A DNA stretch of 64,000 nucleotides, taken from the NCBI RefSeq assembly GCF_001741865.1, contig NZ_CP017147.1, positions 2,719,001-2,783,000 of the forward strand, given 5' to 3'. Within the stretch, counting starts at the first letter, position 1. Each line of letters starts with the position of its first letter. The DNA is from Bosea vaviloviae. GTDB lineage: Bacteria > Pseudomonadota > Alphaproteobacteria > Rhizobiales > Beijerinckiaceae. The notes under the pieces were generated by a model, which saw only the letters and a list, made by a program, of their open reading frames with translations, was not told the DNA's origin and made no database searches. Positions 1 to 64,000 of the stretch are shown here, piece after piece. Both the position numbers and the translations under genes were made by a program.

Positions 1-1
1 C

Positions 2-1249
2 AACCGCAAGCTCCATCCGGAGACACTGATGATGGGCTTCGGCTATTCGCCGGCGATGTCAGAAGGCTCGCTCAAGCCGCCGATCTTCCTGACCTCGACC
101 TTCGTTTTCGAGAACGCCCAGCAGGGCAAGGATTTCTTCGACTTCACCTCCGGTCGGCGCCGGCCCAAGCCCGGTGAAAAGCCGGGCCTGGTCTATTCGC
201 GCTTCAACCACCCCAATATGGAGATCCTCGAGGATCGCCTGGCGATCTGGGACGAGGCCGAGAAATGCGCCGTCTTCGCCAGCGGCATGGCCGCGATCGC
301 CACCACCTGCTTCGCCTTCCTGCGCCCCGGCGACACCGTGATCCACTCGCGCCCGCTCTATGGCGGCACCGAGACGCTGCTGAAGAACCAGATGGGCGCC
401 TTCGGCGTCACGCCCTTCGGCTTCACCGACGGTCTCGACATCGCGCAGATGCGCGAAACCGCCAAGGCAGCGGCCGCCAAGGGCCGCGTCGGCATGATCC
501 TGGTCGAGACGCCGGCGAACCCGACCAACGGGCTGGTCGATCTCGCCGCCTGCGCCACGATCGCCGATGAACTCGAGAAGTCCCAGGGCCATCGCCCGCC
601 GGTCGTGGTCGACAACACCATGCTCGGCCCGAAATACCAGAAGCCATTGAAACAGGGCGCCGATCTCTCACTGCTCTCGCTGACCAAATATGTCGGCGGC
701 CACAGCGATCTCGTCGGCGGCTCGATCAGCGGCTCGGACGCGCTGGTGCGGCAGGTCAAGAGCTGGCGCGGCTCGCTCGGCACGCAGCTCGACCCGAACT
801 CCTGCTGGATGCTGATGCGCTCGCTGGAGACGCTCGACATCCGCATGAGCCGCGCCAATGAGAACGCCAAGCTGGTGGCGGAGTACCTTTCCAGCCATCC
901 GAAGGTGGCCAAGGTGCATTACCTCGGCGATCTCCGGGATGGCGACCCGCGCAAGGCGGTGTTCGACCGGCAATGCACGGCCGCCGGCTCGACCTTTGCC
1001 TTCGATGTGAAGGGCGGCGAGAAGGAGGCCTTCGCGCTGCTCGACAACCTGCAGATCATGAAGCTCGCGGTCTCGCTTGGCGGCACCGAGACGCTGGTCT
1101 CGCATCCCGCCGCGATGACGCATTCGGGCGTGGCGAAGGAGCTGCGCGAGGAGATCGGCCTGACCGATGCGCTGATCCGCATCTCGGTCGGCATCGAGAA
1201 CATCGAGGATTTGATCTCGGATCTGGCGCAGGCGCTGGAGGCGGTCTGA
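2..1249 (+). CDS. Cystathionine gamma-synthase family PLP-dependent enzyme (5' end outside window)
   Basis: This is a fold-type I PLP enzyme of the Cys/Met metabolism family (cystathionine gamma-synthase, methionine gamma-lyase and relatives). The reading frame is open to the left edge; codons before the first internal ATG (29) read NRKLHPETLM and continue the protein, so the true start lies upstream. Visible hallmarks are the cofactor-phosphate region ASGMAAIATTC, the Tyr-bearing SRFNHPNM segment and the PLP-lysine segment SLTKYVGGHSDLVGG. The C-terminal half ends in VSLGGTETLVSHPAAMTHS, typical of the family. It probably acts in sulfur amino-acid metabolism in the cytosol; lyase and synthase activities cannot be told apart from sequence. 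Confident as to family, not substrate. Confidence 0.9.
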   Translation, partial: NRKLHPETLMMGFGYSPAMSEGSLKPPIFLTSTFVFENAQQGKDFFDFTSGRRRPKPGEKPGLVYSRFNHPNMEILEDRLAIWDEAEKCAVFASGMAAIATTCFAFLRPGDTVIHSRPLYGGTETLLKNQMGAFGVTPFGFTDGLDIAQMRETAKAAAAKGRVGMILVETPANPTNGLVDLAACATIADELEKSQGHRPPVVVDNTMLGPKYQKPLKQGADLSLLSLTKYVGGHSDLVGGSISGSDALVRQVKSWRGSLGTQLDPNSCWMLMRSLETLDIRMSRANENAKLVAEYLSSHPKVAKVHYLGDLRDGDPRKAVFDRQCTAAGSTFAFDVKGGEKEAFALLDNLQIMKLAVSLGGTETLVSHPAAMTHSGVAKELREEIGLTDALIRISVGIENIEDLISDLAQALEAV

Positions 1250-1313
1250 GGCGGGTTGGCGAGCGGCGGTTTCAGAGTCCGATGATTTTAAAGCCGGCCG
1301 CCTTCCATCATCC

Positions 1314-1427
1314 GCGCCGTCATCCTGGACAAGCCGCGCAGCGGCGCAGCTTCGGGATCCATCGTAGAGCTCCGAAGCCCTCCGATGGATCCCGGGATTT
1401 CGCTGCGCGAAACCCAGGATGACGGCG
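1314..1427. repeat. Intergenic palindromic element (GTCATCCTGG family)
   Basis: The outer arms CGCCGTCATCCTGG and CCAGGATGACGGCG are exact reverse complements. Inner arms around GGGATCCATCG and CGATGGATCCC strengthen the fold. The same GTCATnCnGG...CCnGnATGAC design recurs near 3.4, 31.9, 35.2, 50.7, 55.2 and 62.5 kb, so this is a dispersed REP-like family. It sits between two convergent genes and could act as a bidirectional terminator. Confidence 0.85.
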
Positions 1428-1452
1428 TGTTCCCCAGCAAAATCATCCCACT

Positions 1453-2145
1453 TCAGAAACCGCTGCAGCTGGTTTCCTGAATCGCGCAGATCTGGTTGAG
1501 CCAGGCCCGGAAGCGGCCCTGCGGCAGCCCGCTCTGCGCGGCTGGCGCGATATCCAGGCGTTGCCCCAGGGCGTCGCCGGCGGGCAGGGGGCCGAATTCG
1601 ATCAGAGCCCATTTGCCCTGGCAGCCGATCAGGCGTCCCGCCGCCCGCAAGCCGTCATTGTCGAGCGTCAGTCCGGTTTCGGTGCCCAGCACGATGGCGG
1701 CCTTCTCGCTCGGCTGGGCTCGGCCCGCCGGGCTTTGCGTCTTGACGGTCAGCTTCTGGCCGCTGACCCAGCCCCGTCCGCCATACATCACCCGCTCCGC
1801 CGCGCCGGTCAGCTGGGCGTTGTCGCGGGCGTTGCGGATGCGGAACCAGCCCTTGGCGCTGGCCGTGATCTCGACCTCGACCATGACGGAGAGCCCGTCG
1901 ATCTCCTTGCTGAGCGTCACGGGCGGTAGCCGCCCGACGATGCCGAAGCCCGTCCCTGGCCCCGAGCGGACATTGAGGCCGGCAGGATCGGTCTCGGTGA
2001 CGAAGGCGCCGATCGCGCAGGCGGCCTCTCCCGGCGGGGCCTCTATCGGGCGCTCCTGGGCGCCGACCGCCGCGGCCGACCAGACTGAGGCGATGATGGC
2101 CGCAGTCAGCCCATGACAGCTCTTTCGGGGCGGCGGCATGGGCAT
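1453..2145 (-). CDS. Secreted SH3-domain protein
   Basis: A protein of about 230 aa with an N-terminal signal-like segment (LTAAIIASVWSAAAVGA) and a bacterial SH3 domain around residues 45-115, marked by the LNVRSGPGTGFGIVGRLPP motif. SH3_3 domains usually bind the cell wall or pair with peptidoglycan enzymes. The start is set at MPMPPP because it begins four bases after the stop of the upstream YkuD-like gene, suggesting one transcript. A second, less regular region (residues 140-210) contains a GCQGKWALIEF segment that may be another SH3-like fold. Specific function unknown. Confidence 0.75.
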   Translation of the reverse strand: MPMPPPRKSCHGLTAAIIASVWSAAAVGAQERPIEAPPGEAACAIGAFVTETDPAGLNVRSGPGTGFGIVGRLPPVTLSKEIDGLSVMVEVEITASAKGWFRIRNARDNAQLTGAAERVMYGGRGWVSGQKLTVKTQSPAGRAQPSEKAAIVLGTETGLTLDNDGLRAAGRLIGCQGKWALIEFGPLPAGDALGQRLDIAPAAQSGLPQGRFRAWLNQICAIQETSCSGF

Positions 2146-2149
2146 GGCT

Positions 2150-3247
2150 TCAGGGTGCCGCGTTGACGAGCACGTAGAACAGCGAATTCGGCTTCCCGAC
2201 CGTCGCCAGGAACGTCTTGTAGCGGTTCGTCGGGATGGTCTGGCAGCCGGCGGACCAGGTGTCGGGCTCGAGCACGCTGTCCTTGCCGCCCTGGTGGATA
2301 TACATTGAGGTACCGGCCTTCCTGGGGTCGATCCGGCTGGGGTCGGCCGTGGTGAAGCGCCCGTCGCCATCGGTGTCGCGCTCGACGACCTGGGTGACCT
2401 TGGTCTGGAAGGCGCGGGCGCCGACATGGCCATTCGGTTTCTCGTAATAGTGATAGGTGCCCTCGATCAGCCGGCCGAGGTCCTTGATCTTGTCCTTGTT
2501 GCCGTCTTCGCCGTCGATCTTGTTGAAATGCACGCCGCCATAGCGCCGGTCCTGCCGGCCACCGCCCGGCTTGCTGGCGGCGCGTTGCGAATACTGGGCA
2601 CCGGGCTCGGTGCAGATCGGGAAGATCGTCGAGATCCCTGTCGATCCGATCCTGCGCAGGACGACGAGCCTGTCGTCATAGGAGCCCTCGCCGTGATGGG
2701 CGAGGGTGCTGCTTTCATTGCGCAGGGACAAGAGCGAGACCATGCCGCCCATGAAGTACACGCGCGCCATCGGGCTGGCGAAACGCCGGAACACGGCGGC
2801 GTAAGCGTCGAACTGCTGCTTCGGGGTCTGAAAATAGAGCTGGCCGCCATCGGGCCTGCACAGCCGCACCGCCTCGATCTGCTCGTATAGCGCCCGGTTC
2901 TCGCGCTTCCGCAGGGCGGCCTTGGCCGCTTTGCCCAGGCGGATCTCGGCCGCCCGCCAGACATAGTCCTGCAGCGCCCAGGGCACGGTCTCGACCAGCG
3001 CCAGCCAGGCCTTGGCGTCGATCGGCGCGTGGCCGCACAAGGCCGTGTTCAATTGCCGGCCGAAAGCCGCGAAATCGAGCGGCTGCTTTGCGAGCCAGGG
3101 CGGCGGGCGCTGCTCCTTGATCACGGGCTGGCCTGTGGCCGCGGGCTGGTCCGCGACGACCGCCAGATGCGCCCGCGCATCGGCGCGCGGCTTGATGATC
3201 CAGGAGGGCTGATCGCGCCCGCCGATCGTCAGATCAGGCCACGGCAT
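2150..3247 (-). CDS. Hypothetical protein with YkuD-like (L,D-transpeptidase-like) C-terminus
   Basis: A 365-aa protein. The C-terminal third contains YIHQGG followed about 20 residues later by WSAGCQTIP, which resembles the His...Ser-x-Gly-Cys catalytic arrangement of YkuD L,D-transpeptidases. An acidic DTDGDGRFT segment resembles a calcium-binding EF-hand loop. The N-terminal 200 residues are not recognised, and there is no signal peptide. It lies directly upstream of the SH3 protein with a 4-bp gap, and that pairing fits cell-wall work. A phage-type murein-associated protein is an alternative. The family call rests on one motif, so confidence in the function is low. Confidence 0.6.
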   Translation of the reverse strand: MPWPDLTIGGRDQPSWIIKPRADARAHLAVVADQPAATGQPVIKEQRPPPWLAKQPLDFAAFGRQLNTALCGHAPIDAKAWLALVETVPWALQDYVWRAAEIRLGKAAKAALRKRENRALYEQIEAVRLCRPDGGQLYFQTPKQQFDAYAAVFRRFASPMARVYFMGGMVSLLSLRNESSTLAHHGEGSYDDRLVVLRRIGSTGISTIFPICTEPGAQYSQRAASKPGGGRQDRRYGGVHFNKIDGEDGNKDKIKDLGRLIEGTYHYYEKPNGHVGARAFQTKVTQVVERDTDGDGRFTTADPSRIDPRKAGTSMYIHQGGKDSVLEPDTWSAGCQTIPTNRYKTFLATVGKPNSLFYVLVNAAP

Positions 3248-3620
3248 GCAATCGCTCCGTCATGTCGGGCAGCCGGTCTCGGAGCCGGCCAGCTTCGGTT
3301 GGCAGCGGGCTGAAGCTAACCATGCGTCACAGGGCTGCGCAAGCGTGTCGGCGCCTGGCGAGCGGAGATCATGCTGTCTTGGCACGGAACCGCGCGTCAT
3401 TCCGGGGCTACGCGCAGCGTAGAGCCCGGAACCCAGAACCGATGGAACCGGTAATCAGGCGTCGACATCAGCAGCGCTTATGTCGTCACCAACTGCGGTT
3501 CTGGGTTCCCGGCTCGCCCCTGCGGGACGCCCCGGAATGACGCGGTGTTTCCGAGCATGACCAGCTTTAATCATGCATCGGCTTGTCCGAAAACCGGTTC
3601 CCACTTTTCGGGCCGATGCT
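3248..3620. other. Intergenic region carrying two palindromic repeats
   Basis: No gene is seen. The stretch holds an inverted repeat at about 3393-3544 (arms CGCGTCATTCCGGGG and its complement, inner arms GGAACCCAGAACC and complement) and a hairpin at about 3574-3619 with arms GCATCGGC and GCCGATGC enclosing CCGAAAACCGGTTCCC. The second hairpin lies immediately after the inferred ancestral stop of the DUF3750 gene and could terminate it. Confidence 0.7.
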
Positions 3621-4357
3621 CTAAAAACCCACCCGCCCCCAGCCCGGCAGCTTGAGCGCCGGGTGGCGCAGGTCGAGGCCGGCGACGAGGCCGAGCAGGT
3701 TGCCTCGACGCCTTCGACCCAGCCCAGCGTCACGCCGGCGAGGCCGAAGAGCGAGGCCTGCACGCCGGTGCGGCTCGGGGTGAGCCCGGCGAAGAGCCCC
3801 TCATCGCGCCAATCCTTGCCGATCGCCGTCGGCGGCAGGGCCTGCGCGAGGTCCGGCACCTCGGCCAGCACATGCTGGACGAAGCTGTTCGAGTTCGGTC
3901 CCGGCCAGGCGAGATAGCTGCCCGGCGCGGGATAGGCGTAGGACGCCACGGCGGCGCGGATGCGCGGGATCAGCACTTGGGCCTGTTCGCCCCGGATTTC
4001 GGCGACGGGTTCGGGCGCGTTGCCGAACCAGCGGCCATCGGCCTCGCGCAGGTTGACGCGCATCGGCGTGCCCCATCCGACGACATCGAAGCGGGTGTAG
4101 GTGCCGGCGTCCTTCTCCTTCACCACGATCCAGGAGTGATGCGCGAAGATGCCGCGCCAGCGTCCGACGCGGGCGGCGAAGACATGGACCACCGCCTCCG
4201 GCTCGCTCGCAGCAGTCGGCAAGAGCCTGGCGCTCGACCAGTCGGCCCCGCGCCAGTCATTGGCATTGGCCTGCAGCGACCACCAGGCGGCATGGGTCGC
4301 GACCGGCAGGAGGAAGGTGATTGTGAAAAGCAGCAGGAAGCGGCGGAGATGGCGCAT
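3621..4357 (-). pseudogene. DUF3750 protein gene with a 1-nt frameshift near its 3' end
   Basis: The product starts at MRHLRRFLLLF, giving an N-terminal signal or anchor helix followed by a DUF3750-type body (VHVFAARVGRWRGIFAHHSW, LAWPGPNSNSFVQHVL). After GWVEGVE the zero frame turns into Ser/Arg-rich sequence that runs past the neighbouring repeats to 3455. In another frame the conserved-looking ending NLLGLVAGLDLRHPALKLPG then WGRVGF and a stop at 3621-3623 appears. One base is missing around 3702-3703, where GAG-GC-AAC stands instead of GAG-NNN-AAC. Either a recent mutation or a sequencing error explains it. Family assignment is from memory of the domain; function unknown, probably periplasmic. 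Confidence 0.75.
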
Positions 4358-4500
4358 GCGGCAGGATATGTGACCGCCATGTTGCATCGCAAGCCAGCGG
4401 AGGCCGCGATTGCACACAGCTCCGCGATCACAATGACTTGAGGCGCGCGAGCAAGCTGCTAGCTTCGCGGCGGCAATTGCGACAAGGGGAGTCGGGCTTG

Positions 4501-5613
4501 ATGACGGCGTGCGGTTGGCTGAGGGGAGCTCTTTCGGGCGTGGCGCTGGGGTTTACGCTTCTCGTTGGGAGCGCGGCAGACGCACAGACCAAGGAGCTGC
4601 GGATCTATAACTGGTCCGATTATGTCGATCCCGAGGTGCTCGACGCCTTCAAGAAGGAAACCGGGATCACCGTCGTCTACGACACTTTCGACCAGATGGA
4701 GACGGTCGAGACCAAGCTGCTCGCCGGCAAGACCGGCTATGACCTGATCGTGGTCACGGCCTCCTTCCTGCCGCGCCATATCCCGCTCGGGCTCTATGCG
4801 CCGATCGACGCCAACAAGGTGCCGAACCTCAGGAACGCCTGGCCGGAGATTCAAGGGCGGCTCGCCAAATACGATCCCGGCAACAAATACGCCGTCGATT
4901 ACATGTGGGGCACCACCGGCATCGGCTACAACGTCGCCAAGATCAAAGAGCGGCTCGGGCCTGACGCCGTGATCGACAGCTGGAAGATCATCTTCGAGCC
5001 CGAGCAGCTCAAGAAGCTCTCGAATTGCGGCGTGCATGTGCTCGATGCCGTCGAGGAGATGTTCCCGGCCGCCCTGCGCTATCTCGGGTTGAACCCGGAT
5101 TCCAAGACCGAGGCCGACCTCAACAAGGCCGGCGAATTGCTGCGCAAGATCCGGCCGCACATCCAGAAGTTCCACTCCTCGGAATACATCAACGCGCTCG
5201 CCAATGGCGATATCTGCCTCGCCGTCGGCTATTCCGGCGACGTGCTGCAGGCCAAGAAGCGGGCCGAGGAGGCCAAGAACAAGGTCGAGATCGCCTATGC
5301 CATCCCGAAGGAAGGCGCACTGATGTGGTTCGATTCCTTCGTCATCCCCAAGGATGCCGGCAATCCCGAGGCGGCGCTGGCCTTCATCGATTTCGTCAAC
5401 CGCCCGGCCATGGCGGCGAAGAATTCCGACTTCATCCAATACGCCAACGGCAACCTCGCCTCGCAGCCTTTGCTTTCAGCGTCCGTGCGCGGCAATCCCG
5501 GCATCTACCCGTCGGAAGCCGTGATGGCGCGGCTCTATACGATCACGCCCTACGACCAGAAGTCGCAAAAGCTGGTCAACCGGCTCTGGACCCGCGTCAA
5601 GACGGGCAAGTGA
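4501..5613 (+). CDS. Polyamine-type ABC transporter substrate-binding protein (PotF-like)
   Basis: A periplasmic binding protein of the spermidine/putrescine class (370 aa). The start MTACGWLRG follows AAGGGGAG and begins a signal peptide ending near GSAADAQ. The mature start ELRIYNWSDYVDPEVLDAFKKETG is the PotD/PotF hallmark, and later blocks (VDYMWGTTGIGYN, AVGYSGD, PKEGALMWFDSFVIPKDAGN) match the ligand-binding fold. It heads an operon with an ATPase and two permeases downstream. Its TGA is embedded in an imperfect 14-bp tandem duplication that separates it from the ATPase gene. The ligand could be putrescine, spermidine or another amine. Confidence 0.93.
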   Translation: MTACGWLRGALSGVALGFTLLVGSAADAQTKELRIYNWSDYVDPEVLDAFKKETGITVVYDTFDQMETVETKLLAGKTGYDLIVVTASFLPRHIPLGLYAPIDANKVPNLRNAWPEIQGRLAKYDPGNKYAVDYMWGTTGIGYNVAKIKERLGPDAVIDSWKIIFEPEQLKKLSNCGVHVLDAVEEMFPAALRYLGLNPDSKTEADLNKAGELLRKIRPHIQKFHSSEYINALANGDICLAVGYSGDVLQAKKRAEEAKNKVEIAYAIPKEGALMWFDSFVIPKDAGNPEAALAFIDFVNRPAMAAKNSDFIQYANGNLASQPLLSASVRGNPGIYPSEAVMARLYTITPYDQKSQKLVNRLWTRVKTGK

Positions 5614-5634
5614 GCGTGGCCAAGTGAGCACGGT
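5607..5634 (+). repeat. Imperfect 14-bp tandem duplication at the stop/start junction
   Basis: CAAGTGAGCGTGGC is followed by CAAGTGAGCACGGT (11 of 14 positions equal). The first copy contains the binding-protein stop overlapping a GTG (GTGA at 5610-5613). The second contains GTGA at 5624-5627, where a GTG can start the ATPase. Between them GTG AGC GTG GCC AAG TGA forms a five-codon ORF linked to both neighbours. Confidence 0.8.
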
Positions 5635-6811
5635 AACGGGGCAGGGGGCGGCTCTCATGCGCAAGGCCTCGCCGGGCAGCGTGCGCCGCGCCTTCCAGCC
5701 CTGGAACGACCCGCTGGCGCGCCCGCTGGTGGAGTTCCGAAATGTCACCAAGCGCTTCGGCGCGGTGACGGCGGTCGATGGGCTGTCGCTGTCGCTCTAT
5801 CCGCGCGAATTCTTCGCGCTGCTTGGCCCCTCCGGCTGCGGCAAGACCACGCTGATGCGGATGCTGGCGGGGTTCGAGCGGCCCGATTCCGGTGAGATCC
5901 TGCTCGACGGCGTCGACATCACCGCCGTGCCGCCGCATCTGCGCCCGGTCAACATGATGTTCCAGTCCTATGCGCTGTTCCCGCATCTCAGCGTCTCCGA
6001 CAATATCGGCTACGGGCTGAGGCGCGAGGGCCTAGCCAAGCCCGAGATCGCCCGCCGCGTCGCCGAGATGCTGGCGCTGGTGAAGCTGGAGGGGCTCGGC
6101 GCGCGCCGGCCCGACCAGCTCTCCGGCGGGCAGCGCCAGCGCGTCGCGCTGGCCCGTTCGCTCGCCAAGCGGCCAAAACTCCTGCTGCTCGACGAGCCGA
6201 TGGCGGCGCTCGACCGCAAACTGCGCGAGGCGACGCAATTCGAATTGATGGATCTGCAGAGCACGCTCGGCACGGCCTTCATGGTCGTCACCCATGATCA
6301 GGACGAAGCGATGACGATGGCCGACCGCATGGCGGTGATGGACCATGGCCGGCTGGTCCAGATCGGCCCCCCGGATGTGATCTATGAGGCTCCGATCAAT
6401 CGCTATGTCGCCGAATTCGTCGGCGACATCAATGTCCTGGAGGGGCGCGTCTTCGCCGTTGACGGCGACCTCGTCAGGGTCGAGAGCGCTGTCGCCGGCC
6501 CGCTCGAACTGGATGAGGACGCAGCCAGCTTTGTGCCGGGCGACGCGCTGCTCATAGGCTTGCGACCGGAGAAGATCGCGCTCAGCCATGACGAACCGGG
6601 GCAGGGCGTCAACAAGGTCAGGGGCGAGATCTGGGACATCGGCTATCTCGGCGACGTCACCATGATCCAGGTCATGGTCGGCGGCGAAGGCGGCACGCTT
6701 TTGAAGGTCGCGGTGGCCAACCGCACGCGGCGGATCGAGCGGCCCTTCGCCTGGGACGATGCGGTCTGGCTGTCCTGGGACGTCGAAGCCGGGTTGGCCT
6801 TGCAGCGATGA
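5624..6811 (+). CDS. Polyamine-type ABC transporter ATP-binding protein (PotG/PotA-like)
   Basis: ATPase of the MalK/PotA class: Walker A GPSGCGKTTLMRML, Q-loop FQSYALFPHLSV, signature LSGGQRQRVALARSLA, Walker B LLLLDEPMAALD, H-loop VTHDQDEAMTMADR, and a C-terminal TOBE-type region (IGLRPEKIALS). It energises polyamine uptake with the two permeases downstream. GTG 5624 gives 395 aa and sits in the GTGA of the junction repeat; ATG 5657 (384 aa), preceded by GGGCAGGGGG, is an equally plausible start because homology begins only at LVEFRNVTKRFG. It is followed by about 400 bp of nested palindromes before the permeases, unusual within a transporter operon. Confidence 0.93.
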   Translation: MSTVTGQGAALMRKASPGSVRRAFQPWNDPLARPLVEFRNVTKRFGAVTAVDGLSLSLYPREFFALLGPSGCGKTTLMRMLAGFERPDSGEILLDGVDITAVPPHLRPVNMMFQSYALFPHLSVSDNIGYGLRREGLAKPEIARRVAEMLALVKLEGLGARRPDQLSGGQRQRVALARSLAKRPKLLLLDEPMAALDRKLREATQFELMDLQSTLGTAFMVVTHDQDEAMTMADRMAVMDHGRLVQIGPPDVIYEAPINRYVAEFVGDINVLEGRVFAVDGDLVRVESAVAGPLELDEDAASFVPGDALLIGLRPEKIALSHDEPGQGVNKVRGEIWDIGYLGDVTMIQVMVGGEGGTLLKVAVANRTRRIERPFAWDDAVWLSWDVEAGLALQR

Positions 6812-7208
6812 GCACTTCTATGCGGTTTTCGACGCGCAACTTTGCCGGTAAGCGCGCGGGGAACCCTCTCCCGGAGGGAGAGGGCAGGGTGAGGGGTAGG
6901 CCCCCGGACCAGTTGCGTGACGACCTTGCCGTCATTGCGAGCGCAGCGAAGCAATCCAGGGGATGTAGAGCGAACCCTCCTGGATTGCTTCGCTGCGCTC
7001 GCAATGACGATGGAGCAGCTGTCAGGGTGCGGCCAAAGCGTCAAACGGCCTACACCTCACCCCTGCCCCTCTCACTGAACTCGGGCCTGCCCGAGTTCAG
7101 CACTTCAGAGTGTCCAAGTCGGGTAGACCCGACTTGGATGCAGGAGAGGGGTTCCCCGCGCTTCCTGCTGCAGGTCGCGGATGAGGGCTGGAGAGAGAGG
7201 GCGGCTCC
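6812..7208. repeat. Nested palindromic repeats inside the polyamine transporter operon
   Basis: The outer element runs from GCGCGGGGAACCCTCTCC (6855) to the complementary GGAGAGGGGTTCCCCGCGC (about 7143-7161). It belongs to the family also found complete at 35.3 and 47.7 kb, sharing the core words CGGACCAGT and CGTCAAACGGCC. A second palindromic family (CATTGCGAGCGCAGCGAAGC...GCTTCGCTGCGCTCGCAATG, about 6933-7009) is inserted in its loop. The right arm is split by two small palindromes, CTGAACTCGGGC/GCCCGAGTTCAG and CCAAGTCGGGT/ACCCGACTTGG. No gene is present. Confidence 0.9.
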
Positions 7209-8105
7209 GTGAGCGCTGCCTCCCGCCCGCTGCGCACCCGCCTCGTCGCGGTGCCCTATCTCTGGCTGCTCGCCTTCTTCCTCGTGCCATTCGCCATCGT
7301 GCTGCGTATGGCGTTCTCGCATGCCGATACGGCGCTGCCGCCCTATGCGCCGCATTTCGCAGGTTTTGCAGCAATCGGGCCGTTCCTGGCCGCGCTCGAT
7401 CTCGACAATTTTCGCCTGCTCGCCGACGACACGCTCTACTGGCAGAGCTATCTCTATTCCTTGCGTATCGCCGGCCTGACGACCTTGCTTGCGCTCGCGA
7501 TCGGCTATCCGCTTGCCTATGCGATGGCGTCCGCTCCCAAAAGCTGGCGAGGCGCCTTGCTCGTCCTCGTCATCCTGCCGTTCTGGACCTCCTTCCTGAT
7601 CCGCGTCTACGCCTGGATCGGCATCCTGCGGCCCGATGGTTTGCTGGACGCGGCGCTCATCGGCCTTGGCCTCACGCGGGAACCGCTCAGGCTCTTGAAC
7701 ACCGAGGCTGCCGTGCTGATCGGCATGGTCTATTCCTATCTGCCCTTCATGGTGCTGCCGCTGTTTGCTGCGCTCGAAAAGCTCGATCGCTCCCTGCTCG
7801 AGGCCGCCGCCGATCTCGGCGCCAGGCCGTGGACGGCCTTCCTGACCGTGACCTTGCCGCTTTCCATCCCCGGCGTGCTCGCCGGCTGCGCGCTCGTCTT
7901 CATTCCGGCGGTCGGCGAATTCGTCATTCCCGATCTGCTCGGCGGGCCCGACACCATCATGATCGGCAAGGTGCTGTGGACGGAGTTCTTCTCCAACCGC
8001 GACTGGCCGCTTGCCTCGGCGGTGGCGGTCGTGCTCCTCATCCTGCTGGTCCTGCCTCTGGCGTTGCTCCAGCGCGCGCGGCTCGCGCGGGGAGGGGCGG
8101 CATGA
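7209..8105 (+). CDS. Polyamine-type ABC transporter permease (PotB/PotH-like)
   Basis: Integral membrane permease of 298 aa with about six transmembrane helices; the first helix is YLWLLAFFLVPFAIVLRMAF. The EAA-type loop that contacts the ATPase is EAAADLGARPWTAFLTVTLPLSIPG. It starts at GTG 7209 after GGAGAGAGAGG. It forms the channel with the next permease, whose ATG overlaps its stop (ATGA, 8102-8105). A much longer frame overlapping this gene is an artefact of GC-rich codon bias. Confidence 0.93.
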   Translation: MSAASRPLRTRLVAVPYLWLLAFFLVPFAIVLRMAFSHADTALPPYAPHFAGFAAIGPFLAALDLDNFRLLADDTLYWQSYLYSLRIAGLTTLLALAIGYPLAYAMASAPKSWRGALLVLVILPFWTSFLIRVYAWIGILRPDGLLDAALIGLGLTREPLRLLNTEAAVLIGMVYSYLPFMVLPLFAALEKLDRSLLEAAADLGARPWTAFLTVTLPLSIPGVLAGCALVFIPAVGEFVIPDLLGGPDTIMIGKVLWTEFFSNRDWPLASAVAVVLLILLVLPLALLQRARLARGGAA

Positions 8106-8896
8106 ACCGGCTCGGGCCCGGCCTCATCCTGGCGCTCGTCGCCGGTTTCGCCTTCCTCTATCTGCCGATCCTGGCGCTCATCGCCTATTCCTTCAACGCC
8201 TCGCGCCTCGTCACCGTCTGGGGTGGGTTCTCGACGCATTGGTATGGCGCGCTCATGCACAACGAGCCGCTGCTCGACGCCGCCTGGCTGAGCCTGCGAC
8301 TGGCCTGCGTCTCGGCGACGCTGGCGACTGCGCTCGGCACGCTCGCGGCCCTGGCGCTGGCGCGCCATGGCCGGTTCCGCGGCCGGACCTTGTTCTCCGG
8401 CATGGTGCTCGCGCCGCTCGTCATGCCGGAGGTCATCACCGGCCTGTCATTGCTCCTGCTCTTCGTCGCGGCCGATATCGAGCGCGGCTTCTGGACCGTG
8501 ACGATCGCCCACGCGACCTTCAGTCTGGGCTTTGCCTGCATCGTCATCCAGGCCCGGCTCGTCGGCTTTGACCGCTCGCTCGAGGAGGCGGCGCAGGATC
8601 TGGGCGCGACGCCGCTGGCGACCTTCTGGACCGTGACCTTGCCATTGATCTGGCCGGCGGTCGCGGCCGCCTGGATGCTCGCCTTCACGCTCTCGCTCGA
8701 CGACCTCGTGATCGCGAGCTTCACCACCGGGCCGGGCGCGACGACCCTGCCGATGCGGCTTTATTCAGCCGTGCGGCTCGGTGTCTCCCCGGAGATCAAC
8801 GCTGCCTGCACCTTGATGATCGGCGCGGTCGCTGTTGCGGTGATCGCAGCCTCGCTCCTGCTGAAGCGCGAGCGGATGGTCCGCCCAGATAAATAG
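8102..8896 (+). CDS. Polyamine-type ABC transporter permease (PotC/PotI-like)
   Basis: Second inner-membrane permease, 264 aa, with six predicted helices beginning PGLILALVAGFAFLYLPILAL. The cytoplasmic EAA motif is EEAAQDLGATPLATFWTVTLPLIWP, and SLDDLVIASFTTGPG is the signature common in PotC/PotI proteins. Its ATG lies in the ATGA overlap with the preceding permease, which implies translational coupling. It is the last gene of the transporter operon. Confidence 0.94.
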   Translation: MNRLGPGLILALVAGFAFLYLPILALIAYSFNASRLVTVWGGFSTHWYGALMHNEPLLDAAWLSLRLACVSATLATALGTLAALALARHGRFRGRTLFSGMVLAPLVMPEVITGLSLLLLFVAADIERGFWTVTIAHATFSLGFACIVIQARLVGFDRSLEEAAQDLGATPLATFWTVTLPLIWPAVAAAWMLAFTLSLDDLVIASFTTGPGATTLPMRLYSAVRLGVSPEINAACTLMIGAVAVAVIAASLLLKRERMVRPDK

Positions 8897-8992
8897 CAGG
8901 TGAATGGCGGCCTCAAGGCCCGTTCACCCCCGACATGCGAATGTCCGGGTCAGGCGAGGGAGTGTCCTTCGCCGTCAGACAGGACAGGGACC

Positions 8993-9247
8993 ATGTTCCG
9001 TACATTCGCCGGCCTCTCCACCCTCGCCATCGGCGCTGCGGCGCTGGCTGTTGCGAGCTTCGCGCCGATCACATCCGCGAGCGCCTTCGATGGCCGCTAT
9101 GAGCGCGGCTATCAACGTGCGGAGTATGGTTGGCGACCGGCGCCGCCCGTCGTCCACGGCTATTGGGGCCGGCGCCATTGGCGCCATCAGTATGAAGGTC
9201 ATGGCTTCCGCGCGCCGCCACCGGCCTATGGTTACGGCTGGCGCTGA
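8993..9247 (+). CDS. Small secreted Tyr/Arg/His-rich protein
   Basis: An 84-aa protein starting at ATG 8993 after AGGACAGGGACC. A signal peptide (LSTLAIGAAALAVASF, cleavage near SASA-F) precedes a short mature part rich in Tyr, Arg, His, Pro and Gly (YWGRRHWRHQYEGHGF, PPPAYGYGWR). Such proteins are common in Hyphomicrobiales envelopes and have no assigned function. A hairpin at 9259-9288 (AAGCGGCAGGC with GCCTACCGCTT) just downstream has no T-run. A similar small protein follows at 9484. Confidence 0.7.
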   Translation: MFRTFAGLSTLAIGAAALAVASFAPITSASAFDGRYERGYQRAEYGWRPAPPVVHGYWGRRHWRHQYEGHGFRAPPPAYGYGWR

Positions 9248-9355
9248 CGTGAGGCATCAAGCGGCAGGCGCGCTTGTGCCTACCGCTTCGCATGGCTGCT
9301 GCATGTGTCGCCAAATGGAACAAAACAGCCGAGCGGGAGGTTTATCAATCACGTC

Positions 9356-9458
9356 GCATTCGGACGGCTCCGTCCGAATGCGAAAAACGTGATCGATTCC
9401 GGGAGTTGAGAGCATTGCTCCTGCGAAAAACCGGTACCCATTTTTTCGCGCAATGCTC
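9356..9458. repeat. Two adjacent hairpin repeats
   Basis: GCATTCGGACGG (9356-9367) and CCGTCCGAATGC (9370-9381) form a perfect hairpin with a 2-nt loop, extended by ATCACGT and ACGTGAT outside. A second hairpin has arms GAGCATTGC (9410-9418) and GCAATGCTC (9450-9458) enclosing GCGAAAAACCGGTACCC, the same kind of core as the hairpin at 3574-3619. They lie directly upstream of the next small gene. Confidence 0.8.
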
Positions 9459-9483
9459 CGTGACAGAAACGAGGACCACGATC

Positions 9484-9837
9484 ATGATCCGCAAGACGCT
9501 AATCGCTGCCGCGACGACCCTGGTTCTTGGCGTTGGCTTCGTTGGCCTGGGCGGTGTGGCCGCGCCGAGTTCGGCTCAGGCGCAGTGGCGCGACTATGAT
9601 CGCCCCTATTACGGCCAGCGCCGCCATTATCGCGAACGCGCCTACCGCCCGCAGCGGCCTGCTTATGGGCGAACTTATGGGCGGAGCTATAACGTGCCTG
9701 CCGGCCCGGGCGGCCTGGGGCGCGCCGGGGTTCTGCCGGACGGGCGGCGCTTCTACACGCCGCCGGGCCGCGAATTGCCGGGTGGGCAGACTTACGAGAC
9801 CTCTCCCAGGGGGCAGGGAACGGGCGGGTATAACTGA
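9484..9837 (+). CDS. Small secreted Arg/Tyr/Gly-rich protein
   Basis: A 117-aa protein with a clear signal peptide (MIRKTLIAAATTLVLGVGF to about SAQAQ). The mature part is low-complexity, with YGQRRHYRERAYRPQRPAYG and Gly/Pro-rich segments ending GRELPGGQTYETSPRGQG. It starts at ATG 9484. It resembles the gene at 8993 in design but not in detailed sequence. Probably a periplasmic or surface protein; function unknown. A Rho-independent terminator follows at 9866. Confidence 0.72.
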   Translation: MIRKTLIAAATTLVLGVGFVGLGGVAAPSSAQAQWRDYDRPYYGQRRHYRERAYRPQRPAYGRTYGRSYNVPAGPGGLGRAGVLPDGRRFYTPPGRELPGGQTYETSPRGQGTGGYN

Positions 9838-9865
9838 CCGCTCGCCCGACTTCGCAACCGATGTC

Positions 9866-9897
9866 CAGCCGCCGGGATTACTCGGCGGCTGATTTTT
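9866..9897 (+). terminator. Intrinsic terminator overlapping the convergent mutB 3' end
   Basis: The stem CAGCCGCC (9866-9873) and GGCGGCTG (9884-9891) is followed by ATTTTTG. It would terminate plus-strand transcription from the small secreted protein gene. The right arm and T-run lie within the last codons of the convergent methylmalonyl-CoA mutase gene. Confidence 0.7.
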
Positions 9898-12043
9898 GCG
9901 CGTAGCCAAGCCGCTGATTGAGATTGTCGAGCAGCTTCTCGGCCGCATCGGCGATCACCGTTCCCGGCGGGAAGATCGCGCTCGCGCCGGCCTCGTAGAG
10001 CGCCTCGAAATCCTGCGACGGGATCACGCCGCCGACGACGATCATGATGTCGGGCCGGCCGGCCTTGGCGAGCGCGCTTTTCAGCTCCGGCACCAATGTC
10101 AGATGTCCCGCCGCGAGCGAGGAGACGCCGACGATATGGACGTCGTTCTCGACCGCCTGGCGCGCCGCCTCGTCGGGGGTGGCAAAGAGCGGCCCGATAT
10201 CGACGTCGAAGCCGAGATCGGCGAAGGCGGAGGCGATGACCTTCTGGCCGCGGTCATGCCCGTCCTGCCCCATCTTGGCGACGAGGATGCGCGGCCGGCG
10301 GCCATCGGCCTCCTCGAAGGCTTCAGTCATCATCTGCACGCGTGTCACGGCTGGGTTCATGGTGCCGACCTCCCGCTTGTAGACGCCCGAGATCGATTTG
10401 ATCTCGGCCCGATGGCGCCCGAAGACCTGCTCCATCGCCATCGAAATCTCGCCGACGGTGGCTTTCGCGCGCGCCGCCTTGACCGCGAGGTCGAGCAGGT
10501 TGGCGTCGCCCTTCGCGCCATGGGTCAGCGCGGCGAGCGCAGCCTGAACATCGGCCTCGACGCGCTCGGCCTTGAGTCGGCGGAGCTTGTCGAGCTGCTG
10601 CTTGCGCACCGAGGCATTATCGACCTTGAGCACGTCGATCATGGCCTCGTTCTCGGGCTTGAACATGTTGACGCCGATGATCGCCTGCTGGCCGCCATCG
10701 ATGCGGGCCTGCGTCTTGGCGGCGGCCTCCTCGATGCGCAGCTTCGGGATGCCGGCCTCGATCGCCTTGGCCATGCCGCCGAGCGCCTCGACCTCCTGGA
10801 TATGCGCCCAGGCTTTTGCCGCAAGCTCGGCGGTGAGGCGCTCGACATAATAGGACCCGCCCCAGGGATCGATGATGCGGCTCGTGCCGCTCTCCTGCTG
10901 CAGCAGGATCTGGGTGTTGCGAGCGATGCGGGCGGAGAAGTCGGTCGGCAGGGCCAGCGCCTCGTCGAGCGCGTTGGTGTGCAGCGACTGGGTGTGGCCC
11001 TGGGTCGCCGCCATCGCCTCGATCATGGTGCGCGGCACATTGTTGAAGACGTCCTGCGCCGTCAGCGACCAGCCCGAGGTCTGGCAATGCGTGCGCAGCG
11101 GCAGGGATTTTTCGCTCTGTGCGCCGAAATCCTTGACCAGCTTGGCCCAGATCAGGCGGCCGGCGCGCAGCTTCGCCACCTCCATGAAGAAGTTCATGCC
11201 GATGGCCCAGAAGAAGGACAGCCGCGGCGCGAAGACATCGACGCCAAGGCCGGCGCGCTGGCCGGCGCGGATATATTCGACGCCGTCGGCGAGCGTATAG
11301 GCGAGCTCCAGGTCCTGCGTCGCTCCCGCCTCCTGCATGTGATAGCCGGAGATCGAGATCGAATTGAACTTCGGCATGTTCTGCGAGGTGTAGGAGAAGA
11401 TGTCGCCGATGATCCGCATCGAGGGCGTGGGCGGATAGATATAGGTGTTGCGGACCATGAACTCCTTGAGGATGTCGTTCTGGATTGTCCCCGACAGCTT
11501 TGCCGCCGGGACGCCCTGTTCCTCGGCCGCGACGATATAGAGCGCCAGCACCGGCAGGACCGCGCCGTTCATCGTCATCGACACGCTCATCTGGTCGAGC
11601 GGGATGCCGGCGAACAGCGTGCGCATGTCGTAGATCGAGTCGATCGCGACGCCGGCCATGCCGACATCGCCGCCGACGCGGGGATGGTCTGAATCATAGC
11701 CGCGATGGGTGGCGAGATCGAAGGCGACCGAGAGGCCCTTCTGGCCGGCGGCGAGATTGCGCCGGTAGAAGGCGTTGGAATCCTCGGCCGTGGAGAAGCC
11801 GGCATATTGCCGGATCGTCCAGGGTTGGTTGACATACATCGTCGGATACGGTCCGCGCAGATAAGGCGCGATGCCCGGAAGCGTGTCGACGAAGGGCAGG
11901 CCGTCGCGGTCCTCGGGCCCATAGAGCGGCTTCACCGGAATGCCCTCCGGTGTCAGCCAGTCCGCGCCGGTCGAAGGCAGCGCGGCTGGCGAGGCCGGAC
12001 CATCGGCGAAGGCCAGCGTCGTGAAATCCGGGATCGCGGTCAT
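9878..12043 (-). CDS. mutB: Methylmalonyl-CoA mutase large (catalytic) subunit
   Basis: A 721-aa protein that interconverts (R)-methylmalonyl-CoA and succinyl-CoA with adenosylcobalamin, in propionate and ethylmalonyl-CoA metabolism. The N-terminal TIM barrel shows [55 protein letters not shown] and [15 protein letters not shown]. The C-terminal cobalamin domain carries the base-off DGHDRG motif at about residue 600. The start MTAIPDF follows GGGAGACAGCC and overlaps the thiD stop (ATGA). The partner small subunit lies 1.5 kb upstream on the same strand, separated by a toxin-antitoxin pair and thiD rather than adjacent. Confidence 0.97.
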
Positions 12044-12873
12044 GGCTGTCTCCCGTCGGATTGATCCCACCAATGGTGGAAATGATGCACCGGTCCGTGG
12101 CCGTGGCCAACCTGAACCTGGTCGGCGGCGGCGATGGCCGCCGAGATATAGCGCTTCGCATGGCCGACGGCCTCGGGCAAAGCGAGCCCCTTGGCGAGGC
12201 CCGCCGCGATCGCCGATGACAATGTGCAGCCCGTGCCATGGGTGTTGCGCGTCGCCAGGCGCGGTGCGTCGAAGCGCTGGCGGGCGCCGTCGGAGAGCAG
12301 CAGGAGGTCGCTGCTGATGTCACCTGCGCCATGCCCGCCCTTGATCAGGACGTTCGCGGCTCCAAGCGCTGCGAGCTTGCCGGCCTGCTCGTCGATTGCC
12401 GCATCGGTCTCGGCGATGCCGGTCCGCAGCAACGTGGCGGCCTCGGGCAGGTTCGGCGTGATCAGCGTCGCCAGCGGGAAGAGGTGACGGCGGATCGCGT
12501 CGACGGCGTCGTCCTGCAGCAATTTTGCGCCCGACGCTGCGATCATCACCGGATCGAGCACGATGTTACGGGCCTTGTGGCGGATCAGCCCGGCAGCGAC
12601 GGTCTCGATCAATTCCGCCGTCGCCAGCATGCCGATCTTGACGGCAGCCACGTCGAGATCCTCGAACACCGCATCGAGCTGCTGGGCGACGAACTCGGCC
12701 GGCACGGCGTGGATCGCGCGGACGCCTGTCGTGTTCTGCGCGGTCAGCGCGACGATGACGCTGGCGCCATAGACCTGATGCGCCGCGAAGGTCTTGAGAT
12801 CGGCCTGGATGCCGGCACCGCCGCTGGAATCGGAGCCGGCGATGGTCAGGGCGACGGGGGGCGGTGTGCTCAC
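12040..12873 (-). CDS. thiD: Hydroxymethylpyrimidine/phosphomethylpyrimidine kinase
   Basis: A 277-aa ribokinase-fold enzyme that phosphorylates HMP and HMP-P in thiamine biosynthesis. Diagnostic segments are [21 protein letters not shown] near the N-terminus, [24 protein letters not shown], the KGGHG element and the anion-hole motif [18 protein letters not shown]. It starts at GTG 12873, overlapping the antitoxin stop by four bases, and its stop overlaps the mutB start. The C-terminal tail is His-rich ([15 protein letters not shown]). Coupling to a mutase operon is unexpected for a thiamine gene. Confidence 0.95.
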
Positions 12874-13166
12874 TCGGCGGCTTCCAATGTGATCCTGAGT
12901 TTGGTGCCCGTGGCCCGGGCGTAGCGCTCCAGCGTCCGGGTCGAGGGCTTGCCCCGGCCGCTTTCGAGCCGCGCGATCACGGATTGCGTCGTGCCCATGC
13001 GCTGGGCGAGCTCTTCCTGCGTCAGCCCAGCCTTGGTGCGGGCGCGGATCAACGAGGTCAGCAGGGCGAATTCCTCTTCGAGCGCGTCATATTCGCGCTT
13101 GAACTCGGGGTCGCTCATCTGTGCGAGACCCCATTCCCGAACGCTGAGTGCCTGGTCCTTTGTCAT
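12870..13166 (-). CDS. XRE-family antitoxin (HigA-like)
   Basis: A 98-aa protein whose C-terminal half is a helix-turn-helix ([40 protein letters not shown]). It is the likely antitoxin and autorepressor for the RelE/ParE-fold protein encoded just upstream, matching the toxin-first order of HigBA systems. Its ATG is the second of two ATGs in a perfect 17-bp tandem duplication, and its stop overlaps the thiD start (GTGA). It therefore bridges toxin and thiD in one translationally coupled chain. Confidence 0.88.
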
Positions 13167-13191
13167 GTCACGCTCTTTGTCATGTCACGCT
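13158..13191 (-). repeat. Perfect 17-bp tandem duplication between toxin and antitoxin genes
   Basis: CTTTGTCATGTCACGCT occurs twice in direct succession (13158-13174 and 13175-13191). Each copy carries ATGA on the minus strand. The upstream copy provides the toxin stop and an ATG; the downstream copy provides the antitoxin ATG. ATG ACA AAG AGC GTG ACA TGA between them is a six-residue ORF overlapping both neighbours by ATGA. Confidence 0.95.
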
Positions 13192-13515
13192 CTTGGCACG
13201 CTCCCGCGCGAGGCGAAGTTCCTTCGTCGGAGTCTGCTCGGTCTTCTTGATGAAGACCCGCACGATCACGACCCTTTTGCCCGTCGCTGTGAGATAGATC
13301 GCCCTTGCAATTCCATCCCGGCCGGTCAGCTGCAATTCCCAAAGTTTGTCTCCCAGCGGCTTGATCCAGCCAAATGGAAGGGCATCAAGGCCTTCATCCT
13401 CGATGATGTTCGAATAACGATATAATCGTGACCGCATGTCGCTCGGAAGAGCATCTGCTTCGGCCTTGACCACGGCGTTGAGGAATTCGAACGACCAACC
13501 AGACTTCGTTTTCAT
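13180..13515 (-). CDS. RelE/ParE-superfamily toxin (HigB/Gp49-like)
   Basis: A 111-aa protein with the compact toxin fold suggested by LDALPFGWIKPLGDKLWELQLTG followed by ARAIYLTATGKRVVIVRVFIKKTEQTP, a pattern of phage-derived Gp49-like and HigB mRNA interferases. It begins 12 bases after the mutA stop and is followed by the XRE antitoxin, forming a type II module inside the methylmalonyl-CoA mutase operon. Its C-terminus contains ELRLARERAKS, consistent with the usual charged tail. Activity is inferred from family membership. Confidence 0.87.
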   Translation of the reverse strand: MKTKSGWSFEFLNAVVKAEADALPSDMRSRLYRYSNIIEDEGLDALPFGWIKPLGDKLWELQLTGRDGIARAIYLTATGKRVVIVRVFIKKTEQTPTKELRLARERAKSVT

Positions 13516-13527
13516 AGCAAAAAAGCG

Positions 13528-15549
13528 CTATTTCGGCAATGCCGAGATGGTAAGCGCGCTTTCGAGCAGGGCCACGACATCGCAGCCGGCATGAAGGAAG
13601 CCGGTCACGCCGGCTGCCCTGAGCGCGGCCTCGCTCTCGCCCGGCCGGCCTGCGAGCCAGATCGTCGCGCCGGCCTGCTTGAGCGCCGTGGCCGCTGCGG
13701 CCGCCTCCGCCGCATAGCGCTCATCCGAGCCGCAGAGGCAGGCGAGGCGCGCGCCCGATGCCTTGTAGGCCGCGACGAGCGCGTCGATATCCGTCGCTCC
13801 GTCCTTGCTGAAACCGTCATCGCTCGGCGCCGCCAACCCTCCTGTCTCGAACAGGTTGCGAGCGAAGCCTGCGCGCGCGGCGAAATCGGCGATCGGCCCC
13901 AGCGTCGCCAGGAAGACGGAGGGACGCTCAGCGAAGGCATCGGCCTTGTCGCGCAGGGCCTCGAACGCCTCGGCCAGCCGGAGTGAGGGCAGGGGCTCGG
14001 CTCGCAGCGCCTCTTCCGGCGCGCTCAGCGCCTGCTCGCGCGTCGCGCCTTGCGCCAGTTGCGCGATGAGATCGCCCTGGTCCTGGGTGCTCGCCTTGGT
14101 GGCGGAGGGGCGGGATGCGCGGCGCGCGGCGGGCACGACATCGAGCACGCTGACGGGGGCCTCTTTCAGATTGGCGAATTCGCTCGTCCCGGTGATCGGC
14201 TCGCGGCGGGTGGCGATCGCCTTGGCGCGCGCCTCCCTCTGGCGGGCGAGGCCGGCCTGGACATGGCCGTTCGTCAAGGCCGAGACGATGCCGGGCAGGC
14301 CGTCTTTGGCCTCCCGCTCCAGATCCTGGAACTTGCTCCAGCCCTGCTCGCAGAGCGCCTGCGTCAGGCTCTCGAAACTGCCGGCTCCGGCGGCAGGGTC
14401 GGCGACGCGCCAGAGATTGGCCTCTTCGAGCAGCACGAGCTGGGTGTTGCGCGCGATACGGCGGGCAAAAGCGTCGGGCAGGCCGAGCGCGGCGGTGAAG
14501 GGCAGGACGATGAGGCTGTCTGCGCCGCCGATCCCGGCCGAGAAGGTCGCGATCGTGCCGCGCAGCATGTTGACCCAGGGGTCGCGCTTCGTCAGCGAGC
14601 GCCAGCCGGTCTCGGCATGCAGGACCATCGGCTTCGGCGTGAGCCCGCAGGCCGTCTGCACGCGCTCCCAGAGCAGACGGGCGGCGCGGAACTTGGCGAT
14701 GGTCACGAACTCGTCGGTATCAGCGACGAGGACGAAGGAGATCGCGTCGCGCGCCTCGTCCAGCGCCATGCCCTGTGCTTCGAGTGCGCGCAGATAGGCG
14801 ACCGCCGTGGCGAGCGCCGCGCCGAGCTCCTGCGCCTCGCTGGCGCCGGCCTCGTGATAAGGTCGGACATCGGCGGTGAGGAAGGGACCCTTGAAGCCGC
14901 GCTGCTTCAGCGCCCGGATCGTCTCCGCCAGCCTGCGTCCGATCTCCGGCCAGGACGCGGCGAAGACGCCTTCGCTGGCCAAAAGCCCGATCGGGTCGAG
15001 CCCGAAATCGACCGCGCCGCTGTCGGGCGCGATGCCGCGCTTCTCGAACAGCGCCGCCAGCATGAGCGCATTGACGCGGCCTTGCGGGGCCGGGTCGAGC
15101 CGCAGCCGAATCAGCTCCAGCATGACGCCGTCAAGCGCTGCATCGAGCGCCGCGACATCGCCCGCGACGAGGCCATGGCTGCGCGCCGCGCGCGCACCCA
15201 CGAAGGACAGCGCCAGCGAATCCGCCCCGCCTTCGAGGTCGGCCAAAGCGAGTTCCTGCGCCTGCGCCGGTTCGGGATGGTCGATGCGCGCCGCAACATG
15301 CCAGCGGCCGGCTTCAGCCCGGAGCGGCCTCTGCGTTGTCCTGGCGGCGGCATAGAGCGGCTCGATGCGGATGCCGTCGGCGCTGCGGCCGACCAGCCGC
15401 TTCTCGAAATCCGCACCCTTCAGGACCTTGTCGACCGCGCCCCGCCACTGCTCCAGGGAGGGCGACGGAAAGGCGTTCATGAAAGGCAGGTCTGACGGTG
15501 AAGGCAGATCTGACAAGGAAGGAAGGTCTGGCGATGCGGCCGCGTTCAT
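13528..15549 (-). CDS. mutA: Methylmalonyl-CoA mutase small subunit
   Basis: The non-catalytic partner of MutB, about 673 aa from MNAAASPD (15549). Homology begins at AFPSPSLEQWRGAVDKVLKGADFEKRLVGR. The barrel region has ARRIARNTQLVLLEEANLWRVADPAAGAGSFE, paralleling MutB, while the C-terminal domain lacks the DxHxxG cobalamin motif, as expected for the small subunit. GTG or ATG starts from 15606 to 15480 are all possible, because the stretch before the homology block is an 18-bp tandem repeat encoding DLPSLSDLPSPSDLPF. First gene of the mutA-toxin-antitoxin-thiD-mutB transcription unit. Confidence 0.92.
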   Translation of the reverse strand: MNAAASPDLPSLSDLPSPSDLPFMNAFPSPSLEQWRGAVDKVLKGADFEKRLVGRSADGIRIEPLYAAARTTQRPLRAEAGRWHVAARIDHPEPAQAQELALADLEGGADSLALSFVGARAARSHGLVAGDVAALDAALDGVMLELIRLRLDPAPQGRVNALMLAALFEKRGIAPDSGAVDFGLDPIGLLASEGVFAASWPEIGRRLAETIRALKQRGFKGPFLTADVRPYHEAGASEAQELGAALATAVAYLRALEAQGMALDEARDAISFVLVADTDEFVTIAKFRAARLLWERVQTACGLTPKPMVLHAETGWRSLTKRDPWVNMLRGTIATFSAGIGGADSLIVLPFTAALGLPDAFARRIARNTQLVLLEEANLWRVADPAAGAGSFESLTQALCEQGWSKFQDLEREAKDGLPGIVSALTNGHVQAGLARQREARAKAIATRREPITGTSEFANLKEAPVSVLDVVPAARRASRPSATKASTQDQGDLIAQLAQGATREQALSAPEEALRAEPLPSLRLAEAFEALRDKADAFAERPSVFLATLGPIADFAARAGFARNLFETGGLAAPSDDGFSKDGATDIDALVAAYKASGARLACLCGSDERYAAEAAAAATALKQAGATIWLAGRPGESEAALRAAGVTGFLHAGCDVVALLESALTISALPK
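15484..15533 (-). repeat. 18-bp tandem repeat in the mutA N-terminal coding region
   Basis: On the minus strand, units of the form GAYCTNCCTTCNNNGTCA repeat about 2.6 times and encode Asp-Leu-Pro-Ser-x-Ser. The repeat sits between two candidate start codons and is in frame, so it may be a dispensable N-terminal extension. Confidence 0.7.
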
Positions 15550-15790
15550 CTGCGCTTGTGCTCCCTCTGCCCCGCCATTGTGCAATCGCGAAGCGCTGAT
15601 TGCCATGGGTGCGGGCGCACCGCCATGCCTAGTTCGTCGTAGGGGGCGTGCGCGGATGCGAAGGGGAAAGTGGGCGAGCGAACTTCCGCTTCAGCATGAG
15701 CCGAATGTTTCGTCTCACTCCTGGCTAAGCCGAACCATCAGATATCCACTCGGAGCGGACCGTCATGGGCAGGTTGTTCCAGCTCTGCGG

Positions 15791-17020
15791 CTATGCCTTC
15801 GCTGGCGCTTGCGTTCCGAACGCGGCAATGCCGGCCGCGATGATGTTGGCGCCAATGCAGGCCAAGATCGGCAGCGTGTAGCTGTGCCTGACGTCGAAGA
15901 TGAAGCCGGCGGTGCTGGGACCGACCAGCGTTCCGATCGCCACGCTGGTGTAGAGAAATCCAATGATGCCGCTGACATTGCGTCCACCGAAATGGTCCAT
16001 GACCACAGCCGGCAGGATCGCGACCCAGCCGCCATAGAAGACGCCAAACAGCAATGCGAAAACGGCAAGCGACCAAAAGCCGGTCGCGATGACCCAGATC
16101 GTCAGGGCCGCCGCCATCCCGATGAACATTGCCAGAAGGAAGGAATGACGCCCCATGCGATCCGCAAACCCGCCAAGGAAGAACCTCCCGACCGTGCTGC
16201 CGACACCGATCACCCCGAGCAGCAGTACCGCCGCTGATTGGTCGATGTGATGATCCAGCGCATAGGGAACCAGATGTACGAAAGGCACGAAAACGCCGAA
16301 CGAACTGATCAGGCAGGCCGCGTACAGCCCTGCAAATTGCGGCGATCTGATCGCTTCGCCGATTGAAGCCCCGGCACGGCCCGGCCCGGAGGCATTCGCC
16401 TCCGGAGGAACTCCGTCAGGCCCGGTCCCCCTGTCGCGAGGGTCGTCCGCGATCAACCACGACATGCCGACGCCGATGATCGCTGCGACGCCTCCGAGGA
16501 CCAGATAGGCGTTCCGCCATCCCAGCATGTCGATCAGCCAGGAGGCCAGCGGCGGCATGACCAGCGTGCCGACGCCGATGCCGCTGACCGCGAGGCCGGA
16601 CGCCAGGCCTCGACGCTTCACGAACCAGCGCTGGACCGCGCCGATGGCCGGTACATAGGCGCAGCCGACGCCAAGGCCGACGCCAAGGCCATAAGCGGCA
16701 TAAACCTCGAAGATGCTGCGTGCTGCGCTGGCCAGCGCGAGGCCAGCGCCGACCAACAGCATTCCAAGCATGGCGAGGCTGCGCGCACCCCAACGATCGG
16801 CAAGTGGGCCACTGACGACACCAAGGGCGAAATAGAGAAATCCGGCCAGGGAGAAGACGAGTGACACCGAGCCTCGTGAGGCACCAAAGTCGCGCTGCAG
16901 GGGCTCGACGAACGCGCTGAACGTATAGGCGCTGCCAAAACCCACGAAGGTGATGGCGAATGCCGCTGCGACGACGACCCAGCCATAGAAGAGACGATGG
17001 GTGGACGATGTGGGGGCCAT
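15791..17020 (-). CDS. MFS transporter (oxalate:formate antiporter-like)
   Basis: A 409-aa protein with 12 predicted transmembrane helices, starting MAPTSSTHRLFYGWVVVAAAF. Motif A-like segments are visible as GPLADRWGARSLAMLG after helix 2 and GGFADRMGRHSFLLAMF in the second half. The FYGWVVV start and the GCAYVPAIGAVQRWFVKRRGLASGLA segment are typical of the monocarboxylate/oxalate-formate antiporter subgroup. Its start lies one base after the amidase stop, so the two are probably cotranscribed; it may export or import the amidase substrate or product. Confidence 0.9.
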   Translation of the reverse strand: MAPTSSTHRLFYGWVVVAAAFAITFVGFGSAYTFSAFVEPLQRDFGASRGSVSLVFSLAGFLYFALGVVSGPLADRWGARSLAMLGMLLVGAGLALASAARSIFEVYAAYGLGVGLGVGCAYVPAIGAVQRWFVKRRGLASGLAVSGIGVGTLVMPPLASWLIDMLGWRNAYLVLGGVAAIIGVGMSWLIADDPRDRGTGPDGVPPEANASGPGRAGASIGEAIRSPQFAGLYAACLISSFGVFVPFVHLVPYALDHHIDQSAAVLLLGVIGVGSTVGRFFLGGFADRMGRHSFLLAMFIGMAAALTIWVIATGFWSLAVFALLFGVFYGGWVAILPAVVMDHFGGRNVSGIIGFLYTSVAIGTLVGPSTAGFIFDVRHSYTLPILACIGANIIAAGIAAFGTQAPAKA

Positions 17021-17021
17021 C

Positions 17022-18428
17022 TCATGCCACCGGATGGCGACGATGCCAGGTTGAAACACTCTGGAAAGCCGCGCCGGCACGAACAAGCACCGCTTCGCCC
17101 AAATGACCGGCGACGAGTTGGAAGGCGACCGGCATTCCCGCTTGGGTGAAGCCGCCCGGCAAGGCGAGAGTTGGATGGCCCGACATGTTGAACGGGCAGG
17201 TGTAGCGCTGCAACATGGCGATGAGGCCCGGCTGTTCGCCGAGCGTCCGAATCTCCGCAAGCGTAAGTGGTGCGAACGGCTGAACCGGCGTCAGCAGCAG
17301 ATCGATCGCGCCGAAGACAGCATCGACACGGCCACGGAACGCCATGCGCCGCAGCAGGATGTCCTGATACTCCATACCGGAGATCGCATGTCCCGCCTCG
17401 ATGACGGAAGCGAGGACACTGCCATACTGGTGCTTATGTGCTGCATAGGTCGCTTTGTGGGCGACAGCGGCTTCGACGGCGCAATTGGGCACCCAATCGG
17501 AGACGGCCTGGGACGCGTCGGGAAACCGCATCTCGACAATCTCGGCTCCAAGCTCCGAGAAAGCCCTGGTAGCCTCGGCAAGAACCGCCTGAATACCGAC
17601 ATCGACATCGTCGCTGTTCCACACCGTGTCGACACCGATACGCAGGCCACGTAGATCGTCATTGATCGCCGCCAGGTCGTTCGGCACGGGGGCGAGCAGC
17701 GCCGTAGGGTCTTTCAGATCGCTGCCAGCGATTGCGCCGAGCAATATCCCTGCATCCCTTGCGCTGCGTGCCATCGTTCCGACATGGTCCAGGGAGGCCG
17801 CCAGCTCGAAAACCCCATGGCGGCTGACGCGCCCCCAGCTCGGCTTCAATCCAGTCACGCCATTGGCGGCCGCCGGCCAGCGGATGGAGCCACCGGTATC
17901 GGAAGCAAGCGAGCCGTAACAGAGACCGGCCGCCGTCGCAGCGCCCGAGCCGCTGGACGATATTCCAGGCCAGTACTCGGCGTTCCACGGATTTTTTGGG
18001 GGTGTAATCGATGGGTGATGGTCGGAATAGGCGCCCTCGGTGAGCTGCGGCTTGCCCAACAGCACGGCTCCGCCCTCCTTCAGCCGCTGCACGACCGTTG
18101 CATCTTCATCGGAGATGACGTGCCGGTGGACCATCGTGCCGGCGGCGTTGGGAAAGCCCTTGATTTGGCACAAATCCTTGACCGCGACGGGAACGCCGTG
18201 GAGCGGCCCACGCAAACGGCCTGCGGCAATCTCCGCGTCGGCCGCGTCCGCTTGAGCAAGTGCTGCATCCGCCATGACCAGCGCGTAGCTGTTCAATTCG
18301 CCGTCAAGCATGGCGATGCGGTCGATCTGTGAGCGCGTCACCTCCCGCGAAGAGATCTCGCGATCTCGGATCAGCGCCGCGACCTCTGTGAGTTCGAGAT
18401 AATGCAGGGCGGTGGCCTTGGCCGTCAT
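17022..18428 (-). CDS. Amidase (amidase-signature family)
   Basis: A 468-aa Ser-cisSer-Lys hydrolase. Lys84 in the PVAVKD block, the cis-Ser in GISSSGSGAATAAG (near residue 159) and the nucleophile Ser181 in ASDTGGSIRWPAA form the expected triad. It hydrolyses an unidentified amide; GatA and AtzF/allophanate hydrolase relatives share the fold, but no gatC/gatB is nearby. It is encoded in front of an MFS transporter and divergently from a LysR regulator, a typical catabolic arrangement. Confidence 0.92.
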   Translation of the reverse strand: MTAKATALHYLELTEVAALIRDREISSREVTRSQIDRIAMLDGELNSYALVMADAALAQADAADAEIAAGRLRGPLHGVPVAVKDLCQIKGFPNAAGTMVHRHVISDEDATVVQRLKEGGAVLLGKPQLTEGAYSDHHPSITPPKNPWNAEYWPGISSSGSGAATAAGLCYGSLASDTGGSIRWPAAANGVTGLKPSWGRVSRHGVFELAASLDHVGTMARSARDAGILLGAIAGSDLKDPTALLAPVPNDLAAINDDLRGLRIGVDTVWNSDDVDVGIQAVLAEATRAFSELGAEIVEMRFPDASQAVSDWVPNCAVEAAVAHKATYAAHKHQYGSVLASVIEAGHAISGMEYQDILLRRMAFRGRVDAVFGAIDLLLTPVQPFAPLTLAEIRTLGEQPGLIAMLQRYTCPFNMSGHPTLALPGGFTQAGMPVAFQLVAGHLGEAVLVRAGAAFQSVSTWHRRHPVA

Positions 18429-18643
18429 TCTTGATCTCCTTGGGCAGCGTCAAGGTCGGGGCAGCGTCAAGATCGTCGCCCGGTGAGCATGCTCATTCTC
18501 ACTCGCATTAGAATGGTTGATCTAATGAGCATCGAGAAGATATGCTGAGACGCTTGGTAAGCACTGTAAAGGTGACATATATTCGTGAAATCAGACTCGA
18601 GCGCAAACCAGAATTGCTCTGCAATTTGGATTAGAATATCTAA
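18429..18643. promoter_or_regulatory. Divergent amidase/LysR control region with ATTAGA palindromes
   Basis: This AT-richer gap contains the perfect palindrome GAGCATGCTC (18485-18494), the inverted pair ATGCTCATT (18489-18497) and AATGAGCAT (18524-18532), and ATTAGA-N8-TCTAAT (18507-18526). A second copy of the half-sites, TTAGA-N3-TCTAA (18631-18643), abuts the regulator ATG at 18644. The two ATTAGA/TCTAA sites are good candidates for binding by the LysR protein, one for the amidase promoter and one for autoregulation. This is inferred from symmetry only. Confidence 0.6.
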
Positions 18644-19534
18644 ATGATAGATCAGAAGCTTCCGCCCCTGAACGCGCTCCGGGCCTTTGAAGCCGCGGCG
18701 CGGCATCTCTCCGTGAAGATCGCGGCGGAGGAGCTGTGCGTGACGCCAGGAGCCGTCAGCCAGATGCTCAAAATTCTCGAAGAGCATCTTGGGGTGAAGC
18801 TGTTCGATCGGGTGCATCGAGGCATCAATCTGACCCAGGCAGGGCGGGACTACCTGCCGCCCGTCCGAAATGCCTTCCGTCAAATCGCCGAATCCTCTCG
18901 GCGCGTGGCCCTTTCCGTCGATACCGGCGTCCTGACCGTCAGCGTCACGCCTTTCTTTGCTTCGGCCTGGCTCGTTCCACGCATGAAGTCGTTTCAGGAT
19001 GCCCATCCGAGCATCGATCTTCAGATCCTCGCAAGCAGCGCACTCGTGGACTTTTCGCGCGGCGGCGTTGACATCGCCGTGCGTCATGGCATGGGCCGAT
19101 ACCCTGGTCTGCGGAGTTATCGGGTCGTCTCAGTCGAAATGGTCCCCGTTGCTGCGCCTTCGCTTGTCGAACGCCTGGGCATGCCGGCAACACCTGCCGA
19201 GTTGGCACGGTGGCCGCATGTTCATGATGCGGATCGCAAAGGTTGGAGCCTCTGGTTTCAAGCGCAAGGCCTCGACGAGGTCGCACTGCCCCGCGGAGCG
19301 TCTTTCGACGATTCCGGTCTGCTCTTGAATGCAGTGATAGCCGGCCAGGGCGCCGGCTTGCTCCCGGCCGCGATGGTGGCGTTCGACGTGGAAGAGGGGC
19401 GCCTCGTCAGGCTCGCGAAAGCGACCCACATGGAGTCGTTTGCATATTACCTTGTCTATCCAGAAACAAACCACGGCAGTCCAAAAATCTCGGCATTCAA
19501 AGATTGGATCCTCAACGCTGCTTCGGCGGCCTGA
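18644..19534 (+). CDS. LysR-family transcriptional regulator (GcvA-like)
   Basis: A 296-aa regulator. The winged HTH lies at residues 9-67 (LNALRAFEAAARHLSVKIAAEELCV, TPGAVSQMLKILEEHLGVKLFDR), in the GcvA subgroup style with the RHLSVKIAAEEL helix. The effector domain follows from about residue 95 (LTVSVTPFFASAWLVPRM). It is transcribed divergently from the amidase-MFS pair across a 215-bp gap with paired palindromes, so it probably controls them in response to the amidase substrate or product. Confidence 0.92.
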   Translation: MIDQKLPPLNALRAFEAAARHLSVKIAAEELCVTPGAVSQMLKILEEHLGVKLFDRVHRGINLTQAGRDYLPPVRNAFRQIAESSRRVALSVDTGVLTVSVTPFFASAWLVPRMKSFQDAHPSIDLQILASSALVDFSRGGVDIAVRHGMGRYPGLRSYRVVSVEMVPVAAPSLVERLGMPATPAELARWPHVHDADRKGWSLWFQAQGLDEVALPRGASFDDSGLLLNAVIAGQGAGLLPAAMVAFDVEEGRLVRLAKATHMESFAYYLVYPETNHGSPKISAFKDWILNAASAA

Positions 19535-19699
19535 CGACGTAGATCCGAGTAAGCGGCTGGAGGCCTTTTCTCTTGGCGGCTGCACGACGCTGGCCGTGCT
19601 CCGCCCCAGCTTTTGCCCATGACATTGCCAGAGCGGATATTTTTGCCTTTCCAGGGCCGTTTTGCTACGTCTGTGACGAGCTGGTTGCGAAGGAGCTGG

Positions 19700-20536
19700 A
19701 TGATGCTGAATCCATATGCCTTGCGGGCCTTGGCAGCTTGCTCGATGCTGCTCCTGACGCCCGCCTTCGCCCAGGCGCAAACACCGAACACGCCGATCCG
19801 GCCCGATGCCGTGGTTTTTTTCACGGACCTGAAGGATGGCGCCGTCATTCCGCCGAAGCTCACGCTCAAGTTCGGCGCATCCAATTTCGAAGTTGTTCCG
19901 GCGGCAGTCAAAAAAGCCAATTCCGGCCATCATCATCTTCTTATCGACAGCCCGGTGCCGCCGTTAGGCGAGCCGATTCCGAGCGATCCCGGCCATCTGC
20001 ATTTCGGGCGCGGCCAGACGGAAGCCGAGCTTGTTCTCGCTCCGGGCCCGCATACGCTGCAACTGCTGCTCGGCGACCATGACCATGTGCCGCATAATCC
20101 TCCGATCATGTCCGCGGTGATCCGCGTGACGGTGTCCGACAAGGCCACCGCGCCCGGGCGCACAGCGTCGCTGCCGGATTCGGAGGTCTATTTTATCGGC
20201 CTTCCCAACGGCTCGGTCGTTCCGCAAAACCTGACGGTCCGGTTTGGACTGCGCAATATGGGGGTTGCCCCGGCAGGCGTCGTCAAGGCCGGCACCGGGC
20301 ATCACCATCTCATCATCGACCGGCCCGCGCCCGCTTTGGGGGAACCCATCGCCAGCGATCCGAACCATCTCCATTTCGGCCGCGGTGAGACTGAGAAGAA
20401 GATCACGCTTGCGCCGGGCCGGCACACGCTGCAGCTCGTGCTGGGCGATCAGGACCATATCCCGCATGATCCACCGGTCATGTCACAGCGGATCGAAGTG
20501 AGGGTGGTGCGGCCGCATCGGCAGCGGCGCTGGTAG
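19700..20536 (+). CDS. Secreted protein with two tandem DUF4399 domains
   Basis: A 278-aa protein starting at ATG 19700 after AAGGAGCTGG, with a signal peptide ending near FAQAQ. Two copies of a His-rich domain follow: residues about 35-145 (GHHHLLID, HLHFGRGQTE, HTLQLLLGDHDHVPHNPP) and 155-265 (GHHHLIID, HLHFGRGETE, HTLQLVLGDQDHIPHDPP). DUF4399 proteins normally have one such domain. The conserved His clusters suggest metal binding in the periplasm. Function is otherwise unknown. Confidence 0.85.
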   Translation: MMLNPYALRALAACSMLLLTPAFAQAQTPNTPIRPDAVVFFTDLKDGAVIPPKLTLKFGASNFEVVPAAVKKANSGHHHLLIDSPVPPLGEPIPSDPGHLHFGRGQTEAELVLAPGPHTLQLLLGDHDHVPHNPPIMSAVIRVTVSDKATAPGRTASLPDSEVYFIGLPNGSVVPQNLTVRFGLRNMGVAPAGVVKAGTGHHHLIIDRPAPALGEPIASDPNHLHFGRGETEKKITLAPGRHTLQLVLGDQDHIPHDPPVMSQRIEVRVVRPHRQRRW

Positions 20537-20608
20537 ACAGGTGCGGGCAAGACAGGGTGCGGGCAAGACAGGGTGCGGGCAAGACAGGTGTGGGCAAGAC
20601 AGGAGTGG
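20537..20608 (+). repeat. 15-16 bp tandem repeat directly after a stop codon
   Basis: Units ACAGGTGCGGGCAAG, ACAGGGTGCGGGCAAG (twice) and ACAGGTGTGGGCAAG, plus a partial ACAGGAGTGG, begin at the base after the DUF4399 stop. The units differ by one base in length, as expected from slippage. Confidence 0.9.
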
Positions 20609-20710
20609 ATGTCGAAAAACTTCGGCGCGGCGCGGATAACTTTAATCCGGTGATTTTAAGATCTTTAGAATCTTGCCCCGCTCCCGATTTTTCGCAGAAG
20701 ATGGCAGTCC

Positions 20711-21805
20711 ATGGCAGCTGAATTGAATTTGATCCTGGGCTCCGGCTTTCCGTATCTGACGCCTGCACCCAGGCTAATGGCTGTCGCATTTGGCCTCATT
20801 GTCTGGCTGTCGCCGTATTCGGTTTCCGCCGGGCCATTGGAGCCGCGCCCTCCCGGTACGATCGTTCTGGCGCAGGCGCCCGCCGCCCCGCCCGCCACTG
20901 ACGCAGGCAGCCTCGAAACCCGCTACTGGAATTCGATCAAGGACAAAACCGACCTCGGCGATTTTCGGATTTATCTCGATGCCTGGCCAAACGGGCTCTA
21001 TGCAGCGGAGGCGCGTGCCCGGATCGAGCGCTTGAGTGGCAAGGCGCCGCCCCCTGCTGCGTCGACCCCCGCTGCGCCGGTCGCGCCTGCCAATGCTCCA
21101 GTGCAGGATTGCGCGGAGTGCCCACCGATGATTCCGATTGCAGCGGGCGCTTTCGCCATGGGATCGGCAGAACCGTTTCGCTTCGAGGCGCCGGTCCACA
21201 CCGTCACCATCAGGAAGCCGTTTTATATTGGCCGCACCGAAGTGACCTATGATGAATGGGATGCCTGTGTTGCGGCCAAAGGCTGCGCCTTCACGCCGGA
21301 CGATCGGGGCGCCGGCCGCGGAAGGCGGCCGGTCGGCAATCTGAGCTGGGAGGACACCCAGCAATATGTCGCCTGGCTGTCGAAAAGGGCCGGCCAGACC
21401 TATCGGCTGCCGACCGAGGCCGAGTGGGAATATGCCGCGCGCGCAGGCCGGGCCACCGCTTATTTCTGGGGCAAGGTGATGGAAAAGGCCCGTGTCAACT
21501 GTTCGGGCTGCGATGGGCCGCGCTCGACAGCTGCGGTTGCCGTCGCCACCTATCCGCCCAATGATTTCGGCCTCTATGACATGTCGGGAAACCTGGCGGA
21601 ATGGGTGGAGGACTGCTGGAACGACGGCTACAGATCCGCGCCCGTCAATGGCTCGGCCTGGGTGAAGCCGGGCTGCAAGGAGCGCGTCCTGCGCGGCGGC
21701 TCCTTCAGCAGCGAGCCGCAATATGTCCGTTCGGCCTCGCGCTTCAAATATGATTTCGATGTGCGCTTCCAGACCAACGGCTTTCGTGTTGTGCGGGAGC
21801 GCTAG
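20711..21805 (+). CDS. Formylglycine-generating-enzyme-like (SUMF1/FGE-sulfatase domain) protein
   Basis: A 364-aa protein with an N-terminal hydrophobic export segment (MAVAFGLIVWLSPYSVSA), a short helical part (YWNSIKDKTDLGDFRIYLDAWPNG) and an Ala/Pro-rich linker. A SUMF1-type domain follows from about residue 140: MIPIAAGAFAMGS, KPFYIGRTEVTYDEWDACV, LPTEAEWEYAARAGR, LYDMSGNLAEWVEDCW and VLRGGSFSSEP. Such proteins either activate sulfatases or serve as regulators and lectin-like scaffolds. No sulfatase lies nearby and the copper-site cysteines of true FGE are not evident, so a non-catalytic role is likely. Confidence 0.88.
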   Translation: MAAELNLILGSGFPYLTPAPRLMAVAFGLIVWLSPYSVSAGPLEPRPPGTIVLAQAPAAPPATDAGSLETRYWNSIKDKTDLGDFRIYLDAWPNGLYAAEARARIERLSGKAPPPAASTPAAPVAPANAPVQDCAECPPMIPIAAGAFAMGSAEPFRFEAPVHTVTIRKPFYIGRTEVTYDEWDACVAAKGCAFTPDDRGAGRGRRPVGNLSWEDTQQYVAWLSKRAGQTYRLPTEAEWEYAARAGRATAYFWGKVMEKARVNCSGCDGPRSTAAVAVATYPPNDFGLYDMSGNLAEWVEDCWNDGYRSAPVNGSAWVKPGCKERVLRGGSFSSEPQYVRSASRFKYDFDVRFQTNGFRVVRER

Positions 21806-22213
21806 GGCATTTTCGAGCGAAGTGGACGCCGGTTCCCCCGCGACAAACGCGAAGCGTTTGCGCGGAGAAAATGCGATAAAACAAGGAACTAGAGCATTTC
21901 CGCGATTGGCAGAAACGCGGAAATGCTCTAGCCGACACGTTGAAGGTCAGCTTCCGGGCATTCCGTTTGGCACCGCGTTCGATACATCCGAATGACGTCC
22001 ATTCCGGCTCGTCGCGACATAGGGTTTCGGCTGGCTGTGACGGACCGGTGCGGAGGAAGCTCGACCGCTTGCCGAATATCGCACTGGAGCTCGCCGAAGC
22101 CGTACCGGCACGCTCTTGTCTCAGCACAAATTTTAGCATCATGCTCGTTCCTCGGCTCGTAGCCGGCAGGCAAGCGTCCTGCTCACGACGCCTTGCTGGG
22201 GGCCGGGTCGCGA
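21806..22213. other. Intergenic region with two inverted repeats upstream of the Ugp-type operon
   Basis: It contains GCATTTTC (21807-21814) with GAAAATGC (21867-21874) around a GAGCGAAGTGGACGCCGGTT core, and a perfect 15-bp inverted repeat TAGAGCATTTCCGCG (21890-21904) with CGCGGAAATGCTCTA (21916-21930). The remainder, 21931-22213, has no recognisable gene on either strand and must include the promoter of the downstream importer operon. Confidence 0.75.
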
Positions 22214-23254
22214 ATGGTTTCGGTAGAACTCAAAGCCGTTTCGAAGACCTGGGGCGGCGCAGCCGCCGTCGATGACGTCAGCTTCACCGTCGAGGGCGGC
22301 AAGCTCGTGGCGCTGCTCGGCCCTTCCGGTTGCGGCAAGTCGACCACGCTCAGGCTGATCGCGGGGCTGGAGGACAGCAGCAACGGTTCGATCGCCATCG
22401 GCGGGCGCGACGTCACCCGCGCGGCTCCTTCGCAACGTGGCATCGCCATGGTGTTCCAGAATTATGCGCTGTTCCCGCATCTGTCTGTCGCGGAGAACAT
22501 CCTGTTCGGGCTGAGGGTGCGGAAGGTGTCGCGCGCGGATCGCGACGAGCGGCTCGCCCGCGCCGCCTCGATCCTGGGGCTTACCACCCTGCTCGAGCGC
22601 AAGCCCTCGCAGCTGTCCGGCGGCCAGCAGCAGCGCGTTGCGCTCGGCCGGGCGATCGTCGCGCAAGCCCCGGTCTGCCTGATGGACGAGCCGCTCTCCA
22701 ATCTCGACGCACAGCTGCGCGTCGAGATGCGGCGCGAGATCCGCGAGCTGCAGCAGCGCCTCGGCATCACCATGGTCTATGTCACGCATGATCAGGTCGA
22801 GGCGATGACGATGGCCGACCAGGTCGTGCTGATGCGCAACGGGCGGATCGAACAGGATGCTCCACCCGACCAGCTCTACGAGAATCCGGCGACGATCTTC
22901 GTCGCGCGCTTCGTCGGTACGCCGCCGATGAACGTCATCCCGCTCGCCTCGGTCCTGGCAGGCGGCGGCACCGGCCTCTCGCCGCCGGCCCATGCCGAGC
23001 CGAGCCTGCTTGCGGTCGGCATCCGGCCCGAAATGACCGAACTCACCGATGCCGGCATCGCCGCCGATGTCGTGGCGGTCGAGTATCTCGGCGCCGACAC
23101 GCTGGTCGAGACCCGTATCGACGGCCAGCCCTTCATCGTGCGCCGGCCCGGAAAAGTCCGCGCCGCGGCGGGCGAGCGGGTGCATATCAGGCTGTCGCAG
23201 GCGGCGGTGCACTGGTTCGACCTGAAGACCGAGCAAAGGCTCGTCCTCGGCTGA
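22214..23254 (+). CDS. ABC transporter ATP-binding protein (UgpC/MalK-like)
   Basis: A 346-aa ATPase. Walker A is GPSGCGKSTTLRLIAGL, the signature is LSGGQQQRVALGRAIV, Walker B is VCLMDEPLSNLD, the H-loop is VTHDQVEAMTMADQ, and a C-terminal OB/TOBE region follows (VGIRPEMTELTDAG). ATG 22214 is preferred to an upstream TTG because homology begins at VSVELKAVSKTW. It is the first gene of the ATPase-binding protein-permease-permease operon, and the PPMNVIPL segment after FVGT is typical of glycerol-3-phosphate/sugar importers. Confidence 0.94.
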   Translation: MVSVELKAVSKTWGGAAAVDDVSFTVEGGKLVALLGPSGCGKSTTLRLIAGLEDSSNGSIAIGGRDVTRAAPSQRGIAMVFQNYALFPHLSVAENILFGLRVRKVSRADRDERLARAASILGLTTLLERKPSQLSGGQQQRVALGRAIVAQAPVCLMDEPLSNLDAQLRVEMRREIRELQQRLGITMVYVTHDQVEAMTMADQVVLMRNGRIEQDAPPDQLYENPATIFVARFVGTPPMNVIPLASVLAGGGTGLSPPAHAEPSLLAVGIRPEMTELTDAGIAADVVAVEYLGADTLVETRIDGQPFIVRRPGKVRAAAGERVHIRLSQAAVHWFDLKTEQRLVLG

Positions 23255-23305
23255 CGACTGAACACCAAGGCGTTTAAGACGCCGTACAAAGGGGAGTGAA
23301 GAGAT

Positions 23306-24595
23306 ATGGACAGGCGTGAATTCATTGGCGGCACCGCGGCTCTGGCCGGCTCGCTTGCGGTGGCGAAACCGGCGCTCGCCCAATCGGCCGAGCTGTCCTT
23401 CTTCTATCCGGTCGCCGTGGGCGGGCCGATCACCAAGCTGATCGACAGCTATGCTGCCGGATTCGAGAAGGAAAACCCGACCATCAAGGTCAAGCCGATC
23501 TATGCCGGCACCTATCAGGAGACGATCGTCAAGGCGCTGACCGCACATAAGAGCGGCACGCCGCCGGTGCTCTCGGTGCTGCTTTCGACCGATATGTTCA
23601 CCCTGATCGACGAGGAAGCGATCGTTTCCTTCGACCCCTTCATCAAGACCGAGGACGACAAGAAGTGGCTGTCGAGCTTCTTCCCCGGCTTCATGGCGAA
23701 TAGCCAGACGGGCGGGAAGACCTGGGGCATTCCGTTCCAGCGCTCCACGGTGGTGCTCTACTGGAATAAGGAGCTGTTCAAGGAGGCCGGGCTCGATCCC
23801 GAGAAGCCGCCGACCAGCTGGGCGCAGCAACTCGAATTCGCGCAGAAGCTGACCAAGCGCGATGCCGCCGGAAACACCAGCCAGTGGGGCATCCAGATCC
23901 CGTCTTCCGGCTTCCCCTATTGGCTCTTCCAGGGACTGACCACGCAGGCCGGCGCCATTCTCGCCAATCCGGCCGGCGACAAGACCGACTATGCCAATCC
24001 CGGCGTCGTCGAGGCGCTGCAGTACTGGGTCGACCTGGCGCAGAAGCACAAGGTTCACCCGCCCGGCATCGTCGAATGGGGCACCACGCCGCGTGACTTC
24101 TTCGAGAAGAAGGTCGCGATGATGTGGACCACCACCGGCAACCTGACCAATGTCAGGGCCAACGCCAAGTTCCCCTTCGGCGTCGCCGTGCTGCCCGCCG
24201 GCAAGAAGCCCGGCAGCCCGACCGGCGGCGGCAATTTCTATCTCTCCAAGAAGGCGAGCCCGGCCGAGCAGGAAGCCGCGTTCAAGTTCGTGCGCTGGAT
24301 CACCACGCCGGAGCGGGCCGCGCAATGGAGCGCCGATACCGGCTATGTCGCGGTGACGCCGGCGGCCTACGAGACCGAGGCGATGAAGAAATACGTCGCC
24401 GATTTCCCACAGGCCCTCGTCGCCCGCGACCAGCTGCCGACCGCCGTCGCCGAGCTCTCGACCCATGAGAACCAGCGCGTCACCAAGGCGCTGAACGACG
24501 GCCTGCAGGCGGCCCTCACCGGCACGAAGCAGCCGGCGCAGGCGATGACTGAGGCCCAGGCGGAAGCCGAGCGCATCCTGAAGTCCTATCGCTGA
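23306..24595 (+). CDS. ABC transporter substrate-binding protein (UgpB-like)
   Basis: A 429-aa extracellular solute-binding protein family 1 member. MDRREFIGGTAALAGSLAVAKPALAQ resembles a Tat signal (RRxF). The mature part shows ELSFFYPVAVGGPITKLIDSYAAGFEKENP, WGIPFQRSTVVLYWNKELFKEAGLDP and FKFVRWITTPERAAQWSADTGYVAV, all close in style to UgpB. A strong AAAGGGGAG ribosome site precedes it. The ligand is probably glycerol-3-phosphate, a glycerophosphodiester or a related polyol phosphate; sequence cannot decide. Confidence 0.92.
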   Translation: MDRREFIGGTAALAGSLAVAKPALAQSAELSFFYPVAVGGPITKLIDSYAAGFEKENPTIKVKPIYAGTYQETIVKALTAHKSGTPPVLSVLLSTDMFTLIDEEAIVSFDPFIKTEDDKKWLSSFFPGFMANSQTGGKTWGIPFQRSTVVLYWNKELFKEAGLDPEKPPTSWAQQLEFAQKLTKRDAAGNTSQWGIQIPSSGFPYWLFQGLTTQAGAILANPAGDKTDYANPGVVEALQYWVDLAQKHKVHPPGIVEWGTTPRDFFEKKVAMMWTTTGNLTNVRANAKFPFGVAVLPAGKKPGSPTGGGNFYLSKKASPAEQEAAFKFVRWITTPERAAQWSADTGYVAVTPAAYETEAMKKYVADFPQALVARDQLPTAVAELSTHENQRVTKALNDGLQAALTGTKQPAQAMTEAQAEAERILKSYR

Positions 24596-24599
24596 GCCG

Positions 24600-25478
24600 A
24601 TGAACAACCGCGCGACCGCGACGATCCATGGCTGGCTGCTGCTGCTGCCGGCCATGGCTTGCCTGGCCCTGTTCACGCACTGGCCCGCGATCGCGAGCTT
24701 CGTCGACAGCTTCATGTCGACCCCGCGGGCGCGCCGCCCGGCGCGTTTCGTCGGGCTCGACAATTACCAGCAGATGCTGGCCGACCCGATCTTCTGGAAG
24801 GCGATGGCGAATAATCTCTGGTTCGCCGCCGGCACGATCCCCACCTCGATCGGGCTCGCCCTGCTGATGGCGGTCTGGGTCAACGACAAGATCGCTGGCC
24901 GCACTTTGGTCCGGATGGCCTATTTCACACCGACCATCCTGCCGATGATCGCGGTCGCCAACATCTGGCTGTTCTTCTTCACCCCGCAATACGGCCTGCT
25001 CGAGCAGATCGTCGCTGCCTTCGGCGGGCGCAGCACCAACTGGCTCGGATCGCAGGACACCGCGCTCTACGCCGTCACCATCGTTGCGATCTGGAAGGAG
25101 GCCGGCTTCTTCATGATCTTCTACCTCGCGGCGCTGCAGGCGATCCCGCCCAGCCTCGGGGAGGCGGCGGCGATCGAGGGCGCCTCGCGCTGGACGTTCT
25201 TCCGGCGTGTCCAGTTCCCGCTCCTGATGCCGACGACGCTGTTCGTGCTGATCAATGCGGTGATCAACGCCTTCCGCATGATCGACCATATCTTCGTGAT
25301 GACGCGCGGCGGCCCGGACAATGCGACGACGCTGCTGCTGTTCTACATCTACCAGGTCGGCTTCGGCTTCTGGGACACCAGCTATGCCGCGGCGCTGACC
25401 TGCGTGCTCCTGCTGCTGCTCGCGCTGGTGGCCTTCGTCCAGTACGGCTGGCTTGAACGCAGGACGCATTATCAATGA
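24600..25478 (+). CDS. ABC transporter permease (UgpA-like)
   Basis: A 292-aa inner-membrane permease with six helices, starting MNNRATATIHGWLLLLPAMACLALF. The EAA loop is EAAAIEGASRWTFFRRVQFPLLMPT, and MIDHIFVMTRGGPDNATTLLLFYIYQ is the conserved C-terminal block of the family. It starts four bases after the binding-protein stop and ends in an ATGA overlap with the next permease. Confidence 0.94.
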   Translation: MNNRATATIHGWLLLLPAMACLALFTHWPAIASFVDSFMSTPRARRPARFVGLDNYQQMLADPIFWKAMANNLWFAAGTIPTSIGLALLMAVWVNDKIAGRTLVRMAYFTPTILPMIAVANIWLFFFTPQYGLLEQIVAAFGGRSTNWLGSQDTALYAVTIVAIWKEAGFFMIFYLAALQAIPPSLGEAAAIEGASRWTFFRRVQFPLLMPTTLFVLINAVINAFRMIDHIFVMTRGGPDNATTLLLFYIYQVGFGFWDTSYAAALTCVLLLLLALVAFVQYGWLERRTHYQ

Positions 25479-26341
25479 GCGGCGCGCCTCGACCGCAGCC
25501 GGCGGCGACCACCCGTCCAGACCCTTACGCGCCGAAGGGCCTGGTGCTAACGCTCGAATCGACCGGCGCGATCCTGCTCGCTCTGATCTGGGTGCTGCCC
25601 CTGGCCTATGCCGTCTGGGCCGCGATTCATCCCGCCGAGTACACGACCCGTTTCGTGCTGACCGCGCCGCTGACGCTGGATAACTTCACCCGCGCCTGGG
25701 CGGCCGCGCCCTTCGCACGCTATTTCCTCAACACCTTCATCCTCGTCACCATGATCCTCGCCTTCCAGCTCGTGCTGGGGACGCTGGCGGCCTATGCGCT
25801 GGCGCGGCAGGATTTCTGGGGGCGGGACATCGCCTTCGCGCTGATCCTGGCACAGCTGATGATCATGCCCGACGCGCTGATCGTCGAGAACTACCGCACC
25901 CTCGCCAGGGTCAATCTGATCGACACGATCCCGGCCATCGCCTTGCCCTATATCGCCTCGGCCTTCGGCATTTTCCTGCTGCGGCAGACTTTCAAGACCG
26001 TGCCGAAGGAGCTCGACGATGCTGCCCGCGTCGAGGGCGCGAGCCCGCTGCAGGTGCTGATGAAGGTCTATGTGCCGCTCGCCAAACCGACCTATATCGC
26101 CTACGGGCTGGTCTCGGTGAGCTATCACTGGAACAACTTCCTCTGGCCGCTGCTGGTCACCAATTCGGTGGAGTCGCGGCCGCTGACCGTCGGCCTCCAG
26201 GTCTTTTCGTCGAGCGATCAGGGCATCGACTGGGCGGTGATCTGCGCCGCGACGCTGATGACCTCGGCGCCATTGCTGGTCGGCTTCCTGCTGTTCCAGC
26301 GCCAGTTCGTGCAGAGTTTTATGCGCGCAGGAATCAAGTGA
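25475..26341 (+). CDS. ABC transporter permease (UgpE-like)
   Basis: A 288-aa second permease. The EAA loop is DDAARVEGASPLQVLMKVYVPLAKP, and YHWNNFLWPLLVTNSVESRPLTVGLQVF is the typical family segment. Its ATG overlaps the upstream stop. Its own stop (GTGA at 26338-26341) lies in the first copy of a 17-bp tandem duplication that leads into the phosphatase-family gene. Confidence 0.94.
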   Translation: MSGAPRPQPAATTRPDPYAPKGLVLTLESTGAILLALIWVLPLAYAVWAAIHPAEYTTRFVLTAPLTLDNFTRAWAAAPFARYFLNTFILVTMILAFQLVLGTLAAYALARQDFWGRDIAFALILAQLMIMPDALIVENYRTLARVNLIDTIPAIALPYIASAFGIFLLRQTFKTVPKELDDAARVEGASPLQVLMKVYVPLAKPTYIAYGLVSVSYHWNNFLWPLLVTNSVESRPLTVGLQVFSSSDQGIDWAVICAATLMTSAPLLVGFLLFQRQFVQSFMRAGIK

Positions 26342-26365
26342 CGACATGAATCAAGTGACGACATG
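26332..26365 (+). repeat. Perfect 17-bp tandem duplication at the permease/phosphatase junction
   Basis: AATCAAGTGACGACATG occurs at 26332-26348 and 26349-26365. The first copy holds the permease stop (GTGA) and an ATGA; the second supplies the ATG at 26363. A chain of overlapping short ORFs results: GTG ACG ACA TGA, then ATG at 26346 running to TGA at 26376-26378, which overlaps ATG 26375 of the next gene. Confidence 0.95.
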
Positions 26366-26374
26366 GCGGCTCGG

Positions 26375-27211
26375 ATGAAACTGATCACCTGGAACATTCA
26401 GTGGGCCCGCGGCATGGACAACCGCGTCGATCCGGCACGCGTCGTCGCTCATGCCCGGCAGATGGCGGATTTCGACGTGCTCTGCCTGCAGGAGGTCGCG
26501 GATAATTTCCCCGAGCTCGACGGCAATGACGAGACCAACCAGTTCGGCCGCTTCGCCGAATTGCTGCCGGGCTTCACCGCGATCGAGGGCATCGGCGTCG
26601 ATGTCGACGACGGCAGGGGCGGCCGCAGTCGCTTCGGCAACCTCTTGCTGACGCGCTATCCTGTCGCCCAGGCGCTGCGCCATCTCCTGCCCTGGGAGGC
26701 GGCCGAGACCCGCAACATGCCGCGCATGCTGATCGAGGCGATGGCGCTGACCCCGCTCGGCCCGGTCAGGCTGATGACGACGCATCTCGAATACTCGTCC
26801 TCGCAGCTGCGCGCCGCACAGGTCGACGGCATCCGAGAGGCCCATCGCATGGCGCTCGCCCGCCATGACAAGCCGCGCGAGGCCGGGCCGCACACCTATC
26901 GGATGACGCCGGGCTCGGCGAGCGCCGTGCTGACCGGCGACTTCAACATGCGGCCCGATGATCCGGTGCTGGCGCGATTGCTGGCGCCATTCGACGGTGG
27001 CGAGCCGCCGCTCGTCGACCTCTGGGCCTCGGTGATGGGCGAGGCGCCGCATCCGCCGACCGCGAACCTGTTCGACCAGATCTATGGCGAGCCCGGCTGC
27101 CTCGACTATGTGCTGGCGACGCCCGATCTTGCGGCGCGCGCCCGCGCTGTCATCTGCGATGTCGAGACCAAGGTCTCCGACCACCAGCCGATCCTCGTCG
27201 AGTTCGACTGA
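26375..27211 (+). CDS. Endonuclease/exonuclease/phosphatase-family hydrolase
   Basis: A protein of about 278 aa with the metal-dependent EEP fold: MKLITWNIQWARG at the N-terminus, LCLQEV (metal Glu), TTHLEYSS, LTGDFNMRPDDP (catalytic Asp/Asn) and VSDHQPILVEF (catalytic His) at the C-terminus. ATG 26375 is chosen because family members start close to this motif and because it overlaps a mini-ORF stop; ATG 26363 adds four residues. Its place after a Ugp-type importer and before an inositol-monophosphatase-family gene suggests hydrolysis of an imported phosphodiester rather than DNA. That role is inferred. Confidence 0.88.
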   Translation: MKLITWNIQWARGMDNRVDPARVVAHARQMADFDVLCLQEVADNFPELDGNDETNQFGRFAELLPGFTAIEGIGVDVDDGRGGRSRFGNLLLTRYPVAQALRHLLPWEAAETRNMPRMLIEAMALTPLGPVRLMTTHLEYSSSQLRAAQVDGIREAHRMALARHDKPREAGPHTYRMTPGSASAVLTGDFNMRPDDPVLARLLAPFDGGEPPLVDLWASVMGEAPHPPTANLFDQIYGEPGCLDYVLATPDLAARARAVICDVETKVSDHQPILVEFD

Positions 27212-27230
27212 CCGCCGCGCCGGACCACCC

Positions 27231-27400
27231 TGGAGCATTTGCGCGCTTCTCCGAAACGCGCAAATGCTCCAGCTCCTTATTTGATCGCATTGTCTTCACG
27301 CGAGCCGGTATCCACTTCGCTCGAAAACGCTCTAGGCTTTTGTTTTGACGCGCTTTCTTCACGCGAACCGGCTTCCACTTCGCTCGAAAGCGCTCTAACC
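27231..27400. repeat. Palindrome plus duplicated Rhizobiales-type repeat
   Basis: TGGAGCATTTGCGCG (27231-27245) and CGCGCAAATGCTCCA (27257-27271) are a perfect 15-bp inverted repeat. Two near-identical copies of a unit built on TTCACGCGAnCCGG and CCACTTCGCTCGAAA follow at about 27296-27335 and 27356-27397. The same CTTCGCTCGAAAA core appears inverted at 21811. Confidence 0.85.
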
Positions 27401-27412
27401 GACCGGACCACG

Positions 27413-28237
27413 ATGATCTTCACACGCCAGGACCATGAGACGCTTGCAGGGATACTCGCCGAGGCGGGCCGCCGCGAGGTCATGCCGCGCTTCCGCAACC
27501 TGGCCGAGGGCGAGATCCGCGAGAAGCGCTCGGCGACCGATCTCGTCACCGAGGCCGACGAGGCGGCGGAGCGCTTCATCAGCGCCGAGCTCGCCCGGGC
27601 CTTTCCGGGCGCCGCGCTGATCGGCGAGGAGGCGGTCGCCGCCGATCCGGCGCTGGTCGCGCGTCTCGGCGATGCCGAGCTCGCCTTCGTCATCGACCCG
27701 ATCGACGGCACGCTCAACTACGCCTCTGACCTGCCGCTCTTCGCCGTCATGGCCGCGGTGCTGGTCAGGGGCGAGGTCGTCGCTGCGGTGATCCACGATC
27801 CCATCGTCGAGGACAGTGCGATGGCGCTGCGCGGTGAGGGCGCCTGGCTCGGCTCCGCTGGCGGCAGGAGCCGCGACCTGCGGGTGGCGCCAGCCGCCGC
27901 TCCGCGCGAGATGACCGGCATGATGAGCTGGCAGTATTTCCCGGAGCCGCTGCGCAGCAAGCTGCCGGGGCACATGCCGGCCTTCGCCAATGTGTCGTCG
28001 CTGCGCTGCTGCGGCCATGAATACCGGCTCGCGGCCGCGGGCAATGGCCACTTCCTGCTCTATGGCCGGCTCAGCCCCTGGGATCACGCGCCGGGCTCGC
28101 TGATCTATGCCGAGGCCGGCGGCCATGTCCGCATGCTGGACGGGCAGCCTTATCGGCCGGCTCAGCCGACGCTCGGCCTGCTCTGCGCGCCCGATGCGGA
28201 GAGCTGGCAGGAGATCCGCACGATCCTGCTGAGTTGA
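27413..28237 (+). CDS. Inositol monophosphatase family protein
   Basis: A 274-aa lithium-sensitive-phosphatase-fold enzyme. Metal-binding motifs are GEEAV (Glu), DPIDGTLNYA (Asp-Pro-Ile-Asp) and WDHAPGSLIYAEAGG near the C-terminus. Substrates in this family include inositol-1-phosphate, fructose-1,6-bisphosphate, histidinol phosphate and PAP. The start ATG 27413 follows the repeat-rich gap. Its position behind the Ugp-type importer and the EEP-family hydrolase points to dephosphorylating an imported polyol phosphate, but the repeats between may mean separate transcription. Confidence 0.92.
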   Translation: MIFTRQDHETLAGILAEAGRREVMPRFRNLAEGEIREKRSATDLVTEADEAAERFISAELARAFPGAALIGEEAVAADPALVARLGDAELAFVIDPIDGTLNYASDLPLFAVMAAVLVRGEVVAAVIHDPIVEDSAMALRGEGAWLGSAGGRSRDLRVAPAAAPREMTGMMSWQYFPEPLRSKLPGHMPAFANVSSLRCCGHEYRLAAAGNGHFLLYGRLSPWDHAPGSLIYAEAGGHVRMLDGQPYRPAQPTLGLLCAPDAESWQEIRTILLS

Positions 28238-28445
28238 TCGGGGCGATCTGGAGCAAAAGGGCCATGAATCTTGGGCTGGATGAAGCGCCGCCGTCCCTGC
28301 CGATATGCGTCCAGCGCTTTGAAGCCTTGCCCCGATGAGGCTATAGCGTCGAGCCGGCCCGCCGCCCGACATTGCGCCCGGAGTGTGGCTTCCCGCATGG
28401 TCGGGCGTTCTGCCCGACTGACCCTTTGATACGGACCGATACCCC

Positions 28446-29294
28446 ATGCAGGCCCTGGAGCGAGTGCTGCATCACGCCATGCGGCGCTTGCCGATCGCGT
28501 TCGTCTCGAATCTCGGCGCCCGCTTGGCCTGGCTCAAGATCCGCTTCATCGATCCGAATGTCGCCCGCAAGGCCCGCGCCAATATCCGGCAGCACTTTCC
28601 GGCGATGGCGGAGACGGAAGTCGAGAAGCTGGTCTGGCGCTTCGTCGACAATGTCGGGCGCTTGATGGCCGAGTTCTCCATCGTCCATCGCCTGACCTCT
28701 TCGGAGCGGATGGAGCTCGTCGGCATCGAGGCTCCCCGCGCCAATCTCGGCAGGATCCCGACGATCGCGCTCTGCCTGCATCTCGGCAATTGGGAGGTGA
28801 TGGCTGCGGCGATGCAGAAGATCGGCGTTACGATCGCCTCGATCTCCGAGGTGCCGGAGAATGTGGCCCATCGTGACATCGCCGAGGCGACGCGCAGCAG
28901 CCTCGACGTCAAGGTGCTGTCCCCCGACCGGATCGGTGCGCTGCAGGCGTTGTCCATTCTGAAGGGAAACGGTGTCCTCGCCATCTTCCCCGATGAAAAG
29001 CGCGGCAGCACGATGATGGCGCCGCTGTTCGGGCGTCCGCCTCACATCAAGGGCAATCTGGCGCTCGCCGCCAAGTTCGCCCGGCGCACCGGCGCGCAGC
29101 TCGTCGTCGTCTATTGCGAGCGGGTGGAGAACGTCCGGTTCCGGCTTCATTTCGAGGAGCCGTTCTTTATGGCTCCCGGCGGCAACGACGCGCTCGCCGA
29201 TGTCGCCTTCATCAACAGCCGGATCGAGCCGATCATCCTGCGCCATCTCGCGCAATGGTATTATCTGGACGACTCGATCGGGCCGATCGCGTAG
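28446..29294 (+). CDS. LpxL/HtrB-family lysophospholipid acyltransferase
   Basis: A 282-aa acyltransferase with the catalytic HLGNWE motif (His112, Glu117), FPDEKRGSTMMAPLFGRPPHIKGNLALA and GAQLVVVYCERVENVRF. Members transfer acyl chains to lipid A or other lipids at the inner membrane. There is no strong N-terminal helix, unlike enteric LpxL. A dedicated acyl carrier protein and ketosynthase follow on the same strand, a layout that recalls the rhizobial acpXL-lpxXL locus for very-long-chain fatty acids, though fabZ and dehydrogenase genes are absent here. Confidence 0.9.
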   Translation: MQALERVLHHAMRRLPIAFVSNLGARLAWLKIRFIDPNVARKARANIRQHFPAMAETEVEKLVWRFVDNVGRLMAEFSIVHRLTSSERMELVGIEAPRANLGRIPTIALCLHLGNWEVMAAAMQKIGVTIASISEVPENVAHRDIAEATRSSLDVKVLSPDRIGALQALSILKGNGVLAIFPDEKRGSTMMAPLFGRPPHIKGNLALAAKFARRTGAQLVVVYCERVENVRFRLHFEEPFFMAPGGNDALADVAFINSRIEPIILRHLAQWYYLDDSIGPIA

Positions 29295-30004
29295 AGGGCG
29301 TTTGATCCTGACGGCCTTCAGGGCTGAGCGATGGCGTTATCCTCTGCCGTCATGGTCGGGCTTGTCCACTGCTGTCCGGTTGGGGTTTGGGCCCCCTGAG
29401 CGGATCATGCACTGCGTTCCCCTCGCGAGCGGAAGCGACGCGAAGTGCCGGATGAAGGGCGCGGGGAACCCTTCTCCCGTATGGGAGAAGGGCAGGGATG
29501 AGGGTGTGCCGCCAATTGCTGGGGGCGCGACCGCGCCGCAGTGCCGGCTTCATCCTGAAAGCACAGGAGGCGATGCGGAGCCGCTTGCGCGATCTGGTTG
29601 TCTGGCCTGCCCTCATCCCTGCCCTTCTCCCACACGGGAGAAGGGTTCCCCGCGCCTGTCTCATTCGTCCCCGCCCGCTGGAATGCCTGCGATGAACGGA
29701 GCTTTTCGATCGCGCTCGCGGCGAACCGGACAGCAGTGCCACAAGGGCGAGCATGACGACCAGGTCGTCATTCCGGACGCGGCCCTCAGGGCCGGAATGA
29801 CGGCGCATAGGTGATCAGGACAGAGCCATCGAAATCATTGGCTTCATTGCAGGCCAGCCTCTCAGGATGAGGGCTGGAGTGTCCCAGCGACCCACTCCCA
29901 TGCGCTGCGCCAGGGGCGCGTTGAACCGATAAACGGTTTACGGCCCCGGTGGACTCAAGCAAATGTGCAGGCGGGCTGTTTCGAATGAGGAAAGCACTAA
30001 GACC
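29295..30004. repeat. Nested palindromes between acyltransferase and ACP genes
   Basis: An outer 33-34-bp inverted repeat has its left arm at 29349-29381 (GTCATGGTCGGGCTTG... to GCTGTCCGGTT) and its right arm at 29724-29757 (AACCGGACAGC...GGGCGAGCATGAC), imperfectly complementary. Inside it lies a second family at 29459-29656 with GCGCGGGGAACCCTTCTCC arms. A short GTCATTCCGGAC/GGCCGGAATGAC palindrome follows at 29767-29802. From 29803 to 30004 no gene is seen; TAAACGGTTTA (29930-29940) is a small perfect palindrome upstream of the ACP gene. Confidence 0.85.
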
Positions 30005-30304
30005 ATGACAAGTGAGGCGCCGCTGGTCACGATCGATGTCCTCATCGAGATGCTCAAGCAGGTCATCGCGGAAAACGCATCGCGCGGTTGCGGAAAGCTT
30101 GCGGCCGTTGCCTGGGGGGCCGAAACCTTGCTCGAGGATACCGGCTTCAACTCCTATGATTTCGTCGAGATCATCTTCAAGATCGAAGATCATTTCAACA
30201 TCGAGATCGACTACAACGCCAATAACAACATCAACGATGTGAAGACGATCGGCGAGCTTTGCGCTGAAGTCGGCAAGCTCGTGGCCAAAAAGCAGGCGGC
30301 ATGA
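30005..30304 (+). CDS. Specialised acyl carrier protein
   Basis: A 99-aa acidic helical protein. The phosphopantetheine site reads TLLEDTGFNSYDFVEIIFKIEDHFNIEI, with Ser50 as the attachment serine; the usual DSL is replaced by NSY. The start ATG 30005 follows AGGAAAGCACT. It is paired with the ketosynthase downstream, so it presumably carries chains made outside the primary fatty-acid pool for the LpxL-like acyltransferase. The last codons lie in a 15-bp repeat array, and its TGA overlaps an ATG (30301-30304). Confidence 0.88.
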   Translation: MTSEAPLVTIDVLIEMLKQVIAENASRGCGKLAAVAWGAETLLEDTGFNSYDFVEIIFKIEDHFNIEIDYNANNNINDVKTIGELCAEVGKLVAKKQAA

Positions 30305-30347
30305 AAGCAGGCGGCAAGAAAGCAGGCGGCAAGAAAGCAGCGGCATG
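30289..30347 (+). repeat. Four-copy 15-bp tandem array joining ACP and KS genes
   Basis: Units AAAGCAGGCGGCATG, AAAGCAGGCGGCAAG (twice) and AAAGCAGCGGCATG (one base shorter) run without gap. The first unit ends the ACP gene and the last contains the KS ATG (30345). The added 44 bp create an ORF ATG(30301)...TGA(30346-30348) of 15 codons, rich in Lys, Ala and Gly, overlapping both genes by ATGA. Confidence 0.95.
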
Positions 30348-31541
30348 ACGCGGATCGTCGTTTCCGGCCTCGGCATCGTCTCCCCCATCGGTTGCGACAC
30401 TGACAGCTTCTGGCAGGCCCTGCTGGCGGGGCGCGAGAGCGTGGGGGAGGCGTCCGCCTTGCCGGGCAAGGGCATCCGCGTGGCGGAAGTCCTGGGCGAA
30501 GGCTTCATGGCGGGGCTGGAGCTCCCGCGCTCGGCCTGCGACCGCAACGCCCTGTTTGCCGTCGCGGCGGCGCGCCAGGCGCTGGTAGCCGCCGGCCTTG
30601 GGAGCGGCCTGCCGCGCCCCGAGCGCGTCGGCGTCATCCTCGGCAACTCGGCCGGCGGGCAATGCAGCGTCGATGACCAGTATTCCCGGCTCTACCACCT
30701 GAACAAGCGCCCGCATCCGATGACCGTGCCCAAGGTCATGGTCAGCTCGTCGGCAAGCTGGGTTTCGATCATGTCGGGCGCGACCGGCCCTTGCTTCGTG
30801 ACATCGAGCGCCTGTGCCTCCGCGAGCCACGCCATCGGCATCGCCATGCAGTTTCTGCGCGCCGGCCTCGCCGACATCATCATCGCCGGGGGCACGGAGG
30901 CCCCGCTCTCGGCTGGAACCCTGATCGCCTGGGACGCCATGAAGATCATGTCGCGCAGCCTCTGCCGGCCCTTCGCGGCGGGGCGCGACGGACTCGTGCT
31001 GTCCGAGGGCGCGGGCGTCATCGTGCTGGAGACCGAAGCGCATGCGCGCAGCCGTGGCCTTAAGCCCGCGGTCGAGGCGGCGGGCTTCGGCTTCAGCGCC
31101 GATGCGGGCGACATCGTCGCGCCCAAGGCAGAGGGCATGGTGAGCGCCATGAGCCTGGCCCTGACCGATGCCGGGCTGAGCCCGGGCGATCTCGCTTATA
31201 TCAACGCCCATGGCACCGGCACCCGCGCCAATGACCGGACCGAGACGCTGGCCCTGAAGCGCCTCTTCGGCGAGCGGCCGTTGCCGCCGATCTCCTCGAC
31301 CAAGGGCGTGACCGGCCATGCGCTGGGCGCGGCCGGCGCTTTTGAGGCGATTGCGACGATCATGGCGATCGAGAACGACATGGTTCCGCCGACAGCCAAT
31401 TTCGACGCTGCCGACCCCGAATGCGACTTCGACTGCGTCCCCAATCAGGGCCGGGCGATGCCGATTCCGGCCGCGATGTCGAACTCCTTCGCCTTCGGCG
31501 GGATCAATGCCGCGCTGATTTTCAGGTCGCTTGGGTATTGA
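30345..31541 (+). CDS. Beta-ketoacyl-ACP synthase (FabF-type)
   Basis: A 398-aa condensing enzyme with the complete Cys-His-His triad: Cys157 in TSSACASASHAIG, His289 in INAHGTGT and His325 in GVTGHALGAAGAF. The N-terminus RIVVSGLGIVSPIG and C-terminus NSFAFGGINAALIF are typical of KAS II. It elongates acyl chains on the adjacent ACP in the cytosol. Together with the LpxL-like enzyme it forms a small lipid-tailoring locus. Confidence 0.94.
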   Translation: MTRIVVSGLGIVSPIGCDTDSFWQALLAGRESVGEASALPGKGIRVAEVLGEGFMAGLELPRSACDRNALFAVAAARQALVAAGLGSGLPRPERVGVILGNSAGGQCSVDDQYSRLYHLNKRPHPMTVPKVMVSSSASWVSIMSGATGPCFVTSSACASASHAIGIAMQFLRAGLADIIIAGGTEAPLSAGTLIAWDAMKIMSRSLCRPFAAGRDGLVLSEGAGVIVLETEAHARSRGLKPAVEAAGFGFSADAGDIVAPKAEGMVSAMSLALTDAGLSPGDLAYINAHGTGTRANDRTETLALKRLFGERPLPPISSTKGVTGHALGAAGAFEAIATIMAIENDMVPPTANFDAADPECDFDCVPNQGRAMPIPAAMSNSFAFGGINAALIFRSLGY

Positions 31542-32193
31542 TGCCGACGGGTTTTGGGACCGGCTTGCGGCTGAAGCTCCGCCTCATTCCGGGGCGATCC
31601 GCAGGATCGAGCCCGGAACCCAGAACCGATGCGGCAGGGGATGAGCGAGAAGTTATCACCGTTTTCGACGGGCGCGGGGAACCCCTCTCCCGGATGGGAG
31701 AGGGGCAGGGGTGAGGGTGTGCCCTCTCAGTAGAAGGCGCAGCGGCGCGGTTGTGCCCCAACAAGCAGCGGCAGGCCCTCATCCCTGCCCTTCTCCCATC
31801 CGGGAGAAGGGTTCCCCGCGCCTCTCGGCGAGGCGCGCAGCCTCGCCGGTTTTCAAGCCCGTCAATATCAGGTCAGGCTGCAATCGGATCGCATCACAGG
31901 GGGTGTCATTCCGGACAAGCCGCGTCAGCGGCGCCGATCAGGGATCCATTCCGGAGCATTGATTGGCGAGGCTCAGGAATGGATCCCGAGTCTGCGCTTC
32001 GCTCCGCCCGAGATGACCAGGCCGTTTCAACCTCAATGCGAAACGCCATAGGCGGTATCGACAGATCTCCAACAGACGTCCGAGAGAAGCCAGAGACCTG
32101 GCGGGACAGGCGGTTCACGACCCGTTTCTGACACTAATCCTTAGCGAATGTGGAGCGAGTTTGGGCGGGGTCCCACAATTCACGAAGGTCTGA
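31542..32193. repeat. Repeat-filled gap
   Basis: No gene is recognised. A CCGGGGCGATCCGCAGG half-element lies at about 31590-31630. A GCGCGGGGAACCCCTCTCC family element occupies about 31672-31822, with TTCTCCCATCCGGGAGAAGG in its right arm. A GTCATTCCGGAC family element lies at 31905-32018, with inner arms GGATCCATTCC and GGAATGGATCC. The last 170 bp show nothing clear. Confidence 0.85.
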
Positions 32194-32895
32194 ATGGAGA
32201 CGTCAATTCCTCGTGCCTTCGCCTCGGCCAATTTGATCAAGCGACTAGGGGGAGGACTAACAATCCTTTTTCTCGGCGTCATGGCATATTGGGCGCTGCC
32301 TCCAAACACTTTGAATCCATTTTGCACATATCGGGCGCAATACCGATTGGAAGCGACCCTTCAGGTTGATGACGAGCTGATCAATGCGACAGCCGTTCGA
32401 CAGCTTTCTCAATCTCGTCGCTGGGTTAGCGTAATAAATTCCGGCGGGTGCGGTTCGGGTGTCGAAGCGATGGGGTTCAAATCGAAAGATAATCGAGTTT
32501 TTCTGATAGATACATACGTATGCGGTAAGGCTGAAGATCTCTTTTTCGATAAGAAAGATTATACAGTAATAAATAACGTGGATATCATAAAAAATTGTTC
32601 CAATAATTGGCCAAATAAATCGATCGGATTCATCGTTGATAATTCCGATAATCCAACGACATGGCAGCCTTTCAATTTCTTGGCGAGTGATTCAAGGGTG
32701 AAGTTGATTTCGATGAGTGCGGAATCAACCTGGCGGCACCCATTAAGTAATATTCATGTAATTTCTCCAAATTTACTCAAAACAGAATTTGCAGTTGGGC
32801 AAGATTGGTGGAATAGCCCAGCACGCCTTTTGGGGAGGCCCACCCCTGTTCGGTTCCGAGCGCGGAAGATTTCGCCTACTTATCTGCGCAGTTGA
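32194..32895 (+). CDS. AT-rich orphan membrane-anchored protein
   Basis: A 233-aa protein not recognised. One N-terminal hydrophobic helix (LTILFLGVMAYWALPP) suggests a membrane anchor or signal. The soluble part has Cys-containing segments (SGGCGSGVEAMGF, IDTYVCGK, IIKNCSNNW) and a Rossmann-like alternation of strands. Base use is strikingly AT-rich (for example 32500-32770), unlike every neighbour, with codons such as ATA and AAT. GAAGG lies six bases before the ATG. Flanking repeats and composition suggest recent transfer. Confidence 0.6.
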   Translation: METSIPRAFASANLIKRLGGGLTILFLGVMAYWALPPNTLNPFCTYRAQYRLEATLQVDDELINATAVRQLSQSRRWVSVINSGGCGSGVEAMGFKSKDNRVFLIDTYVCGKAEDLFFDKKDYTVINNVDIIKNCSNNWPNKSIGFIVDNSDNPTTWQPFNFLASDSRVKLISMSAESTWRHPLSNIHVISPNLLKTEFAVGQDWWNSPARLLGRPTPVRFRARKISPTYLRS

Positions 32896-32961
32896 CGGCC
32901 GGCTTCCGATCGAACTCAGACCCTCGCCGCGCCGGGCCACCCATAACTCCGACCACCCAAC

Positions 32962-32988
32962 AAAAAAGCCGCCCATTCCGGGCGGCTT
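32962..32988 (-). terminator. Intrinsic terminator of the downstream minus-strand gene
   Basis: The stem AAGCCGCCC (32966-32974) and GGGCGGCTT (32980-32988) is followed on the minus strand by TTTTTTG. It lies just past the stop of the gene at 33014-33400 and would end its transcript. Confidence 0.88.
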
Positions 32989-33013
32989 CGCTTGGTGGTC
33001 TCCCGGGCAGCGC

Positions 33014-33400
33014 TCAGACGAACTGGCCGAGTCCCGGAATGGCGCCGACGATCGCGCCCATCGTGTCTTCGCCCGCTTTTTCGCGGCCGACCGCGAACAT
33101 CTCCTTCGAGACCGACTGGATCTGGCCCATCGAGAGGCCGGCGCCCATCAACTGGCCGCCGAGCGCCATGACGCCGCCGCCACCGCCCATCAGGCCGCCG
33201 ACCATGCCCATCAGCCCGCCCTTGGCGCCGCCCTCGGCATCGGCAAGCTCCTGCGCGCCGGGCAGGGAGGTCATCAATTGGCCGATCTCGGCCGGCGGGC
33301 CTTCCTTCTGCAGGAAGGCGAGAATGATGCCGAGCGCCTTGCGGGCGAGCTCTTCATTGAGGCCGGAGACCGCGATGATGCGGGAGATCAGTTCGTCCAT
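33014..33400 (-). CDS. Small Gly/Met-rich hypothetical protein
   Basis: A 128-aa protein with an N-terminal helical region (MDELISRIIAVSGLNEELARKALGIILAFLQKEGPPAEIGQLM) that resembles the repeats of DUF2267/DUF2780-type proteins. A glycine-rich centre (GGLMGMVGGLMGGGGG) and a helical tail follow. No signal peptide. An intrinsic terminator follows immediately. The reading frame is convincing from composition and termination; function unknown. Confidence 0.72.
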   Translation of the reverse strand: MDELISRIIAVSGLNEELARKALGIILAFLQKEGPPAEIGQLMTSLPGAQELADAEGGAKGGLMGMVGGLMGGGGGVMALGGQLMGAGLSMGQIQSVSKEMFAVGREKAGEDTMGAIVGAIPGLGQFV

Positions 33401-33580
33401 GGGTCTTGTCCTTGTCTTTGACGGTATGAAGTTCTGAGCGGTAATTTATTGCGGCACGACGCGGCTGCGCGATAGTTCACATATCAACGATCTAATCAAG
33501 CGGGTAGCGGGCTTCCGCCGGCTGGCGCGTTTCGCTACACCCTTGCCCTCGACCTTTCGATAGCACAACAGGCGGACAGC

Positions 33581-35194
33581 ATGGCGAAAGCAGATCTCGT
33601 GGTGGAGGCGGGTCTCGTGGCGAAAGCAGGTCTCACGGCGGAGGCAGGTCTCGTGGCGGAAGATGGCGCGATCCTGATCGGCAAGAGCTGGAAGGCCGAG
33701 AACCTCCTGCTCAAGCTCGCCAACCGCCACGGGCTGGTGACGGGCGCGACCGGCACGGGCAAGACCGTGACATTGCAGGTGATGGCGGAAGGCTTTGCCC
33801 GCAACGGCGTCCCGGTCTTCGCCGCCGACATCAAGGGCGATCTGTCAGGGATCGCCGCGCCCGGCAGCTCCCAGCCGGCCTTCGTCAAGCGCGCCGCGGA
33901 AATCGGCGTGGCATATCAGCCCGACCAGTTCACCACTGTGTTCTGGGACGTCTTCGGCGAGCAGGGCCACCCCGTCCGCGCCACCATTTCCGAGATGGGG
34001 CCGCTGTTGCTGGCCCGACTGCTCGATCTCAACGATACGCAGGAGGGCGTGCTCAACATCGCCTTCCGCATCGCCGACGAGCAGAAGCTGTTGTTGCTCG
34101 ATCTCAAGGATCTGCGCGCGATCCTCTCCTTCATCGCCGAGAACGCCTCGGATCTGACGACGAAATACGGCAATGTCACCGCCCAGTCGGTCGGCACGAT
34201 CCAGCGCCAATTGCTGGTGCTGGAGAACCAGAAGGGCGATCTGTTCTTCGGCGAGCCGGCGCTCGACATCAACGACCTGATGAAGACCGACCGCGACGGC
34301 CGCGGCATCGTCAACATCATGGCGGCCGACAAGCTGATGGCCAATCCCAGGCTCTACGCCACCTTCCTGCTCTGGCTGCTCTCGGAACTGTTCGAGCAGC
34401 TTCCCGAGGTCGGCGATCTCGACAAGCCAAAACTCGTCTTCTTCTTCGACGAGGCGCATCTGCTGTTCAACGGCGCGCCGAAAGCCTTGCTGACGGCGGT
34501 CGAGCAGGTGGTCAGGCTGATCCGCTCGAAGGGCGTCGGCGTCTATTTCGTCACGCAGAACCCGCTCGATATCCCCGATACGGTGCTGGCCCAGCTCGGC
34601 AACCGCGTCCAGCACGCCTTGCGCGCCTTCACCCCGCGCGACCAGAAGGCGGTGCGCGCCGCGGCCGAAACCTTCCGCCAGAACCCGAAATTCAAGACCG
34701 AGGAGGCGATCACGCAGCTCGCAGTCGGCGAGGCCTTGACCTCGACGCTGGAGGGCAAGGGCACGCCGACCATGGTCGAGCGCACGCTGATCGCGCCGCC
34801 GATGGCGCAGGTCGGCCCCTGCAGCGTGCAGGAGCGCCAGCAGGCGATGAACGCCTCGGGCTTCAAGGGCAAATACGACACCATGATCGACGCCGACTCC
34901 GCTTATGAGGAGTTGATGAAGCGCAAGAACCTGCAGCCCGACGGCTCGCCGATTGAAGCCTCGACCACGGGCGGCGGCGGCATCATGGACACGATCGGCG
35001 GCTGGCTCGGCGGCGGCTCGAACGCGCCGCGCCCGAAGACCGGCCCCGGCAGCCGCGGCGGCGCCCTTCCGCAGAGCATGACCGAGAAGATCATCACCTC
35101 GGCGGCACGCTCGGCCGCGACCTCGATCGGCCGGCAGGTCGGCACCGCGATTCTGCGCGGCGTGCTGGGCAGCATGCTGGGCGGGCGGCGGTAG
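33581..35194 (+). CDS. HerA-like DUF853 ATPase (YjgR family)
   Basis: A 537-aa ATPase. Walker A is TGATGTGKTVTLQ (near residue 60), Walker B is KLVFFFDEAHLLF, and GVYFVTQNPLDIPDTVLAQLGNRVQHALRAFTPRDQKAV is the sensor/arginine region shared with HerA-FtsK type motors. The first 25 residues are an in-frame 18-bp tandem repeat (Ala/Glu-Ala-Gly-Leu-Val), an unusual extension before the conserved ILIGKSWKAENLLL. The C-terminus has a Gly-rich linker and a hydrophobic tail (GTAILRGVLGSMLGG). Cellular role unknown. Confidence 0.92.
   Translation: MAKADLVVEAGLVAKAGLTAEAGLVAEDGAILIGKSWKAENLLLKLANRHGLVTGATGTGKTVTLQVMAEGFARNGVPVFAADIKGDLSGIAAPGSSQPAFVKRAAEIGVAYQPDQFTTVFWDVFGEQGHPVRATISEMGPLLLARLLDLNDTQEGVLNIAFRIADEQKLLLLDLKDLRAILSFIAENASDLTTKYGNVTAQSVGTIQRQLLVLENQKGDLFFGEPALDINDLMKTDRDGRGIVNIMAADKLMANPRLYATFLLWLLSELFEQLPEVGDLDKPKLVFFFDEAHLLFNGAPKALLTAVEQVVRLIRSKGVGVYFVTQNPLDIPDTVLAQLGNRVQHALRAFTPRDQKAVRAAAETFRQNPKFKTEEAITQLAVGEALTSTLEGKGTPTMVERTLIAPPMAQVGPCSVQERQQAMNASGFKGKYDTMIDADSAYEELMKRKNLQPDGSPIEASTTGGGGIMDTIGGWLGGGSNAPRPKTGPGSRGGALPQSMTEKIITSAARSAATSIGRQVGTAILRGVLGSMLGGRR
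33584..33655 (+). repeat. Four 18-bp tandem repeats directly after the start codon
   Basis: Units GCGAAAGCAGATCTCGTG, GTGGAGGCGGGTCTCGTG, GCGAAAGCAGGTCTCACG and GCGGAGGCAGGTCTCGTG begin at the codon after ATG 33581. Unit length is a multiple of three, so the frame is kept and each unit encodes a variant of AKAGLV. Confidence 0.92.
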
Positions 35195-35641
35195 GGTTTG
35201 CACGTCATGCTCGGGCTTGACCCGAGCATCTCTGGACGAGAGATTCTCGGGTCTGCGCTTCGCTCCGCCCGAGAATGACGGGAAGGGCGCGGGGAACCCC
35301 TCTCCTGTAGGGAGAGGGGCAGGGGTGAGGTGTCGGCCCCTGGACCAGTCGAGCGCCAGCCTCACAGCGAAGCAGCGGTGAGGTCGCAGCCAAAGCGTCA
35401 AACGGCCGACCCCTCACCCTGCCCTCTCCCTACGGGAGAGGGTTCTCCGTCGAGATTCCCCGCACGTTGCCTGTAGAGGTCCAGGAGTGGCTCCTCAGGA
35501 TGAGCCCTGCGGCAGTTACCAGCGGTTGCGGAGCAGGGGCGCCATGTTCACTGGGTGGCTGACGCCGCGCTCAAGCCTTGTCATGATGGCGCAACCTGAA
35601 TCGGCTCTCGGATGACGAGGGCCCCAGACCAGTTGAGCGCC
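35195..35641. repeat. Two palindromic elements side by side
   Basis: 35203-35280 holds a GTCATGCTCGGG...GAGAATGAC palindrome. 35287-35473 is a full copy of the GCGCGGGGAACCCCTCTCC family sharing the core CGGCCCCTGGACCAGTC and CGTCAAACGGCCGACCCC with 47.7 kb. Its right end is interrupted by about 13 bp (TCCGTCGAGATTC) between GGGTTC and CCCGCAC. No gene is present. Confidence 0.88.
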
Positions 35642-37024
35642 ATGACCAAGCTTCCCGCGATCCTCTCTCGTCTCGACGCCGATCTCGACACCTCGCTCGC
35701 GCGGCTGTCGTCCTGGCTCGAAATCCCCTCGATCTCGACGGATTCGGCCTATTGGCCCGATAGCCGCCGCGCCGCGGAGTGGCTGCGGGCGGATCTGGAA
35801 TCGCTCGGCTTCAAGGCGTCGCTCGGCGAGACGCCCGGCCAGCCCGTCGTGCTGGCGCATCGGCCCAAGCCTGGCGCGCCGCATGTATTGTTCTATGGGC
35901 ATTACGACGTGCAGCCGGTCGATCCGCTGAATTTGTGGGATACCGAGCCGTTCAAGCCGGTTGTCAAGGAGATCGCGCCCGGCCGCAAGGTCATCGTCGC
36001 GCGCGGTGCCTGCGACGACAAGGGCCAGGTCATGACCTTCGTCGAGGCGATGCGCGCCACCATTGCCGAGACGGGCGATCTGCCTGTTGGCGTCACCATC
36101 CTGGTCGAGGGCGAGGAGGAATCCGGCTCGGTCAACCTGCCGGCCTTCGTCCGCGAGAACGCCGAACAGCTCAAGGCCGATATCGCGCTGGTCTGCGACA
36201 CCGGCATGTGGGACCGCGACACGCCGGCGATCACCGCCTCGCTGCGCGGCATGGTCTATCAGGAGGTCACGATCAGCTGCGCCGATCGCGACCTGCATTC
36301 GGGCCTGTTCGGAGGGGCTGCGGCCAATCCGGTGCATGTGCTCTCGCGCATCATCGCCAGCCTGCATGACGAGACCGGGCGCATCACGGTTCCCGGTTTC
36401 TATGAAGGTGTCGAGGAGCCGTCCAATTCGCAGAAGGCCGATTGGGCCGATCTCGGGCTGACGGAGGCGGAGTTCCTCGGGCAAATCGGCCTGAAGCATT
36501 CGATTGGCGAGAAGGGCCGCATGCTGATCGAGCAGATCCAGTCGCGCCCGACCTGCGACGTCAACGGCATCTGGGGCGGCTATACCGGCGAGGGCACCAA
36601 GACGGTGATCGCCGCCAAGGCCTCGGCCAAGGTCTCCTTCCGCCTCGTCGGCAAGCAGGACCCCGACAAGATCGCCGCCGCCTTCCAGGCCTATGTGCGC
36701 GCGCAATTGCCTGGCGACGTCTCGGCCGAGTTCATCGTCTACAGCGCCTCGCCCGCAATCGCGGTGCCGGCCGATTCACCGGCGCTGACCAAGGCGCGGG
36801 CGGCTCTGACCGAGGAGTGGGGCCGCAAGGCGGTGACGATCGGCTCGGGCGGCTCGGTGCCGGTGGTCGGCGATTTCAAGCGCCTGCTCGGGATGGACAC
36901 GCTGCTGGTCGGCTTCGGGCTCGACGACGACAGGGTGCATTCGCCCAACGAGAAATACGACCTCTCATCCTTCCATAAGGGACAGCGCTCCTGGGCGCGT
37001 ATCTTGCAGGCATTGGGTTCATGA
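35642..37024 (+). CDS. M20-family dipeptidase
   Basis: A 460-aa zinc metallopeptidase. The metal-site blocks are in order: [12 protein letters not shown] (His, Asp), [17 protein letters not shown] (bridging Asp), [12 protein letters not shown] (catalytic and ligand Glu), ALVCDTGMW (Asp) and [12 protein letters not shown] near the C-terminus (His). A dimerisation domain lies between. It hydrolyses small peptides or N-acyl amino acids in the cytosol. Start ATG 35642 precedes the conserved [25 protein letters not shown]. Its stop overlaps the LOG-family start. Confidence 0.94.
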
Positions 37025-37602
37025 AATCGGTTTGCGTCTTCTGCGGGTCCAATCCCGGCAATGAGCCCGTCTATGCGGCGGGCGCCCGCGCCATGGGCGC
37101 CGAGATCGCCCGGCGCGGCCTCGTCCTGGTCTATGGCGGCGGCGCGGTGGGTTTGATGGGCATCGTCGCCAATGCCGCGCTCGAGGCCGGCGGCGAGGTT
37201 CATGGCGTCATCCCGCGCGCGCTGCGCGAGAAGGAAGTCGGGCATCACGGCCTGACACGGCTCGAGGTCGTCGAGACCATGCATATCCGCAAGGCGCGGA
37301 TGGCCGAACTCTCGGACGGCTTCATCGCCATGCCCGGCGGCATCGGCACCTTTGAGGAATTGTTCGAGATCTGGACCTGGGGCCAGCTCGGCATCCACTC
37401 CAAGCCGCTGGGCCTGCTCAATATCGCGGGCTTCTACGATCCGCTGGCCGCCTTCCTCGACGGCACGGTCGAAGCCGGCTTCCTGAAGCAGACGCACCGC
37501 GCCATGGCGATGACCGATACGGAGCCCGCGACCCTGCTCGACCGGATGGAGCAATATGTCCCGGCCGCGACGATCAAATGGGTGGAGAAGGAACAGGTCT
37601 GA
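37021..37602 (+). CDS. TIGR00730 / LOG-family protein (nucleotide 5'-monophosphate phosphoribohydrolase)
   Basis: A 193-aa Rossmann-fold protein with the family motifs [50 protein letters not shown] and [19 protein letters not shown] proteins cleave AMP or cytokinin ribotides to the base and ribose-5-phosphate. Its ATG lies within the ATGA overlap of the peptidase gene, so the two are coupled. Confidence 0.93.
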
Positions 37603-37668
37603 GCGGCTCTATCGTCGCGCTGGATCACGTTCGAAAATCCTGTCTGTTCAAAAAGCGGAGACTGGTCG

Positions 37669-38667
37669 ATGGCGATCAGAAAGCTGTGGCCCATGGGCCG
37701 GATCTGCGGGCTGCTGCTCGCCGGCATGGCGCTCGGAGTCGGGCCGGTCCTGGCGGAATCAGCGCCCGGCATTCGCTATGCCCAGGTTACACCGGGCGCC
37801 ATCGCACGCCCGGTTGTCCCGAGCGCGGAGCAGCGGCAGGAGGACCAGCTCTTCGAGATCCTGCGCGAATTGGACAGCGCCTGCAACAACGCGGCCTGGA
37901 CGCTGTGGCGCACCAATTCCTACGATGATTGGCGCAACCGCAGGGCGCGCGTGCTCTCGATCCAGTATTCCGTGCGCTCCTATGAGCGCCTGCCGCCGCT
38001 CCCGGCCTCGCTGCCCGAGGCCCTGAAGCTGAAGGCCGAGCCCGCCATCAAGAGCGCAAACGAGACGCTGGGCGCCAGCGGCGAGGTCTTCAAGGACCTC
38101 TCGACCTATATCAACGCCAAGGATTACGAGGACGACAAGTTCAAGAAGGGCGACGAGCTGAATGCAAAGCTCTTGGCCGCCGGCAAGCGCTGCCATCAGC
38201 TCGAGGCCGAGCTCGCCGAGATCTATCGCGATGCCGCCGCGCTGGTGATCGAGCGCCGCAAGGCCGGTGCGCCGCGTCCCGAGATCGTCGCGACCATGAT
38301 CGCGGACTGGCAGAAGGCGAGCGCATTGTCGCGCGAGCTCGGGCGTTTCGAATTGGCCGACCGCGCCACGCTGGAAGGGCTCGTCCGCGATCTCTCGGCC
38401 GTGTCGGATGAGCGCAAGGCGAATTTCGAACCGCTGAAGCAAGCGCCGCAAGCCCAAGTACCGCAAGCCGTCAAAGGCTTCTATGAGACGACCCTGCAGG
38501 ACGACATCGCCGCCAAGATGCGCCGCCTGCTGCGCGAAGCCAAAACGCCCAAGGCCTTCAAGGAGGTGGCGCAGGACCGGCCGCGCTCGGAGTTCTGGAG
38601 CGTTCGCCGCGAGATCGACTACGCCATGCCCGACGCGATCCTGAACTATCTGCGGAATCCGGGGTAG
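37669..38667 (+). CDS. Secreted helical protein, probably YiiG/DUF3829 family
   Basis: A 332-aa protein with an N-terminal signal peptide (ICGLLLAGMALGVGPVLAESA). The remainder is long amphipathic helix with a pair of cysteines (ELDSACNNAAW, AAGKRCHQLEAELAEIYRD) and a short Gln/Pro/Ala repeat (QAPQAQVPQAV). The pattern of acidic helices after a lipoprotein-like leader is like DUF3829 YiiG proteins, but this is a weak match. Function unknown. Confidence 0.75.
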   Translation: MAIRKLWPMGRICGLLLAGMALGVGPVLAESAPGIRYAQVTPGAIARPVVPSAEQRQEDQLFEILRELDSACNNAAWTLWRTNSYDDWRNRRARVLSIQYSVRSYERLPPLPASLPEALKLKAEPAIKSANETLGASGEVFKDLSTYINAKDYEDDKFKKGDELNAKLLAAGKRCHQLEAELAEIYRDAAALVIERRKAGAPRPEIVATMIADWQKASALSRELGRFELADRATLEGLVRDLSAVSDERKANFEPLKQAPQAQVPQAVKGFYETTLQDDIAAKMRRLLREAKTPKAFKEVAQDRPRSEFWSVRREIDYAMPDAILNYLRNPG

Positions 38668-38855
38668 GGCGCGAACCCGTAAATCGACCGGGCGACCGGG
38701 TTCGTCAGGTCCGCTGTGCGGTAAAGGTGGAGCAGCCTCCGCATCGCAGCGAAACGAAGCTATGGGTGAGAAACGGAAGGTTTCGCTTTGCGAGTTAACC
38801 TCGCATGCATGCGTGGCCGAGATAATCGAACATCTGGAGCGCGACGGCGGGTTCG

Positions 38856-39098
38856 ATGGCAAAGAGCGCGATTCTGCTGATCGTCGGGGTTATTGGCTGG
38901 GTATTCTCGGTCAGACAGTTATACAGCGCAATTGCGTATGGGCTCGTTTACAGCGGTCCTCGGAGTAGTGTCCGATGGCTCTCATTTGACGAGAGCCCCT
39001 ACTACTTTGTCTTGGCATTGGTGATTTATCTCGCGGGCTTCTGCTTTCTAACGCATGTAGGGTTTTTTACGCTTCGCGATGCCGCTCGTCGCCAGTGA
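38856..39098 (+). CDS. Small two-helix membrane protein
   Basis: An 80-aa ORF with two hydrophobic segments, SAILLIVGVIGWVFSVRQLYSAIAYG and YYFVLALVIYLAGFCFLTHVGFF, separated by a charged loop and ending DAARRQ. Positively charged ends suit an inner-membrane protein. No family is recognised and no strong ribosome site is visible. It lies at the left edge of the IS-scarred region. Confidence 0.45.
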   Translation: MAKSAILLIVGVIGWVFSVRQLYSAIAYGLVYSGPRSSVRWLSFDESPYYFVLALVIYLAGFCFLTHVGFFTLRDAARRQ

Positions 39099-39285
39099 AC
39101 GGATCCGGCCGAGATGCCCGCAACAGGCCATTCGCAGCCGGGCCAACAGTGGCCAGCCCGTCCACGTCCGCTGTTCCATCGGAAGCGGAAGCCAATCCAG
39201 CACACGTGTGACAACGGTACGGGCCATCTCGGGTTGATGGGATCGCAATGGACCCGGTTCAAGCTGCGAAAGCAGAGCCTGAACT

Positions 39286-39345
39286 ATGCGCGACGAACTC
39301 ACCGATTGTGAATGGACCACTATCAAGCTGACGCGCCCTTGTGAC
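39286..39345 (+). pseudogene. IS5-family transposase N-terminal remnant
   Basis: The translated start MRDELTDCEWTTIKLTRP closely resembles the conserved MRYELTDxEWxxIKP opening of IS5/IS427-group transposases, then the similarity stops. Only about 20 codons remain. It marks an old insertion on the left side of the HEPN-motif gene. Confidence 0.55.
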
Positions 39346-39367
39346 GAGGCGCGTCATTCCGACCACA

Positions 39368-40189
39368 TCAACCTTGAGATGGAGGAAGCTGGTGTGAGGA
39401 CACTGTCAGAGTCTGGACGAGTTGGCCCTGACCACGAGATGTCTGGAGACCGGCTTCTAATTCGAGCAGTCTCTGAGGCAATACTGGCCGCTCGCGATAA
39501 AACGCCTCGAACACGCGGTTGACTTCGTCGACGCGGTCGCGCGCAAAATGGGCCGTTTGCACAGCTTCCGCAATGTCGCTCGCTGTCAGTCCGGGTATCT
39601 GGCGGTCGGCGATTTTGCGTCCCAGTCGGATCACGTCGAAGGCCGGGGCGGTTAGGCGGGCATGGGATCGCCCATTGATGACCAATGTCTGCGGGCTGGC
39701 GTGGGCGATCGTGTTCCTGACTTTACGAGCCCGCTGCACCTTGAGGAAAACACGGTCCCATAGGTTCCGTAGTGAGCCGAGTTCGCCATTTTCAAACATG
39801 AATTGCTTCAGCACGTTGTCTACGATCTCGGAGCGCGCATCAAAGCCGCTAGGACTGAAATAGATCGCGTAAGCCACTTGGCTGTGTGGGAGGTTTAGTG
39901 CTGAATAGAGCAAGGCTCCGAGCGCGCTTTCAAGGCCGGAGAAAATGGAATTGAAAAGACCGATGTTGTTTCGAATAGCCTCATGTTCGCGTTCGAGTCG
40001 AGCATGTGCCTGTCGCATCTCGTTCAATTCTGCTGCGGTGGGTGGGGTAAGGAAACCAGGCGGAAATTGAGCAAGAAAGGTGATAAGATCGGGGCTCCCG
40101 TCAGACAACTCCTCTTCGGCCCGACCAGGTTGAGCATTCGCATAAGAACTGACAATCTTCCCGCTGCTATCGCGCTGGACAAATGGCAT
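39368..40189 (-). CDS. Orphan protein with HEPN-type RN-x3-H motif
   Basis: A 273-aa protein starting MPFVQRDSSGKIVSSYAN, not recognised as a whole. The central helical part contains KVQRARKVRNTIAHASPQ, in which RNTIAH matches the Rx4-6H motif (usually RNxxxH) of HEPN ribonuclease and nucleotidyl-binding domains. The C-terminus is helical (FARDRVDEVNRVFEAFYRERP). It lies between an IS5 remnant and an IS1595-type transposase remnant, and its base composition is less GC-rich than neighbours. A defence or stress RNase role is possible but unproven; many non-catalytic helical proteins share such motifs. Confidence 0.65.
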   Translation of the reverse strand: MPFVQRDSSGKIVSSYANAQPGRAEEELSDGSPDLITFLAQFPPGFLTPPTAAELNEMRQAHARLEREHEAIRNNIGLFNSIFSGLESALGALLYSALNLPHSQVAYAIYFSPSGFDARSEIVDNVLKQFMFENGELGSLRNLWDRVFLKVQRARKVRNTIAHASPQTLVINGRSHARLTAPAFDVIRLGRKIADRQIPGLTASDIAEAVQTAHFARDRVDEVNRVFEAFYRERPVLPQRLLELEAGLQTSRGQGQLVQTLTVSSHQLPPSQG

Positions 40190-40204
40190 GGATGACACCC
40201 AAAG

Positions 40205-40365
40205 ACGATAGCGACAAATTCAATGATACATTGAAGTGGGTGCCGCTTCTCACCACAATGCTGATAGATGCCCTTCATGCCGCGCTTGAAGATGGAGAAC
40301 ACGCCCTCGATCGTGTTGGTGTGCACGTCGCCGCGAGCGTATTCCTTGGTGCTGTATCATGAGCA
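40205..40365 (-). pseudogene. IS1595/ISXO2-like transposase C-terminal remnant
   Basis: On the minus strand, YSTKEYARGDVHTNTIEG followed by VFSIFKRGMKGIYQHCGEK is the characteristic ISXO2-like domain segment. After CGEK the expected HLHRYLAEFDFRY is scrambled by small indels. Both ends are missing, so the element is dead. Confidence 0.8.
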
Positions 40366-40419
40366 CTCGCGAACTGTGACTGAACGCCAAGCCGCCGTGC
40401 CCCTCGGCCGCCTGAGCGG

Positions 40420-40600
40420 GGTCAGCGCGAGAACCACCAGCTTATAGCTCGCGGGCAGCTGGAGGGCCTCGTCGTGCCGGCCACTGGTGCCAGATCGGAG
40501 CCTCAGATGGCCGCATCGAAGCTCCGGTCAGGCAGACCGGGCGCCTTGTTTTATGCACCACCGCTCGACCTACTGACGATACCGACGAGCGACTGGATCT
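40420..40600 (-). pseudogene. Decayed 3' fragment of a trypsin-like protease gene
   Basis: It aligns with the 3' end of the intact protease gene at 45905-46741, in the same orientation. LVGIVSRSSGG corresponds to LVGIVSWSSGP, and GTSGRHDEALQLPASY corresponds to GTGGRQEEAPQPPASY. Internal stop codons, loss of the middle part and a one-base insertion (TATAAGC for TATAGC) disable it. It abuts the end of the polysaccharide synthase gene. Confidence 0.8.
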
Positions 40601-40615
40601 TCGCCATGTCCTCGC

Positions 40616-42589
40616 TCAAGCCGTCCGGAAGCACCGTCGCAAGACGCCCGACACGACGCCTCTCCAATTCGCCGTCCGCGCGATCGGGTCGACCGCCGTG
40701 GTGAAAAGTCGAAGAATCAAGGCGCGGCGCTGGGCGGCGTTCGGCTCCAGACGCAAGGCTATCTCACCGATACGGTCTTCCCTGGCGAAGGCGCGGATCC
40801 AGCCTGCCGTTTTGACCCAGATTTGAAGCGGCTGGCTTCGATCAAGTTCATGCGGCAGCTCGGCGAGTTGAATGGTCGCGCCTTCCAGACCCATCGTCGA
40901 GAGTGTGCAGCGGAAGGTGCCGATCTCCGTCTTCAATACGCTGGGCTCGGCGATACCGAACTCGTCGGCTTTGCGCGGCCGCTCGAAGCAGATCACAAAG
41001 GCGACGAAGCTGATCAGCATCGCGACGCCGGCCCAGAGCAAGTTGAAATAATCGAGTGGCGACACTTCGCTCGCGCCGGACGGAGAGATGAACGACCACA
41101 CGATAGAGCCGGCCGAAAGCAGCGAGATGGCGCCAAACCATGCCGCCATGGTCCAGCGCACCGACGAGATCGAACGATCGCCACCCTTGTCGGTGACCTT
41201 GAAGGGGCGCCCAAACGGCCGAACGGTCGCAGACAGCAGCGTCAAGGTGACCGCCAGCGCCGTAATCGAGTGCGTCACTTCCATGAACAGGGGAAGCGTA
41301 CGCTGACCCGACACCCAGCCGCTATAGATCCACAATGCCAGGAGCGCAGGCACGCCGTAGCGAAGGAATGCAAGGTAGTCGGCGTGGAAGGCGGGTATAT
41401 CGAAGAACCAGTATATCGATGGTGCGATCAGCATCAGAACGATGAAGGGCTTGCACAGCCAGTTCAGGACGCCATGCAGATAATGCAGGCGTTGCATCAA
41501 TGTGTAGTTTTTCCCGCGGAAAGGGCCATTCTTCAGGAGAGCGACCTGGATCGTGCCGAGGCACCACCGGGTCCGTTGCGTGATGTATTCAGGTAATCCT
41601 TCGGCCGATAGCCCCGCGCTCAGCCGCTCGTTCAGCCAGTGTGTCTCATACCCGTCCCGCATCAGCGTGTAGGTCAGGTTGATGTCCTCACAGATCGCGT
41701 CATGCGGAAAACCACCCGCTGCCGTGACGAGGTCGCGCCGCACGACGAAGGAGGTGCCGACGCAGAAGGCGCAACCCCATGCGTCCTTGGCCGGCTGAAA
41801 CACGTCGAAGAAGATGCGCTGATCGTCGACCCAGGCGTCCGAGCTCATCAGGTTGTGCTGGATCGGGTCGGCGTTGAAGAAGAACTGCGGTGTCTGCACT
41901 ACGGCGGTCCGCTCATCCCGAAACAGCCCGACCACCCGTCGCAAAATCGTCGGGTTCACCGCAAAGTCGGCGTCAAGGACGAGAATGAGAGGCGCGTTCG
42001 TGACGCCGGCGGTGCGGAAGAGTGCGTTGTTGAGATTGCCGGCCTTGGCGCCCACATTGTCCGATCGCGTCAGATAGTTCGCGCCGAGCTCGGCACAGTA
42101 ATCCTTCAGCCAGGCGCGTCGCGTGTCGTCGCAAACCCAGACCGTGACATTGGGATAATCGATGGCGAGCGCCGCGACGATCGATTTCTCGACCACGTCG
42201 AGAGGTTCGCTGTAGGTGCAGATGAAGACATCGACCGCAGGCCAGTCGCCGCTTTGGCGAAGCCGGGCTTCCTCCCGATCGGCTTCATCCGAGCGGTCCT
42301 TGAACCGAACCAGGATGATGATCGACATGAGCGTATAGAGGATTGCCGTAAACTCGAAGGCCAGGAACAGATATGGCCAGATCTGATCGAAGTTCGGCTC
42401 CAGAGGCGGCAAGGTCTCCTGCCAGCGCCAGGCGGCATAGGCCAGGATGAACAGCGCAGCCGTGCCGCCAAACAGCGCGCGCGCCGTGCCATGGGCGCGG
42501 TCAAGCAGGCCCGCCATGGTCAGAAGGCCGAGACAAATGCCGAGATCTGCGAGCAGAACCGAGGTCAGGTCCGGCGGTGATGGGAACAT
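40616..42589 (-). CDS. Family 2 beta-glycan synthase (BcsA/CrdS/BgsA-like)
   Basis: A 657-aa processive glycosyltransferase. From MFPSPPDL: N-terminal membrane helices (about residues 10-95), then the catalytic domain with Asp154-Asp155 (CDDTRRAW), DADF at 206-209, CEDINLTYTLM (Asp302) and QRTRW at 338-342, then about four to five helices and a C-terminal soluble domain. The D,D,D,QxxRW set defines cellulose, curdlan and mixed-linkage glucan synthases. The length is close to CrdS/BgsA and shorter than BcsA, and a clear PilZ RxxxR motif is not seen, which favours a non-cellulose beta-glucan. It starts four bases after the preceding gene. Confidence 0.9.
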   Translation of the reverse strand: MFPSPPDLTSVLLADLGICLGLLTMAGLLDRAHGTARALFGGTAALFILAYAAWRWQETLPPLEPNFDQIWPYLFLAFEFTAILYTLMSIIILVRFKDRSDEADREEARLRQSGDWPAVDVFICTYSEPLDVVEKSIVAALAIDYPNVTVWVCDDTRRAWLKDYCAELGANYLTRSDNVGAKAGNLNNALFRTAGVTNAPLILVLDADFAVNPTILRRVVGLFRDERTAVVQTPQFFFNADPIQHNLMSSDAWVDDQRIFFDVFQPAKDAWGCAFCVGTSFVVRRDLVTAAGGFPHDAICEDINLTYTLMRDGYETHWLNERLSAGLSAEGLPEYITQRTRWCLGTIQVALLKNGPFRGKNYTLMQRLHYLHGVLNWLCKPFIVLMLIAPSIYWFFDIPAFHADYLAFLRYGVPALLALWIYSGWVSGQRTLPLFMEVTHSITALAVTLTLLSATVRPFGRPFKVTDKGGDRSISSVRWTMAAWFGAISLLSAGSIVWSFISPSGASEVSPLDYFNLLWAGVAMLISFVAFVICFERPRKADEFGIAEPSVLKTEIGTFRCTLSTMGLEGATIQLAELPHELDRSQPLQIWVKTAGWIRAFAREDRIGEIALRLEPNAAQRRALILRLFTTAVDPIARTANWRGVVSGVLRRCFRTA

Positions 42590-42593
42590 CTCA

Positions 42594-43856
42594 CTACTCC
42601 ACGGATCGTCCGGTGAAGGCGTTCCAGCCCAGCGCTGCGAGTGCGCCCCAGGCGGTGGCGCCGATATGGGGCCGCCGATAGTAGAAGAAATCGGGCTCGG
42701 TGCTCGCCGGGCCGATCGCGATGCCGGTCGTGATGCGGGGCTCGCGGCTCGCAAACAGCAATCCGGATGGCGAGATTTCGGCTGCCAGCCCGTCGAGCAG
42801 CTTCGCTGCGGCCGTGGTCTGCCCAAGCGCGCGCAGGGTCAGCGCCGCCTGCGCCGTCCCTTCGACCCAAAGGCCATCACGATCCTCGTTGAAATCGAAT
42901 CCCCCTGGCACGGCCAGATTGCGCTGCGCAAAGGCCATTGCCCGGCGCCAGGCGTCTGGCGGGTCGGCGACGCCGATCAATGGCCAGAGCTGCGTGTCGA
43001 GCGCCACATGATCTGTCGGTTGCAACCGGCTATCCGGCTGCGTTCCCAGGCGGAACAGCCCCGGCTCGGCCACAAAGACCGCGTCGAGGAAGCCGCGTGC
43101 GGTCCTGGCGATGTCTGCATCGGCCGATCGTCCATCCAGGCGGCTCAGCCAGGCCGCGACAGCGTGAACATCGAGATTGTGCTCGGTCGATTTCCAGCTC
43201 AGCTTCGTCTGGGACGGATCGAACCCGTCGACGCCGCCGGAATACCCGGTCGGCTCGCGCGGATCATAGGCATGCGCATGAATCCAGCCGAGCAGCCGCC
43301 TGGCGCCTTCCCGGTACGTGCGCTGCCCGGTCGCCTGGTCGAGGGTGAGGAGAGCGAGCGCGGCCCAGGCGACATTCCCCGTCGCGGTTCCGTCCTGATA
43401 GCTGTCTTCCGCCCAGAGCCCTTGCCGTGCGTCCCACCAGCCCGGCAGGGCCGGCGGGCCGGAACCGAGCCGTCCGGCCCGATAGGCGTTGCGGAGACGG
43501 CCATCATGGAAGCTGCGATCATGATCGAGAGCGTGAAGAAGCGCATCGCCGATCCGTCGCGCCCGGCCGACATCCCCGCAGGCCGTCAGGGCGATGGCGA
43601 CCAGGGCATTGTCATAGGTGAACGCCGATTGTCGCAGGGCCGGCTCGAGTTCCGTCTCGCTCGGGCCTGGACGATAGCTGGCGAGGAAAACTGGCTGACT
43701 GCCGCTGTCCTCCCTGTCCACGGCTGCCATCAAAGCAGCGCAGAGCGGATCGGCGACGGCGTGCCGAGGTGGGGCGGCCGACGCCGTCCCAGCTGCCAGC
43801 ATTGCAGCCGCTGCCACGGTGCGAAAACGCCAGCTCGGGCGGAAACGCCAGATCAC
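42594..43856 (-). CDS. Secreted alpha/alpha-toroid (six-hairpin glycosidase-like) protein of the glycan cluster
   Basis: A 420-aa protein with a signal peptide (FRTVAAAAMLAAGTASAAPP). Repeated helical hairpins include FTYDNALVAIALTACGD, GNVAWAALALLTLDQATG, TEHNLDVHAVAAWLSRLDG and EGTAQAALTLRALGQ, typical of six-hairpin glycosidase folds. It probably binds or trims the nascent glycan in the periplasm. The GTG start overlaps the stop of the HlyD-like gene. Its 420-aa length and position are reminiscent of CrdC of curdlan loci as remembered, but homology was not tested. Confidence 0.75.
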   Translation of the reverse strand: MIWRFRPSWRFRTVAAAAMLAAGTASAAPPRHAVADPLCAALMAAVDREDSGSQPVFLASYRPGPSETELEPALRQSAFTYDNALVAIALTACGDVGRARRIGDALLHALDHDRSFHDGRLRNAYRAGRLGSGPPALPGWWDARQGLWAEDSYQDGTATGNVAWAALALLTLDQATGQRTYREGARRLLGWIHAHAYDPREPTGYSGGVDGFDPSQTKLSWKSTEHNLDVHAVAAWLSRLDGRSADADIARTARGFLDAVFVAEPGLFRLGTQPDSRLQPTDHVALDTQLWPLIGVADPPDAWRRAMAFAQRNLAVPGGFDFNEDRDGLWVEGTAQAALTLRALGQTTAAAKLLDGLAAEISPSGLLFASREPRITTGIAIGPASTEPDFFYYRRPHIGATAWGALAALGWNAFTGRSVE

Positions 43857-45439
43857 AATGCTGCTCCGACCGCGTCGTCGGGTTTCGTGTCGGTGTGCCG
43901 GCTGTCATGGTTCGGCTTCGGCGAGGCGATCCAGGACACCAAGTTGCGAAAGCCGGTCGCGACGGCCTCGACTGTCCTGGCGGCGGCGCTGGAAACGGAA
44001 AGCCAGGCCTGCTTCGCTTCAGGCGATGTTGCGGCACGGACCACCTGTCGCGATGTCGCCTCGGCGGCGGCGAGGGCTGTCGACGACGTGGATTCCCACA
44101 GGGCGGCGGCGCGTGGGCCCGTCAGGCCATCCGTTACCGTCCTCCAGGCGACCGAGGCGGACGGCACCCAGCCATTGGAACGCGTGACCGTCACCCATTG
44201 TCCAATCGAGCAGATATCGGATTGGACAGCCGCGCGCTCGGCCGATGCGGCGGCCTCGGCTGGATCGAGACTGACCAGGACATACATCTCCCGACGTTCT
44301 GTCTGCGGGAACGGAACTGCATATTGCTCGTCGGTTTTCTCGCTGGCTTTCGGCAGGATTTCGCTGATCGTGCCCTGGCGGTTTGTGCCTTCGGTCGCGC
44401 CGGTCACGCTGACGCGGGTGCCGACTGCCAAAGCCTGGGCTTTACGGTACGAGAAGATCCCGACGACGAAGGCTTTGTCGCAATCGGTGATCGTCGCGAT
44501 CGCGTCGCCGGCTTTGACGTGACGCCCGGCCGTGCTGGCGAGGCTGAGAACCGAGCCGCCATTGGCCGCCACGATCGGCGCGTTGGTCAAGTTCTCGAGT
44601 CGTTCCTGCTCGGCTGCGAGAAGGCTCTGCTGAGCCGCGAGGCTCGATCCAATCTGGGTCTCCTCGATCTCCATGCGTTGCGCATCGTAAGCGATGTCGC
44701 GACGCTTCTGGGCGAGGAGAGCAAGGCCGCTGAGCTCATTCCCGACGAAGATCCCGCTTTTGACACCGCTCAGCTGCGCGATCCTCTGGTCGAGCTTTGC
44801 CACCTCCGCTTCCTTGTCAAAGCGCGCGGCTTCGTATTGTTGCTGGGTTGGACGGACGAGATCGACGCTGGCGGCGTTTCGGGAGACCAGCGATTGCTGG
44901 CGATCGACCACGGCCTTCTTGGCAAGCCCGCCGGCCTCTGCGGCCCCTACGCGGGCGCGGGCTTCGTGGATTTCGGCGTCCAGGCGTCGCGTTGTCTGGT
45001 CGACCTGCTTCAGGATTTCGGCGTCAAGCGCGGCGATGTACTGGCGATCGGCCTGCTTCTTTTCCGTGGCGGCACGAAGAGCGCCCTGAAGCTCTTCAGC
45101 CTTGCTTTCCAGCGTGATCAGGGTCGTGCGGTCGACACGCCGGTTTTCGACATAGGCAACAGCCTCACCCGGCTTCATCTGCTGGCCCACCCGGCCGGTC
45201 ATCTGCCTCAGCTCGCCGTTGATCGGAGCGGTGAGCAGCGTGATCGGCGCATTGATGACGGCCCGGTCCGATTGATCGGCCAGAAGCGGTGGCAAGGTTG
45301 CGGTGGTCATCAGAAGCGCCAGAACGGTTGCAACCGAGTAAGCGGATACCCGGATCAGGCGCGAGTGGTTTCTCTGGCGCTTCGCATTCGCCGCAGCAAC
45401 AGACTTCGCGTGAGCGGCCGAGCCGATTTCCTGTGTCAT
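43853..45439 (-). CDS. HlyD-family membrane fusion protein of the glycan cluster
   Basis: A 528-aa protein with one N-terminal transmembrane helix (VSAYSVATVLALLMTTATLPPL), a biotinyl-lipoyl-like half (VINAPITLLTAPINGELRQMTG, VGQQMKPGEAVAYVEN), a long coiled coil (about residues 110-280) and the second half-motif (VAANGGSVLSLASTAGRHVKAGDAIATITD). AGGAGG lies six bases before the ATG. It likely forms a periplasmic conduit or adaptor for the synthase encoded two genes downstream, comparable to BgsB of mixed-linkage glucan systems. The C-terminal 130 residues are Ala/Ser-rich and unusual for the family. Confidence 0.87.
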   Translation of the reverse strand: MTQEIGSAAHAKSVAAANAKRQRNHSRLIRVSAYSVATVLALLMTTATLPPLLADQSDRAVINAPITLLTAPINGELRQMTGRVGQQMKPGEAVAYVENRRVDRTTLITLESKAEELQGALRAATEKKQADRQYIAALDAEILKQVDQTTRRLDAEIHEARARVGAAEAGGLAKKAVVDRQQSLVSRNAASVDLVRPTQQQYEAARFDKEAEVAKLDQRIAQLSGVKSGIFVGNELSGLALLAQKRRDIAYDAQRMEIEETQIGSSLAAQQSLLAAEQERLENLTNAPIVAANGGSVLSLASTAGRHVKAGDAIATITDCDKAFVVGIFSYRKAQALAVGTRVSVTGATEGTNRQGTISEILPKASEKTDEQYAVPFPQTERREMYVLVSLDPAEAAASAERAAVQSDICSIGQWVTVTRSNGWVPSASVAWRTVTDGLTGPRAAALWESTSSTALAAAEATSRQVVRAATSPEAKQAWLSVSSAAARTVEAVATGFRNLVSWIASPKPNHDSRHTDTKPDDAVGAAL

Positions 45440-45904
45440 CTATGCCTCCTGAGGCTGATTCCCTTTCATGTTCCGAGCGTGCCCCGTCTCGGCGCACGGC
45501 AAGTCCCCCGAACGAACACGTCCTCCCAACGAACAAGTCCCCCCAACGAAACTGCGAGCGATCGGTTCCATATTTTTGCGGCATCGCAGCGAGGATTTTG
45601 TGCGGCGCAACCTTGAAGGCCAACTTTGACGATTGGTTGGCGGAGCGCGATGACAGCCGGCGCTGGACCTGTCGCGGGGGACGAAGAGGCCGGTGAAACC
45701 TCGGTGATACCGTGGGACCGCGAGGACTGCCCGAGCAGGCGATCGCCTGGTCGAGGCTGGCGCTGAACTTCGCCGAGCTGGGGGTTGTCGACTGCGCTGC
45801 CGGAAAGCGCAGTTGCTCGACGTCAGGAAAGGGCCGTCTCCGGCCCTGCCACGAGAGCGGACTTCGCCGCGATCAAGCGGCTGAAGCTTTCGGCTTGCGC
45901 GGGA
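45440..45904. other. Gap with a 3 x 17-bp repeat; no gene recognised
   Basis: AAGTCCCCCGAACGAAC, ACGTCCTCCCAACGAAC and AAGTCCCCCCAACGAAA run at 45501-45551, about 60-110 bp upstream of the HlyD-like start and probably within its promoter region. A short stem GGGCCG...CGGCCC at 45831-45846 lies past the end of the protease gene. The rest shows no convincing gene on either strand. Confidence 0.75.
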
Positions 45905-46741
45905 TCAGCGCGAGAACCACCAGCTATAGCTGGCGGGCGGCTGGGGCGCTTCCTCCTGCCGGCCACCAGTGCCGAGCGCGAGTAGGCGCGTGCTCGCTTC
46001 CGTGATCCAGTGGCGATGCTCGTTGATTGGCGTGATCGCGGTGAAACCGCCGCAGATGCGCCTGACCCGCGAATTGAGCGGACCGCTCGACCAGCTGACG
46101 ATGCCGACGAGATCGCGCGAAGCGGGCGCGCCGCGCAGCACGGGGCCGCCGGAATCGCCGCGGCAGGCGCCGGCGCCCGGGCTTTCGCCCTTGGCCTGCG
46201 TGTCGACCGCGACCTTCACGGTGTTGGCCGTGGTGTAATTGCCGGCATTGACCAGGGGCGTCTCGCGCAGGCGCCGCGCCGTGCTCTTATTGTCCTCGAT
46301 CGCTAGCCCATAACCCGCCATGGTCACGGCCTCGCCCTGCCAGAGGCCGCCGCCGAGCGAGAGCGGCTCGATATCGGGCGGCAGCGGCGATGCCAGCCGC
46401 AGCACCGCGAGATCGGCGCCGGGCTGCGTGCGCGGCGTCGTGCCCGGAACGAAGCTCGGATGCGGCAGCACGGCGATCACGGCGTGACGGCGCGCGCGAA
46501 ACTGTGGGTCGAGGCTGACGACGCGGACGGAACCGCCGCCCATCAGGCAGTGAGCGGCGGTCAGGACCAGCTCAGGTGCGATCGCCGCGCCGGAGCAGAG
46601 TTCGCCGCGGCTGGTCTCGACCCGCAAGGTCGAGGCTCGCATGCCGCCGACCTCCCGTGACGTCGTGCCGCCCACGACGCCGAGCGCAGGGGAGGTGGCG
46701 GCCACGAATGCAGTGGCTAGTGCAATTGCGCGCAATGTCAT
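45905..46741 (-). CDS. Trypsin-like serine protease 1
   Basis: A 278-aa S1-family protease with signal peptide MTLRAIALATAFVAATSPALG. The catalytic triad is visible: His in LTAAHCLMGGG, Asp in GADLAVLRLASPL and Ser in GACRGDSGGPVLRG. The mature N-terminus VVGGTTSREVGG matches the IVGG activation site. It ends in a Pro/Trp-rich tail (APQPPASYSWWFSR). A TTG 30 bases upstream is an alternative start. A paralogue follows at 46818 and a decayed copy of its 3' end lies at 40420, on the far side of the glycan cluster. Confidence 0.92.
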   Translation of the reverse strand: MTLRAIALATAFVAATSPALGVVGGTTSREVGGMRASTLRVETSRGELCSGAAIAPELVLTAAHCLMGGGSVRVVSLDPQFRARRHAVIAVLPHPSFVPGTTPRTQPGADLAVLRLASPLPPDIEPLSLGGGLWQGEAVTMAGYGLAIEDNKSTARRLRETPLVNAGNYTTANTVKVAVDTQAKGESPGAGACRGDSGGPVLRGAPASRDLVGIVSWSSGPLNSRVRRICGGFTAITPINEHRHWITEASTRLLALGTGGRQEEAPQPPASYSWWFSR

Positions 46742-46817
46742 GATGGCGACCAAGCTTGGAACTGGCTTCAATGTATGGCTTGCGGCTCGCCAGTCTAGAG
46801 GCTGTTAGGCACTCTCG

Positions 46818-47600
46818 TCAGCGGCGCGTTGTCCAGCTGGCGCTCTCGCCCCAGTTCGACAAGGTCTTGTCGATCCAGCCGCGTTGCGGGGCGACGAGAA
46901 CGCCCTGGCTCAACAAGCCGCAACTCTTGCCCGAGGGGCCAGTCGACCAGCTGGCGACGGCGACGACGCCGCCATCGGCCGATGTCATCGGTCCGCCCGA
47001 ATCGCCCTGGCAGGCGCCGGCGCCCGCCTTCCTGCCGAGGCCGGCCGAATCCGCCGCCCAGATCAGGATACGGCCGGGACCATAGGGCTCGACGGTGACG
47101 AGCCCGGCGGAGCGATAGGTTCCGGTCGTGCGGGCCTCGCCTTCGCGGGTCACGCCATAGCCGGCGAGCGTCACCGAGGAGCCGGAGCGCGGCAGGTCGC
47201 CATCGACCAGCGTCGCCGGGACAAACCGAGCCGGCAGCGCGACCTGGACGCGCAGCAGCACGAGATCGATCGAGCGCCGGCGATTGGCGACGGCTCCGCC
47301 ATTGAATTCGGGGTGGATGGCGACGCTGGCCGGGGCGATCAGCACAGGCTCGTCGCTGCCGCCCTCCTTCCAGTGGATGCGCAGATCCGTGCCGCCATCG
47401 GCGCAATGCGCCGCGGTCAGGATGGTGCGCGACGACAGGACGATGCCCGAGCAGACGCCGCCGCGCGCGTTCAGCACCATCAGGGTCGATGCCGCGGCCG
47501 GGCCGCCATCGCGACCGCCGACCACCGCGCCCGCCATTTGCGGAGCGGCGACCGCCGACAGCGCCAGCCCCGCGGCTGCGATCAATCGTCCGAGGCCCAT
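46818..47600 (-). CDS. Trypsin-like serine protease 2
   Basis: A 260-aa S1-family protease starting MGLGRLIAAAGLALSAVAAPQMAG after AAGGAGCGCACC. The activation site is AVVGGRDGG, the catalytic His in LTAAHCADGG, Asp in RRSIDLVLLRVQV, and Ser in GACQGDSGGPMTS. It is a paralogue of the neighbouring protease, probably from tandem duplication. Both are predicted to be exported; their targets are unknown. Confidence 0.93.
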   Translation of the reverse strand: MGLGRLIAAAGLALSAVAAPQMAGAVVGGRDGGPAAASTLMVLNARGGVCSGIVLSSRTILTAAHCADGGTDLRIHWKEGGSDEPVLIAPASVAIHPEFNGGAVANRRRSIDLVLLRVQVALPARFVPATLVDGDLPRSGSSVTLAGYGVTREGEARTTGTYRSAGLVTVEPYGPGRILIWAADSAGLGRKAGAGACQGDSGGPMTSADGGVVAVASWSTGPSGKSCGLLSQGVLVAPQRGWIDKTLSNWGESASWTTRR

Positions 47601-48164
47601 GGTGCGCTCCTTACTCGTCGGGAGGGCTGGATAGCGCGGCGGCCGGCCAATTTGAACCCGTAATCCGATTTGAACCCGCAATCGGAGCGCCATCACGCCT
47701 CTCGCCCTGACACTTCCCGAGACAGGCGCGGGGAACCCCTCTCCTGTAAGGAGAGGGGCAGGGGTGAGGTGTCGGCCCCTGGACCAGTCGCGTGGAAGCC
47801 TCACAGCGTGGCTGCGGTTGGCGCACGGCCAAAATGTCGAACGGCCGACCCCTCACCCTGCCCTCTCCCTACGGGAGAGGGTTCCCCGCGCCTGTCCCGG
47901 TAAGGGAAGGCGGCGCGGTTCCGATGCTAAGCAGCGTGCTCCTGGAGCATCCTTCGAGACGCCCGCCCCGAATTTATTGTGCGGCGGAGGAGCTTGCCGA
48001 TTTCGGATCGCACTGCCGGCTGATGTCGCGCTCGTGATCGCCCGGATCAGCGCCGTGCTCGGGCGCGGCCATGAATGGCGTGGACGGGTGGCGATTGCGT
48101 GACGTACTCTGCGCCGATGCACGCCATGGTATTCATGGTGTGTTCAGTCGGCCGGGGTTAGCGC
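47601..48164. repeat. Palindromic element in a protease/two-component gap
   Basis: 47721-47896 is a complete element with outer arms GACAGGCGCGGGG and CCCCGCGCCTGTC and inner arms CCTCTCC and GGAGAGG, sharing CGGCCCCTGGACCAGTC and CGAACGGCCGACCCC with the 35.3 kb copy. From 47897 to 48164 no gene is recognised; one frame reads LPADVALVIARISAVLGRG before a stop near 48102, too short to interpret. Confidence 0.88.
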
Positions 48165-48485
48165 ATGTCGATGATGCCCGTTGAACCCATCTTCGCTCTC
48201 GCTTTGCTCGCGGCCCCGCTGCCGATCATCCGGGTCGATGACCCGACGCCGATCTCGTGCCTCTCCGCCGAGGAGATGCGCGATGCCGTCGCCGATGGGC
48301 GCGTCATCCAGCCTGCGCAGGCCTCGCGTCATGCCCGCAATGCGGCGCCGGGCGAGGTTTTGCGCATTCGGCTGTGCCGCCAGGGCGAGGAATATGTCTA
48401 TGTGGTCACGACGCTGAAGCGCGACGGCCGCGTCGCCCGCGTGACGCTCGAGGGCCAATCTGGCAAGGTCGCGACCATACGTTGA
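48165..48485 (+). CDS. PepSY-like small protein
   Basis: A 106-aa protein with a short hydrophobic N-terminus (IFALALLAAPLPII). Its C-terminal part EVLRIRLCRQGEEYVYVVTTLKRDGRVARVTLEGQSGKVATIR has the strand pattern of a PepSY domain. Such proteins often precede PhoP/PhoQ-type two-component genes, as here, and may modulate the sensor from the periplasm. Separated from the regulator gene by a 4 x 21-bp array. Confidence 0.75.
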   Translation: MSMMPVEPIFALALLAAPLPIIRVDDPTPISCLSAEEMRDAVADGRVIQPAQASRHARNAAPGEVLRIRLCRQGEEYVYVVTTLKRDGRVARVTLEGQSGKVATIR

Positions 48486-48521
48486 GCGCGAGGCCTCGCG
48501 ATTCGAGCCCGGCCGGGCCAC

Positions 48522-48605
48522 CTATCATCGCTCATCAGGCAGTTATCATTGCTAATTGGGCAGATATCTTTGCTAACCAGGCGGATATCCTTGCTAACTA
48601 GGAGT
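48522..48605 (+). repeat. Four 21-bp direct repeats ending in the ribosome site of the response regulator
   Basis: Units CTATCATCGCTCATCAGGCAG, TTATCATTGCTAATTGGGCAG, ATATCTTTGCTAACCAGGCGG and ATATCCTTGCTAACTAGGAGT are contiguous. The consensus is TATCNTTGCTAANNAGGCAG. The AGGAG of the last unit serves as the ribosome-binding site for GTG 48614. The 21-bp period is two helical turns, and OmpR-type regulators bind direct repeats, so an autoregulatory operator is possible. Confidence 0.92.
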
Positions 48606-48613
48606 ACGCGACC

Positions 48614-49282
48614 GTGAGACTGCTCGTCGTCGAGGACGACAAGGACCTCAACCGCCAGATCGTCACCGCGCTGGAGAATGCCGGCTATGCGGTCGACAAG
48701 GCTTTTGACGGCGAAGAAGGGCTCTATCTCGGCGAGACCGAGCCCTATGACGCCGTCATTCTCGACCTCGGCCTGCCGAAGGTCGATGGCGTCGCCGTGC
48801 TGCAAGGCTGGCGCCGTGCCGGCAAGACGATGCCCGTGCTGATCCTGACGGCGCGCGACCGCTGGAGCGACAAGGTCGCGGGCTTCGATGCCGGTGCCGA
48901 CGATTATGTGGTCAAGCCCTTCCATGTCGAGGAACTGCTGGCGCGCGTCCGCGCCCTGCTGCGCCGCGCCGCCGGACATGCGACCTCCGAATTGATCTGC
49001 GGGCCGGTGCGGCTCGACACGCGCGCCAGCCGCGTCGTCGTCGACGGCAACCCGGTCAAGCTGACCTCGCATGAATATCGCCTGCTCGCCTATCTGATGC
49101 ATCACCAGGGCCGCGTCGTCTCACGCACGGAATTGGTCGAGCATCTCTACGACCAGGATTTCGACCGGGATTCGAACACGATCGAGGTCTTCGTCGGCCG
49201 CTTGCGCAAGAAGCTCGGCGTCGAGGTCATCGAGACCGTGCGGGGCCTCGGCTACATCGCCGCCGCGCCCGAAAAAGTCTGA
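48614..49282 (+). CDS. OmpR/PhoP-type response regulator
   Basis: A 222-aa regulator. The receiver domain has the acidic pocket VEDDKD, phospho-Asp51 in VILDLGLPKVDG and the lysine in DYVVKPFHVEEL. The winged-helix domain follows (LTSHEYRLLAYLMHHQGRVVSRTELVEHLYDQDFDRDSNTIEVFVGRLRKKLG). It starts at GTG 48614, eight bases after AGGAG. The sensor kinase gene follows after 9 bp. The pair resembles PhoP/PhoQ systems sensing envelope or cation stress. Confidence 0.94.
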   Translation: MRLLVVEDDKDLNRQIVTALENAGYAVDKAFDGEEGLYLGETEPYDAVILDLGLPKVDGVAVLQGWRRAGKTMPVLILTARDRWSDKVAGFDAGADDYVVKPFHVEELLARVRALLRRAAGHATSELICGPVRLDTRASRVVVDGNPVKLTSHEYRLLAYLMHHQGRVVSRTELVEHLYDQDFDRDSNTIEVFVGRLRKKLGVEVIETVRGLGYIAAAPEKV

Positions 49283-49291
49283 TCCCGCGCG

Positions 49292-50668
49292 ATGCCGTTG
49301 AAGTCGCACCGCTATTCGATTGGCGCGCGGCTCTTCCTTTCGGCTGCGATCTGCTGCGCGCTGGTGCTGATGCTGGCGGGCATCGGCCTCACGACCTTCT
49401 ACCGCCGCTCCGCCGAGCGCGGCTTCGACGAGCGCCTCAGCGTCTACATCAAGGAGCTCGTGGCCGATCTCGCCGCGCCGCCCGAAGCGGAGCGGCAGGC
49501 GATCGGCGATCTCGGCGAGCCGCGCTTCGACCTGCCGTTGTCGGGTTGGTATTGGCAGATCATCCGGCTCGACGGGGAGAAGCCGACAATTCGCGCCTCG
49601 CGCTCGCTCGTTGGCAGCCAGTTGCCGAAATTGCTCGACCAGCAGTTGGCGCCCAATGCGCGGGGCCTGCGCGAAACCTATGTTTCGGGGCCCGATGACC
49701 GCGCCTTGCGCATCCTCGAACGTGAGATCGATGTCGGCGAGGATGGCCGCTTCACCGTGGCGGTCGGGGCTCCCGCCGACGAGATCGACGGCGATATCCG
49801 CGATTTCCGCTTCGCCCTGACGCTGACCTTCGTCCTGCTCGGCCTTGCGCTCGTCGCCTCGACGCTCATCCAGGTGCGCTTCGGCCTGCGGCCGCTGGTG
49901 CGGCTGGGAAGCGCTGTCGGGGCTGTTCGCACCGGCGAGGCGCCGCGTATCGCAGGCCAATACCCGCCCGATCTCGCGCCCTTGGCGGGAGAACTGAACC
50001 AGCTCATCGACGCCAATCGCGAAATCCTGGAGCGGGCGCGCACCCAGGTCGGCAATCTCGCGCATGCGCTGAAGACCCCGCTCAGCGTCATGCTGAACGA
50101 GGCGGAAGCCGGGGAGGGCGCGCTGCCCGACATGGTCAAGACGCAGGCCGCGATCATGCGCGACCAGGTTCAGTATTATCTCGACCGCGCCCGGGCAGCC
50201 GCGCTGTCGGGCGCGCTCGGCGGGGTGACCGAGACCGCGCCCTCGCTCGACGCCTTGATCCGCACCTTCTCGAAGATCTCGCAGGGGCGCGGCATCACGG
50301 GCTCGCATAGCGTGCCGGCCGGAATCCGGTTTCGTGGCGAGAAGCAGGATTTCGAGGAGATGCTGGGCAATCTGCTCGACAATGCCTTCAAATGGGCGGA
50401 TGCGACCGTCGAGGTCAGCCTCGCGCCGCCGTCCGATGCCGGGCCCGAGCGGATCGCGCTCCTGATCGACGATGACGGTCCGGGCTTGCCGAACGAGGCG
50501 ATGGCGGATGTGCTGAAGCGCGGCCGGCGGCTCGACGAGACGATTCCGGGCTCGGGGCTGGGCCTGTCGATCGTCGCCGATCTCGCGAAGCTCTATGGCG
50601 GCGGCCTCTCGCTGCAGAAATCGCCGCTGGGCGGCTTGCGGGCGCGCCTCGTCCTGCCTTCCGTTTGA
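49292..50668 (+). CDS. Sensor histidine kinase (PhoQ-like)
   Basis: A 458-aa kinase. Helix 1 is LFLSAAICCALVLMLAGIGLTTF, a periplasmic domain follows, helix 2 is FALTLTFVLLGLALVASTLIQ, then a HAMP region. The H-box His258 lies in NLAHALKTPLSVML, the N-box in EEMLGNLLDNAFKWA, G1 in IDDDGPGLP and G2 in GSGLGLSIVADL. It phosphorylates the adjacent response regulator in answer to a periplasmic signal. Confidence 0.94.
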   Translation: MPLKSHRYSIGARLFLSAAICCALVLMLAGIGLTTFYRRSAERGFDERLSVYIKELVADLAAPPEAERQAIGDLGEPRFDLPLSGWYWQIIRLDGEKPTIRASRSLVGSQLPKLLDQQLAPNARGLRETYVSGPDDRALRILEREIDVGEDGRFTVAVGAPADEIDGDIRDFRFALTLTFVLLGLALVASTLIQVRFGLRPLVRLGSAVGAVRTGEAPRIAGQYPPDLAPLAGELNQLIDANREILERARTQVGNLAHALKTPLSVMLNEAEAGEGALPDMVKTQAAIMRDQVQYYLDRARAAALSGALGGVTETAPSLDALIRTFSKISQGRGITGSHSVPAGIRFRGEKQDFEEMLGNLLDNAFKWADATVEVSLAPPSDAGPERIALLIDDDGPGLPNEAMADVLKRGRRLDETIPGSGLGLSIVADLAKLYGGGLSLQKSPLGGLRARLVLPSV

Positions 50669-50992
50669 ATCTGACCTGACATGAGCCAGGCAATATCAGG
50701 AGGTTCCTATCGCTTGCCATCACCCGCATCGTCATTCCGGACAAGCCGCGTTAGCGGCGCCGATCCGGAATCCATCGTAGAGTTCAGTGCCCTCCGATGG
50801 ATTCCGGATCTCCGCTTCGCTGCGTCCGGAATGACGGCGCGTAGGTGGTCAGGACAGAAGACTCTCGGGATGAGGGCTCGAATGTCCAAATGCGCTCTGA
50901 CAAGAAGCGCGGTCTGAGATGAGGCGCCTGCGTGACCCTTTGTCGCCACCTTCGCGCGTGAAGCGCGGCCCGCGATTGTCTAAGAGTTCCTG
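50669..50992. repeat. Gap with one GTCATTCCGGA palindrome
   Basis: CGTCATTCCGGA (50730-50741) and TCCGGAATGACG (50825-50836) form the outer arms; CGGAATCCATCG and CGATGGATTCCG are inner arms. The element follows the kinase gene and precedes the ccm operon, so it may separate the two transcripts. Nothing else is evident apart from the presumed ccm promoter. Confidence 0.88.
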
Positions 50993-52111
50993 ATGCTGAT
51001 CTGGATCATCTTTGCGGTCATGACGGGGGCGGCGGTTTTCGCGCTGCTCTGGCCGCTCGGCCGTGGCCAGGGCGCGGCTTTCGCCGACGGCTCGGATGCC
51101 GCGAGCCTCTATCGCGCCCAGGTCAATGAGATCGACCGCGACCTCGGCCGCGCGCTGATCGGCCCGGCCGAGGCTGAAGCTGCCCGTGTCGAAGCCGCGC
51201 GGCGCCTGCTGCGCGCGGCCGACAAGGAGGGCGATCCGGCCGGCGAGACGGAATCGTCCCTGCGCCGCCGCCGCGCCAGCTCGGCTTTGGCCTTGTCCTT
51301 TGTGCCGCTGCTCGCATTGCTGGTCTATGGCGCCTATGGCTCGCCCACGCGTCCTGACCAGCCGCTGTCGGCGCGGTTGCGCAGCGATCCGTCGCAGCAG
51401 GATTTCGCGGTGTCGCTGGCCCGCATCGAGGCGCATCTGGCGGCTAATCCGGCAGATGGGCGCGGCTGGGCGGTGCTCGCGCCGGTCTATCTGCGGCAGG
51501 GCCGGCCCGAAGACGCGGCGCGCGCCTTCACTGCTGCGATCCGCAATGGCGAGGACGGGGCGGAGATGCGCGCCGGTCTCGGCGAGGCTCAGATCCTTAC
51601 GGCCGGCGGCGTGGTGACGGTGGAAGCGCGCGAAACCCTCGCCGAGGCGCTCAAGCGCGAACCCGGCAATCCCCGCGCGCGCTACTTTCTCGCCATCGCC
51701 AGGGAACAGGACGGCGACAGCCAGGGCGCTGTTGCCGCGTTCGAAAGCCTGCTCAAGGATGCGCCGCCCGGCGCAGCCTGGGCCCCGGCCGTGCGCCAGA
51801 GGTTGCAAGCTCTCGACAACCACGCGCTCGACAGAGATACGGCGCGGGCCGAGATCGCCAAGCTGCCGGCGGCTGATCAGCAGGCGGCGATCCGTGGCAT
51901 GGTCGAGGGGCTGGCCGAGCGCCTGAAGGCGGGCGGCGGCACGCTGGCCGAATGGGAAAGATTGGTCCGCTCGCAGAATGTGCTCGGCGAGAAGGCCGCC
52001 GCGCGCGAGGCTGTCGCGATGGCGCGTTCGCGCTTGTCGCAGGACAGCGCCGCACTCGTGCAGCTCGACCAGCTCGCGGGCGAACTCGGGCTGAAGGAGC
52101 CGGCGCCATGA
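50993..52111 (+). CDS. ccmI: Cytochrome c biogenesis protein CcmI
   Basis: A 372-aa bipartite protein. Two N-terminal helices ([21 protein letters not shown] and [19 protein letters not shown]) flank a cytoplasmic coil starting [19 protein letters not shown] periplasmic TPR domain follows ([51 protein letters not shown]). CcmI presents apocytochrome c to the heme ligation complex. The stop overlaps the ccmE ATG (ATGA). Confidence 0.94.
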
Positions 52112-52659
52112 CTGCTGCCGAGCCCACTGCCGAGCCCGCTGCCGAGCCGTTGCGTCCGGTCGCCGCCAAGCGCCGCTGGACCCGCAAGCAGCGCCGTCTG
52201 GCCCTGATCGGCGCCGCCGGCGTCGTGCTCTGCCTTGCCGCCGGGCTGGTGCTCGTCGCCATGCGCGACACCATCGTCTTCTTCTACGGACCGACCGAGA
52301 TCGTCGAGAAGGGGCTCGCGCCCGGCACGCGCATGCGGCTCGGCGGGCTGGTCGAGACAGGGTCCGTCGTGCGTGGCCCGGGTCAGCGCGTCGTCTTCGC
52401 GGTCACCGACAGCAAGACCACGCTCAACGTGACCTATCAGGGGCTCTTGCCCGATCTCTTCCGCGAAGGGCAGGGAGTCGTCACCGAAGGCGTCTTCGAG
52501 GGCGCGGGCCGCTTCCGCGCCGACTCCGTCCTGGCCAAGCATGACGAGACCTATATGCCGCGCGAGGTCGCCGACACGCTGAAGAAGCAGGGTCATTGGC
52601 AGCCGGGAGCGGCGGGCCCGAACCCATCCCCCGCCACGCCACCCCCCGTCACCAAATGA
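52108..52659 (+). CDS. ccmE: Cytochrome c-type biogenesis heme chaperone CcmE
   Basis: A 183-aa membrane-anchored OB-fold protein. One transmembrane helix ([20 protein letters not shown], residues 31-50) precedes [30 protein letters not shown]. The covalent heme ligand His145 and Tyr149 are in [14 protein letters not shown]. It shuttles heme to CcmF/H in the periplasm. The first residues [13 protein letters not shown] come from a 12-bp tandem repeat immediately after the ATG. Confidence 0.96.
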
Positions 52660-52666
52660 GGCGCGC

Positions 52667-54679
52667 ATGATCGTCGAGATCGGCCATTTCGCGCTTGCCT
52701 TGGCGCTTGGCGTTGCCGTGGTGCAGGCCCTGGTGCCGCTCTGGGGCGTGGCGCGTCATGACCGGGCGCTGGCCTCGGTCGGCACCGCTGCGGCGATCAC
52801 CTGCTTCCTGCTGGTCGCCTTGGCTTTCGCGGCCCTGGTCGCGTCCTATGTCCGGTCCGATTTCTCGGTCGAGAACGTCGCTTCGAACTCGCATTCGGCC
52901 CAGCCGCTGATCTACAAACTGACCTCGGCCTGGGGCAATCACGAAGGCTCGATGCTGCTCTGGGTCTTGATCCTGACGCTGTTCGGGGCGCTGGTCGCGC
53001 TGTCGCGCCGCTCGCTGCCGGCGCGGTTGCGGGCCGGCACGCTCGCCGCCCAAGGCGCGGTCACGGTCGCCTTCCTCGCCTTCACGCTTCTGACCTCGAA
53101 CCCCTTCCGGCGGCTCGATCCGGCACCGGGCGAGGGCCAGGATCTCAACCCGATCCTCCAGGATCTCGGTCTCGCGATCCATCCGCCGCTGCTCTATGTC
53201 GGCTATGTCGGCTTCTCCATCACCTATGCCTTCGCGGTCGCCGCCCTGATCGACGGGCGGATCGACGCGGTCTGGGCGCGCGCAGTCCGGCCCTGGACGC
53301 TGCTCGCCTGGGTGTTCCTGACGCTGGGCATCGCGATGGGCTCCTATTGGGCCTATTACGAGCTCGGCTGGGGCGGCTGGTGGTTCTGGGATCCGGTCGA
53401 GAACGCCTCGCTGATGCCCTGGCTTGCCGGCACGGCGCTGATCCATTCCACCGTGGTGATGGAGAAGCGCGACGCGCTCAAGGTCTGGACGATCCTGCTC
53501 GCGATCCTGACCTTCTCGCTCTCGCTGCTCGGCACCTTCATCGTCCGCTCCGGCGTGCTGACCTCGGTGCATTCCTTCGCCAGCGACCCGGCGCGCGGGC
53601 TCTTTATTCTCGCGATCCTGATTGTCTTCGTCGGCGGCTCGCTGGCGCTCTTCGCCTGGCGTGCGCCCTTGCTCAGGCAGGGCGGCCTGTTCGCACCGGT
53701 CTCCCGCGAGGGCGCGCTCGTCGTCAACAACGTCTTCATCGCGACCTCCTGCGCCACGGTCTTCATCGGCACGCTCTATCCGCTGGTGCTGGAGATGCTG
53801 ACCGGGGACAAGATCTCGGTCGGCCCGCCCTTCTTCAACGCGACCTTCGTGCCGCTGCTGGTGCCGCTGCTGCTGGTCCTGCCGCTCGGCCAGTCGCTTG
53901 CCTGGAAGCGTGGCAATCTGCTCGGCGCGGCGCAGCGCACTGCCGCTGCCTTCGGCCTCGGCATCCTCGTTGCGGTCGGCGTGCTCGCCTATATGCGCGG
54001 CGGGCCGGTCCTGGCGCCGCTCGGCATCGGGCTTGGCGTCTTCCTGGTCACTGGCGCGATCTTCGACCTCGGCGAGCGCATTGTCGCGCGCGCCAGCGGC
54101 CTGCGGGCCGTTCTGTCGCGGGCGAAGGGCCTGCCGCGCTCCGCCTGGGGCACGGCCTTCGCCCATGCCGGCGTCGGCCTGAGCGTGATCGGCATCGCCG
54201 CCGCCGCCTGGAGCACGGAGGCGATCGGCATCCTGAAGCCGGGCGAAAGCCTGACCAGCGGCCGTTATACCGTGGTGCTCGAAAGCATCACCCCGCGCCC
54301 CGGCCCCAATTTCCGCGAGGATGTGGTGCGTTTCCGCATCCTGTCGGGCGACAGGCCGCTCAAGCCCGTCGAGGCGATGAAGCGCGTCTACACGGCCCGC
54401 GCCATGCCGACGAGTGAAGCGGGCATCCGCACCGACGGCCTGAGCCAGGCCTATGTCAATGTAGGCGAGATCGAGAGCGATGGTGGCATCGCCGTCAGGC
54501 TCTACGACAAGCCGCTGATCCTGCTGATCTGGATCGGCGCGATCGTGATGGCCTTCGGCGGCGCGCTCTCGCTGACCGACCGGCGCTTCCGGCTGGCGGC
54601 GCCGCAGCGTGCCAAGCCTGCCGACAAAAAGCCTGCCCGCGCCAAACCCGTCCCCGCCGCGCCTCAACCGGCGGAGTGA
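52667..54679 (+). CDS. ccmF: Heme lyase CcmF
   Basis: A 670-aa polytopic membrane protein of the CcmF/CycK family. The WWD domain GWGGWWFWDPVENASLMPWLAGTALIHS (near residue 235) and the upstream AWGNHEGSMLLWVLILTLFG block are diagnostic, and His residues flanking them bind heme. A periplasmic domain follows before a last helix (ILLIWIGAIVMAFGGALSL). It ligates heme from CcmE to apocytochrome c. The C-terminal tail is Lys/Pro/Ala-rich. Confidence 0.97.
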   Translation: MIVEIGHFALALALGVAVVQALVPLWGVARHDRALASVGTAAAITCFLLVALAFAALVASYVRSDFSVENVASNSHSAQPLIYKLTSAWGNHEGSMLLWVLILTLFGALVALSRRSLPARLRAGTLAAQGAVTVAFLAFTLLTSNPFRRLDPAPGEGQDLNPILQDLGLAIHPPLLYVGYVGFSITYAFAVAALIDGRIDAVWARAVRPWTLLAWVFLTLGIAMGSYWAYYELGWGGWWFWDPVENASLMPWLAGTALIHSTVVMEKRDALKVWTILLAILTFSLSLLGTFIVRSGVLTSVHSFASDPARGLFILAILIVFVGGSLALFAWRAPLLRQGGLFAPVSREGALVVNNVFIATSCATVFIGTLYPLVLEMLTGDKISVGPPFFNATFVPLLVPLLLVLPLGQSLAWKRGNLLGAAQRTAAAFGLGILVAVGVLAYMRGGPVLAPLGIGLGVFLVTGAIFDLGERIVARASGLRAVLSRAKGLPRSAWGTAFAHAGVGLSVIGIAAAAWSTEAIGILKPGESLTSGRYTVVLESITPRPGPNFREDVVRFRILSGDRPLKPVEAMKRVYTARAMPTSEAGIRTDGLSQAYVNVGEIESDGGIAVRLYDKPLILLIWIGAIVMAFGGALSLTDRRFRLAAPQRAKPADKKPARAKPVPAAPQPAE

Positions 54680-54684
54680 GGCCG

Positions 54685-55152
54685 ATGCTGCGCGCCCTTG
54701 TCATCGTTGCGCTTTGTCTGGGCTGGGCCGGCCCAGGTCGCGCCGTCCAGCCTGACGAGGTTCTGCCGAACGCCGCGCTCGAACACCGCGCCCGGGCGAT
54801 TTCCGGCGGCTTGCGCTGCCTCGTCTGCCAGAACCAGTCGATCGACGATTCCGACGCGCCCCTGGCCCGCGATCTGCGCATCCTGGTGCGCGAGCGGCTG
54901 GTCGCCGGCGACAGCGACGCGGCGGTGCAGGATTTCGTCGTCGCGCGCTATGGCGATTTCGTGCTGCTGCGCCCGCCCTTCACGATCGCGACCGTGGCGC
55001 TCTGGGCCGGGCCCTTCCTGATCCTGCTCTTCGGCCTCGCCTTCATCTGGCGCAGCGGGCGGCGCATGAAGCCGCTGGGCGGGGCGGCAGCGCCGCTGTC
55101 TCCCGACGAGCAGGCGCGCATCGAAGCGCTGATGAAGCGGGACGGCGAGTAG
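54685..55152 (+). CDS. ccmH: Cytochrome c-type biogenesis protein CcmH
   Basis: A 155-aa thioredoxin-like partner of CcmF. A signal peptide (LRALVIVALCLGWAGPGRA) precedes the redox motif LRCLVCQNQSI (Cys45, Cys48), which reduces apocytochrome CXXCH thiols. A C-terminal transmembrane helix follows (TVALWAGPFLILLFGLAFIW). ATG 54685 is preferred; a GTG nine bases upstream overlaps the ccmF stop (GTGA). CcmG and the ABC part of the system are not in this operon. Confidence 0.96.
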   Translation: MLRALVIVALCLGWAGPGRAVQPDEVLPNAALEHRARAISGGLRCLVCQNQSIDDSDAPLARDLRILVRERLVAGDSDAAVQDFVVARYGDFVLLRPPFTIATVALWAGPFLILLFGLAFIWRSGRRMKPLGGAAAPLSPDEQARIEALMKRDGE

Positions 55153-55190
55153 ACCGCATCTCATGCCAACGGGTTTTCCATCTGGCTTGA

Positions 55191-55287
55191 ACCGTCGTTG
55201 CGAGGAGCGTGAGCGACGAAGCAATCCAGGAGGGCTCGCTCTACGCCCCCCCTGGATTGCTTCGCTGCGCTCGCAATGACGGCGTGG
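55191..55287. repeat. GTCGTTGCGAG / GCAATGAC palindrome
   Basis: CGAAGCAATCCAGG and CCTGGATTGCTTCG are exact arms, with outer arms CCGTCGTTGCGAG and CTCGCAATGACGG. It is the same family as the element nested at about 6933-7009. Confidence 0.9.
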
Positions 55288-55309
55288 TTCCAGCTGAAAT
55301 CATCAGAGT

Positions 55310-55831
55310 CTAGCGGCTGATGCCGCATTGGCTGGAGAGTTCCGCCGCATAGGACGTATGATTTCGGCCGGAGACGGCATAGGCGGCCCTGCCGCTCGCA
55401 GATGGCCGGCTTGAGGCATATGTCGCGTAGGTGCGCGCGAAACATGCAGCTTTTGCGCCGCTATGTCCCCGTTCCGCCGCGATCTTCAGCCCGACGGCAT
55501 AAATTTGGCCGGCAGCTCTCGGCGCGGAGTATCCGGCGGTTTGCCCTTCCTGCCGGCGCGCCGCCCGATCGGCCAGCCGGTCGATCCCACATCGGCTGTG
55601 CTGCTCGGCATTATAGGCCGGTGTCGAGGCTGCGTGCCAGTTCCGCCGCCCATTGGCCTTCTCCACGACGACGGCGTGCTTGGCGAAGACCTGCGCATAG
55701 CAGCCGGCATTGGCGTAGCCTCGCCCCTCGGCTATGCGCAGCCCGGATTGATAGGCCGTGACGGTCTGCGCCAGCGCCGCATTGCTGCCGAGCAGCAGCA
55801 TGGCGGCGACCGCATGTCTGAGAACGCCCAT
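55310..55831 (-). CDS. Secreted protein with internal duplication and paired cysteines
   Basis: A 173-aa protein starting MGVLRHAVAAMLLLGSNAALA (signal peptide). Two similar halves follow: QSGLRIAEGRGYANAGCYAQ to YNAEQHSRCGI, and AVGLKIAAERGHSGAKAACFAR to YAAELSSQCGI. Each carries one Cys near its start and one before its end, suggesting one disulfide per repeat. No family is recognised. The gene stands alone between the ccm operon and the HtrA protease gene. Confidence 0.75.
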   Translation of the reverse strand: MGVLRHAVAAMLLLGSNAALAQTVTAYQSGLRIAEGRGYANAGCYAQVFAKHAVVVEKANGRRNWHAASTPAYNAEQHSRCGIDRLADRAARRQEGQTAGYSAPRAAGQIYAVGLKIAAERGHSGAKAACFARTYATYASSRPSASGRAAYAVSGRNHTSYAAELSSQCGISR

Positions 55832-56026
55832 TACCAATCCCCCCGGCGAATATCGGTTCGCGGATGGAGTGTTCCTGCAGCGTAAACGCCCGTCAAGCGT
55901 GCGGGGGCGAGCCCGCCCCAACCTTACGAAATCGTCATCTTCGCGCCAAATCCGGGTAAGGCTGCGCCCGTCATGGTCCCTCGCACAGACAGGGAAGGCC
56001 CTGCCGATTTGACCGAGGGTTTCGCC

Positions 56027-57220
56027 ATGACGACCACCACCTCAAGATCCATTCTGAAGCGCGGCGTCCTGATCGCCGGCGCCGCCACGCTCGGCATCGG
56101 CCTTGCCGCCGGTATCGCCGATGGCGCGCTGAAGCTCGATCACCGCGCCTTCGCCCAGCCGATTCAGCTCTCGGGTGTCCAGACGCAGCTGCCCTCCTTC
56201 GCCGACATCGTCGAGAAGGTGAAGCCCGCCGTCGTCTCCGTCCGCGTCAAGACCCAGACCGTCGCCGCCACCGATGAGGACGGCCAGGGCAGCCTGGACG
56301 ATCTGCCGCCCGGGCTGCGGCGCTTCTTCCGCCAGGACGGCCAGGATGGTCCGCGTCAGGACGGCCCGCGCCAGGGCCGGCCGCAGCCGCGCCAGGGCAT
56401 GGCGCAGGGCTCCGGCTTCTTCGTCAGCCAGGACGGCTATGTCGTGACCAACAACCACGTCGTCGAGAACGCGGTCGAGGTCCAGCTCGTCACCGATGAC
56501 GGCAAGACGCTCGAGGCCAAGGTCGTCGGCACCGATCCGCGCACCGATCTCGCGCTGCTGAAGGTCAAGGACGGCGGCAATTTCCAGTACGTCCAGCTCG
56601 CCTCGGCCAAGCCGCGCATCGGCGACTGGGTGCTGGCTGTCGGCAACCCCTTCGGGCTCGGCGGCACCGTGACCGCCGGCATCGTCTCGGCGCAGGGACG
56701 CGATATCGGCTCGGGCCCCTATGACGATTACCTGCAGATCGACGCGCCGGTGAACCGCGGCAATTCGGGTGGGCCGACCTTCAACCAGCAGGGCCAGGTC
56801 ATCGGCGTCAACACCGCGATCTTCTCACCCTCGGGCGGCAGCGTCGGCATCGCCTTCGCCATTCCCTCCGCGACCGTCGAGCAGGTCGTCGATGCGCTGA
56901 AGAAGGACGGCTCGGTCGCGCGCGGCTTCATCGGCGTGCAGATTCAGCCGGTGACGAGCGAAGTCGCCGACGCGATCGGCCTCAAGGAGGCGCGTGGCGC
57001 CCTGGTCGCGAGCGCCGAGCAGAACGGCCCGGCCGCCAAGGCCGGCGTCAGGCGCGGAGACACCATCGTCGCCGTCAATGGCGAGCAGGTGAAGGATGCG
57101 CGCGACCTTTCGCGCCGGATCGCCAAGTTCGCGCCGGGCACCAAGACCAGTCTCACGGTCTGGCGTGACGGCAAGGAGCGCCAGCTCAGCTTCGAGGTTG
57201 GCCGCCAGCCGGCGGCCTAA
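56027..57220 (+). CDS. Do/HtrA-family periplasmic serine protease with a single PDZ domain
   Basis: A 397-aa protease from MTTTTSRSILKRG (an ATG 54 bases upstream is possible), with an N-terminal export helix (GVLIAGAATLGIGLAAGIADG). The triad is His144 (VVTNNHVVENA), Asp in DPRTDLALLKV and Ser in NRGNSGGPTFNQQ. One PDZ domain ends the protein (ARGFIGVQIQPVTSEVADAIGL, GPAAKAGVRRGDTIVAVNGEQV); DegP/MucD have two. A Gln/Asp/Gly/Pro/Arg-rich repeat (GQDGPRQDGPRQGRPQPRQG) lies in the LA-loop region. It degrades misfolded envelope proteins. An intrinsic terminator follows. Confidence 0.93.
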   Translation: MTTTTSRSILKRGVLIAGAATLGIGLAAGIADGALKLDHRAFAQPIQLSGVQTQLPSFADIVEKVKPAVVSVRVKTQTVAATDEDGQGSLDDLPPGLRRFFRQDGQDGPRQDGPRQGRPQPRQGMAQGSGFFVSQDGYVVTNNHVVENAVEVQLVTDDGKTLEAKVVGTDPRTDLALLKVKDGGNFQYVQLASAKPRIGDWVLAVGNPFGLGGTVTAGIVSAQGRDIGSGPYDDYLQIDAPVNRGNSGGPTFNQQGQVIGVNTAIFSPSGGSVGIAFAIPSATVEQVVDALKKDGSVARGFIGVQIQPVTSEVADAIGLKEARGALVASAEQNGPAAKAGVRRGDTIVAVNGEQVKDARDLSRRIAKFAPGTKTSLTVWRDGKERQLSFEVGRQPAA

Positions 57221-57281
57221 ACAGGGGCAGGCTCGAGTCTCACGGTTCCTGTCGCCCCCACCGGGAGACCAGCCTTCACCG

Positions 57282-57319
57282 CGGCAGGCCGGATGCGTAT
57301 CGTCCGGCCTGCCGTTTTT
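57282..57319 (+). terminator. Strong intrinsic terminator after the HtrA gene
   Basis: CGGCAGGCCGGA (57282-57293) and TCCGGCCTGCCG (57303-57314) form a perfect 12-bp stem with a 9-nt loop, followed by a T-run. It separates the protease from the two-component genes. Confidence 0.95.
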
Positions 57320-57344
57320 GCGTTTTGTAGGATAGGCTTATCCC

Positions 57345-58028
57345 ATGCGACTCTTGATCGTTGAAGATGATGCCGAGGCAGCGGCCTATCTGACCAAGGC
57401 CTTCCGCGAGGCCGGCCATGTCGCCGACCATGCCGCTGACGGGCTCGAAGGCTACGCCATGGCGGAAGGCGGCGGCTATGACGTGCTGGTGGTCGACCGC
57501 ATGCTGCCGCGCCTCGACGGGCTGTCACTGATCCGCTCGCTGCGCGAGCAGAACGACGTGACCCCGGCGCTGATCCTCTCGGCGCTGGCGCAGGTCGATG
57601 ACCGCGTGAAGGGCCTGCGCGCCGGCGGCGACGACTATCTGCCGAAACCCTATGCCTTTTCCGAACTGCTCGCGCGGGTCGAGGTGCTGTCGCGCCGCCG
57701 CGCCGCGCCGGCTTCCGAGCCCACGACCTATCGCGTCGGCGATCTCGCGCTCGACCGGCTCGCCCACCGCGTCGCGCGCGGCGAAGAGGAGATTCCGCTG
57801 CAGCCGCGCGAGTTCCGCCTGCTCGAATATCTGATGAAGCATGCCGGGCAGGTGGTGACGCGCACCATGCTGCTGGAGAATGTCTGGGACTATCATTTCG
57901 ACCCCCAGACCAATGTCATCGACGTGCATGTCAGCCGCCTGCGCGCCAAGGTCGACAAGGGCTTCGAACACCCGATGATCCACACCATTCGCGGCGCGGG
58001 ATACATGGTCCGTGACACGGCGCGCTGA
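57345..58028 (+). CDS. OmpR-family response regulator
   Basis: A 227-aa regulator. The receiver has VEDDAEA, phospho-Asp51 in LVVDRMLPRLDG and DDYLPKPYAFSELLARV. The winged-helix DNA-binding domain ends QTNVIDVHVSRLRAKVDKGFEHPMIHTIRGAGYMV. It overlaps the kinase gene by 17 bp. The pairing next to an HtrA protease and upstream of glnE suggests envelope-stress or metal signalling; the target genes are unknown. Confidence 0.94.
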   Translation: MRLLIVEDDAEAAAYLTKAFREAGHVADHAADGLEGYAMAEGGGYDVLVVDRMLPRLDGLSLIRSLREQNDVTPALILSALAQVDDRVKGLRAGGDDYLPKPYAFSELLARVEVLSRRRAAPASEPTTYRVGDLALDRLAHRVARGEEEIPLQPREFRLLEYLMKHAGQVVTRTMLLENVWDYHFDPQTNVIDVHVSRLRAKVDKGFEHPMIHTIRGAGYMVRDTAR

Positions 58029-59544
58029 TCCTGCGGGGCAGGGCGCGGCTACGCAGAGCGTCCCGCGCAAGACGACCACGCATCTGTTGCCAAACCTGTT
58101 CCGCACCACCGCCTTCAAGCTTACGGCGGTCTATCTCGTCATCTTCGCGCTCTTCGCCGGCTTCGTGCTGGGCTATGTCGCCTGGAATGCCAGGCGCCTG
58201 CTCGACGACCAGATCCGCTCGACCATTGATGCCGAGATCCAGGGGCTTGCCGAGCAGCAGCGCCAGGGCGGCATCAGGCGGCTCGTCAACATCATCGAGC
58301 GGCGCTCGCGCGGGCCCGGCGCCTCGCTCTATCTCGTCACCACACCGGTGGGCGATCGTCTCGCCGGCAATGTCGAGGCCGTGCCGCCCGGCGCGCTCGA
58401 CCGGCCGGGCGAGAGCGAGATCGAATATGCGCGCTCCGCCGATGCGGTCGACACGCCGAGCCGCGCGATCGTGCGCGTCTTCGTGCTGCCTGCGGGTTTC
58501 AGGCTGCTGGTCGGGCGCGATGTCGAGGAGCGCGAGCGTCTCGGCGTGGTGATCAGGCGCGCGGCTGGCTGGTCGCTGCTGCTGGTCTTCGTGCTCGGCT
58601 GCTTCGCGAGCTGGTTCGTGGCGCGCCGCGTGCTGAAGCGCGTCGACGGCATGACCGATACGGCCCAGTCGATCATGGCCGGCGACCTGAAGGGCCGGTT
58701 GTCGATCTCGGGCACGGGCGACGAGCTCGATCGTCTCGCGCTGAACCTCAATGCCATGCTCGACCGCATCGGCGAATTGATGGCCGGCATGCAGCAGGTC
58801 TCCGACAACATCGCCCATGACCTGAAGACGCCCTTGACCCGGCTGCGCAACCGCGCCGAGGAGGCACTGCGCACGGCGAAATCGCCCGACGCGCTGCGCG
58901 CCGCGCTCGACGGCTCGATCGACGAGGCCGACAACCTGATCCGCGTTTTCAATGCGCTCTTGATGATCGCGCGGCTCGAGACCGGCCGCATCCAGGACAG
59001 CATGGATGCGCTCGACCTCTCCGAGATCGTCTCCGGCATGGCGGAGCTCTACGAGCCGCTGGCCGAGGAGGCAGGCCTCTCGCTGGTCACTGAGGTTGCG
59101 CCGGAATTGCATGTCTCGGGCAATCGCGAATTGCTTGGCCAGGCGCTCGCCAACCTGATCGATAACGCCCTGAAATACGGCCAGCCGGTCGAGGCGGGCG
59201 CGGCGACGGTCGTCGTCTCGGCGGCTCCTGTCGGCTCCGAGATCGAGCTTGTCGTCGCCGATCATGGCCCGGGCGTCCCGGAGGCCGATCGCGGCCGCGT
59301 GCTGGAGCGCTTCGTCAGGCTCGACCAGAGCCGCAGCAAGCCGGGCTTCGGGCTCGGCCTCTCGCTGGCGGCCGGCGTCGTCAGGCTGCATGGCGGCCAG
59401 CTCAGGCTGGAGGACAATGCGCCGGGCCTGCGCGTGGTGATCTCCCTGCCGCAAGTGCAGCCGAAGCCTGTGGACATGCCCGAGGGCGGCGCGCTCCCGG
59501 CCTCGACAGCGCAGCCGAACCCTGCTGGCTTGCAGTCGGCTTGA
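58012..59544 (+). CDS. Sensor histidine kinase
   Basis: A 510-aa kinase starting at GTG 58012 inside the regulator gene. Helix 1 is LTAVYLVIFALFAGFVLGYVAW, a periplasmic domain follows, helix 2 is AAGWSLLLVFVLGCFASWFVA, then HAMP. His269 lies in NIAHDLKTPLTRLRNRAEEAL, the N-box in ALANLIDNALKYG, G1 in VADHGPGVPEADR and G2 in GFGLGLSLAAGV. It is of the CusS/QseC-like HisKA class. The stop overlaps a TTG that could start glnE. Confidence 0.93.
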   Translation: MTRRADPAGQGAATQSVPRKTTTHLLPNLFRTTAFKLTAVYLVIFALFAGFVLGYVAWNARRLLDDQIRSTIDAEIQGLAEQQRQGGIRRLVNIIERRSRGPGASLYLVTTPVGDRLAGNVEAVPPGALDRPGESEIEYARSADAVDTPSRAIVRVFVLPAGFRLLVGRDVEERERLGVVIRRAAGWSLLLVFVLGCFASWFVARRVLKRVDGMTDTAQSIMAGDLKGRLSISGTGDELDRLALNLNAMLDRIGELMAGMQQVSDNIAHDLKTPLTRLRNRAEEALRTAKSPDALRAALDGSIDEADNLIRVFNALLMIARLETGRIQDSMDALDLSEIVSGMAELYEPLAEEAGLSLVTEVAPELHVSGNRELLGQALANLIDNALKYGQPVEAGAATVVVSAAPVGSEIELVVADHGPGVPEADRGRVLERFVRLDQSRSKPGFGLGLSLAAGVVRLHGGQLRLEDNAPGLRVVISLPQVQPKPVDMPEGGALPASTAQPNPAGLQSA

Positions 59545-59561
59545 CTGGCGGGACTGAGACG

Positions 59562-62516
59562 ATGGACGGGCGGCTTTGCGATCGATTGAAGGCCGCGCCC
59601 GTGCTGCCGGCCAAAGCCCGCCGCGAGGTGCTCCTGGTGCGCGAGCTGATCGAGCGCCTGCGCGACGATCAAGCCGCCGAGGCTCTGACGCAGCACTTCG
59701 CCGCCAACCCGGCATCAGTCGATCTCGTCGCCGGCATCCTGGCGCATTCGCCCTTCCTGACGCAGATCATGCGGCTTGATCCCGCGGGCCTCGTCTCGGC
59801 GCTGACGACAGCGCCGGAAGCGCGCCGCGATGCCTTGCTGGCCGAGATCGCGGCGACCGCCGCGTCGGGCGTCGAGACGGCCGAACTCATGCGCGCCCTG
59901 CGCCGTTTCCGGCAGGCGATGGCGCTCTTGATCGCGCTCGCCGATATCGGCGGCGTCTGGGATGTCGAGGCGGTCACGGCAGCGCTGACGGCGATGGCCG
60001 ATGCCGCCGTGCGTCTCGCGACCGAGCATGTCCTGCGGCAGGCGGCCGATCTTGGCCGCATCCGCTTGAGCGATCCGGCCGATCCCGGCGTGGGCTGCAG
60101 CCTCGTCGTGCTCGCGCTCGGCAAGCATGGCGCGGGCGAGCTGAACTACTCCTCCGACATCGATATCGTCGTCTTCTTCGATCCTGAAACCGCCGAGGCT
60201 GCGGGCGTCGCCGAGCCGTCGAGCTTCTTCGTCAAGCTGACGCAAGCCATCGCCCGCATCATCCAGGAGCGCACGCCCGACGGCTATGTCTTCCGCGTCG
60301 ATCTGCGCCTGCGGCCGGACCCGGCCTCGACCCATGTCGCGGTCGCGCTGCCATCAGCCTATTCCTATTACGAGACCGTCGGCCAGAACTGGGAACGCGC
60401 CGCCATGATCAAGGCGCGGCCGGTCGCGGGCGACCTCGCACTGGGCAAGCGCTTCCTCGCCGATCTCGCGCCCTTCATCTGGCGCAAATATTTCGACTTC
60501 GCCGCGATCGCCGACATCCATGCGATGAAGCGCCAGATCCAGACGGTGAAGGGCCATGAGACGATCGCGGTCGAAGGCCATAATGTGAAGCTCGGGCGCG
60601 GCGGCATCCGCGAGATCGAGTTCTTCGTGCAGACGCAGCAGCTTGTCTTCGGCGGTCGGCGCCCGGCCCTGCGCGGCCCGCGCACGCTGGAGATGCTCGG
60701 CGAACTGACGCATGAGGGCTGGATCACGCCCAAGGCGCGCGACGAGCTGGCCGAATCCTATCGCTATCTGCGCGTGATCGAGCATCGCCTGCAGATGCGC
60801 CATGACGAGCAGACGCAGACCCTGCCCAAGGCGAAGGGCGATCTCGAAGCCTTCGCGCGCTTCTGCGGCTATCCCTCGACTGCGGCCTTCGGCAAGGCGC
60901 TGACGGCTCATGCCAGGCGCGTCGAGGGGCACTACGCCTTGCTCTTCGAGGAGGGGCCGAGCCTGGCCAGCGAAGCGGGCACGCTGAGCTTCACCGGCAC
61001 CGAGCTCGACCCGGACACATTGGCGACCTTGCGCAAGCTGGGCTTCCGCGATCCGGGCACCGCTGCCGAGACGGTGCGCGGCTGGCATTTCGGCCGCCGC
61101 GCCGCCGTCACCAGCGCTCGCGCCCGCGAGGTTCTGACGGAGCTCACGCCGGCGCTGCTGGTGGCGCTCGGCCGCACCGTCGATCCCGATGGCGCGCTCG
61201 CCCATCTCGACAACGCCTTCGTGCGCATGCCGGCGGCAGTTGAATTGCTGACGCTACTGCGCTCGCATGCCTCGCTGCTGACGATCTTCGCCGACATCCT
61301 CGGCAGCGCGCCGAGGCTCGCCAAGGTCGCCGCGCTCTATCCCCATGTCCTCGACGGCATCATCGACCCGGCCTTCACCTCGGCCAATCTTGACACCGAT
61401 GCCTTGACCGGTCGCATCAGGGCCGTCGTCGGCAATCCGCCGCCCAGCGTCGAGGACGGGCTCGACCGTCTGCGCGATGCGGCGCGGCAGGAGAATTTCC
61501 TGGTCGGCGCGCGCCTGATTTCGGGCGTCTACCGGGCCCAGCAGGCGGGCCAGGCTTATTGCGCCGTGGCCGAAGGCTGCCTGCGCGTCGCCTTCGACGA
61601 TACGCGCGCCGCCTTCGCCGCCGACCATGGCCTCATTGCGGGCGCGGAGACGGTGGTGCTGGGGCTGGGCCGGCTCGGCGCGGGCGAGCTGACGCCGTCC
61701 TCCGATCTCGACCTGATCCTGCTCTATGACCGGCCGGAAGACGCCGGCCCGAGCGACGGCGCCAAAAGCCTCGACCCCGTCACCTGGCATGTCCGCTTCA
61801 CCCAGCGGCTGGTTGCGGCGCTGACGGTGCCGACGCGGCGCGGTGGGCTCTACCAGGTCGATATGCGCCTGCGGCCGACCGGCAACAAAAGCCCGGCGGC
61901 GACCCAGTTCTCCGGTTTCGAGGCCTATCACACGGGCGAGGCCGAGATCTGGGAGGAGATGGCGCTGACGCGCGCTCGCGTTGTCGCCGGCGATGCCGGG
62001 CTGGCGCAGCGGGCTCAGGCTGCGATGACCCTGATCCTGCGGCGCGAGCGCAAGCCGGCGAAGGTTGCCGCCGCGGTGCTGGAGATGCGCGCCCTGATCG
62101 CCAAGGAGAAGGGCGAGACCGATCCCTGGGATCTGAAGCTCGTGACGGGTGGCCTGACCGATCTGGATTTCCTGGCGCAGTTCCTGGTGCTGGCCCATGC
62201 CGCGCGCCACCCTGGCCTGGTCGCGCCCGATACCGCCTCGGTTTTTGCCGCGGCGCGGGAGGTTGGATTGCTGTCGGCGGCCGATGCGGCGTTCCTCATC
62301 GAAGCGCACAGGCTGATCGGCGATGTTCAGCTCTGGCAGCGTTTCACCGTCGACGAGACGTTCGATCCCGCCGCCGTGCCGCCGCGCGTGCTCAAGCGGA
62401 TTGCGACGGCTGTGGGCCGGCCGGACGCCAAGGTGCTGCGGGCGGAGCTGGACGAGATGCGCGCCGGTGTCCGCGCCCTGTTCCAGAAGCTGCTCGGCGC
62501 GGCCCGCGCCGGGTGA
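59562..62516 (+). CDS. glnE: Bifunctional glutamine synthetase adenylyltransferase/adenylyl-removing enzyme
   Basis: A 984-aa regulator of nitrogen assimilation that adds or removes AMP on glutamine synthetase under PII control. Two nucleotidyltransferase domains are evident: GKHGAGELNYSSDIDIVVFFD near residue 187 (adenylyl-removing half) and GLGRLGAGELTPSSDLDLILLYD near residue 700 (adenylylating half), each followed by a Q-rich GlnD-like helical part. ATG 59562 is preferred; TTG 59541 overlaps the kinase stop and would add seven residues. Length is normal for alphaproteobacteria. Confidence 0.96.
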   Translation: MDGRLCDRLKAAPVLPAKARREVLLVRELIERLRDDQAAEALTQHFAANPASVDLVAGILAHSPFLTQIMRLDPAGLVSALTTAPEARRDALLAEIAATAASGVETAELMRALRRFRQAMALLIALADIGGVWDVEAVTAALTAMADAAVRLATEHVLRQAADLGRIRLSDPADPGVGCSLVVLALGKHGAGELNYSSDIDIVVFFDPETAEAAGVAEPSSFFVKLTQAIARIIQERTPDGYVFRVDLRLRPDPASTHVAVALPSAYSYYETVGQNWERAAMIKARPVAGDLALGKRFLADLAPFIWRKYFDFAAIADIHAMKRQIQTVKGHETIAVEGHNVKLGRGGIREIEFFVQTQQLVFGGRRPALRGPRTLEMLGELTHEGWITPKARDELAESYRYLRVIEHRLQMRHDEQTQTLPKAKGDLEAFARFCGYPSTAAFGKALTAHARRVEGHYALLFEEGPSLASEAGTLSFTGTELDPDTLATLRKLGFRDPGTAAETVRGWHFGRRAAVTSARAREVLTELTPALLVALGRTVDPDGALAHLDNAFVRMPAAVELLTLLRSHASLLTIFADILGSAPRLAKVAALYPHVLDGIIDPAFTSANLDTDALTGRIRAVVGNPPPSVEDGLDRLRDAARQENFLVGARLISGVYRAQQAGQAYCAVAEGCLRVAFDDTRAAFAADHGLIAGAETVVLGLGRLGAGELTPSSDLDLILLYDRPEDAGPSDGAKSLDPVTWHVRFTQRLVAALTVPTRRGGLYQVDMRLRPTGNKSPAATQFSGFEAYHTGEAEIWEEMALTRARVVAGDAGLAQRAQAAMTLILRRERKPAKVAAAVLEMRALIAKEKGETDPWDLKLVTGGLTDLDFLAQFLVLAHAARHPGLVAPDTASVFAAAREVGLLSAADAAFLIEAHRLIGDVQLWQRFTVDETFDPAAVPPRVLKRIATAVGRPDAKVLRAELDEMRAGVRALFQKLLGAARAG

Positions 62517-62543
62517 AGGGCGCAATGACTTGTCACGGACGCA

Positions 62544-62750
62544 CCGCCGTCATTCCGGGGCAGGCTGCAGGATCGAGATCGGGACCCCTTCGTCATGGTC
62601 GGGCTTGCCCCGACCATCCACGTCTTCGTGCGTCGAGGCCTGTGTTCAAGACGTGGATGCTCGCCACAAGGGCGAGCATGACGAACCGGAGCAGCCTCGT
62701 GATCATGGGTTCCGGGCTCGCCTCTGTGGGCTGCCCCGGAATGACGGCGT
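62544..62750. repeat. Nested palindromes downstream of glnE
   Basis: The outer arms CCGCCGTCATTCCGGGGCAG (62544-62563) and CTGCCCCGGAATGACGGCG (62731-62749) enclose a second palindrome at about 62592-62682: GTCATGGTCGGGC...CCACGTCTT, and AAGACGTGG...GGCGAGCATGAC. The outer element keeps its own inner arm fragments (GGGTTCCGGGCTCG), so one family has inserted into the other. It separates convergent glnE and the histidine kinase. Confidence 0.88.
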
Positions 62751-62756
62751 GGTTCC

Positions 62757-64000
62757 TTAGGCCGCCTGGGCGGTGATGCGCCCGGTGCCGCCATCCAGCG
62801 GCAGATGCACCATCACGATGGTGCCGGCGCCGATCGATGAGCGCAGGCGCAGCGAGCCGCCATGCAGTTCTGCCAGCGAGCGGGCGATGGCGAGACCGAG
62901 CCCTGAGCCCTGATAGCTGCGGGTGAGGTCGCCCTCGACCTGCTCGAAGGGGCGCCCGATACGGTCGATCTTCTCCTTGGGAATGCCGATGCCGGTGTCC
63001 TCGATATAGATGTTGAGCGCACCCGGTACCTGGCGCAGCCGCACCGCGACCTGCCCGCCTTCGGGCGTGAACTTGACCGCGTTGTCGATGAGATTGCCGA
63101 GGATCTGGTAGAGGGCGTGCGGATCGGCCTCCAGGCGCAGGTCGCGCGGCCCCTCGATGCGCAGCGCAAGGTGCTTGCGGTCGATTTCGCTGCGCGCCTT
63201 GAGGACGGCTTCGTCGATGACCAGGCCCACCGCGACGTCGGATTTCTCGAGCCGCATCCGGCCGGCCTCGATGCGGGCCATGTCGAGGACGTCGTTGATG
63301 ACGCCGAGCAGATAGCCGCCGCTGGAGCGGATATCGCGGACATAGTCGAGATAGCGGTCGCAGCCGAGGCTGCCGAACAGGCCGTTTTCCATGATCTCGG
63401 AGAAGCCGATGATGGCGTTGAGCGGCGTGCGCAGTTCATGGCTCATATTGGCCAGGAATTCCGACTTGGCCCGGTTGGCGCTCTCGGCCGCAGCCTTCTG
63501 CTCCAGATAGCGCTCGGCCATGTCGGCGAGCTGCTGCGCCTGCGCTTCCAGCTTCTGGCGCGAGGCCTTGAGGTCGGTGACATGCATCAGGAGCTGGTGC
63601 TCCGATTGGGTCAGGCGCTCCTCCTGCTGCTTCAGCTTGGTGATGTCGGTGCCGACCGAGACCGAGCCGCCATCCTTGGTGCGGCGGCCGTTGATCTGCA
63701 GCCAGCGGCCGTCAGACAGGCGCGCCTCATAGGACGAGGCGCCGACCGTGCCGCGCATGGTGCGCACCGGCTCGCGGTCGATATTGGGCTGGGCGCTCAG
63801 CGCCATCAATTGATCATGGCCGATGCCGACCTGGAGCAGTTCCGAGGGGAGCTGGTGGAGCTGCTGGTACTTCGCGTTGCACAGGACGAGGCGGTTATCG
63901 GCATCCCAGAGCACGAAGGCCTCGGAGATCGCCTCGACGGCGTCGCGCAGGCGGGCGTCGGCGGTCGCCGTGCGCTCGGCCATGTTGCGCTGCTCGGAGA
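62757..64000 (-). CDS. PAS-domain sensor histidine kinase (N-terminus outside window)
   Basis: The frame is open to the right edge (SEQRN precedes the first internal Met at 63983), so only the C-terminal part of about 413 residues is visible. It has a PAS domain (AISEAFVLWDADNRLVLCNAKYQQLH, YEARLSDGRWLQINGRRTKDGG, VGTDITKLKQQEERL), a coiled coil, then a HisKA domain with His182 of the visible part in FLANMSHELRTPLNAIIGFSEIM, an N-box (ILGNLIDNAVKFT), G1 (IEDTGIGIP) and G2 (GSGLGLAIARSL). The SHELRTPLNAIIGFSEI stretch resembles PleC/PdhS cell-cycle kinases, but this cannot be decided here. Confidence 0.92.
   Translation of the reverse strand, partial: SEQRNMAERTATADARLRDAVEAISEAFVLWDADNRLVLCNAKYQQLHQLPSELLQVGIGHDQLMALSAQPNIDREPVRTMRGTVGASSYEARLSDGRWLQINGRRTKDGGSVSVGTDITKLKQQEERLTQSEHQLLMHVTDLKASRQKLEAQAQQLADMAERYLEQKAAAESANRAKSEFLANMSHELRTPLNAIIGFSEIMENGLFGSLGCDRYLDYVRDIRSSGGYLLGVINDVLDMARIEAGRMRLEKSDVAVGLVIDEAVLKARSEIDRKHLALRIEGPRDLRLEADPHALYQILGNLIDNAVKFTPEGGQVAVRLRQVPGALNIYIEDTGIGIPKEKIDRIGRPFEQVEGDLTRSYQGSGLGLAIARSLAELHGGSLRLRSSIGAGTIVMVHLPLDGGTGRITAQAA

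Follow-up and report, generated by a model that had tools for sequence, protein, structure and literature searches.

The closest precedent for the gene junctions described here is provided by the mycobacterial interspersed repetitive units (MIRUs), which insert at DTGA sites. The inner ORF of a MIRU overlaps the neighbouring gene by 4 nt, and the mini-ORFs at Bosea junctions do likewise. MIRUs are mobile repeated elements, whereas most of the Bosea units duplicate the gene end and start found at the site itself and do not constitute a repeated, dispersed element. The first-pass annotation of this DNA had regarded such junctions as undescribed. A literature search of limited reach returned no account of simple duplications at such junctions as a class, but the MIRUs are a clear precedent.

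Termination-reinitiation coupling is known from ATGA and TGATG gene overlaps (PMC6728339, PMC10666635). It shares the 4-nt overlap with the Bosea junctions and presumably the ribosome event too. Direct overlaps or plain spacers are the subject of these two papers; the terms 'short ORF' and 'duplication' are absent from their main texts, and no chain of mini-ORFs was noted. There is debate, outlined in PMC12548453, over whether ribosomes scan onward after termination or can restart only locally. Among leader minigenes and uORFs that deliver ribosomes, the axe-txe minigene is likewise a very short upstream ORF that affects translation of the next gene; as described in PMC8708949, it is translated from signals of its own and stops 15 nt short of the gene. 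In contrast, the Bosea mini-ORFs start on the upstream stop and end on the next start.

The window, i.e. the whole stretch of DNA analysed, comprises 64,000 nucleotides of Bosea vaviloviae (GCF_001741865.1, NZ_CP017147.1, positions 2,719,001 to 2,783,000, forward strand). Genes were found with a home-made codon-usage caller that misplaces some starts, and frames were therefore checked to 30 nt inside the downstream gene. Four tandem duplications at stop/start junctions (J1 to J4) had been proposed. All are present; those at J2 and J3 are exact, whereas J1 is imperfect (11/14 matches) and J4 is a 15-bp array minus one base. The mini-ORFs in the window are the following.

5610 to 5627, plus strand: J1, GTG AGC GTG GCC AAG TGA, at an imperfect 14-bp duplication
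13163 to 13183, minus strand: J2, ATG ACA AAG AGC GTG ACA TGA, at an exact 17-bp duplication
26338 to 26349, plus strand: J3, first mini-ORF, GTG ACG ACA TGA, from the stop of the permease gene 25475-26341
26346 to 26378, plus strand: J3, second mini-ORF, ATG...GGA TGA, ending on the ATGA of the conserved start ATG 26375
30301 to 30348, plus strand: J4, 15 sense codons, MKAGGKKAGGKKAAA, at a 15-bp array with one base lost
52656 to 52670, plus strand: fifth relay mini-ORF, ATG AGG CGC GCA TGA, between genes 52108-52659 and 52667-54679

The J1 mini-ORF (duplication at 5607-5634) connects the stop of a solute-binding protein gene (4438-5613) with the GTGA at 5624 of an ABC ATPase gene (5624-6811). 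In 38 of 50 Bosea genomes, the RTG overlapping the stop shares the frame of the ATPase gene, and other Bosea carry different insertions here. J2 (13158-13194, minus strand; exact run 20) lies between a Gp49/HigB-like gene (13180-13515) and an HTH antitoxin-like gene (12870-13166). Its duplication is present in G001 as well, while the RTGA overlap is a plain 4-nt one at nine homologous loci; the duplicated stretch, the only one searched for, occurs once in the genome. At J3 (26331-26365; exact 17-bp duplication, exact run 18), the duplication, also found in G028 with 16/17 matches, creates a two-hop chain into an Exo_endo_phos gene (26375-27211). As the conserved start of this gene is ATG 26375 (MKLITWN), neither GTG 26338 nor ATG 26363 is its start. 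J4 (30289-30345), between an acyl-carrier-like gene (29963-30304) and a ketoacyl synthase gene (30345-31541), contains about 3.9 copies of a 15-bp unit; the unit itself is 0 mod 3 and the net length of 44 is 2 mod 3 because one base was lost. At J4, three relatives show an in-frame extension instead and five a plain overlap; the stop/start overlaps of relatives are thus plain 4-nt ones at both J2 and J4. At the fifth relay junction in the window, no duplication was found.

For the duplications, their frame pattern, their recurrence across species and their differences in copy number, frame-filtered duplication together with a ribosome relay over the mini-ORFs is probably the best explanation. 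A tandem duplication at a 4-nt ATGA or GTGA overlap would leave both proteins intact while parting the stop from the true start. Ribosomes ending the upstream gene would reinitiate at the start codon that overlaps with its stop. An added length of 0 mod 3 would then result in a longer downstream protein; 2 mod 3 would yield a short peptide with its stop on the next RTGA, where ribosomes could restart and hop into the downstream gene; and 1 mod 3 would have them read past the downstream start in the wrong frame. Selection would purge the 1 mod 3 class, leaving duplications to build up either as extensions in frame or as relays made of 1-3 mini-ORFs. With reporters described in PMC10666635, coupling was largely or wholly lost over gaps of 14-38 nt, so that a similar unbridged insertion should matter. 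We infer that the mini-ORFs are translated by hopping ribosomes and that coupling is what selection favours; a true ribosome relay is the best reading, albeit unproven. The junctions can be regarded as natural experiments: the genes are presumably coupled, and insertions of 14-209 nt between them seem to be retained when bridged by tiny ORFs. If ribosomes hop, restart would be local and would take place up to four times in succession, and Bosea junctions may record how ribosomes restart.

Added lengths had been expected always to equal 2 mod 3, each with a chance of one in three. This expectation failed, as class 0 is about as common as class 2. The one-in-three argument is flawed as well: in-frame duplications are also viable, which leaves a single bad class out of three. 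Where a close co-directional gene follows, near-tandem duplications over RTGA stops were distributed 6/0/5 over classes 0, 1 and 2 (J1 being under the duplication threshold, and J2 being left out of this tally and of those of two-hop and connected junctions because the score of its upstream gene did not reach the cut-off of 25), compared with 15/18/18 over stops elsewhere. Class 0 represents an N-terminal extension and class 2 a mini-ORF, while class 1 is rare. At RTGA stops the rule is 'not class 1' rather than exclusively 2 mod 3, and its significance is modest. Class 1 was found in 0/11 cases at RTGA junctions and in 18/51 elsewhere (p=0.025; 0.047 without the window), a depletion that fades with the duplication threshold (p=0.025, 0.048 and 0.083 at scores 9, 11 and 13). 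Class 2 against class 1 alone gave p=0.056 (0.11 without the window). Lengths of 14, 17 and 20 bp are the most frequent among the selected junctions examined, but the even spread of classes over stops elsewhere makes a mutational preference for these lengths, acting instead of selection, highly improbable.

Neutral slippage might place duplications anywhere, so that four right lengths happened to be noticed and the excess of RTGA chains simply follows from RTGA being copied. Exact duplications over the stop of a called gene do spread over the classes: 16 occur in 2.464 Mb of this genome, two of them inside the window, which is therefore rich in such duplications. Six of the seven in a close co-directional setting are 0 mod 3, all six without an RTGA stop, and the four at RTGA stops in any setting have periods of 17 (J2), 17 (J3), 15 and 16. 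As a measure on their own, exact duplications proved too few, and on this measure the 2 mod 3 rule does not hold. Moreover, a chain is expected from one neutral duplication in three, the ratio of class 2 to class 1 among clear events elsewhere (6:1, p=0.125; the families having been picked for a relay in this genome) is not significant alone, and depletion of class 1 is marginal at stricter thresholds. That depletion nevertheless speaks against neutrality, as does the finding that 12/13 clear class-2 or class-1 events judged separate in Bosea families belong to class 2 (p=0.003; families selected, events grouped by eye and three class-0 events set aside). RTGA junctions remained more often connected than controls when detectable duplications were left out, both in the genome sample (22/50 versus CTGA 36/138, p=0.02) and in an 80-locus set (11/20 versus CTGA 8/31, p=0.04). 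Neutral slippage is a rather improbable account.

Frame-filtered duplication with a relay is consistent with the eight Bosea junction families, which were picked because this genome carries a relay there. Of their 161 RTGA states, 157 arrive in the downstream frame: 113 directly and 44 by chains of 1-3 overlapping mini-ORFs, linked by the 4-nt or 1-nt stop/start overlap of coupled pairs. Four are dead ends and none is an overrun. Two suggestions of the first-pass annotation, that a reading-frame filter acts on slippage and that mini-ORFs proceed stepwise, each finishing on the following RTGA, are supported by recurrence at further junctions and in further species. The DppB-DppC family comprises 20 of the listed relatives and the L011 family 29/50; loci without a match to one partner were dropped (J3 2/30, J4 8/17, J2 5/17, FliN-FliG 3/12). 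Among the dropped FliN-FliG loci, L547 resembles a one-hop relay by eye, and L550 and L551 have CTGA stops. Three of the dead ends belong to J3 and the fourth to J1 (G002, which has a 16-bp duplication); G031 has a 16-nt step at J1, yet its net insertion is in frame. The case of J3 is weakened by relatives with TAA or TAG stops, 11/13 of which keep a connecting spacing.

CTGA, TTGA, TAA and TAG stops served as controls in place of frame-shifted starts, which were invalid: one shifted frame starts on the stop itself and, once a 2 mod 3 duplication has occurred, the other coincides with the downstream frame. In the genome sample without the window, 28/57 out-of-frame RTGA junctions were connected, versus 38/149 with CTGA (p=0.0015), 8/31 with TTGA and 8/57 with TAA/TAG. 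In 80 loci without L229-L233, the values were 12/22 for RTGA, 8/33 for CTGA, 4/19 for TTGA and 6/68 for TAA/TAG. Two phage sets, in which junctions sharing C-terminus, stop and gap were counted once, showed no relay excess (RTGA 3/17 and 4/30 versus CTGA 5/35 and 16/69). The connected excess at RTGA arises mainly because overruns are fewer (16/61 versus CTGA 93/154 in the sample of this genome, p=9e-6; 9/50 versus 121/210 controls at gaps of at least 0). Such depletion would also result from avoidance of harm only, if the start at the overlapping RTG is real and insertions that would carry ribosomes over the downstream start in the wrong frame are purged, while the mini-ORF passes no ribosomes on and the downstream gene relies on a ribosome-binding site of its own. 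In line with this, the connected to dead-end ratio did not differ between out-of-frame RTGA junctions and controls (28:13 versus 53:36, p=0.44), and Shine-Dalgarno scores of relay starts were no different from those of other starts. However, the seven families without J3 contain 1 dead end versus 32 relays, though the duplication itself provides the RTGA, and the two-hop frame is enriched in the sample of this genome including the window (RTGA 7/16 versus CTGA 4/65). We consider harm avoidance alone possible, but unlikely.

Copy numbers differ among close species, and the junctions may act as the tunable spacing device suggested by the first-pass annotation. One junction carries two extra 20-bp units in this genome and in G001, three in G008 and none in G032; at another, that of the L011 family, there is one extra 17-bp unit in this genome and in G008, none in G001 and three in G032. 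Tentatively, relay arrays might act as heritable translation dimmers, whose copy number determines, in discrete steps, how much downstream protein is made relative to upstream protein, although we think this rather doubtful; each added copy (0, 1, 2 or 3 extra units) would then amount to one termination-restart step with an efficiency below one. The arrays of close relatives are ready-made constructs for the efficiency of restart per step. At DppB-DppC, three 14-bp duplications were found, exact in G039 and with 12/14 matches in G008 and G020. G001 and G032 instead carry an insertion with inverted repeats and one open frame ending on the downstream ATGA; being the sole insert with a dispersed palindromic motif, it is the MIRU-like exception among the Bosea units.

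Tandem duplication at an RTGA stop/start overlap (R = A or G) would leave both proteins unchanged, and the start codon on the upstream stop would then read into the second copy. An added length of 0 modulo 3 (class 0) would extend the downstream protein, a length of 2 modulo 3 (class 2) would end the frame on the copied RTGA and allow a new start there, and a length of 1 modulo 3 (class 1) would lead out of frame beyond the true start. We scored a junction as connected if the downstream frame was reached from the RTG on the stop, restarting at every RTGA (or 1-nt overlap), either directly or by a relay of mini-ORFs. A dead end encounters a stop without an overlapping start along the chain, and an overrun enters the downstream gene out of frame.

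All four junction duplications proposed in the first-pass annotation are present in the window, but only J2 and J3 are exact; J1 is imperfect and J4 is an array minus one base.

5607-5634 (J1): imperfect 14-bp duplication (11/14), solute-binding protein to ABC ATPase
13158-13194, minus strand (J2): exact 17-bp duplication, Gp49/HigB-like to HTH antitoxin-like protein
26331-26365 (J3): exact 17-bp duplication, permease to endo/exonuclease/phosphatase
30289-30345 (J4): 15-bp array with one base lost, net 44 nt, acyl-carrier-like protein to ketoacyl synthase
52656-52670: fifth relay, duplication not visible

The surrounding genome comprises 6.71 Mb in two contigs. At J4, the Pfam match of the acyl-carrier-like gene lies just under its cut-off.

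The expectation that all added lengths equal 2 modulo 3 is not borne out as a rule. Class 2 is frequent at RTGA overlaps (5/11), but class 0 is about as common (6/11). Where a co-directional gene followed the RTGA stop at no more than 100 nt, near-duplications were distributed 6/0/5 over classes 0/1/2 (n = 403), compared with 13/4/4 at other stops before such a gene (n = 731) and 15/18/18 over stops in every other setting (n = 1896). The depletion of class 1 at RTGA stops relative to these other settings had p = 0.025 (0.047 once the window was left out, and 0.048 and 0.083 with stricter duplication thresholds). When class 2 was set against class 1 alone, p was 0.056, rising to 0.11 if the window was omitted.

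Support for a frame filter at the junctions is modest where the duplications are concerned and stronger for junctions overall. In a sample of this genome covering 2.464 Mb (121 loci, 2279 called genes, window included), out-of-frame RTGA junctions were connected in 32/61 cases versus 39/154 for CTGA, a control stop (p = 2e-4). When the window was omitted, the RTGA fraction of 28/57 compared with 38/149 for CTGA (p = 0.0015), 8/31 for TTGA (p = 0.04) and 8/57 for TAA/TAG (p = 1e-4). A second set of 80 alphaproteobacterial loci, minus L229-L233, which are from Bosea or near it, behaved similarly: RTGA 12/22 versus CTGA 8/33 (p = 0.04), TTGA 4/19 (p = 0.05) and TAA/TAG 6/68 (p = 2e-5). Exclusion of detectable duplications left 22/50 versus 36/138 for CTGA in the genome sample (p = 0.02) and 11/20 versus 8/31 in the alphaproteobacterial set (p = 0.04). 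Two-hop frames were connected in 7 of 16 RTGA cases versus 4 of 65 for CTGA (p = 7e-4, window included). No relay excess was found in phage loci of two kinds, and thus the pattern is not universal.

For such a filter to act, ribosomes would often have to start on the RTG overlapping the stop. The filter does not prove their onward passage through the chain, because the ratio of connected to dead-end junctions did not differ between RTGA and controls (p = 0.44) and the class depleted at RTGA junctions is the overrun. Relay starts are not short of Shine-Dalgarno sequences.

Relatives from the same genus, Bosea (G numbers), show how the junctions vary. G011, G007 and G049 share their J1 junction sequences with L231-L233, contigs labelled Bosea or Boseaceae. 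In 50 genomes, J1 is direct in 38, a relay in 11 and a dead end in one, G002, which bears a 16-bp (class 1) duplication. The J1 insertions differ among species: steps are 14 nt in this genome, 15+14 in G032, 15+15+14 in G001, 17+14 in G009 and G027, an exact 14 in G006 and a weak 14 (9/14) in G020. G031 carries 16+14, net in frame and hence scored direct, and G010 a two-hop chain. By eye, the relays of G039, G024 and G018 appear to reflect a gap change rather than a duplication, the frame continuing onto the ATGA of the following start. At J4, the relay of this genome corresponds to a 33-nt in-frame extension in three relatives and to the plain overlap in five. The J2 duplication is common to this genome and G001; the RTGA overlap is plain at nine homologous loci, some of them distant. 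In G001 (L190), the HigB-like toxin matches only query residues 1-44, yet the duplicated junction is kept. J3 gave 12 relays and 3 dead ends among 15 RTGA states, which is weak evidence because 11/13 relatives with other stops also have connecting spacing.

Four extra families were picked from relays elsewhere in this genome. Between GATase and DAO, 20-bp units occur in two extra copies in this genome and G001, three in G008 and none in G032. All 26 remaining junctions of the 30 read are direct, and 13/30 have non-RTGA stops. A 17-bp junction before an FAD-binding protein has one extra unit in this genome and G008, three in G032 and none in G001; 26/30 are direct, and G036 shows a one-hop state without a clear duplication (11/17). 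DppB to DppC is direct in 15 of 21 read, with 14-bp one-hop duplications in G008, G039 and G020 and two hops in this genome, the first unit being 15 bp (13/15). FliN to FliG yielded 3 direct and 5 relay among 8 RTGA states. Across the eight families, 113 of 161 RTGA states are direct and 44 are relays, while 4 are dead ends and none is an overrun. The states are not independent events and come from families selected for a relay in this genome. Outside Bosea, a 26-bp near-duplication makes a two-hop relay in Xanthobacter agilis (L247, ~12076).

Direct overlaps are already known, as is the steep fall of restart with distance (PMC6728339, PMC10666635). MIRUs insert at start codons, whereby their inner ORF couples at -4 spacing, as stated in a 2025 review (PMC12548453). 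The dppB-dppC inserts of G001 (~206 nt, L359) and G032 (~209 nt, L360) contain inverted repeats and, like a MIRU, lie in the junction and stay open in the relay frame. They form a single open frame up to the dppC ATGA, and their palindrome core was found in 14/580 loci. Among the open-licence papers listed for coupling or reinitiation combined with duplications, tandem repeats, minicistrons or small ORFs, we found none that describes such junctions. Since overlaps and MIRUs are described in the literature covered and duplication junctions were not found there, we regard the latter as an apparently new form of termination-reinitiation coupling that arises through local duplication.

Further repeats lie in the window. 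A 17-bp near-duplication (18442-18475) lies at the stop of a minus-strand ORF without Pfam match (18467-19087), before an amidase gene. A 16-bp tandem array of ~4.4 copies (20535-20603) lies upstream of ORF 20711, and two more arrays consist of three 17-bp copies (45500-45550) and 3.6 copies of 21 bp (48523-48597).
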